From contig JADGKB010000151.1 of NCBI GenBank assembly GCA_027604185.1, positions 1-27,181 on the forward strand: a DNA stretch of 27,181 bases, read 5' to 3'. Position 1 is the first letter of the stretch. Each line of letters starts with the position of its first letter. The position numbers were made by a program, and so were the translations under genes. The DNA is from Boothiomyces macroporosus (taxonomy: Eukaryota > Chytridiomycota > Chytridiomycetes > Rhizophydiales > Terramycetaceae). Under the pieces are notes generated by a model. It had not been told where the DNA came from, ran no database searches, and saw only the letters and a program-made list of their open reading frames with translations. Positions 1 through 27,181 of the stretch are shown piece by piece.

Positions 1-54
1 TCCCTTTGCCTCTCGCATGCAAAGCGAGCGCTCTACCATTTGAGCTAAACCCCC
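1..54 (-). tRNA. tRNA-Ala (anticodon TGC), 3' part outside the window
   Basis: Read on the minus strand, the sequence starts GGGGGTTTAGCTC and folds as a tRNA. The D arm is GCTC/GAGC, the anticodon stem is CTCGC/GCGAG and the loop is TTTGCAT, which places TGC at positions 34-36, so it is an alanine acceptor. The variable loop and the beginning of the T arm follow, then the window edge cuts the T arm and the acceptor 3' strand. No intron is seen in the anticodon loop. It points away from the TANGO2-like gene that starts at 146. Confidence 0.9.
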
Positions 55-145
55 AGACGAAAACTGAAAATTCGTGTTTGCCATAAACAAACTCAAAATT
101 ATAAAGCATTAGTCAAAAGTTCATGTGAGCTAAATTTTGCTCAAA

Positions 146-808
146 ATGTGCGTTGTGTTTATATGCCACAATATGTATGGTTACCAGCTAGTAATAGCGG
201 CAAACAGAGACGAAATACTAACAAGACCAACACTATCACTCTTTGACTGGGGACATATAATAGCAGGACAAGATTTAAAATCCAAAGGAACATGGCTAGG
301 GTTAACCAGAAAAGGACATTTCGGAGTAATAACAAATTTCAAGGAAGACAAGAGAGAAAGCAACAGTAGAGGAGTACTGATTCCGCAGTATCTTACAAAC
401 CCAAACAATTTTGAAATCAATGATATTTACAGCGGGTTCAACTTGGTTGTCGGTGACTTGAACCACTCCAAATTCTATTCAAATCGCGGCGAATCATTGA
501 TATTACAAGGAATAAATGGATTAGCAAATGGACATTTTCACGATGAATGGCCCAAAGTTACGAATGGAAAGAAAAGGTTTGAAGAGATTTTAAAAGATGG
601 ACGTGATTTGGAAGCCAGATTGTTTGAGTTTTTGGGTACCAAAGAGAGTGGATTCCAGTCTACTATTTTTTGCGATCCTTTTGAGACTCCTGATGGGTTG
701 TTTGGGACTAGGACTCAATCGGTTGTTATTGTCAAGGATAACCATTGTAGGTTTGTTGAAAGGAATATGGATGGCCAGGAGACTGTTATTGAATTCGATA
801 TCGAATAA
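146..808 (+). CDS. TANGO2 / NRDE-family protein
   Basis: A 220-residue protein of the TANGO2 (transport and Golgi organization 2, NRDE) family. The diagnostic N-terminus is present: Met-Cys-Val-Val-Phe, then the ANRDE motif at about residues 19-23, followed by WxGxxxxGHFGVITNF-like sequence around residues 50-64. The first ATG of the frame is at 146; the frame opens a few codons earlier only at a non-ATG codon. The length is close to that of short fungal and bacterial NRDE proteins. Cys2 is conserved in the family and resembles an N-terminal nucleophile, but the molecular function is still debated (membrane trafficking, heme or acyl-CoA handling). There is no intron. It converges on the methyltransferase gene that ends at 911. 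Confidence 0.9.
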   Translation: MCVVFICHNMYGYQLVIAANRDEILTRPTLSLFDWGHIIAGQDLKSKGTWLGLTRKGHFGVITNFKEDKRESNSRGVLIPQYLTNPNNFEINDIYSGFNLVVGDLNHSKFYSNRGESLILQGINGLANGHFHDEWPKVTNGKKRFEEILKDGRDLEARLFEFLGTKESGFQSTIFCDPFETPDGLFGTRTQSVVIVKDNHCRFVERNMDGQETVIEFDIE

Positions 809-910
809 AATCTTGTGTATTAACTCTAATCATGTGCATTAAAATTGAATGCATATACCAATAGAATTATGTTAAAGAAAGCCACAAAATACGAATAGAA
901 TGGTTTGAAT

Positions 911-1519
911 TTATTGCTTTACAAATTTAAGGATCGATTGTCCTTCCCAACCAACAGCTCTATAAATAACTTTTTCACTCTTCCACCCTCTACTGTTCAT
1001 AATCTCCATTATTTCGTTAGGATTATTTTCATTAATAACCAGCAAGTAACATACACGGGTAATATCATCCAATCTGCTCAAGAATTCATCAATAACAACT
1101 CTGCCATCAATTCCACCAGCCCAGCTCCTTTGCAAATCACCAGTAATTTCTTCGTTTGTGGTAACAACATACGGTGGATTGAATAGACATAAATCAAACT
1201 TTTGGTTTATCCCATCAATGAATTTAGTATTTATAATATCCACATTAACATTATTTAATATTGTAGTTTTCAATGTAGCTTTACAAGCAAACGGATTAAT
1301 ATCAGTTGAAAAATAGCACCGGTCATTACCTAGCAATTGAGCAATAAAAGTAATAATAATCCCAGACCCACTCCCAACTTCCAATATTTTCAAAGGATCC
1401 AATTCCTTCAAATACCCAATTTCCTGTTCAAGCAAATCCAAAAACAAAAAAGAATCTTCACAAGGCTCGTATACTTTATCAAATTCTTTTCTTGTTAAAT
1501 TCAGTTTTGGAGTTTTCAT
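911..1519 (-). CDS. MTQ2: eRF1 glutamine methyltransferase catalytic subunit (Mtq2/N6AMT1/HemK2)
   Basis: A 202-residue class I SAM-dependent methyltransferase. The SAM-binding motif I, EVGSGSG, lies at about residues 47-53 and the catalytic NPPY motif at 114-117, followed by a SWAGGxDGR segment typical of the Mtq2/N6AMT1/HemK2 group. Family members, bound to the zinc protein Trm112, methylate the glutamine of the GGQ motif in release factor eRF1; lysine or other methylation has also been reported for the human protein. I place the start at the ATG at 1519-1517 (MKTPKLNLT...), which matches family N-termini. The frame extends upstream to 1609, but that part is antisense to the Mpp6-like gene and has no family likeness. 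There is no intron. Confidence 0.92.
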   Translation of the reverse strand: MKTPKLNLTRKEFDKVYEPCEDSFLFLDLLEQEIGYLKELDPLKILEVGSGSGIIITFIAQLLGNDRCYFSTDINPFACKATLKTTILNNVNVDIINTKFIDGINQKFDLCLFNPPYVVTTNEEITGDLQRSWAGGIDGRVVIDEFLSRLDDITRVCYLLVINENNPNEIMEIMNSRGWKSEKVIYRAVGWEGQSILKFVKQ

Positions 1520-1526
1520 AAAAAAA

Positions 1527-1679
1527 ATGAAGAAATTGTCTGATGGATTGAACAAGATGAAATTCATGAATAGGGGAGTGCAAAAGAAGGTTGTAAAGAC
1601 TAAATACAAGCAAATAGAGTCTGAGCAGAGTTTTATGTTTTTATTTACTGATGTTAAAGAGAATAAAAAGGAATTGTAA
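1527..1679 (+). CDS. very short Mpp6/MPHOSPH6-like protein
   Basis: A 50-codon frame reading MKKLSDGLNKMKFMNRGVQ at its start. This matches the signature N-terminus of the nuclear exosome cofactor Mpp6/MPHOSPH6 (LSxxLxxMKFMxRG), which binds the exosome core and helps recruit the helicase Mtr4. Family members are usually well over 100 residues, so this is either a minimal form or the first exon of a longer gene. The stop lies inside a GT..TTAACAG sequence (1676-1691) that looks like this genome's tiny introns; removing it adds only a couple of codons before another stop. The start codon is 7 bp (all A) from that of the methyltransferase on the other strand. Confidence 0.6.
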   Translation: MKKLSDGLNKMKFMNRGVQKKVVKTKYKQIESEQSFMFLFTDVKENKKEL

Positions 1680-1786
1680 TTAAGTTAACAGTCGGTAGAG
1701 TTAGTTTTATCAAAGTAAGATTTAGGTTATAGAGCTACGGGTTAGCAAAAAGTAAAATAATAGTTACAAGCAAATAAGAATCATTT

Positions 1787-2080
1787 TTATTTCGAAGTTT
1801 TTACAACCGAAACAATAATGATGATTAGAATAACAGCAACAACACCACCAATAATCAACTTTAATTTCATATCTTTCCACCACATTTCTTTACGTACTTG
1901 ATTTGCCCCTCGCTTGAATTGCAATGAAGAGTTTTGTAAATCTTCGGTCTTGTTTTGTAAAGAATCGAGTTGTTCTCCTCTTTGCATTACTTTGTGGATA
2001 TTGCCTTGTTAGTGAATATTACCTTGCATTATTCCTACTACTTCATCGACTTCTTGTTGGACTTGGTTTGGTTTAGACAT
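1787..2080 (-). CDS. R-SNARE, synaptobrevin/VAMP (Snc-like)
   Basis: Two exons, 2080-2023 and 2004-1787, joined across an 18-nt intron at 2022-2005 (GTAATATTCACTAACAAG), give 91 residues. The protein has a very short N-terminus, an R-SNARE motif with the zero-layer arginine in KVMQRGEQL, the juxtamembrane signature KRGANQVRKEMWWKDMK, and one C-terminal transmembrane helix rich in Ile and Val (about residues 68-87). Such tail-anchored v-SNAREs drive fusion of secretory and endocytic vesicles with the plasma membrane. Without intron removal, exon 1 runs into a stop and the conserved DEVVGIMQ segment is lost, so the splice is well supported. Confidence 0.93.
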
Positions 2081-2161
2081 TTTTAGATTTGAAAGCTTTT
2101 TCTTATGTCATTCTGGTGGCTGAATGAACGTGAAGGAGTTTTATCTTGCTTTTGTGATTAG

Positions 2162-2340
2162 AGGTAGCTTTGGATCTACCATTATCAAGGGGTTCAAATA
2201 AGTGCAGATAGCTATGGATCTCCTACATCTAAAAAAGTATAATAAGGTTGTATCCTTAAATAAAGTTGGAATAGAAATAATAAGGTTGGAATAGAGTTAA
2301 AGCAAAATAACCAAAAATAGAGTTAAATAACCCAAAATAT
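2162..2340. repeat. AT-rich degenerate short repeats upstream of the SNARE gene
   Basis: The 285-bp gap between the SNARE and Mrt4 genes carries short imperfect repeats. AATAAGGTTG occurs at 2241-2250 and 2279-2288, GTTGGAATAGA at 2265-2275 and about 2286-2296, and AATAGAGTTAAA twice after about 2290. A short hairpin-capable stretch, GGTAG...CTACC, lies near 2163-2180. These look like slipped low-complexity repeats; no function can be assigned. Confidence 0.4.
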
Positions 2341-2365
2341 CCTAAACAACTTTAAAAATATAAAG

Positions 2366-3050
2366 TTATAATTCATTAAATCCAGCAGTTTTAGAGAACC
2401 AATGAGTCATTTTGATTTTGAATTCAGCCAACTGATGCCCAAAATGTTTGAGTAAATGAGCTTGTTCAGGAGTCAATACTTGGCCTTGCTGACAAATTAC
2501 ATGATCTTGTCTACATACCAGTACTCCTTTTTGTAGCTCAGTAGGCAACCCTAACTTTCTTAATTGTGGCTCCATATTGTTTGGTAAAGGCAGTCCATTC
2601 AATTCCAATGGGCCTTTTTTAATTTCTACTGTTTCTGTAGCAACATTTCCACCTCTGGCAAAGTCCTTTTCAACATACTCTTCAAAAAACCTACATTAAT
2701 AATAATTACTGTTCCAATTCTTGTTTATCAACATTAGTAAACAAGAGCCCAACTTCACCATTCAATTGCTCAGCAATATCTTTGATTCCAGGATAATACT
2801 CTTCTTCTGGCTTCAAACCTAGCGCTTTCTGCATCACTCTATTGGAACCGAAAAAGAATTTACTGGTTTTGAATTCATTACGGACCTGTTTGATGAATGT
2901 GTTTCTGTTATTTTCAATTTTCAAGACATAGACATTGTTGTATTCGTCCATTGCGTCTCTTACTTTTTGGAATAGAGTCTCTTTGCCTTGGCGGCCTTTT
3001 TTATCTGTTTTTGTGAGGTTGACGACTTTGTTTCTTTTTGATTTTGGCAT
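2366..3050 (-). CDS. MRT4: ribosome assembly factor Mrt4 (60S biogenesis, P0 paralogue)
   Basis: Exons 3050-2710 and 2690-2366 join across a 19-nt intron (2709-2691, GTAATTATTATTAATGTAG) into 221 residues. The start MPKSKRNKVVNLTKTDKKG, the GLLFTN segment, the post-intron EKDFARGGN motif and the C-terminal MEPQLRKLGLPT...LTPEQAxLLKxFG block are all Mrt4 signatures. Mrt4 is a paralogue of stalk protein P0; it occupies the P0 site on pre-60S particles in the nucleolus and is exchanged for P0 late in maturation. There is no acidic C-terminal stalk tail, as expected for Mrt4. A long A-rich tract precedes the ATG on the coding strand, as is common for ribosome-biogenesis genes. The 7TM gene lies 93 bp upstream on the same strand. 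Confidence 0.94.
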
Positions 3051-3143
3051 TAGGTTTTTATTTTTTGTTTTTTTTTCTTTTTTTTTGTGTGGCTTGGAAA
3101 AAGTTTCTTGAAAAAATCTGGTGCTAAATTCAAATGTTATATA

Positions 3144-4649
3144 TTACAGGCGAACAGTTTCTTTTTCTTGTACAGTGTTGGATTTAGAACTATAGACAGT
3201 CATGTCAAGGAGCATCTTTGGCTTTTCTCTTGGTTCAATCTGTGGTTCAACCAATTCTCTGGTATGGAATTTCAAGAATTCATACAAGGCGATAACAGTC
3301 AAACAATGCGCTTCAATCATAAATGTCTGTGTTCCTGAAGTGCCGATTATATCCCTGTCATTATTGATAAACAGTTGGGTATCTATCACGTAGGAGGTAA
3401 AGCCATACAAGGAAGCAATTAACAGCTGAACAAACAAGAGGATTAGCAAGAATCTGAATTTGTATCCGATTGTTAGTTTTGAAACATCTTCCTTTTGGTA
3501 TTTAAGCACATGTTGCCGGAATAGAATCGTCAGTAAAATAACGATTGGAATCGCATCAAAAATCAACACAAATGTAATGTATCCATTCCGTAAAGTAATT
3601 GCATACTGGATATACTCCAAATAAATCAAGTTGGACTCTGCAGTATAGTAATTGAGAATGACAGTCGTGTAGTAGTACAATCCATTCATTACCACAAATA
3701 GTAGTGTCAAGAATGAATACCCTAAATATATAATCCATTTTGAATTGATATTTAGGATCTTGAACAAGAATGATCCCGATAGCAGAGTGCAAAAGAGATT
3801 GTAAACCACCAGAATATTGCCACCAATATCAACGATACTAGCGAGTAAAACATTGTCTTGTGTAAAAACAGTATATATGTAAATCATTGCAAAGATATCC
3901 CTGAACAGTGCCAATACTTGAGTAAGGACTATTAGTAAAGCGCGTAATTGTCTAGTTTTGTAGAATGACCATAGATAGTACAAGAATGAAGTAAAGCAGA
4001 ATATCAGTGACAAAATATAGCCAACCAGCCCTAGTGCTTCAATTGGGTTTTGGTGTTTTGGAACCAGTAACAATCCAGGCATATAAGTTGTCCACTGAAC
4101 GGCATTCTGTCCATTTACAACAGTGATATAGGACATTGATACATTGCCCAAGTACCCCGCCTGTGCAACAATCTCAGTTTGATTCAAGGTGGCAGAAAAA
4201 GCAAGATTAGAGCATTTCGAGTCATTGTAAACAGAGACTTTTCCATTTTTACACTTTACTTGGTCTATACATTGGGAGCTGTCCAAATAATATGCGATAT
4301 TCCAGTCTGTACTTGCACTATTGTTGGTTTGTATCATACAGTAGCTGTTACCATTCGCACTAAGCGGAGGCGAGTTTGCCAAATCCCAGTTGTTGCCAAG
4401 AAAGTTATCCATTGAACTCATATAGTTACCGTAATCGAGGAGATCAAGGGATACTATGCAACAACCAGACCCAGAAGGATCTGGATTATCAAAGTACCCA
4501 CAAGTCCCTTGTTCAAACAGAGTAAACATTAGATTGCTGTTATTCGTTGCTGAAAACACGTACATTACATCTGGGGGGTTTGTACATTCTGTTGTCTTCC
4601 ACAGTGATTGGAATATCAAAGAAGTCATGAAAATAAAGGGTGACGACAT
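3144..4649 (-). CDS. seven-transmembrane receptor-like protein with Cys-rich ectodomain
   Basis: A 501-residue intronless protein. An N-terminal signal peptide (hydrophobic residues about 4-18) precedes an extracellular region of roughly 185 residues with about ten cysteines and several N-glycosylation sequons (NxS/T). Seven hydrophobic helices then follow, roughly at residues 205-232, 237-263, 269-298, 303-330, 355-383, 395-420 and 435-460. The C-terminal tail is about 45 residues and rich in charged residues. The topology fits a G-protein-coupled-receptor-like or other sensory membrane protein, but I see no class-defining motif (no DRY, no NPxxY), so ligand and coupling are unknown. The ATG at 4649 is chosen because it starts the signal peptide; the next ATG, seven codons later, would also work. 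Confidence 0.75.
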   Translation of the reverse strand: MSSPFIFMTSLIFQSLWKTTECTNPPDVMYVFSATNNSNLMFTLFEQGTCGYFDNPDPSGSGCCIVSLDLLDYGNYMSSMDNFLGNNWDLANSPPLSANGNSYCMIQTNNSASTDWNIAYYLDSSQCIDQVKCKNGKVSVYNDSKCSNLAFSATLNQTEIVAQAGYLGNVSMSYITVVNGQNAVQWTTYMPGLLLVPKHQNPIEALGLVGYILSLIFCFTSFLYYLWSFYKTRQLRALLIVLTQVLALFRDIFAMIYIYTVFTQDNVLLASIVDIGGNILVVYNLFCTLLSGSFLFKILNINSKWIIYLGYSFLTLLFVVMNGLYYYTTVILNYYTAESNLIYLEYIQYAITLRNGYITFVLIFDAIPIVILLTILFRQHVLKYQKEDVSKLTIGYKFRFLLILLFVQLLIASLYGFTSYVIDTQLFINNDRDIIGTSGTQTFMIEAHCLTVIALYEFLKFHTRELVEPQIEPREKPKMLLDMTVYSSKSNTVQEKETVRL

Positions 4650-4685
4650 TGTAATTGTATTCCCTGTCTCCAGACCGTGCTTTTT

Positions 4686-4694
4686 GGTTATAAA
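4686..4694 (-). promoter_or_regulatory. TATA-like element before the 7TM gene
   Basis: On the minus strand the sequence CTTTATAACC places a TATA-like core about 38-45 bp upstream of the ATG at 4649. This spacing implies a very short 5' leader if it is used. It is a short motif in AT-rich DNA, so support is weak. Confidence 0.3.
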
Positions 4695-4898
4695 GTGATA
4701 GCTGTGGCTAATTGAAAGAATCTATTGACAGGCTGACTAACACTCTATGAATGGCGGAAAAGTAATAGAGTATACTTGAATATCCAACAAGAATAAAAAG
4801 TAGTTTATTTCACCAACCTGAAGCCTTTCTATTCCAACCAAGACAATCCACCAAATACAAAACAAATCGTTATATTCAATCATACACTATTACAGAAA

Positions 4899-5318
4899 TT
4901 ACCAACAGCAGAATATCTTTGTCTTTTTCTTTTCATAAAATGAATGAACAGATTGGACAATTGAAGTTTGGGTTTCCTTTCGTTGGACATAACCTTCGCT
5001 CTTCAACTCTTTAAGCGATGTGATATTTCCATACTGGCTGTAGTGTCTTGAAGGTACTCTTATAGCATCGCTAAACAAAGTCCCAACTTCGCTAATTTCT
5101 AATTGCTCTTCATTCATAAAACACTTTTCTTGCTCTTTTAATTCAGAATCCGTAAAAGTATAATCAAGCGGCGGATCGATATCCTCTATTGTAACTATTG
5201 TTGGTGGGGTAATAAGTTCTGGGGCGATGGCAGTCAGTTTGGATTGTGAAAAGAATGATCCTAGCGTATTCCTATTTGATATTCCTGGAGAGCAGTCTTG
5301 CGGAGAGCTTTCTTGCAT
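4899..5318 (-). CDS. small protein of unknown function
   Basis: A 139-residue intronless frame opening with ATG at 5318. It is mostly hydrophilic and predicted disordered, with a Pro/Ile/Thr-rich stretch (about residues 33-52), an acidic middle part and a Lys-rich end that finishes in KTKIFCCW. The two cysteines next to the C-terminus follow a basic patch; that could be a lipidation site, but it is not a canonical CaaX box. I do not recognise a family. The reading frame is free of stops, and the next gene (5805) diverges from it across a long intergenic region, which supports a real gene. Confidence 0.55.
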   Translation of the reverse strand: MQESSPQDCSPGISNRNTLGSFFSQSKLTAIAPELITPPTIVTIEDIDPPLDYTFTDSELKEQEKCFMNEEQLEISEVGTLFSDAIRVPSRHYSQYGNITSLKELKSEGYVQRKETQTSIVQSVHSFYEKKKTKIFCCW

Positions 5319-5804
5319 TTATTTTTTTTGGAAAGTTGTTGGAGCTTCTTTGGGCATTGACACCAACACTTTCGGCCACCGCTTAAGGTTAAATGCTTAG
5401 AGTGAATACAAACCAAGGGCTTTGTGCTATGTGTTTATGCAATAGTGATATAACGGAGAAGCTTTACGCTGTTTAACGATTTGGATCATCAATCCGTCCA
5501 CATTAGCTCGTAATGAATGAACCTGATCATGTTACCACTTAATCGACTAGCGATTGTTGAATGTACTTGATCTTGTTACTGGTGAATGATCAAGTGGTGT
5601 TTTTGAAATTGATCTCATTAGAGTAACCATAAGATGGATCTCTGCAGTTGATTTCCAAAATGAACACTAGCTCATTCAGTAATTCAGTGGGAATAGCAAA
5701 TTCACAATATCAGTCGCGGCAATGAAGCACCAGGTCATTCGAGTAGAGAAGTCAACCTAGATTGAATTCATATGAGGGATCGAGTCTTTTTTTATATTTT
5801 TTTG
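5319..5804. other. divergent intergenic region with repeated TGATCxTGTTAC
   Basis: No gene is seen in this 486-bp region between two divergent genes. It has two copies of TGATCxTGTTAC, at 5524-5535 and 5568-5579 (44 bp apart), and an inverted pair, ACCACTTAATC at 5535-5545 and GATCAAGTGGT at 5588-5598 (10 of 11 bases complementary). These could be transcription-factor sites shared by both genes, or chance. A T-rich run lies at 5786-5802 just before the downstream start. Confidence 0.35.
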
Positions 5805-7238
5805 ATGAACTCGGAAGGTTCTGGCAACGTAGAAAACGGAAATGGTCATGTAGACAGTGAAGGAGACGCTTGGACTACCGACCAGGAATCAATTGATTCA
5901 GAAACCAACTCTGTTTCCGAAGACGAAATTTCTATCCAAGAATCTACCCAAACGGATGACTTGTTTTCAGTCGAGGACGACTACGAATTCTTTGATGTTG
6001 ATCAGCACTTGGGATTGATGAGTGATAATTATAATCCCAAAGAAAGGTTTGTTCAGTTCAGAAAGGACTATTTGGAATTCTTGAAAAAGAAACAGCAAGA
6101 ATATGATATTCCCGTTGAAACTCTATACCGGTTCAATGAAGACTTTGAAGAACTGAAGCATGGTGTGGATTTGGAAATTATTGAATTCACCAATCCTGAA
6201 AATACAGAGTTCTTGGCATCTGTGTTGATGGAACTAGACAACCTGGATATCCTGGTATTTGAAAGAGATTCCATTCTTAATCGCCATGTTTCAATTCTTG
6301 GCGAAGCGGTAAAATCAAAAAACTTTCATGAATTGACATTTTCAAAATTCACTCCACCAACTGACAACTTTTTCCAGCTATTCTCTGAATCAAAAATACA
6401 ATTTGCTCGTATCGACACAGACTGTTTGACAAAGGCTCAATTGTTGGATTTTATCAGTATCATCCCACAAATCACTGCTCTGGAATTTTTATCTTATCAC
6501 GCTGAATTCAACGATCTAGTTCGCATACCTTCCACTGTCGAAAAACTATATTTTGAAGGAGTTGAAGACAATGAAATAGGAAGTATCTTTGCCGCATTGG
6601 GTCCGCTCAAAGTTTTATCATTCAAGGATGCATCTTTATTAGAAACAGACTGGAAAAAGCTCAGTACGTATTTGCTGAATACTGACTGTGGACTGTTTTC
6701 ATTTGATTCGCATTCCATTACTGCACCTCTGGTATTTAAAGACATTTTAAAATCAATTAGATGCTCTCATTTGGAATTGTTTTTTAAAGAGTTGCCATAT
6801 CTCCCGTCGCTTAAATACAATATGAATATCGAACAACTTGCATTCTCATTCAACTCTACCTCTGAAGAACATGTTGCTGAACTGATAAAAACTTCAAGAT
6901 CACTGTTACATCTCAATATTTATGGCTTGCCACATGGGAACCTGGATGATGTGATTAAGAATAGCCGATTAAACACATTCAAGATAGATGGTAGATATGT
7001 ATACCACGATAAATTTGTAGAAAACGCTTCAAAAAGAGATCAAGGCCTTCGTGATGTCTTCCTGGCAAGCAAAACCATCCAACTGCTAAATTTCCCCAAT
7101 GAAATCAGGAACATGATTTTCCATATCATCATGCTCCAAGGTGGAGTTGGGGCACGGTCGCTATCAAGGTTGTCTAAAAATCTGTTTCGCGGTAAACAAT
7201 TTGAAGGTGAATTTAACTTGGAGACGTTACTAAAATAA
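5805..7238 (+). CDS. large acidic protein of unknown function, possibly LRR-like
   Basis: An intronless 477-residue protein from the ATG at 5805. An ATG 33 bp upstream at 5772 is in frame but adds a hydrophobic RVFFYIFL stretch encoded in a T-rich run, so I prefer 5805. Residues 1-75 are acidic, Ser/Glu/Asp-rich and probably disordered. The rest alternates short helices and strands with recurring leucine spacing (for example LEIIEFTNPE, ALEFLSYH, LKVLSFKDA, LLHLNIYGL), reminiscent of degenerate leucine-rich repeats in F-box/LRR proteins. Near the C-terminus, LNFPNEIRNMIFHI resembles the first helices of an F-box but sits at the wrong end of the protein. I cannot name a family. Confidence 0.7.
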   Translation: MNSEGSGNVENGNGHVDSEGDAWTTDQESIDSETNSVSEDEISIQESTQTDDLFSVEDDYEFFDVDQHLGLMSDNYNPKERFVQFRKDYLEFLKKKQQEYDIPVETLYRFNEDFEELKHGVDLEIIEFTNPENTEFLASVLMELDNLDILVFERDSILNRHVSILGEAVKSKNFHELTFSKFTPPTDNFFQLFSESKIQFARIDTDCLTKAQLLDFISIIPQITALEFLSYHAEFNDLVRIPSTVEKLYFEGVEDNEIGSIFAALGPLKVLSFKDASLLETDWKKLSTYLLNTDCGLFSFDSHSITAPLVFKDILKSIRCSHLELFFKELPYLPSLKYNMNIEQLAFSFNSTSEEHVAELIKTSRSLLHLNIYGLPHGNLDDVIKNSRLNTFKIDGRYVYHDKFVENASKRDQGLRDVFLASKTIQLLNFPNEIRNMIFHIIMLQGGVGARSLSRLSKNLFRGKQFEGEFNLETLLK

Positions 7239-7980
7239 ATTATCATGGTTGTTCCATATATTGTTTTGTGGCTGTATGTAATTTTGACAGTAACCAAGCA
7301 AGTATTTAAATTATGTCAAATTGCACAGTTTCAATGAACCAATCAATCCTCTCTGAACACATCAACTCTATCAGCAAAAGTCGATTAACTGTTTAGATTG
7401 AAAAAAAAGGCTTACTCTACTAGGTGCAGTCAATTCCACACTTATGATTGTTGGCAATTTTGGTAAATGGCAATGGTACTTGCACAAACAGGTGTTGGGC
7501 TAGCTCCAAGATTCCTAGCAACCTCTAATGGAGTTGGTGTTGCAGTAGCTATCATTGGTGGTATCGCGAATATTGTCATTTCTATTATTGGAATTGTAAA
7601 TGCGGTCGAAAACAAGGACAGGTATCTTGGAGCAATTGCTAATGGACGCTTCCAAATGATAGGATTTTGGATGTCATGGATTCAGAACCGCAAGTTGAAA
7701 TTTGAGCTTAACTGTTTCTTTGTCACTCATCGCAACTTTGGGATCTCGCTATTCTCGTTCATTATATCGAATATATCACTTGAAATTAAAGCCCCAGCAT
7801 TGTCTTTGGCGCTTCCTATATCGAAATCTCGTCGGACATTCTTTCAAAGTGTTACACAATTTCGTGCCTAAACGGCCCAGCAAGACCAATCAGATTTCTC
7901 TCCTGTCAAGGTATCTCCGCAAAACGGTCACACGATAAAGTGCTTCAGTATTTAAAACACAAAGTTTCACTTTTTGAACA
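7239..7980. other. 742-bp stretch without a secure gene; one hydrophobic ORF
   Basis: The only notable frame starts with ATG at 7467 (134 codons to 7871). Its first 53 codons encode a Gly/Ile/Val-rich hydrophobic segment, with GVAVAIIGGIANIVISIIG as the core, ending in VENKDR. The remaining codons look like random sequence. It may be the broken or unspliced beginning of a small secreted or membrane protein gene; no minimal intron that rescues it was found. Upstream (7239-7466) and downstream (7872-7980) nothing is recognised apart from the presumed START-gene promoter. Confidence 0.35.
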
Positions 7981-9020
7981 ATGACAAAGCTTACCGGAAT
8001 CACATATCAAGAACTGCGACAAACTGCTAATGATGCTGTCCCTCAAGATGCTCCAAAAGGCCAATTCTTTGATCAGGTAAACCAAGCTGTTCAACTGATG
8101 AATATTGTCCATCCACTAGAGTCATGGACTGCCAATTCCAGCTCCAAAGGAGTCCAGATTTCCAAATTATCCATTACCAACCTTGACCATCAGTTCTTTA
8201 GAGGTGATTTATTGGTAGAAAACAGATCCCTTTATGAATTCTTGTCTGCATTAACTACTATGGGTGTCAGAGGTAACTGGGACGGAAGATATGATGGCGG
8301 CAAGATGCTCAAGCGTATTTCCAACTCTGCTACGTTGGTTTTATCAGCACAAAAGGGCCAAATGTTTGTCGCTGGAAGAGAATTCGCCACTGTAAACCAT
8401 GTTCAGTACGTTGACGAAAACACTGTTGATTTGATTATTACCTCAGTTGAAGATGAAATTATTCCTCCGGTCGCCAGAGGAAAAGTCAGAGGTCATATTT
8501 TGCTCAATGGATGGAGAATTGAAAAGAAGGGCGATAACTTGCAGGTAGCTTATATCTGCCATGTCGATCCTAAGGGCATCCCAGTTGGTAATCTATCGCT
8601 AATCAAGCAATCTTTTCAATGGTTCAAGGTGAAACTGCAATGCAAGTTCTTTCAGTCGCAGACTACTTCAAGAAACACAGTGCCCAACCAGTTATCTTGA
8701 AACACCCAGAATATGCTCTTGGTGCAGATGTAGTATTAAAAGCTCACGATATGGGCACTGAAAAGAAAGTTGTATTGGAATACTCTGTATCAGAAAGCCA
8801 AGAAGCAAAGAAGGGCCGTGTTTGCTTGGCTCTTCCATCTACCTTTAAATCTGGATTCGAAATCAAGGCAAATGCTTGCGTCAGAGCAGCGTTAATCCCA
8901 GATAACGATTTATGGAAGAATATGAAAGCAGTTGAAATCTGGGTCGAGTCTGCTCCTGTTGATATTGTTGTTGAAATAACACCTGCCAAAGAGTTTCTCT
9001 TGAATGGAAATAAACTCTAA
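7981..9020 (+). CDS. START-domain lipid-binding protein with extra C-terminal domain
   Basis: Exons 7981-8587 and 8608-9020 join across a 20-nt intron (GTAATCTATCGCTAATCAAG, 8588-8607) to give 339 residues. The first ~220 residues look like a START (StAR-related lipid transfer) domain: WTANSSSKGVQISKL, the central FLSALTTMGVRGNWDGRYDGGK region, and VAYICHVDPKGIPVAIFSMV, whose last part is created by the splice. START domains bind sterols, phospholipids or ceramide in a deep pocket. Residues ~225-339 form a second, strand-rich region that I do not recognise. No signal peptide or membrane segment is seen, so it is probably cytosolic. It converges on allantoicase. Confidence 0.8.
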
Positions 9021-9157
9021 TTTTGTATCAGTATTATCTTTTACCTCCTAGTGAGATATGTATTGCCTGAATTGCAAGAAAGAGATTGGTGGGATCCACA
9101 AGATTACGAATCATCAAACTCTTTGGAGTACAAATTTATATTGATAATCAATGGCTT

Positions 9158-10261
9158 TTATAGTTTTGAATTTAAAGAAAACCAATCACCAAACACTCTT
9201 AATCTACTGATCCCGCCATCCGGGTACATGGTCAAGCGAATATAGGAAACATTAGAATTAGGCTCAACTTTGAATTCATGCTCGGCATGCGCTGTTAGCT
9301 TTACTCTCTTTAGTAATGGCTTCCATTGTTGAGAGTCTGTTGAGCATTCAATCATGCAGCTTTCAGGGTAGTTGCCCTTGTAGTGGTTAGTGTCCACAAT
9401 AACTTTTTTGATTGTTGCTTCATGTCCAAGCTTGATAATAGCCCAGTCTTTACCAACCATTTCAATCATTCCGTCGTTTCCAAGTTTGAACACTGGTGGA
9501 CGGTTGGGGTTTCTTGCAGTTTCCCATCCGTCGTGCATACCAGTGGAACGCGCAGTTGCTAATAGCCTCATTGGATTGCCGTAATGTGCATTTGACCACT
9601 TGATTGCCTTACCTCCGTATTGCAAACTGGCTACATCTATAATTTGTTTGGGCATTTTAGACCAATCAGGTAGCACTGTTCCATATACTCGTAATCTTGC
9701 TATTCCACCATCCGGATAAAGCTGTGTTAATCAATAATTACATTTAATCTCAAGTGAGTCCATCTTTTTTGATTTTGGATCTCCACCAAAGTATGTCTGG
9801 TTTCTGGGACACCAGGAGATAGTTTAGTTTGGCAAAGTGTAACCCAATCCTTGGTCAAGTTTCCAATCCTTTCAATTTCTTCTTTAGGTGCAGCAGATCC
9901 TCTTTTACTGACTCTCTTTAAATCCAATTCTCCGCAATAAGCTTGAATAGAGCAGCCAGGAACGTTATCTACATTAACAGTATTTACTCCCAGTAAACCA
10001 AGCAGTATCGATATCAAACCCTTTGATTTGACCAGGAAGTCCAAGCTGAATGATACACCAGTCGTGGCCAAGGGTTCGCTTCCTTCTGGTTTCCCACCCA
10101 TCCATTTCCTTTCCTTCAGGCGTATAAGTATTTGGATCCCAAACAGGCTCTTGGGGAGCAATAAGATTTTCACAAACAGCAAAGAAATCATCGGTGGCAA
10201 ACAAGATTCTTCCGCCATTATCAGCGCAGGCCAAGTCGGGATATTCTGCAGGATTAAACAT
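9158..10261 (-). CDS. allantoicase (allantoate amidinohydrolase)
   Basis: Three exons, 10261-9988, 9968-9742 and 9721-9158, separated by introns of 19 nt (9987-9969) and 20 nt (9741-9722), give 354 residues, the usual length for the family. The protein shows the internal duplication typical of allantoicase. GGRILFATDDFFA and DGWETRRKR...DWCIIQLG in the first half are mirrored by GGKAIKWSNAHYG and DGWETARNP...DWAIIKLG in the second. The enzyme hydrolyses allantoate to ureidoglycolate and urea in purine degradation. The ATG at 10261 starts two dozen residues before the first conserved block. It diverges from 5-hydroxyisourate hydrolase, an earlier step of the same pathway, across 69 bp. Confidence 0.94.
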
Positions 10262-10330
10262 AAAGATTTTTCTGTTTGGTTCCTTTTAAATTGCGGCGAG
10301 TCAGGGGAACTCCGTGCCCGCATTTTTTTG
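10262..10330. promoter_or_regulatory. 69-bp shared promoter of two uricolytic genes
   Basis: The whole region between the divergent start codons of allantoicase (10261) and 5-hydroxyisourate hydrolase (10331) is 69 bp, so both genes very likely share control elements. It contains TGACTC on the minus strand (bZIP/Gcn4-like core) directly next to AGGGG (stress-response-element-like), in the stretch GAGTCAGGGGAA, and a T7 run just before 10331. There is no GATAA motif, the usual nitrogen-catabolite site in yeasts. The factor assignments are inference from short motifs. Confidence 0.55.
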
Positions 10331-10734
10331 ATGGAAAGGCTTGCGAATATTGCAAATCACTTAATGAAGTCGCACATTACCACACACGTATTGGATACCA
10401 GCAACGGAGTCGCTGCTGAAAATGTTTCAATCTCGCTGTATCGGTTCGATACAGAGTGGCAGCTACAGGGTAGTGGAAAGACAAACAGCGATGGAAGAAT
10501 TCAAACTTTGCTGTTGGAAAACGGTCAACCAAAACCACTTCAGAAAGGACTGTACAAGCTGACATTTGATATTAAAGGGTACTATGCCAAGTACAATGTG
10601 GAACCGTTCTTTCCAATGGCAGAGGTAGAATATAGCTAAAGTAGGTTGTATTCCAAGTAAGCGACCTTGATCGCCATTACCACGTTCCTCTGGTGATCAC
10701 TCCATTTGCATACAACACCTATCGCGGGACTTGA
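10331..10734 (+). CDS. 5-hydroxyisourate hydrolase (transthyretin-like) with PTS2
   Basis: Exons 10331-10624 and 10645-10734 join across a 20-nt intron (GTAGAATATAGCTAAAGTAG) into 127 residues. The family marks are THVLDTSNG, SLYRFD, GSGKTNSDGRI, the splice-created AEVVFQV, HYHVPL and the C-terminal YRGT (consensus Y-R-G-S/T), which is part of the active site. It hydrolyses 5-hydroxyisourate from urate oxidase to OHCU, on the way to allantoin. The start at 10331 gives MERLANIANHLMK, where RLANIANHL fits the peroxisomal PTS2 consensus (R-L-x5-H-L), so the enzyme is predicted to be peroxisomal. Without the splice the last conserved strand and the catalytic tail would be missing. Confidence 0.95.
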
Positions 10735-10745
10735 ATATTTTTGTA

Positions 10746-11880
10746 ATGAGAATAGAATCTCTAGGAAATAAAAACCTTGATGACTTGCCCTTTGAAATAC
10801 AATTAAAGATTTTCCAGTTGCTGGATTTCAAGTCCTTTTTGCAATTAATCAAGACAAGCCAGTATTACCATCAATTCAAATACAATAGTAGAGTATGGAA
10901 GTATTTCAGTTTTTGTCGTTACAATACCACAGGAGACTATGAGTACTTTAAGAATAGATTCCTCAGCAACTTGAATTTCTTTAGAGAGCGGTATATGGTG
11001 GCCACTCTTCCATTCCATTCTGATATAGTACTGGCGGTACACTGCATTGGTCAAATTGGATACAGCGGAGGTAGAGATGGAACATGTGCAGTATTTAACA
11101 TCAAAACTGCGACATTGATCAAGCAATTCAAAGCGCACAAGTTTGGGCTGTCTTGCTTTGAACAGTGCAATTCTGATCTAGTTACCGCTGGATGGGATGG
11201 GAAAGCCATCATATGGACAATCAATCTGCAAACGGATCAGATTCAAAGTAGAGTATTCAATAATCAGCAGCCAGTGATTTGTGTAAAGATACACGGGAAT
11301 AAAATGGCTTGTGGGTTGGAAAATGGAGTTCGTATATGGGACTTTGATGATAATAGTTTTACAGAAATGGATACTGGACTAGTAACTTGTATAGATTATT
11401 CCAACGAATTTGTCTATGGCAAAAGCAATATGATCAAAGACGTGAAGAATGAGTATTATTTTAATGCAAAGGTAATTAGTAATAAGACAGGTAAATGGAA
11501 ATACAACTAGGTGTCTGCAATGAAAATTAAAGACAGAATTCATGTCGGGACTGAAGGTATTTTAAATTAACAAGATGGCTATTTGCATATACTTACCTAC
11601 GATTTTCAAGTTCTGATGGCCATTCAAATGCATTCAGATGGAATCAGAAATATTAGCATCAATCATAATATTGTCACAGCTAGCTACGACCAAACTATTG
11701 GTATCTATAACCAAAGAAAAACGTTGTGGAAAGGACATAAAGGAGACGTGAATGGTGTTTACTGTGGAGATACTTTTGTTTTGTCTTGTTCAGGTAAGAG
11801 GTACTAATGCAGATGATCAAACAGTAAAGATATGGAATTGCTCTGAAAGCGATTTATCAAACAACAACCTTTTCTCATAG
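10746..11880 (+). CDS. F-box/WD40-repeat protein
   Basis: Four exons: 10746-11471, 11511-11556, 11575-11793 and 11813-11880. The introns are 39 nt (see separate entry), 18 nt (GTATTTTAAATTAACAAG) and 19 nt (GTAAGAGGTACTAATGCAG). The product is 352 residues. An F-box at about residues 10-55 (LDDLPFEIQLKIFQLL...VWKYF) is followed by about six or seven WD40 blades (for example SGGRDGTCAVFN, TAGWDGKAIIWT, TASYDQTIGIYN, and the splice-built SCSDDQTVKIWN). Such proteins act as substrate receptors of SCF ubiquitin ligases; the substrate is unknown. The ATG lies only 11 bp after the stop of the preceding gene on the same strand. The C-terminus ends soon after the last blade. Confidence 0.9.
11472..11510 (+). 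other. 39-nt intron made of two abutting minimal introns
   Basis: The conserved frame needs exactly 39 nt removed between ...FNAK and VSAMKIKD.... The segment divides into GTAATTAGTAATAAGACAG (11472-11490, 19 nt) followed directly by GTAAATGGAAATACAACTAG (11491-11510, 20 nt). Each half alone has the form of an intron of this genome. Removing either half alone leads to a premature stop. It could be one longer intron, or two introns with a zero-length exon between them and a recursive AG|GT junction. Confidence 0.7.
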
Positions 11881-11929
11881 ATTCGAATTGTAAAACTGTA
11901 AATATAAAGTCAAAGTTTCGCGTTTTTCA

Positions 11930-12246
11930 ATGCTTCGAGGATTAATTCTGATTGCGGTGTGCAAATGTACAAGTAATGCCAGTTAATATAGGCTATCTAT
12001 ACAGTCCAATTGGTATTGCAATGTCATCCACCGGTACTTTGCAATTGATAATGTCACTGTGCAACAAGTTGGATAATCAACTTTTACAGTGATGGCAATT
12101 GTCAAAATAGTATTGGTACTTCCAATAGCTATCCACTTGATACTTGTTCTGTAGTTGGAGATGTGTATCAGATTGGGCCGCTAGTTACTAGGGTGAATGG
12201 ATATGTTGGACGAGGCACAGCGCTGACCTTAAATTTGGGAGGATAA
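11930..12246 (+). pseudogene. probable broken gene for a small secreted protein
   Basis: The ATG at 11930 begins a signal-peptide-like MLRGLILIAVCKC, followed by an intron-like GTAATGCCAGTTAATATAG (19 nt, 11967-11985). The last part, in a different frame, is a good secreted-protein C-terminus with paired cysteines: INFYSDGNCQNSIGTSNSY, DTCSVVGDVY, ending at the TAA at 12244-12246. Between them a third frame also looks coding (SNWYCNVIHRYFAIDNV). No combination of minimal introns joins the three without a shift, so I read it as a gene with about two small indels. It could instead be a real gene with atypical introns, or it could contain sequence errors. AATAAA follows at 12273-12278. Confidence 0.4.
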
Positions 12247-12498
12247 TCAGCTTATTGAAAAATCAGGATTTTAATAAAGCCTCCGATGTTTTAATAATTA
12301 TCGTTCCTAAGATAATCTTATTCAAAGTTTGGGTATGTACACGAATTTGAGTCGTATTGAACCACTGGCGGGGAATTCTGAATTTCTTTTGGTACTCGTG
12401 ATGATAACCAAGTAGCTTGGTATCCTCTCAAGGTATCCAAGTCTAAAGGTGCGATTGAAACACAAAAACAATGGACGTCATTATTTGTATTTTCAAAA
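12247..12498. promoter_or_regulatory. upstream region of the calmodulin-like gene
   Basis: The region contains a perfect 6-bp inverted repeat, ACCAAG-TAG-CTTGGT, at 12407-12421 and a CRE-like GACGTCA at 12474-12480. An upstream ATG at 12471, out of frame with the main ATG at 12499, would open a short uORF of about 25 codons overlapping the gene start, if transcription begins before it. These are short motifs; any role is inference. Confidence 0.3.
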
Positions 12499-12954
12499 AT
12501 GGAAGCTCTGTCAGCACAGCAACTAGAGGATTACAAAGCAGCATTTGAATTATTCGATAGGGATATGGATGGAACCATCACTTCTAAAGAAATGGCAACA
12601 GCTTTGCGTCACCTTGGGCAGAATCCAACCGAAGCAGAGCTGCAGGAGCTGTTGGCTGAATTAGACCAAGATGGAAACGGAACGATAGAATTCGAAGAAT
12701 TAATGGCATTAATAGTGAAAAATGAAGGAAATGCCCAGCAAGATATCGACACTGAAATTAAGGAAATATTCACACTTCTAGATCGGGACAACTCTGGCTT
12801 TATATCCATACAAGATCTGAAAGCAGTCGCGATTAGTAGCGGAATGAAACTCTCAGAGACGGAGATCGAGAACATGATTCTCGAGGCAGATAACGACGGG
12901 GACGGACAAATATCGTTGGAAGAGTTTTATGAAATAGTGGTAAGCATTAACTAA
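12499..12954 (+). CDS. calmodulin-like protein with four EF hands
   Basis: A 151-residue intronless protein with four EF-hand loops at residues 20-31 (DRDMDGTITSKE), 56-67 (DQDGNGTIEFEE), 95-106 (DRDNSGFISIQD) and 131-142 (DNDGDGQISLEE). The layout and length match calmodulin and troponin C, but the sequence diverges from canonical calmodulin; for instance it has VAISSGMKLSETEIENM where calmodulin has a highly conserved helix. The third loop ends in Asp instead of the usual Glu at position 12, which normally weakens Ca2+ affinity or shifts it towards Mg2+. It is probably a specialised Ca2+ sensor or myosin light-chain-like protein, not the main calmodulin. Confidence 0.9.
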   Translation: MEALSAQQLEDYKAAFELFDRDMDGTITSKEMATALRHLGQNPTEAELQELLAELDQDGNGTIEFEELMALIVKNEGNAQQDIDTEIKEIFTLLDRDNSGFISIQDLKAVAISSGMKLSETEIENMILEADNDGDGQISLEEFYEIVVSIN

Positions 12955-13073
12955 TTAGAAACCGGCACTGATGGGCGGAGGAGAAACAGAAGGCGATGAT
13001 GATGTTGCTGACGATGATATCGTGGAACGACCAGCTCGAAATTGAAAATAAAAAAGTTTTCGCATCTGGTAAT

Positions 13074-14474
13074 ATGTCTACAATTAATTTCCTAATTGGA
13101 GTATCAGTAGCTTTAACTTCATCCTGCTTATCCTCACTTGGCGTAAACCTACAAGCATCTGCGCTTCAGAAAGAACGATTGCTAAACACGTTATCGGAGC
13201 AGGATCCAGCCATTTTCGATGAGGAATGGTCTGAATCAGAGATATTACCGGAACAATCAGAGCCAGAAGAAATCACAGTGCGAACATTCTTTGCAATGCT
13301 ATTTTCGAATTCGCGACGGAATGAAGAGAGCTGGAAAAGGCTTTGGTTCAAGACACAGTGGTATCTTGGCTTTGGCATGGTAATTCATATTAATTCAGTA
13401 CCTATTTTGTCAAATGTTTGGGTCAGTGATAGCTCTTGGTTTCATATCTCCAATGATTTTCGCGCCTTTTGGATCAATTGGATTGATATTCAATATCTTA
13501 TTCTCCTCAGTATTTCTAGGAACCCGAATTACTTTTCATGACATGTTGGGGACAGGGTTGATTGTTGTCGGATGTGCAGTTGTTTCTACATTTGGAACAA
13601 TGATACCAGAAACTAGACAGAACGTGGACGATTTGATTAAAATGTTTACAAAGCCGGCTGTGATTGCCTACTTTTCCGTTCAAGTATTTGTTGTCTTGCT
13701 TCTCGCGTTTCTGATCAAATACCTAGAGTACAATCTCAATTCGTTAAAGGATGCACTTATACATCGTACAGTGTCAAGGAGGAGCAGTCAAAGATCTTAT
13801 TCGGCCGATGGATCTGGAAGATTTTCAGGAACAAGATCTAGACCACCAATATTGGAATTCATTGATCCAGCCGTTCCAATTACTCCCTTGGTTGACTCGC
13901 CAATGGAAGAAAGAATTCCTAGAACTGTATCAGTAGGCTCGTTGGTTCGTTTTTCAGAAAATGTTGTAATAGATTCCGAAACGTTGCCACTACTTCGCAC
14001 CAGTACTACAATGTCAATACGATCAACAAAACGCAAGAATATGAGTGCGCTGGTAGGTGTGTTGTATGCGATTGCAGGAGGAATGATTGCTTCTGATACG
14101 CTGACATTGACAAAAAGCGGGTATGGGGAAAATTAACAATAGAGTAGAAATATTGATTACATCCCTCTTTGATTCAACCAACCAGTTTCATGGGCTGTTT
14201 TCCCTGATTCTGCTTGTCTTGTTAATAATCACGGCTGTACTTCAAGTAATTTTTTACTTACTAGGTATACTCGTTAAACTCTGCTTTGAAATATGAGCTG
14301 CCAGTGATAATTCTGCCAATCTTCTTTACCTTGTTTACCGTTCTATCACTCGCAAACACCATGGTTTGTATCGATGCATTTTCAGTCGTAGATCCGCTGG
14401 CAATATTGAGTTTGTGCGGCGGAATGTGCTTGATTATTGGCGGCGTTTATCTACTAACGAAAAGTGGAAACTAG
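13074..14474 (+). CDS. NIPA-type magnesium transporter
   Basis: Four exons, 13074-13379, 13399-14120, 14143-14245 and 14265-14474, with introns of 19, 22 and 19 nt, give 446 residues. Signature parts of the NIPA/DMT-fold Mg2+ transporter family are MFGSVIALGFISPMIFAPFGSIGLIFN, DMLGTGLIVVGC, GGMIASDTLTLTKS-VEILI and the final helices SALKYELPVIILPIFFTLFT and LCGGMCLIIGGVYLL. About nine membrane helices are expected. Two loops are unusually long: about 70 acidic residues after helix 1 (Glu/Ser-rich, residues ~35-95), and about 100 Ser/Arg-rich residues around 215-320 that look like a regulatory phosphorylation region. I place the start at 13074, where the first helix begins as in relatives; a longer start at 12996 lacks similarity. 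Confidence 0.88.
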
Positions 14475-14520
14475 TGTAAATATAATCTTGTGTACTTTTG
14501 TTAGAATGAATGAATCTAGT

Positions 14521-15633
14521 TTATTTTGCTAATGCGAACCCCACCCTGTTGTTTCCAAGGTCAAAAACAGAGTAGTACTTTCTCAAGAATACATCACCAA
14601 CAATCCATAGAGGGCCAGCTGGTGCAGGAATATCAATTCCGCTGAAACCAGAAATGCATGATCCACTAACATTCAAAACGTAGTCTGATCCAGCCAAAGT
14701 GAATGCATTTCCACCCAAGTGTAAAGTCAGGACAGGCAAGCTAGGAATTTTGCTGCAATCGATAGTATACGCACCATTGGAGCTAGCAGTAGCACCAATT
14801 GCGTTATTAATTGCGGCAGCTTCAGCAGTTGGGAGGGCAATCAACGAAGTGCCAGTGTCAATAGCAGCTCTGGTGGTGTTGAAAGAGACTCCAGTATTTC
14901 CTAAGCTTACATCAGATAATGCAACTTCCCAGTAAGCCTGACGGGTAACAGGAGCATATACGATATCACCAGTGTAGTGGTTTGGATCAATGCTTCCAAA
15001 GGTAATGGCACCACCGGTTGATGAAGATTGGTCTGCCAAATATACACCAAACAGTGGTTGGGCAACTAATCCGTCTGCTACCATGTTGTAGAAAGGTGGA
15101 GCAATTCCGTTAACAGCAATTCTTTGGTAAGCCAATCCAAGAATACCGTCAAACTTGGCAACTGTAAATGCAGTGCCGGGTTCCTTGATTGACTCGGCAA
15201 ATAATTGGTTCTTGATTGCCAAACCTCCAACAGAAACGGTATCTTGGTCAATGGTACCAGTTAATGATCCCGAGCCGTATTGAATAGAGAAGGCAGTTCC
15301 ATTCTTTACGAAAGTGGAGGATTTGGAGGAGTGATAAGTGGTGTGGAGCCAGCATGGAATATCATAGCATCCAGAGCCAGGAACCCACAGGTTCGAGGAA
15401 CCAGTGTCGAATACTACCTTGAAAGTCACTGGTGGAGTTCCAATTGCAACTTCACCATAGTATTGCGCATTCAAGTAGTTTGATAACGGGACATTTGCAG
15501 TTGAAGCTGATTTAATCAGTTCGTTGTGGCTCTTCAAGTGGTCAAAGTAAGCAGACAAAGATTCAACAGTGTGAGGTACATGAACCAAAGGCACAGTGAA
15601 GGCTTGAACAGCAGAAGCGAGTATCGAAAGCAT
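14521..15633 (-). CDS. pepsin-family aspartic protease (saccharopepsin-like)
   Basis: An intronless 370-residue A1-family protease. A short signal peptide (residues 1 to about 11, LSILASAVQA) and a propeptide of about 40 residues precede the mature enzyme, which starts near PLSNYLNAQYYGEVAIGTPP. The catalytic aspartates are D76 in FDTGSSNLW and D259 in IDTGTSL, and the flap tyrosine is Y119 in QYGSGSLTG. C-terminal PLWIVGDVFLRKYYSVFDLG...VGFA is classic. The length and motifs fit vacuolar proteinase A or a secreted relative; there is no GPI signal. Disulfide cysteines are present at CYDIPC, DC and SC. It converges on the NIPA gene with 46 bp between stops. Confidence 0.95.
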   Translation of the reverse strand: MLSILASAVQAFTVPLVHVPHTVESLSAYFDHLKSHNELIKSASTANVPLSNYLNAQYYGEVAIGTPPVTFKVVFDTGSSNLWVPGSGCYDIPCWLHTTYHSSKSSTFVKNGTAFSIQYGSGSLTGTIDQDTVSVGGLAIKNQLFAESIKEPGTAFTVAKFDGILGLAYQRIAVNGIAPPFYNMVADGLVAQPLFGVYLADQSSSTGGAITFGSIDPNHYTGDIVYAPVTRQAYWEVALSDVSLGNTGVSFNTTRAAIDTGTSLIALPTAEAAAINNAIGATASSNGAYTIDCSKIPSLPVLTLHLGGNAFTLAGSDYVLNVSGSCISGFSGIDIPAPAGPLWIVGDVFLRKYYSVFDLGNNRVGFALAK

Positions 15634-16057
15634 CTGTAAAGCTACCCCACACCTGGCTATTTATACCATTGAGGAACGAGTAAAGTGATGGAACACAGAC
15701 AACATGCTTATTCAGTTTGACTGGGGTAAGAACGCGTGGTTACGATTTCCTTTTTAATACCTATATCGGGCCAAGAAAAAGATGCTCACGGATAATTGAA
15801 ATACTAAAATCGTAGGTGTGCGCAACAACTCTATTGAGATGAACATAAGTTTGGCAATCTTATCAATCGTTCTGATTCCTAGCCCAAGATATGTATTGGG
15901 AAAAGTACATCAGCAGAGTAATAGATTCACATGATTAGGTAGCACCTGCATTAAATTACCCCACTCAAACCTTTAAAGAGAAATTCTTTGTAAATTGACT
16001 GCAACACCAACTAAAACAACGCACTTTAAATATCCAAGCATTCTATTTGGCCTTTTA
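15634..16057. other. intergenic region between protease start and GT61-like gene end
   Basis: Apart from the protease TATA box near its left edge, I see no coding frame, RNA gene or clear repeat in these 424 bp. The right part is the 3' flank of the GT61-like gene. Confidence 0.5.
15657..15665 (-). promoter_or_regulatory. TATA box of the aspartic protease gene
   Basis: On the minus strand the sequence reads GGTATAAATAGCC, a near-perfect TATA box. It ends only 24 bp before the start codon at 15633. With the usual 25-30 bp from TATA to transcription start, the 5' leader would be almost absent. Confidence 0.6.
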
Positions 16058-18656
16058 TTAAAACAAATCCATTTCCATTATAGCTTTATGAATCATGTAC
16101 TCTAGTCTATCAGGGTCGATTTTCACAGAAAAAGACTCTCGATAATCTGCAGCGTTTTCATAATCAGGTACCATATCCTTGTTTGGATTCTGAATTTGGT
16201 AGTACTGCTTGCTCAAGTATGGAAATAGATTCCAGAATGCTATTTCTCTGCTTGCGCTTTCACTGAATTAGAAAAGTATACCTTGGATTGTATTGGTATT
16301 CTTCTTGACCGTCACCGTAATAGTCCATAACTATGATTTGACTCTTTTTTGGCATGAAGGGAATCAGCATTGAGTTTGATCCGCTAGGAGTAACAAGAAT
16401 TGAAAACTGCGACAGTTTTGACAGCATTTCCTTGATTGATAATTGTGTTGGGTCTATTGTGTCAATCTTCAAATTTGGAAACCTTTTCTTCATTTCCATC
16501 AAAATTTCATCAATATTGTAGATTTCATGTTTCTTTTTTGGATCTTTGGGTTTGGATTTTACAAAGAGTATTCCATGCTGCGCAGGGAGGGGTGAGTCTG
16601 CGTCTAGACCATGTGTCTCGTATACCCTTCTCCTAAACTGCTCCCAAATAACTTCTTTTCCTTCATTAAATTCATTTTGGTAGCTGACAAATGCCCGATT
16701 AGCACTGGCAACAATCAACTCTTTAAAACAGATGTATCTCTTTCCATTAGCTATCTTCTTGAAATGGCTTTCCATCCCTTTGATTGGTTTCGTTGAAATT
16801 GCTTTTCCGTAACCCTCAACTAGCTGTTTGTACAACTTGTCATCAATATCACCTCTCCTAATGTTAACATTGATTACATATTCAACAACTGGGTGTCGTT
16901 ATCACGAATTCCAAATCTTTTTAAAGTGATGAAAGCTGCACCTAGCTCTTCAAAAACTAGGTTCCCAGAGGAATAGTCATCACCTAAATGAGCCCATAGC
17001 ACAGTCTTTTCATCATAAAATACACTTTGATTTCGATTTAATTCACCAATAACCACTTTTGGAGTGAAATACGTCATGTTTGAAACATTCTTGAATGCAT
17101 TCAATTCAATAAAGGGATTTCCAAATTCATAAATCGGTCCTTGTACTCTATCATAGAACACTGGTTCTTTTAAAGGTTGATAATATTCAAATTCCCTTTC
17201 TTTTGTGTCATAGCAGATCTTTTCAAAGTAGCACGACCTTCTCGATGTTTGTTCAAATACATTTTGCTTCCCCAAACACTTGTATATAGATCTATAGTGT
17301 TGATTCTTTTCTCTATAGTCCTTGTTGATTTGTTCAACTTGCTGTAGGAATGGCTTGTATTTGTCGTTGATTGAAATAGCAAATGAACATACATGATCGA
17401 CTTGATCAGCTAGTGATTGAGCCATATTAGGAATAGGGATAGAAGAGTTGTAAGTCTGGAATGCATTAATCATAGAGTCAATAAATCTATCTAATCCCTT
17501 TGCTTCAACAACAATGTTTTTCTGATTAAAGACTGTCAAATGCATTATCCAAGTGTTATCGTATCCAACAACTAACCCACCAGCAGTAATATTTCTTGCC
17601 TTTGTATTTTCATACGCAGCTTGAGCACTAGCAAACCCAAAAAATGGCTCTGAAATTAGCTTTCCGTCAAATATAATTCTTTCGGAAACATATATATAAT
17701 CCAGGTTGGAATTTAAAATAACCAGTCTTGGAGTGTATGCTGGATAGCCATCTGAGCACATAGATTGCAGATTAATTAGTCCAATAAAGTAAGTTTTATA
17801 TTTCACCATTGGAGACCCAGCAGTGATTCTGGAATCAGAGAAATCCCTTATTCGTGCTTTGACACAGCTTTTTCCGTTACAGTCAATTGAAACAACTGGG
17901 TGCCACGTATATATATAGTTTAATTTGTTTTGGATGTTGTAGAATGGTGCCAAGTTAGTAATCGTAGTATTTTTCTCTAGCAAATTATTAATCTTCTTTA
18001 GTTGCTGTGAAGTAGTATTGAATGACCATACAAAAGTGTCATTTCCTGATTTGATGTCAAATGAAAGTAAAACATTGCCATAGGGATCCAGAATTGATTT
18101 TGGCTCTCCTATCAATGCGTTATTTTTGGTTATTTCAACCAGTTGCGGATATTTTTGGCCCTTGTAAGCGAACTTTGTTTTTTCAAAATGGAAATCAAGC
18201 GCATGTGCATATATCATTGAATACGAGTGCTCCATACATTTTAATTCAGCTACTTTGTTTTGAAATGGAGCTTTGCACTCTTTGGCATTTTTGTACGGAA
18301 CTACTGTTTGAAATTGGATATATCCAACCGGGGTATATACGATAGAACCGCCTGTTACTCCAAAATGATCGCTCACTGCAGGGGCAAAAGCAGTAGAGTC
18401 AAAATCAATTTCCTTGAATACCGGAGTGATATAATTGGCCAATTTTTCTTTCCAATACGACTGCGTAATATTAATCAAGTCTGTCCTAGTAATTGAATCG
18501 TCTACATTAATTGATATTACTGTGAATAGAAGTCGTAGCTTTTGCCAGTTGAATTGCATGTGCATTTTCATAGTTTTGCCGCACTATTAACCATAAAATA
18601 ATTACTAGCCAAAATATCAACACTGAAACGACCACTCGCTGTCTGAACCGTCGCAT
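16058..18656 (-). CDS. type II membrane protein with C-terminal GT61-like glycosyltransferase domain
   Basis: Exons 18656-18521, 18501-16878, 16857-16282 and 16262-16058, with introns of 19, 20 and 19 nt, give 846 residues. Residues 1-25 are MRRFRQ plus one transmembrane helix (VVVSVLIFWLVIILWLIV), so most of the protein should be lumenal in the Golgi or ER. Residues ~45-585 form a large region with many cysteines and NxS/T sequons that I do not recognise. Residues ~600-800 resemble GT61 (EOGT/xylosyltransferase-type): ...ILFVKSKP, EIYNIDEILMEMKKRF, LSQFSILVTPSGSNSMLIPFMP. The usual GxHGAxLTN motif appears as TPSGSNSM (743-750) without the His. Longer starts at 18707 or 18767 are possible, but a CCAAT box at 18708-18712 favours 18656. 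Confidence 0.75.
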
Positions 18657-18707
18657 TAGCAGTGAAATAAAGGCCAAGGTGGGATGTGGATGTGGTTGTG
18701 ACATTTG

Positions 18708-18712
18708 ATTGG
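18708..18712 (-). promoter_or_regulatory. CCAAT box of the GT61-like gene
   Basis: The minus strand reads CAGCCAATCA, the preferred context of the NF-Y/HAP complex, about 52 bp upstream of the chosen ATG at 18656. Its position directly before the alternative ATG at 18707 argues against that longer start. Confidence 0.4.
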
Positions 18713-19330
18713 CTGAAAAAAATTGCGACAATATTGATAGTGAGCCCTTGAACTGGTGAATATTCACTGGACTGCTTATATTTATGTTTGCAATTGGGGA
18801 ATCATCTGGTATTTGACTGAATCGTATCTACTGACTTTCTGATTTTGTCAAAGTGAATGCTGGGAAATTAATACTGTGGTCATGCATTGTTAACTTTTGA
18901 AGATATTCCACATACACTTTGCGTTCGATTTGGGATAGAGACCAGCTCCTCAAGTCAGAAAATTAAAAACATCATTTTTTTACCCAACTCAAATTGCCCA
19001 AAAATGCACATAATAGAAAATACAGATATTCAACCTCGGTAAATCAACTAGACGGTAAGGATTGATAGTGAGTGATTAAGTGTCCACGATAAATGATAAT
19101 GATCTATAAGTTTTCAAATCCCGAATTCGGGTATCCAAGTTTCCAACCGTCTTTGTAAAATGCCACAAACCAGACAATTTGAATAGATACTTTCTGTCAC
19201 ACTAGTGTGTCACTAGAAGTGAGATGGAGATCACATCTGGAACAATATTGATACAACTTTTGTGACAGTGTTCTGTGGCGTGTTTCATGACAAATATTTT
19301 TATGAAGCAAGACGTGAAAATTTCTCTACA
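18713..19330. other. divergent intergenic region between GT61-like and epimerase-GT genes
   Basis: About 620 bp without a supported gene. A perfect 12-bp palindrome, CACACTAGTGTG, lies at 19198-19209, about 120 bp before the epimerase-GT start, and is flanked by TGTCAC copies on both sides (TGTCACACTAG and TGTGTCACTAG). It may be a dimeric-factor site shared by the two divergent genes. Nothing else is recognised. Confidence 0.35.
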
Positions 19331-22310
19331 ATGGCAGCTGTTCCTGCAAAACGCTTAAAAATTCTAGTGTTCCTCCTAGTGGTTTTCCCAACTATTCTTT
19401 ACTTGTTGATTTTTCGAGGAGAACTGGAGCCAGTGAACACTAGTGTGCAACCTGTTGCAAACAACAACATTTATTTTTCCAAAACACTCGATAGTAAAAT
19501 TAGGTCAAAGCCAAATGCGATGAAAGTGATGACTATTATTGGTACCAGACCAGAAACAATCAAGATGTTCCCTATTATCAAGGAATTGGAAAAAGTAATT
19601 ATTGTTAACCCCAGCGACACAACGTTGTTTCGATTGTACTAGCTAGTGGCCAGCATCAACAGATGGTTGCTCCACTGTTGGAAACATTTTCCATCAAGGA
19701 GGACATTAACTTGAATGTGATGGTTGCCAATCAGAAGCTAACAGATTTATCTGCAAGGTATTTGCTTAATAACCAAGATTGATTATTGGTATAAGTCAAG
19801 CTATTGCCGAAACTAAGCCTGATTGGGTGTTGGTTCAAGGTGATACAACCACCGCCTTTGTTGCTTCACTAATTGCTTTTTATCACAAGATTCCAGTCGG
19901 TCATGTTGAAGCGGGTTTGCGTACTTATAACAGATACAATCCGTTCCCTGAAGAAATCAATAGAAGGGTTATTGGGTCATTAGGTTCAATTCACTTTGCT
20001 CCTACCCCGGAATCTTCCCAGCATTTAATTATGGAAGGAATCCCATTTCCACAGGTTCATATTACCGGAAACACCGTGATCGACGCATTATTATGGATGT
20101 CCAATCAGCCTCCAACTAAAAAAGCTCAAAGGTTGGAAGCAAAAATTTATGAAAATCATAGCAAAAGCAGCAAACCAAAGATTGTCCTTGTAACTGCTCA
20201 CAGAAGAGAAAACTGGGGCGAACCTTTGGAAAATATTTGCGGGGCTATTAAAAAGTTGGCTAGTACCCACTCTGAGGTTGTATTTGTTTTCCCAATGCAC
20301 TTGAACCCAAAAGTGCAAAGCGTTGCCAAAGGGCACTTGTCTGGAATGGCCAATGTGATTCTGTGGGACCCTCTTGATTACGATGTGTTTGCTTATTTGA
20401 TGAAATCAGTTTATCTTGTTATGACCGACTCTGGTGGTATTCAAGAAGAAGCTACTGCATTCTCAGTTCCAATATTGGTTCTCCGTGAAACTACTGAAAG
20501 GTAAATATTGATTGATGATAGACCTGAAGGTGTTAATGCTGGAATGGCAAAGTTGATTGGAACAAAGGAAGAAAATGTTGTTTATGAAGGAAACAGAATG
20601 CTGACTGACAAAGAGTACTACAACAAGTACGTAAAAGTAAACTCTCCGTATGGTGATGGAAAGGCTGCAATGAAAATTGTGGATATGGTCACTTCAAAAG
20701 AAGGTAATTGGATTATAACGATAGTTTTGGAACACGCTGAATCCGGTAGTATGATCACTGAAGTTCAAAAACATGCTTCAGAAATTCCAATGCCTCCATC
20801 GCCACCATTGAATCCAAAGAAGAGAACGCTTAAGGAATTAATGGAAATGAAATCAAACTTTCCTGAAAACGGAGATGGAAAAGGAGACAATGGTATCATT
20901 GCCATCATTTCTACATACAAGAGACCAAAGACTATTATCAGAATTGTTGAAGCTTGCTTGAATCAGTCTGTTCCTCCAAAGGAAGTCTGGATAACGGTGT
21001 TTTCTTCTCCATATGAAGGCGAATATCGTAAAATTATTGATGAATACAAATCCAAGAACTTGACTGATGTGCCAATTCACTTGATTACCGGTGGGCCTCA
21101 ATTCACTTACTTTGCAAGATTCCAAGTCGCTTTACTAGCGCCAACAAAGTACGTCGCTCTTTTGGATGACGACGTTATTCCAGAAGGTATTCATGCATTC
21201 CGAAATATGCTTCACACTTTTAACCTTCAATCAAACGAATATTATGGTATGTATGGTTGTAAAGGTCATGTTATCAATACTGAACAGTTGGAAAAAGAAC
21301 AGTCTGAATATTACTACAACTACTTTACTCATGAACCAAATACGATCGAAATGGCTGATGTTGTTGGTGGATTATGGTTTATGAAGAGAGAATGGGTAAA
21401 GTATATGTTCATTGAAGACCCAATCACTATCGCAACTGCTGAAGATTTCCAAATAACGTATTTTTTCAATAACTATAGTGCCATGCTTTTGAAATACGCC
21501 AACATCCCAACTTTCATATTCCCAGTTGACAAGGAAGACAAGACTTCGTATCTGCACTCTGCCGATTTCGAAGATATTTCAGAAGGAGAAAAGACTACTG
21601 GAAATGGTGGGAAAATGTACAATGGCAAAGAATGGGACCCTCACCACCTTCGTAACACTGTTGCTTGGTTCTTGCTAAACAGGGGTATGACAAGACCTTG
21701 GGCGCACCAAATGTATGACAGACATGATAACGTGTTGATGTTTGTAAAGGATACTGTTCAAGCTAACGCTCTTGCCAAATCCTATGATCAACTGAGAGCG
21801 AAAAAAGAAACTGCGAAGCATGAAGGCAAAATTATCAGACCTTGGGTAGCATTCGCTGGTTTGAAGACTCATACTGATGAACAAAATATTGAACACCTGA
21901 ATGAGATTCAAAAGATTTTCAACACCAATATTGACTGGAACTCGAATTTCCTTGGTTACTGGACTTTGGAATTGGGAAGATTAGACTTTGGGATGGACAA
22001 AGGGAAAGATTTAATGGCTAGGACCATGCAGGCTTTCCACCACTCCATTGTCAATACCCAGCCAATTGCCGTAGTTTTGACTACTGAAGGTATTGATGAA
22101 TCAACCGTTGGTGCTGGTTTAACAGCTGCAGACTATGGCTCACCAGTAATTGTGTTGGATACCAAGAGTAACACGGAATACAGCAGACACGAATCCAAGT
22201 GGAGAAAAGTCTTGTATGGAGTAGCAGATGTAGTTTTAGACGATGAAACTGAATTGATGGTATACTTGGATTCTATCAGAAGTGCTATGCATAGAAAAAC
22301 CATTGGATAA
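19331..22310 (+). CDS. membrane-anchored UDP-GlcNAc 2-epimerase (non-hydrolysing) fused to a GT2-like glycosyltransferase
   Basis: Exons 19331-19594, 19615-19757, 19778-20500 and 20522-22310, with introns of 20, 20 and 21 nt, give 972 residues. After a type II anchor (residues ~8-28), residues ~64-435 are a WecB/MnaA-type non-hydrolysing epimerase (UDP-GlcNAc to UDP-ManNAc). It shows GTRPE, QGDTTT, GHVEAGLRT, PEEINRR, VTAHRREN, TDSGGIQEEA and RETTERPEGVNAG, including the catalytic Asp, two Glu and His. Residues ~500-720 are GT2-like: IIAIISTYKRP, the metal-binding DDD at 592-594 and an ED pair at 684-685. Residues ~770-972 are an unassigned third region. A further 21-nt intron-like, stop-free segment at 20704-20724 may or may not be spliced (965 residues if so). 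The start is the first ATG before the anchor. Confidence 0.9.
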
Positions 22311-22481
22311 AGATTTTTAATATATGATTTTAAATTTAAATTTCTTATTCTACCGTACAGCTTTGCTTTGCAGTGGCTATTTGTACAGAATTAGAAAAGG
22401 TAAGGCACCGCAAGAATCGAAATTGTTCCAATTGAATGGCAACTCAATAAGGAGTCGATTTGGTTTTCTGTGGATAAAAAG

Positions 22482-22489
22482 TCATGTGA
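22482..22489 (+). promoter_or_regulatory. E-box-like TCATGTGA before GT10-GT25 gene A
   Basis: TCATGTGA lies 22-29 bp before the ATG at 22512. A related palindrome, TCACGTGA, stands before the tandem paralogue (see 24658). Shared bHLH-type control is possible. Confidence 0.3.
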
Positions 22490-22511
22490 CGCGGCTCAAC
22501 TTTTACAATTA

Positions 22512-24611
22512 ATGCTCAAGAGGAGACTCGTTAGAAAAATATTAGTGCTGATTGCATTGCTAACCGCTATTTCGCTATTATTCAAGAGAAATACTCCACC
22601 AATAGATATACCAGTAAATATAACCATCCTTGCGCCAATACCAGAATTCAATCAATTGGAAGTGAATTACCCACCGCCAAATTCAAATATCGAGTTGGCA
22701 CTCAACAGAGATTATTTCCCGTCTTCCCATATCGCATACACCAAACAGAATGGACCAGAGATGATACAGAAAACCCTAAATAGACAACGTGATTATATTG
22801 ATATAGTTATTGACCCCGCATTGAAACATGATTTCGACCTGCTGTACAAGGACGGGTTTTGTCCATCGAATCCCAAATGCAAATTTTCGTATTCTAGCGA
22901 TTACAAATACATTTCCAGTAACGCAGATACATTTATCACAAATAGGCGGTCTGGAATGTTGATCCATGATGCTGCACTGCATTTTACGAAAACTGTACTC
23001 CTTACCAGTAAGGAACAGACTTTGGTTACACAAAACTGGCTAAGAAACCAAAGTTGGCATGGGACAGATACGTTTGCTTATTTTGACCAAATTCCTGCCA
23101 AATACAAAGGGGAGCAGTTTGCAAAGCCAAAGTTTATTCCAGTAATGAAAACCAGTGTATCTATTGCACAGTTGAAACAGCCGGTTAATTTTTATGAAAA
23201 AGTACCAATGGTTACTATCATAGTAGAAGAATCTTACTGCTCAGCGTGGTCAAACAAGGTTCATGTATACCAGTTGGCAAAAAATATTTCATCCTATCTG
23301 CCAGTTAAAATATTCCCTTCCTCTTGCAGGCTTTCGTTTCCAAAGTCACCGCTAGATGGAGTATGTAGAAATAATCAAGATTGCTTTATGAAACAGTCGA
23401 CTACAACTTTCTTGGTGGACTTTAATTACAATGACAATTTTATTGTTGAAGAGTTTTGGAAATCACTAAGCTATGCCACTCCAGTAATGTACCTATGGAA
23501 TCAAACGTTTAATCGATACATGTCTGACCCCAACTACGTTTCACATAAATTGCAAGGTATCAATATTGGAAAAGATGAAATTGATTTTCTATTGACAATG
23601 TCTGACCATGAAGGACTAGAGTTTGCATTTAGATGGAAGCAAGATGCTGAATCGAATGAATTTAAATTATTTTCTAGTGCTCTAGACCATTCGCTAGGTA
23701 ATTTCCCATGCAAAATTTGCGAGTATGTAAAGGAAAAGAAACAAAGCGTCAAATGTATGCTGGATCAATTTAAAAATGTGGATAGAAATACTGTTCAGTC
23801 GGTTAATGACTTTTTAGACAAAGACAAGCAGATTGACGGATTGGGTGTGTTAGAAAACACGGTAGATGCTGTGCACATTGCACATTATTCGAAATCTACT
23901 GAAAGAAGGAGCCATATGACTGAACTACTGTCTAGGATGAATGTTGAAGGAAAGTTTTTGATGGGATTTGACAAGCAGTTTATCAAGCCAGAAGATGCGC
24001 TGTGTATAGAAAAAGGAGTATTGCCGTCTGAACAGACTAGTAAAACAAGGGGCAAATTGACTCTTGGCGAAGTATCTTTGGCGGTGAAAGATTTCTATGC
24101 GATTTACAATATTCTATTACGAAATGAAAGCAACACGCTCATTTTGGAGGATGATGTCGATTTGAATGATAAAGCTGATATTTCGCTAGTGAGAGATATA
24201 ATGAAGTATATACCATCAAACTACGCTTTTGTTCAAATAGGACAGTGTCTGGATGGCGTTTTAGATGGATTTGATCATGGCTTGCGCAGATATGGCGCCA
24301 AAAGAATTATTAAAGCAAACCTTGGAGATTGGCGGCACTGCGGCTCCTCTTTTATCACATCCAAAACAGGTGCGATTCTGTTGTTCAAGTCTCTCCCACT
24401 CACTTATCCCATTGATCACCAGATTATTGCTCAATGGACAGATGGAAACGAATATGGATCTATTAAGAATCCAACGCATTCTATCTACGGAGTATGGCCA
24501 GCTATATTTGCACCTAGCGAAGATGTCAACAGGAAGAGCTCTACCGATATCCGCCCTGGACAAACGTTTAAAAAGTCTAAAAACTCGGGCAAGAAGCCAA
24601 AAGATCAATAA
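22512..24611 (+). CDS. type II membrane glycosyltransferase, GT10-like plus GT25-like (copy A)
   Basis: An intronless 699-residue protein. The first ATG of the frame is at 22512; the frame extends upstream only at non-ATG codons. MLKRRLVRK precedes one transmembrane helix (residues ~10-27). Residues ~90-385 resemble GT10 alpha-1,3/4-fucosyltransferases: NADTFITN, MVTIIVEESYCSAWSNK and a C-terminal donor-site-like block DNFIVEEFWKSLSYATPVMY, the counterpart of DYVTEKFWNALxxGxVPV. Residues ~460-680 resemble GT25: IAHYSKSTERRSHM, KLTLGEVSLAVKDFYA and LILEDDVDL (acidic EDD at 546-548). The tail is Lys-rich. Two catalytic folds in one chain suggest consecutive sugar additions in the Golgi; donors and acceptors cannot be read from sequence. 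The copy B gene follows 93 bp later on the same strand. Confidence 0.85.
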   Translation: MLKRRLVRKILVLIALLTAISLLFKRNTPPIDIPVNITILAPIPEFNQLEVNYPPPNSNIELALNRDYFPSSHIAYTKQNGPEMIQKTLNRQRDYIDIVIDPALKHDFDLLYKDGFCPSNPKCKFSYSSDYKYISSNADTFITNRRSGMLIHDAALHFTKTVLLTSKEQTLVTQNWLRNQSWHGTDTFAYFDQIPAKYKGEQFAKPKFIPVMKTSVSIAQLKQPVNFYEKVPMVTIIVEESYCSAWSNKVHVYQLAKNISSYLPVKIFPSSCRLSFPKSPLDGVCRNNQDCFMKQSTTTFLVDFNYNDNFIVEEFWKSLSYATPVMYLWNQTFNRYMSDPNYVSHKLQGINIGKDEIDFLLTMSDHEGLEFAFRWKQDAESNEFKLFSSALDHSLGNFPCKICEYVKEKKQSVKCMLDQFKNVDRNTVQSVNDFLDKDKQIDGLGVLENTVDAVHIAHYSKSTERRSHMTELLSRMNVEGKFLMGFDKQFIKPEDALCIEKGVLPSEQTSKTRGKLTLGEVSLAVKDFYAIYNILLRNESNTLILEDDVDLNDKADISLVRDIMKYIPSNYAFVQIGQCLDGVLDGFDHGLRRYGAKRIIKANLGDWRHCGSSFITSKTGAILLFKSLPLTYPIDHQIIAQWTDGNEYGSIKNPTHSIYGVWPAIFAPSEDVNRKSSTDIRPGQTFKKSKNSGKKPKDQ

Positions 24612-24657
24612 AATAATGGTTTGCTGCAGTTGTATTGTGGCGCAAGAACCCAAGAAA

Positions 24658-24665
24658 TCACGTGA
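24658..24665 (+). promoter_or_regulatory. palindromic E-box TCACGTGA before GT10-GT25 gene B
   Basis: A perfect 8-bp palindrome containing CACGTG, 39-46 bp before the ATG at 24705, in a 93-bp intergenic gap. It is the binding core of bHLH factors (Cbf1/Pho4/Max type). It parallels TCATGTGA before copy A. Confidence 0.4.
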
Positions 24666-24704
24666 GCAGGTCTTATTTCTCCTCCACCTCCTAAACAAAA
24701 AGTA

Positions 24705-26810
24705 ATGGGAAGAAAAATACTAAAGCGGCATCTGCTGAAAAATGTGATAATAATGATCCCAGTACTTTTAATTGGAGCGCTATATTTGAAAAGCACAGCA
24801 CTGATTCAAAACACTCACATTCCAATACACAATAACCGTACAGAAGTTGAATTCAAAAAGCCAGAGCTGAAATACCCGCCACCCAGCTGGAATGTAGAGT
24901 TGGCATTCGATACACAACTGTTTCCTTCTCCACATATCGGATACACGTTGCAGAACGGTCCTGAAATTATTAAAAGGACGTATGCCAGACAAAACGAGTA
25001 CATTGATATCATGATTGATCCTATTCTTGAACCTGATTTTAACTTGCTATACAAGGATGGATTTTGCCCTTCAAAACCAGAGTGCAAGTTTAGTTATACG
25101 AGCGATTTGGATCATATATCCAACAGTGCGGATGCGTTTATTACAAATCAAAGGAAAGGGCTGCTTGCCAGAGACGCCGCGCTGCATTTCACCAAAACCG
25201 TGTTTCTAACTAGTAAAGAGCAAAAGCATGCAACGGGTAGGTGGCTGCGTGATCAAGAATGGTACGGCACGGATATATTTGCCTCGTTTGACAGAATACC
25301 AGCCAATTATCAGGGTGAATTGTTTGCCCGACCAAAGTTTTTTCCTGTCCACAAAACCAAAATCACAAAGGAACAGCTGACTCGGCCCATACAATTCTTT
25401 GAAAAGATACCATTTGTAACCATGATAGTAGAAGATTCATACTGCTCAGAATGGACAAACAAATATCATATCTACAAGCTTTCCAAACAGATTTCTCCAT
25501 ATTTACCAATAGCCATATTTCCGACATCCTGCAGACTGAAATTTAGCTCAACGGCGTTGGATAAAAAATGTGGAAACGATATAGACTGCTTTATAAAGTA
25601 TTCAACAACTACAATTCTTATAGATACACATTTTGATGATAATTTCATAGTTGAACCATTTTGGAAATCAATTAGCTTTGGCACTCCAGTAATGTACTTT
25701 TGGAGGCACTCTTTTTTTGAATACATTCCTGAACATACAACGTACCACATGCAAAAGCTTGAGATAGAGCAGGATGAAATTAAATATCTGTTGTCCATGT
25801 CTGATCATGAAGGAATAGAGTTTGCATTCAAGTGGAAAAACTTTGCTAGAAATTCAACTGTTATTTCGAAAATGGAACGAGTAGTCGATTACTCGATTGA
25901 CAATTTCCCATGCAGACTTTGTGAGCATGTTGCACAAAAGAAACAGAGCGTAAAATGTATGCTGGACCTGTTTAAAGAGGCAAACACCAGTACAATTCAG
26001 TCTGTCAACAATTTCTTGAATCCAGATCAACAGATAAATGGGTTAGGTCCCCTTGCAAACACATTCGATGCAGTGGATATTGCTCATTATTCCAAATCAG
26101 CGGAAAGAAGGGAGCATATGCAAGATCTGATGCTCGAAATGAATGTTGAAGGTAGATTCATAATGGGATTTGATAAGCAAGCTGTTACACCAGAGGCTGC
26201 TTTCTGCATGGTGGAAGGTCGCGTTCCTCAAGGAAACGAGTTGGAACAGTACAAAGAGAAGCTTACTCCTGGAGAGATATCTTTGGCTGTTAAAGACTAC
26301 TATGCAATGTTTAATATCCTCTCGAATAACTATACTAATACGCTAATACTTGAAGATGATGTGAAGCTATTTGAAGATGCAGATCCTGATTTAATAGAAG
26401 AAATAATGAAGTACATACCACCAAACTACAGTATAGTGCAGTTGGGTCAGTGTCTCGATGCAGTTTTAGATGGATTTGATTCTGGAATAAGGCGGCACGG
26501 GTTTCCTAGACAGATTGTTGCTAATTTGGGTGACTGGAGACACTGCACTTCTGCATTTGTAGCATCTAAAACAGGGGCTTTAATTCTCTTCAAGGCAATG
26601 CCACTCTCATCTCCTATCGATCATCAAATGATGGCAGCTTGGATTGATGGACGCGAGCATGGATCTGTGCGGAATCCAGATTATTCTGTATATGGTGTAT
26701 GGCCAACAGTGTTTGTTGCTAGTGAAGAAGTTAATGAAAAAAGCTCGACTGGAATCCGACCAGGAGAAGAAAGAAAGAAGCCTAAAGACAAAAAGAAGAA
26801 GCCAAATTAA
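24705..26810 (+). CDS. type II membrane glycosyltransferase, GT10-like plus GT25-like (copy B)
   Basis: An intronless 701-residue paralogue of the preceding gene with the same order: short basic start MGRKILKRHLLK, one transmembrane helix (~12-30), GT10-like region (~95-390, with SADAFITN, VTMIVEDSYCSEWTNK and DNFIVEPFWKSISFGTPVMY), GT25-like region (~465-685, with IAHYSKSAERREHM, KLTPGEISLAVKDYYAMF and LILEDDVKL, EDD at 550-552), and a Lys-rich tail. The two copies are well over half identical by eye and about three quarters identical around LLYKDGFCPS, so this is a tandem duplication that has since diverged. Both keep the acidic EDD and the FWKS block, so neither shows signs of decay. Confidence 0.85.
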   Translation: MGRKILKRHLLKNVIIMIPVLLIGALYLKSTALIQNTHIPIHNNRTEVEFKKPELKYPPPSWNVELAFDTQLFPSPHIGYTLQNGPEIIKRTYARQNEYIDIMIDPILEPDFNLLYKDGFCPSKPECKFSYTSDLDHISNSADAFITNQRKGLLARDAALHFTKTVFLTSKEQKHATGRWLRDQEWYGTDIFASFDRIPANYQGELFARPKFFPVHKTKITKEQLTRPIQFFEKIPFVTMIVEDSYCSEWTNKYHIYKLSKQISPYLPIAIFPTSCRLKFSSTALDKKCGNDIDCFIKYSTTTILIDTHFDDNFIVEPFWKSISFGTPVMYFWRHSFFEYIPEHTTYHMQKLEIEQDEIKYLLSMSDHEGIEFAFKWKNFARNSTVISKMERVVDYSIDNFPCRLCEHVAQKKQSVKCMLDLFKEANTSTIQSVNNFLNPDQQINGLGPLANTFDAVDIAHYSKSAERREHMQDLMLEMNVEGRFIMGFDKQAVTPEAAFCMVEGRVPQGNELEQYKEKLTPGEISLAVKDYYAMFNILSNNYTNTLILEDDVKLFEDADPDLIEEIMKYIPPNYSIVQLGQCLDAVLDGFDSGIRRHGFPRQIVANLGDWRHCTSAFVASKTGALILFKAMPLSSPIDHQMMAAWIDGREHGSVRNPDYSVYGVWPTVFVASEEVNEKSSTGIRPGEERKKPKDKKKKPN

Positions 26811-26896
26811 TTAAATTTTTATAGACATTAAATAATTTTACTATTCGCTAGCAGCTTGGCTATATTTAGTCTTGGCTTCCTACAAGCAGTGCCTGA

Positions 26897-27115
26897 TTAA
26901 CTCTTGTGTGCAATCAAGTATGCAACCACATTGGGTTTTCCAGCTGAATAAGCTTTACGAAGAGCCAAGTTATTTTCTTGACTAGGATCATTGTGATTTT
27001 CGACCAGATATTCCACTACATCCAAATGGCCTGCTTCTGCACAATCAGTCAACGCCCTCTTTGTATTGTTGAAGAGAGTTATCAAATGCTGAATGTCTAA
27101 AGGCAAGTTTACCAA
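26897..27115 (-). CDS. ankyrin-repeat protein, C-terminal fragment
   Basis: A minus-strand frame ending in a stop at 26897-26899. It has ankyrin-type sequence TDCAEAGHLDVVEYLVENH followed by a second repeat, LRKAYSAGKPNVVAYLIAHKS. The frame opens at 27115 with a non-ATG codon just after a stop, so it is either a last exon whose upstream exons lie beyond the window or a degenerate copy. VNLPLDIQHLITLFN before the repeats faintly resembles an F-box start. No matching minimal intron boundary could be fixed, so the left limit of the exon is uncertain. Confidence 0.5.
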   Translation of the reverse strand: MVNLPLDIQHLITLFNNTKRALTDCAEAGHLDVVEYLVENHNDPSQENNLALRKAYSAGKPNVVAYLIAHKS

Positions 27116-27181
27116 ATTAATTTAAATATTAATCCTATGGACACTCTTGTGATGTTGAACAGGATTTATTAACAGAACTAT

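Follow-up and report, generated by a model that had tools for sequence, protein, structure and literature searches.

Are the segments of about 20 nt that interrupt the genes of this stretch of Boothiomyces macroporosus DNA true spliceosomal introns, and are introns of that size the norm in the nuclear genome of a fungus? The question arises from the window (the whole stretch analyzed here, 27,181 nt), in which the original prediction listed 17 introns, all but one of them 18–22 nt long and the exception 39 nt. We located all 17, and the sizes were borne out (18–22 nt in 16, 39 nt in one). They lie in nine genes instead of the eight that had been counted, and the prediction's own list has nine names: the SNARE, Mrt4, START, and HIU hydrolase genes have one listed intron each, the allantoicase and GT61-like genes two each, and the F-box/WD40, NIPA, and epimerase-GT genes three each. 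Beyond that list there are three introns of 19, 21, and 21 nt, one in a centrin-like gene and two in the epimerase-GT gene. All are given below with the evidence at each junction; P0122-P0127 are the public B. macroporosus epimerase-GT protein and the proteins of five relatives.

2005..2022, minus strand, 18 nt: R-SNARE gene (1787-2080), missed by the gene finder; Synaptobrevin 116.7 bits spliced against 84.4 for the larger exon.
2691..2709, minus strand, 19 nt: Mrt4 gene (2366-3050), called by the gene finder; Ribosomal_L10 63.9 against 61.2 bits.
8588..8607, plus strand, 20 nt: START-domain gene (7981-9020), called by the gene finder; supported by frame only, Pfam being uninformative.
9722..9741, minus strand, 20 nt: allantoicase gene (9158-10261), called by the gene finder; Allantoicase 296.8 bits spliced against 154.3 and 97.9 for single exons.
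9969..9987, minus strand, 19 nt: allantoicase gene, from three-frame translation; within the first allantoicase repeat.
10625..10644, plus strand, 20 nt: HIU hydrolase gene (10331-10734); Transthyretin/HIUase 118.0 bits spliced against 71.2, the C-terminal part of the family being regained.
11472..11510, plus strand, 39 nt: F-box/WD40 gene (10746-11880); also readable as abutting introns of 19 + 20 nt, which is how the gene finder called it.
11557..11574, plus strand, 18 nt: F-box/WD40 gene, from three-frame translation; within sub-threshold propeller matches.
11794..11812, plus strand, 19 nt: F-box/WD40 gene; a WD40 match (309-339) covers the junction at residue 330.
12940..12958, plus strand, 19 nt: centrin-like gene (12499-13045), absent from the original list, called by the gene finder; close to where the fourth EF hand ends.
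13380..13398, plus strand, 19 nt: NIPA gene (13074-14474), called by the gene finder; within an EamA match of 28.0 bits (cut-off 28.2).
14121..14142, plus strand, 22 nt: NIPA gene; the NIPA match (313-443) covers residue 342, with 68.0 bits against 34.7 for one exon.
14246..14264, plus strand, 19 nt: NIPA gene; the same NIPA match (313-443) covers residue 377.
16263..16281, minus strand, 19 nt: GT61-like gene (16058-18571), called by the gene finder; supported by frame only, the GT61 match (616-740) stopping before the junction at residue 757.
16858..16877, minus strand, 20 nt: GT61-like gene, called by the gene finder; supported by frame only, the junction at residue 565 preceding the GT61 match.
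19595..19614, plus strand, 20 nt: epimerase-GT gene (19331-22310); within Epimerase_2, junction common to P0122-P0125 and P0127.
19758..19777, plus strand, 20 nt: epimerase-GT gene; within Epimerase_2, junction common to P0122-P0127.
20501..20521, plus strand, 21 nt: epimerase-GT gene; within Epimerase_2, junction common to P0122-P0127.
20704..20724, plus strand, 21 nt, stop-free, beyond the original list: epimerase-GT gene; its seven residues are missing in P0122-P0126 (the public B. macroporosus protein plus four of the relatives), and P0127 (the fifth relative) is unaligned there.
21458..21478, plus strand, 21 nt, stop-free, beyond the original list: epimerase-GT gene; its seven residues are missing in P0122-P0127, so that neither the public B. 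macroporosus protein nor any of the five relatives has them.

The trained gene finder, unaided, recovered ten of the 17 listed introns, and the other seven came from three-frame translation. As had been claimed, the exon sums are divisible by three in all ten spliced models (the nine genes and the centrin-like gene), each with a single terminal stop. The further claim, that each splice restores a family motif, held for the 11 junctions that fall within a Pfam match above its curated cut-off, namely those of SNARE, Mrt4, and HIUase, both of allantoicase, the third of F-box/WD40, the second and third of NIPA, and all three listed for the epimerase. Three more (the first of NIPA, the first and second of F-box/WD40) lie within sub-threshold matches, and the remaining three lie outside any match: the START intron is just past its Pfam match (45.7 against 45.0 bits), and the two GT61 introns flank the GT61 domain. 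Splicing raises the Epimerase_2 score from 279.1 bits for one exon to 367.3 bits, and the spliced Mrt4 protein gains an RL10P_insert match downstream. Public proteins also bear on the F-box/WD40 gene, where the 39-nt junction is common to the public protein P0242 and Terramyces P0243; at 11557..11574 the public model P0242 takes out 36 nt more (12 residues).

Could these segments be indels from sequencing or assembly, or GT...AG strings that arose by chance and served a permissive reader to join frames? The first reading was made by eye, splicing is deduced here from genomic letters, and the trained gene finder makes some false calls (at least three of its 17 calls in the window look wrong, at 24, 41, and 195 nt, and it calls no 18-nt introns). 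Against this, junctions are shared with public proteins of B. macroporosus and other strains, and the pattern extends far beyond the window. In a 227-kb sample, a flat gene finder, which was supplied with neither a motif nor a preferred length, called 29 GT-AG introns of 18–22 nt, whereas the 255 other dinucleotide pairs gave 3.1 (sd 2.4, max 16). The excess is found in GT-AG alone, which ranks first among the 256 pairs, and the next-ranked pairs, TA-GG and GG-TA, represent these introns displaced by a single base. The intron motif has 2,632 matches in the whole genome of 15.2 Mb and its mirror image 80, a 33-fold difference, and in the sample 42 of 45 pattern matches are predicted introns. 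After the predicted introns were cut out of the sample, the trained finder made no new calls at 18–24 nt, and it made none at that length on the reversed sample. An origin in indels or chance is therefore highly improbable.

The same runs describe how general the short class is. The trained finder placed 311 of its 356 predicted introns in the sample at 19–22 nt, and extrapolation suggests a genome-wide total of ~19,000 such introns, a figure that is probably low. For longer GT-AG introns, the flat run on the sample gave no excess. Its sensitivity on implanted introns was even across 20–200 nt and low (about 12%), with 37, 31, 37, 33, and 40 of 311 recovered at 20, 60, 80, 120, and 200 nt, which leaves room for longer introns as a minority of up to perhaps one in six. 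Longer introns do exist, for example one of 46 nt in Isy1. The length distribution beyond the window thus shows an ultrashort class that is real and genome-wide: detectable introns, as predicted from sequence, are nearly all about 19 to 22 nt, close to the smallest known anywhere. The 39-nt intron of F-box/WD40 has a counterpart in Isy1, also 39 nt and readable as 20+1+18. Raising the prior for 25–150 nt yielded one prediction at 35–44 nt and no peak for such a double class, and this one prediction is neither the F-box nor the Isy1 intron.

Two further ideas about these introns were examined and set aside. The SNARE intron resembles the exon after it, which prompted the idea of intron birth by tandem duplication. 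Across 311 introns, identity was 0.375 to the downstream flank (0.371 for shuffled partners) and 0.374 to the upstream flank (0.377 shuffled), and the idea was rejected. In-frame stops occur in 65 of 80 introns of 3n length, compared with 66% averaged over three phases; we make no claim of selection for them, because the gene finder sees stop-bearing introns more easily.

The 5' site of the introns is GTAATT/GTAAGT-like, the branch site is UACUAAC-like with a strong YTAAY element and its A at a fixed place, mostly nt 14 or 15 of the intron, and the 3' end is YAG. From the branch A to the intron end the distance is 5 nt in 133 of 317 introns and 6 nt in 142, so that there would be no room for a polypyrimidine tract between the predicted branch site and the acceptor. 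The original prediction asked how the spliceosome fits this short distance; it is not the unusual feature, since the branch A of Stentor is also 5 nt from the end according to PMC9505925. The tighter constraint is the 13–14 nt ahead of the branch A. At position +5 of the 5' consensus T is favored over G, which would mean weaker pairing with U1 and U6 and counts against an ordinary U2-type explanation.

As the original prediction proposed should be checked, we searched for the snRNAs, and U2 (142.2 and 135.4 bits) and U6 (62.2 bits) were found with canonical recognition sequences, as was U1 (68.8 bits, E 3e-16, slightly below the family cut-off of 69.5, with a standard 5' end). U2 carries GTGTAGTATC, to which the branch site is complementary. 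The search for U5 gave no match in the genome and was silent in every control genome too. Because the case rests on genomic sequence, the segments might in principle be cut from DNA instead of RNA, by programmed elimination as in ciliates. They bear a 5' site, a U2-complementary branch site, and YAG, in a genome that has U1, U2, and U6, and ciliate-like DNA elimination is not known to occur in fungi; this explanation is scarcely credible.

The search for five splicing proteins or families (Prp8, Cwc25, Isy1, SF1, and U2AF65) found every one of them. The Prp8 gene has five introns of 19–22 nt whose junctions agree with homologs, the protein being gap-free at all five against other chytrids and a zygomycete. 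These proteins bear on whether the introns, though real, are handled by altered branching factors that accommodate a tight lariat; such factors have been proposed for Stentor, where the Cwc25 plug and the N-terminus of Isy1 are divergent. A lariat loop here would measure only 14–15 nt, and the first exon of Isy1 is uncertain, its aligned part beginning downstream of the N-terminus, both of which leave some scope for such factors. The gap-free Prp8 speaks against them, as does Cwc25, which starts with MGGG and aligns with human CWC25 from residue 1, keeping the glycine plug. We consider altered factors unlikely. U1, U2, U6, Prp8, SF1, U2AF65, and Cwc25 all look conventional, as judged from their sequences.

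We therefore read these segments as ordinary U2-type spliceosomal introns, shrunk near the minimum of the spliceosome, and as the normal state of the B. macroporosus nuclear genome, with a probability of roughly 85%. What identifies U2-type introns was found here: GT...AG ends, a U2-complementary branch site, U1, U2, and U6, and conserved proteins restored by removal, a removal that we infer from sequence and protein homology. The original reading, of real spliceosomal introns with ultrashort length as the norm in a fungus, is thereby supported. Under such ordinary splicing, U1 would pair with the 5' site, and SF1 and U2AF65, then U2, would bind the branch site and acceptor. Since a stretch of about 15 nt can hardly accommodate U1 alongside a fully loaded U2 snRNP, the ACAGAGA box of U6 would take over the 5' site from U1 early, either before U2 docks or while it does so. 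Once the catalytic complex has formed, the helix of U6 (about nt 1–6) and that of U2 with the branch site (about nt 9–15) would fit with 2–3 nt between them. Branching would then give a loop of 14–15 nt and a tail of 5–6 nt, and the first YAG would be chosen as acceptor. The narrow range of 19–22 nt may be bounded below by a geometric floor and held down from above by deletion pressure.

If the introns, though real, were recognized mainly by exon definition, U1 and U2 would likewise not have to crowd onto a single short intron. The exons of the models are of modest length (median about 205 nt) and the factors this needs are present, namely U2AF65, with an RS-like segment, and SF1. Exon lengths are widely spread (5th–95th percentile about 33–998 nt), and recognition of short introns is generally held to be across the intron. 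We regard exon definition as the main route as rather doubtful, with a minor but appreciable chance. A broader proposal is that a conventional, unreduced spliceosome handles thousands of introns that are too short to hold U1 alongside a fully loaded U2 snRNP, and thus assembles on them without a standard cross-intron A complex, by an obligatory early U1-to-U6 hand-over or by exon definition; the 5–6 nt branch-to-end spacing would then be a general second-step floor, and the spacing from 5' site to branch would be set by lineage. We offer this tentatively, as a possibility that we would not yet bet on.

Ultrashort introns as a norm were previously known from ciliates, mikrocytids, and nucleomorphs, where they were explained by genome reduction or special splicing factors. 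In Boothiomyces they would be the norm for a fungal genome rich in introns, with conventional-looking Prp8, SF1, U2AF65, and Cwc25, proteins directly comparable with those of the solved yeast and human spliceosomes. Intron shrinkage would thereby be separated from spliceosome reduction, what sets minimum intron length would become a directly testable question, and Boothiomyces may show the smallest intron that a normal spliceosome handles. On the practical side, such genes will be misread by annotation software that expects longer introns, as two public proteins of the genus already show.

In the open-licence literature, seen mostly as titles and abstracts, we found no report of ultrashort introns as a fungal norm. 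The fungal survey of Lim and others (PMC8476143) describes U2-type introns and intron-rich early-diverging lineages; the short example that it names is Cryptococcus, with a mean of 63 bp, two Chytridiomycota enter the reconstruction, and the name Boothiomyces is absent from its main text. In Trichomonas vaginalis, introns of 23–25 nt are also removed by canonical machinery, yet as described in PMC12316389 they form a minority, 24 type B introns in a genome with few introns. The chlorarachniophyte nucleomorphs, as described in PMC10245619, have nearly the same range as Boothiomyces (18–21 nt), with about 800 introns in a relict endosymbiont nucleus, whereas those described here lie in the main nuclear genome of their organism, a fungus. 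Mikrocytid introns are likewise confined to a very narrow span of lengths and conserved in sequence; they differ, in the same account, in being 16–17 nt long and numbering 224, in a parasite with a reduced spliceosome of 17–19 proteins; Boothiomyces has thousands, and the factors looked for form a conventional set. Of the traits of nucleomorphs and mikrocytids, Boothiomyces thus has the narrow range at the short extreme (311 of 356 at 19–22 nt, overlapping the nucleomorph range) and lacks the strongly reduced genome and spliceosome, at 15.2 Mb and with five of five sought proteins found. In Stentor coeruleus, which is free-living, introns are likewise ultrashort, GT-AG, and the norm of the genome according to PMC9505925, the recognition sequences of U2 and U6 are conserved, and the branch-to-end spacing is 5 nt, close to the 5–6 nt here. 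According to that paper, its introns are 15–16 nt long and have the A at nt 10 or 11, in contrast to 19–22 nt and mostly nt 14–15 in Boothiomyces, and they have no strong branch consensus, in contrast to the strong YTAAY. The Cwc25 glycine plug, missing in Stentor by the same account, is kept in Boothiomyces, which argues against plug loss as a general requirement.

All 17 introns of the original prediction, sixteen of 18–22 nt and one of 39 nt, were recovered by three-frame translation of six of the window's gene regions and a trained gene finder run alongside. That count stands, and the genes that carry these introns number nine rather than eight. By itself, the gene finder called 10 of the 17, and called the 39-nt intron as abutting 19- and 20-nt introns. 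The idea that each splice restores a family motif is borne out in part: 11 of the 17 junctions lie within a Pfam match above cut-off and three within a sub-threshold match, and three lie in none. Joining the exons raised the score from 84.4 to 116.7 bits for synaptobrevin, from 71.2 to 118.0 for HIUase, from 34.7 to 68.0 for NIPA, from 279.1 to 367.3 for epimerase, and, relative to the best-scoring single exon tested, from 154.3 to 296.8 for allantoicase. The START score hardly changes on joining (45.7 vs. 45.0 bits), and both GT61-like introns flank the GT61 domain, outside the match, so it is the frame alone that argues for these introns. Two additional 21-nt introns, stop-free and frame-keeping, each equal to seven residues, were found in the epimerase-GT gene. 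The residues of the first are missing from the public B. macroporosus protein and four of five relatives (the fifth is unaligned there), and those of the second from the public protein and all five relatives. The gene finder also added one 19-nt intron in a centrin-like gene.

The public F-box/WD40 protein P0242 (HK103_001792) is without 12 and 13 residues beside the 18- and 19-nt introns of that gene (window:10331-11880). Its first seven residues, MAEVVFQ, are the spliced junction of the adjoining HIU hydrolase, and therefore the two genes seem to be wrongly joined in the public model. Allantoicase and HIU hydrolase (window:9158-10734) form a small purine-degradation pair, head to head with ~70 bp between them. 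The product of the epimerase-GT gene (window:19331-22310) is a fusion of a UDP-GlcNAc 2-epimerase with a glycosyltransferase-like half; the matches listed outside Boothiomyces and Terramyces are mostly prokaryotic or unnamed proteins, together with Naegleria and a metagenomic protein. A tandem pair of similar intronless genes of ~700 aa each (window:22512-24611 and 24705-26810) was named by no search here.

Short GT-AG introns also stand out from chance when no splice motif is supplied. Our sample comprised twenty 10-kb stretches from eleven contigs and the window (227,181 bases), to which we applied a flat gene finder (codon statistics, flat length prior of 8–400 nt, no splice motif) for all 256 donor-acceptor dinucleotide pairs. 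At 18–22 nt, GT-AG gave 29 introns vs. a mean of 3.1 (sd 2.4, maximum 16) for the other 255 pairs, and the pairs ranked next, TA-GG and GG-TA, pick up those same introns offset by one base. With this finder, GT-AG was not in excess in either longer class of the 227,181 bases: it gave 11 introns at 23–60 nt, where the other pairs averaged 17.4 (sd 4.1), and 46 above 60 nt, where they averaged 53.2 (sd 4.7). When introns of 20 to 200 nt were implanted, recovery hardly varied with size (31 to 40 of 311); the method is thus weak but even, and a minority of longer introns may still be compatible with the data.

Ultrashort length as the norm is upheld by the gene finder trained on motif and length, in which 311 of 356 predicted introns, distributed over 121 of 160 gene models, measure 19–22 nt.

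Predicted introns by length class, trained gene finder
Below 18 nt: 2
19 nt: 62
20 nt: 134
21 nt: 78
22 nt: 37
23–24 nt: 6
25–30 nt: 7
Above 30 nt: 30

Some of the longer predictions are wrong: a 196-nt Prp8 intron is coding sequence in homologs, and introns of 24 and 195 nt in the window link apparently separate genes. No 18–24-nt introns were predicted on a rerun after those predicted at 18–24 nt had been deleted from the sample, nor in the reversed sample. With the motif kept and the length prior flat over 12–400 nt, the two weights tried placed 184 of 310 and 145 of 247 predictions at 18–22 nt, nearly all of these at 19–22 nt. The trained model calls zero 18-nt introns, of which the window contains two, and missed seven of the 17 listed; its counts are therefore on the low side. 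The pattern GTAANTN{4,6}YTAAYN{1,2}YAG has 2,632 matches genome-wide vs. 80 read backwards; of its 45 matches within the sample, 42 coincide with predicted introns, out of 317 predicted there at 18–24 nt. Extrapolation from the pattern gives ~19,000 short introns and plain density 21,000, probably an underestimate because of the trained model's misses.

The window, contig 151 of a 15.2-Mb assembly of 216 contigs, is nuclear fungal genome. Its epimerase-GT protein is 100% identical to B. macroporosus HK103_001797 over 93% of the query. For the largest Prp8 exon of the assembly, which encodes 1,408 aa, identity reaches 99% with Boothiomyces sp. JEL0866 and 86% with Entophlyctis and Batrachochytrium. 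Boothiomyces belongs to the Terramycetaceae (Rhizophydiales, Chytridiomycota), and the epimerase-GT junctions are common to public proteins of Terramyces JEL0728 and Boothiomyces JEL0866 and JEL0838 wherever aligned. Prp8 has five introns of 19–22 nt, whose junctions all agree with five other species and, in four of five cases, with the public JEL0866 protein (P0002). At the first junction P0002 has seven extra residues, which, judging from the protein, would fit a 21-nt intron retained in the public model, with codons able to spell CTAAC. Together, these junctions and extra residues suggest that short introns are probably common to the family.

The consensus consists of an AG-like exon end, GTAATT, a UACUAAC-like site, and then 5–6 nt closing in YAG. 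The exon base before 19–22-nt introns is G in about half, and T is more frequent than G at position +5. In the 317 introns of 18–24 nt, the branch A with the best score falls mostly at nt 14 (114 introns), nt 15 (149), or nt 16 (30), and mostly 5 nt (133) or 6 nt (142) from the last G. The 39-nt introns of F-box/WD40 (window:11472-11510) and Isy1 (locus L040:1468-1506) resemble ultrashort pairs, 19+20 and 20+1+18, respectively, and either one-step or two-step splicing would fit their sequence.

Among the snRNAs, U2 and U6 had been singled out for inspection: the two U2 copies score 142.2 and 135.4 bits and carry the standard branch-recognition sequence, and U6 has ACAGAGA. The U2 genes (L029 on contig C80, L030 on C178) are nearly identical in the 5′ half and clearly different in the middle and 3′ half. 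U1 has a standard 5′ end (68.8 bits vs. a cut-off of 69.5); U5 had no match in the assembly, and the same search was silent in every control genome too. SF1 can be aligned with its human counterpart from the KRKTRW segment as far as a zinc knuckle, with the KH domain in between. U2AF65, with four introns of 19–20 nt, keeps its RS-like segment and C-terminal domain (the first exon of the model is provisional); these parts of U2AF65 are the contacts with SF1 and U2AF35. Cwc25 starts MGGG, and its alignment with human CWC25 begins at residue 1. Its gene and flanks occur twice, as identical 3,111-base copies close to the ends of two contigs (L035, C49:2042-5152; L036, C100:3637-6747), either as an assembly duplicate or a recent copy. 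Homology marks a 46-nt intron of Isy1 (L040:1381-2340) as a genuine longer one; no in-frame start codon joinable to its first conserved residues was found in L040.

At the level of sequence, we have thus shown the splice-site anatomy, the recognition sequences of the snRNAs, and the presence of the named factors. We propose that U1, SF1/U2AF, and U2 would recognize these introns in the usual way, and that, because of crowding, the 5′ site may be passed early to U6. The lariat loop would be 14–15 nt, and the first YAG would be the acceptor used. The main alternative is exon definition, as another way around the crowding. The Stentor authors (PMC9505925) conjecture that a changed Cwc25 plug avoids a steric clash, with an Isy1 part as well; the Cwc25-plug part is not needed for Boothiomyces, and the Isy1 part may still apply, given the unsettled first exon of Isy1.

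In the open-licence literature, with partial journal coverage, we found neither a fungal case of ultrashort introns as the norm nor a description of this pattern for B. macroporosus. Public B. macroporosus gene models already include some of these introns, so annotation software has already met them. Ultrashort introns are the norm in Stentor (15–16 nt; PMC9505925), mikrocytids (16–17 nt; PMC10245619), and nucleomorphs (18–21 nt, as described in PMC10245619), and Trichomonas has some introns of 23–25 nt (PMC12316389). In Stentor, the branch A is reported at nt 10 in 15-nt introns and nt 11 in 16-nt ones, 5 nt from the intron end (PMC9505925), compared with 5–6 nt in Boothiomyces. The branch-to-end spacing is therefore nearly common to the two, whereas the spacing from 5′ site to branch differs, with the A at nt 10–11 in Stentor and mostly at nt 14–15 in Boothiomyces.
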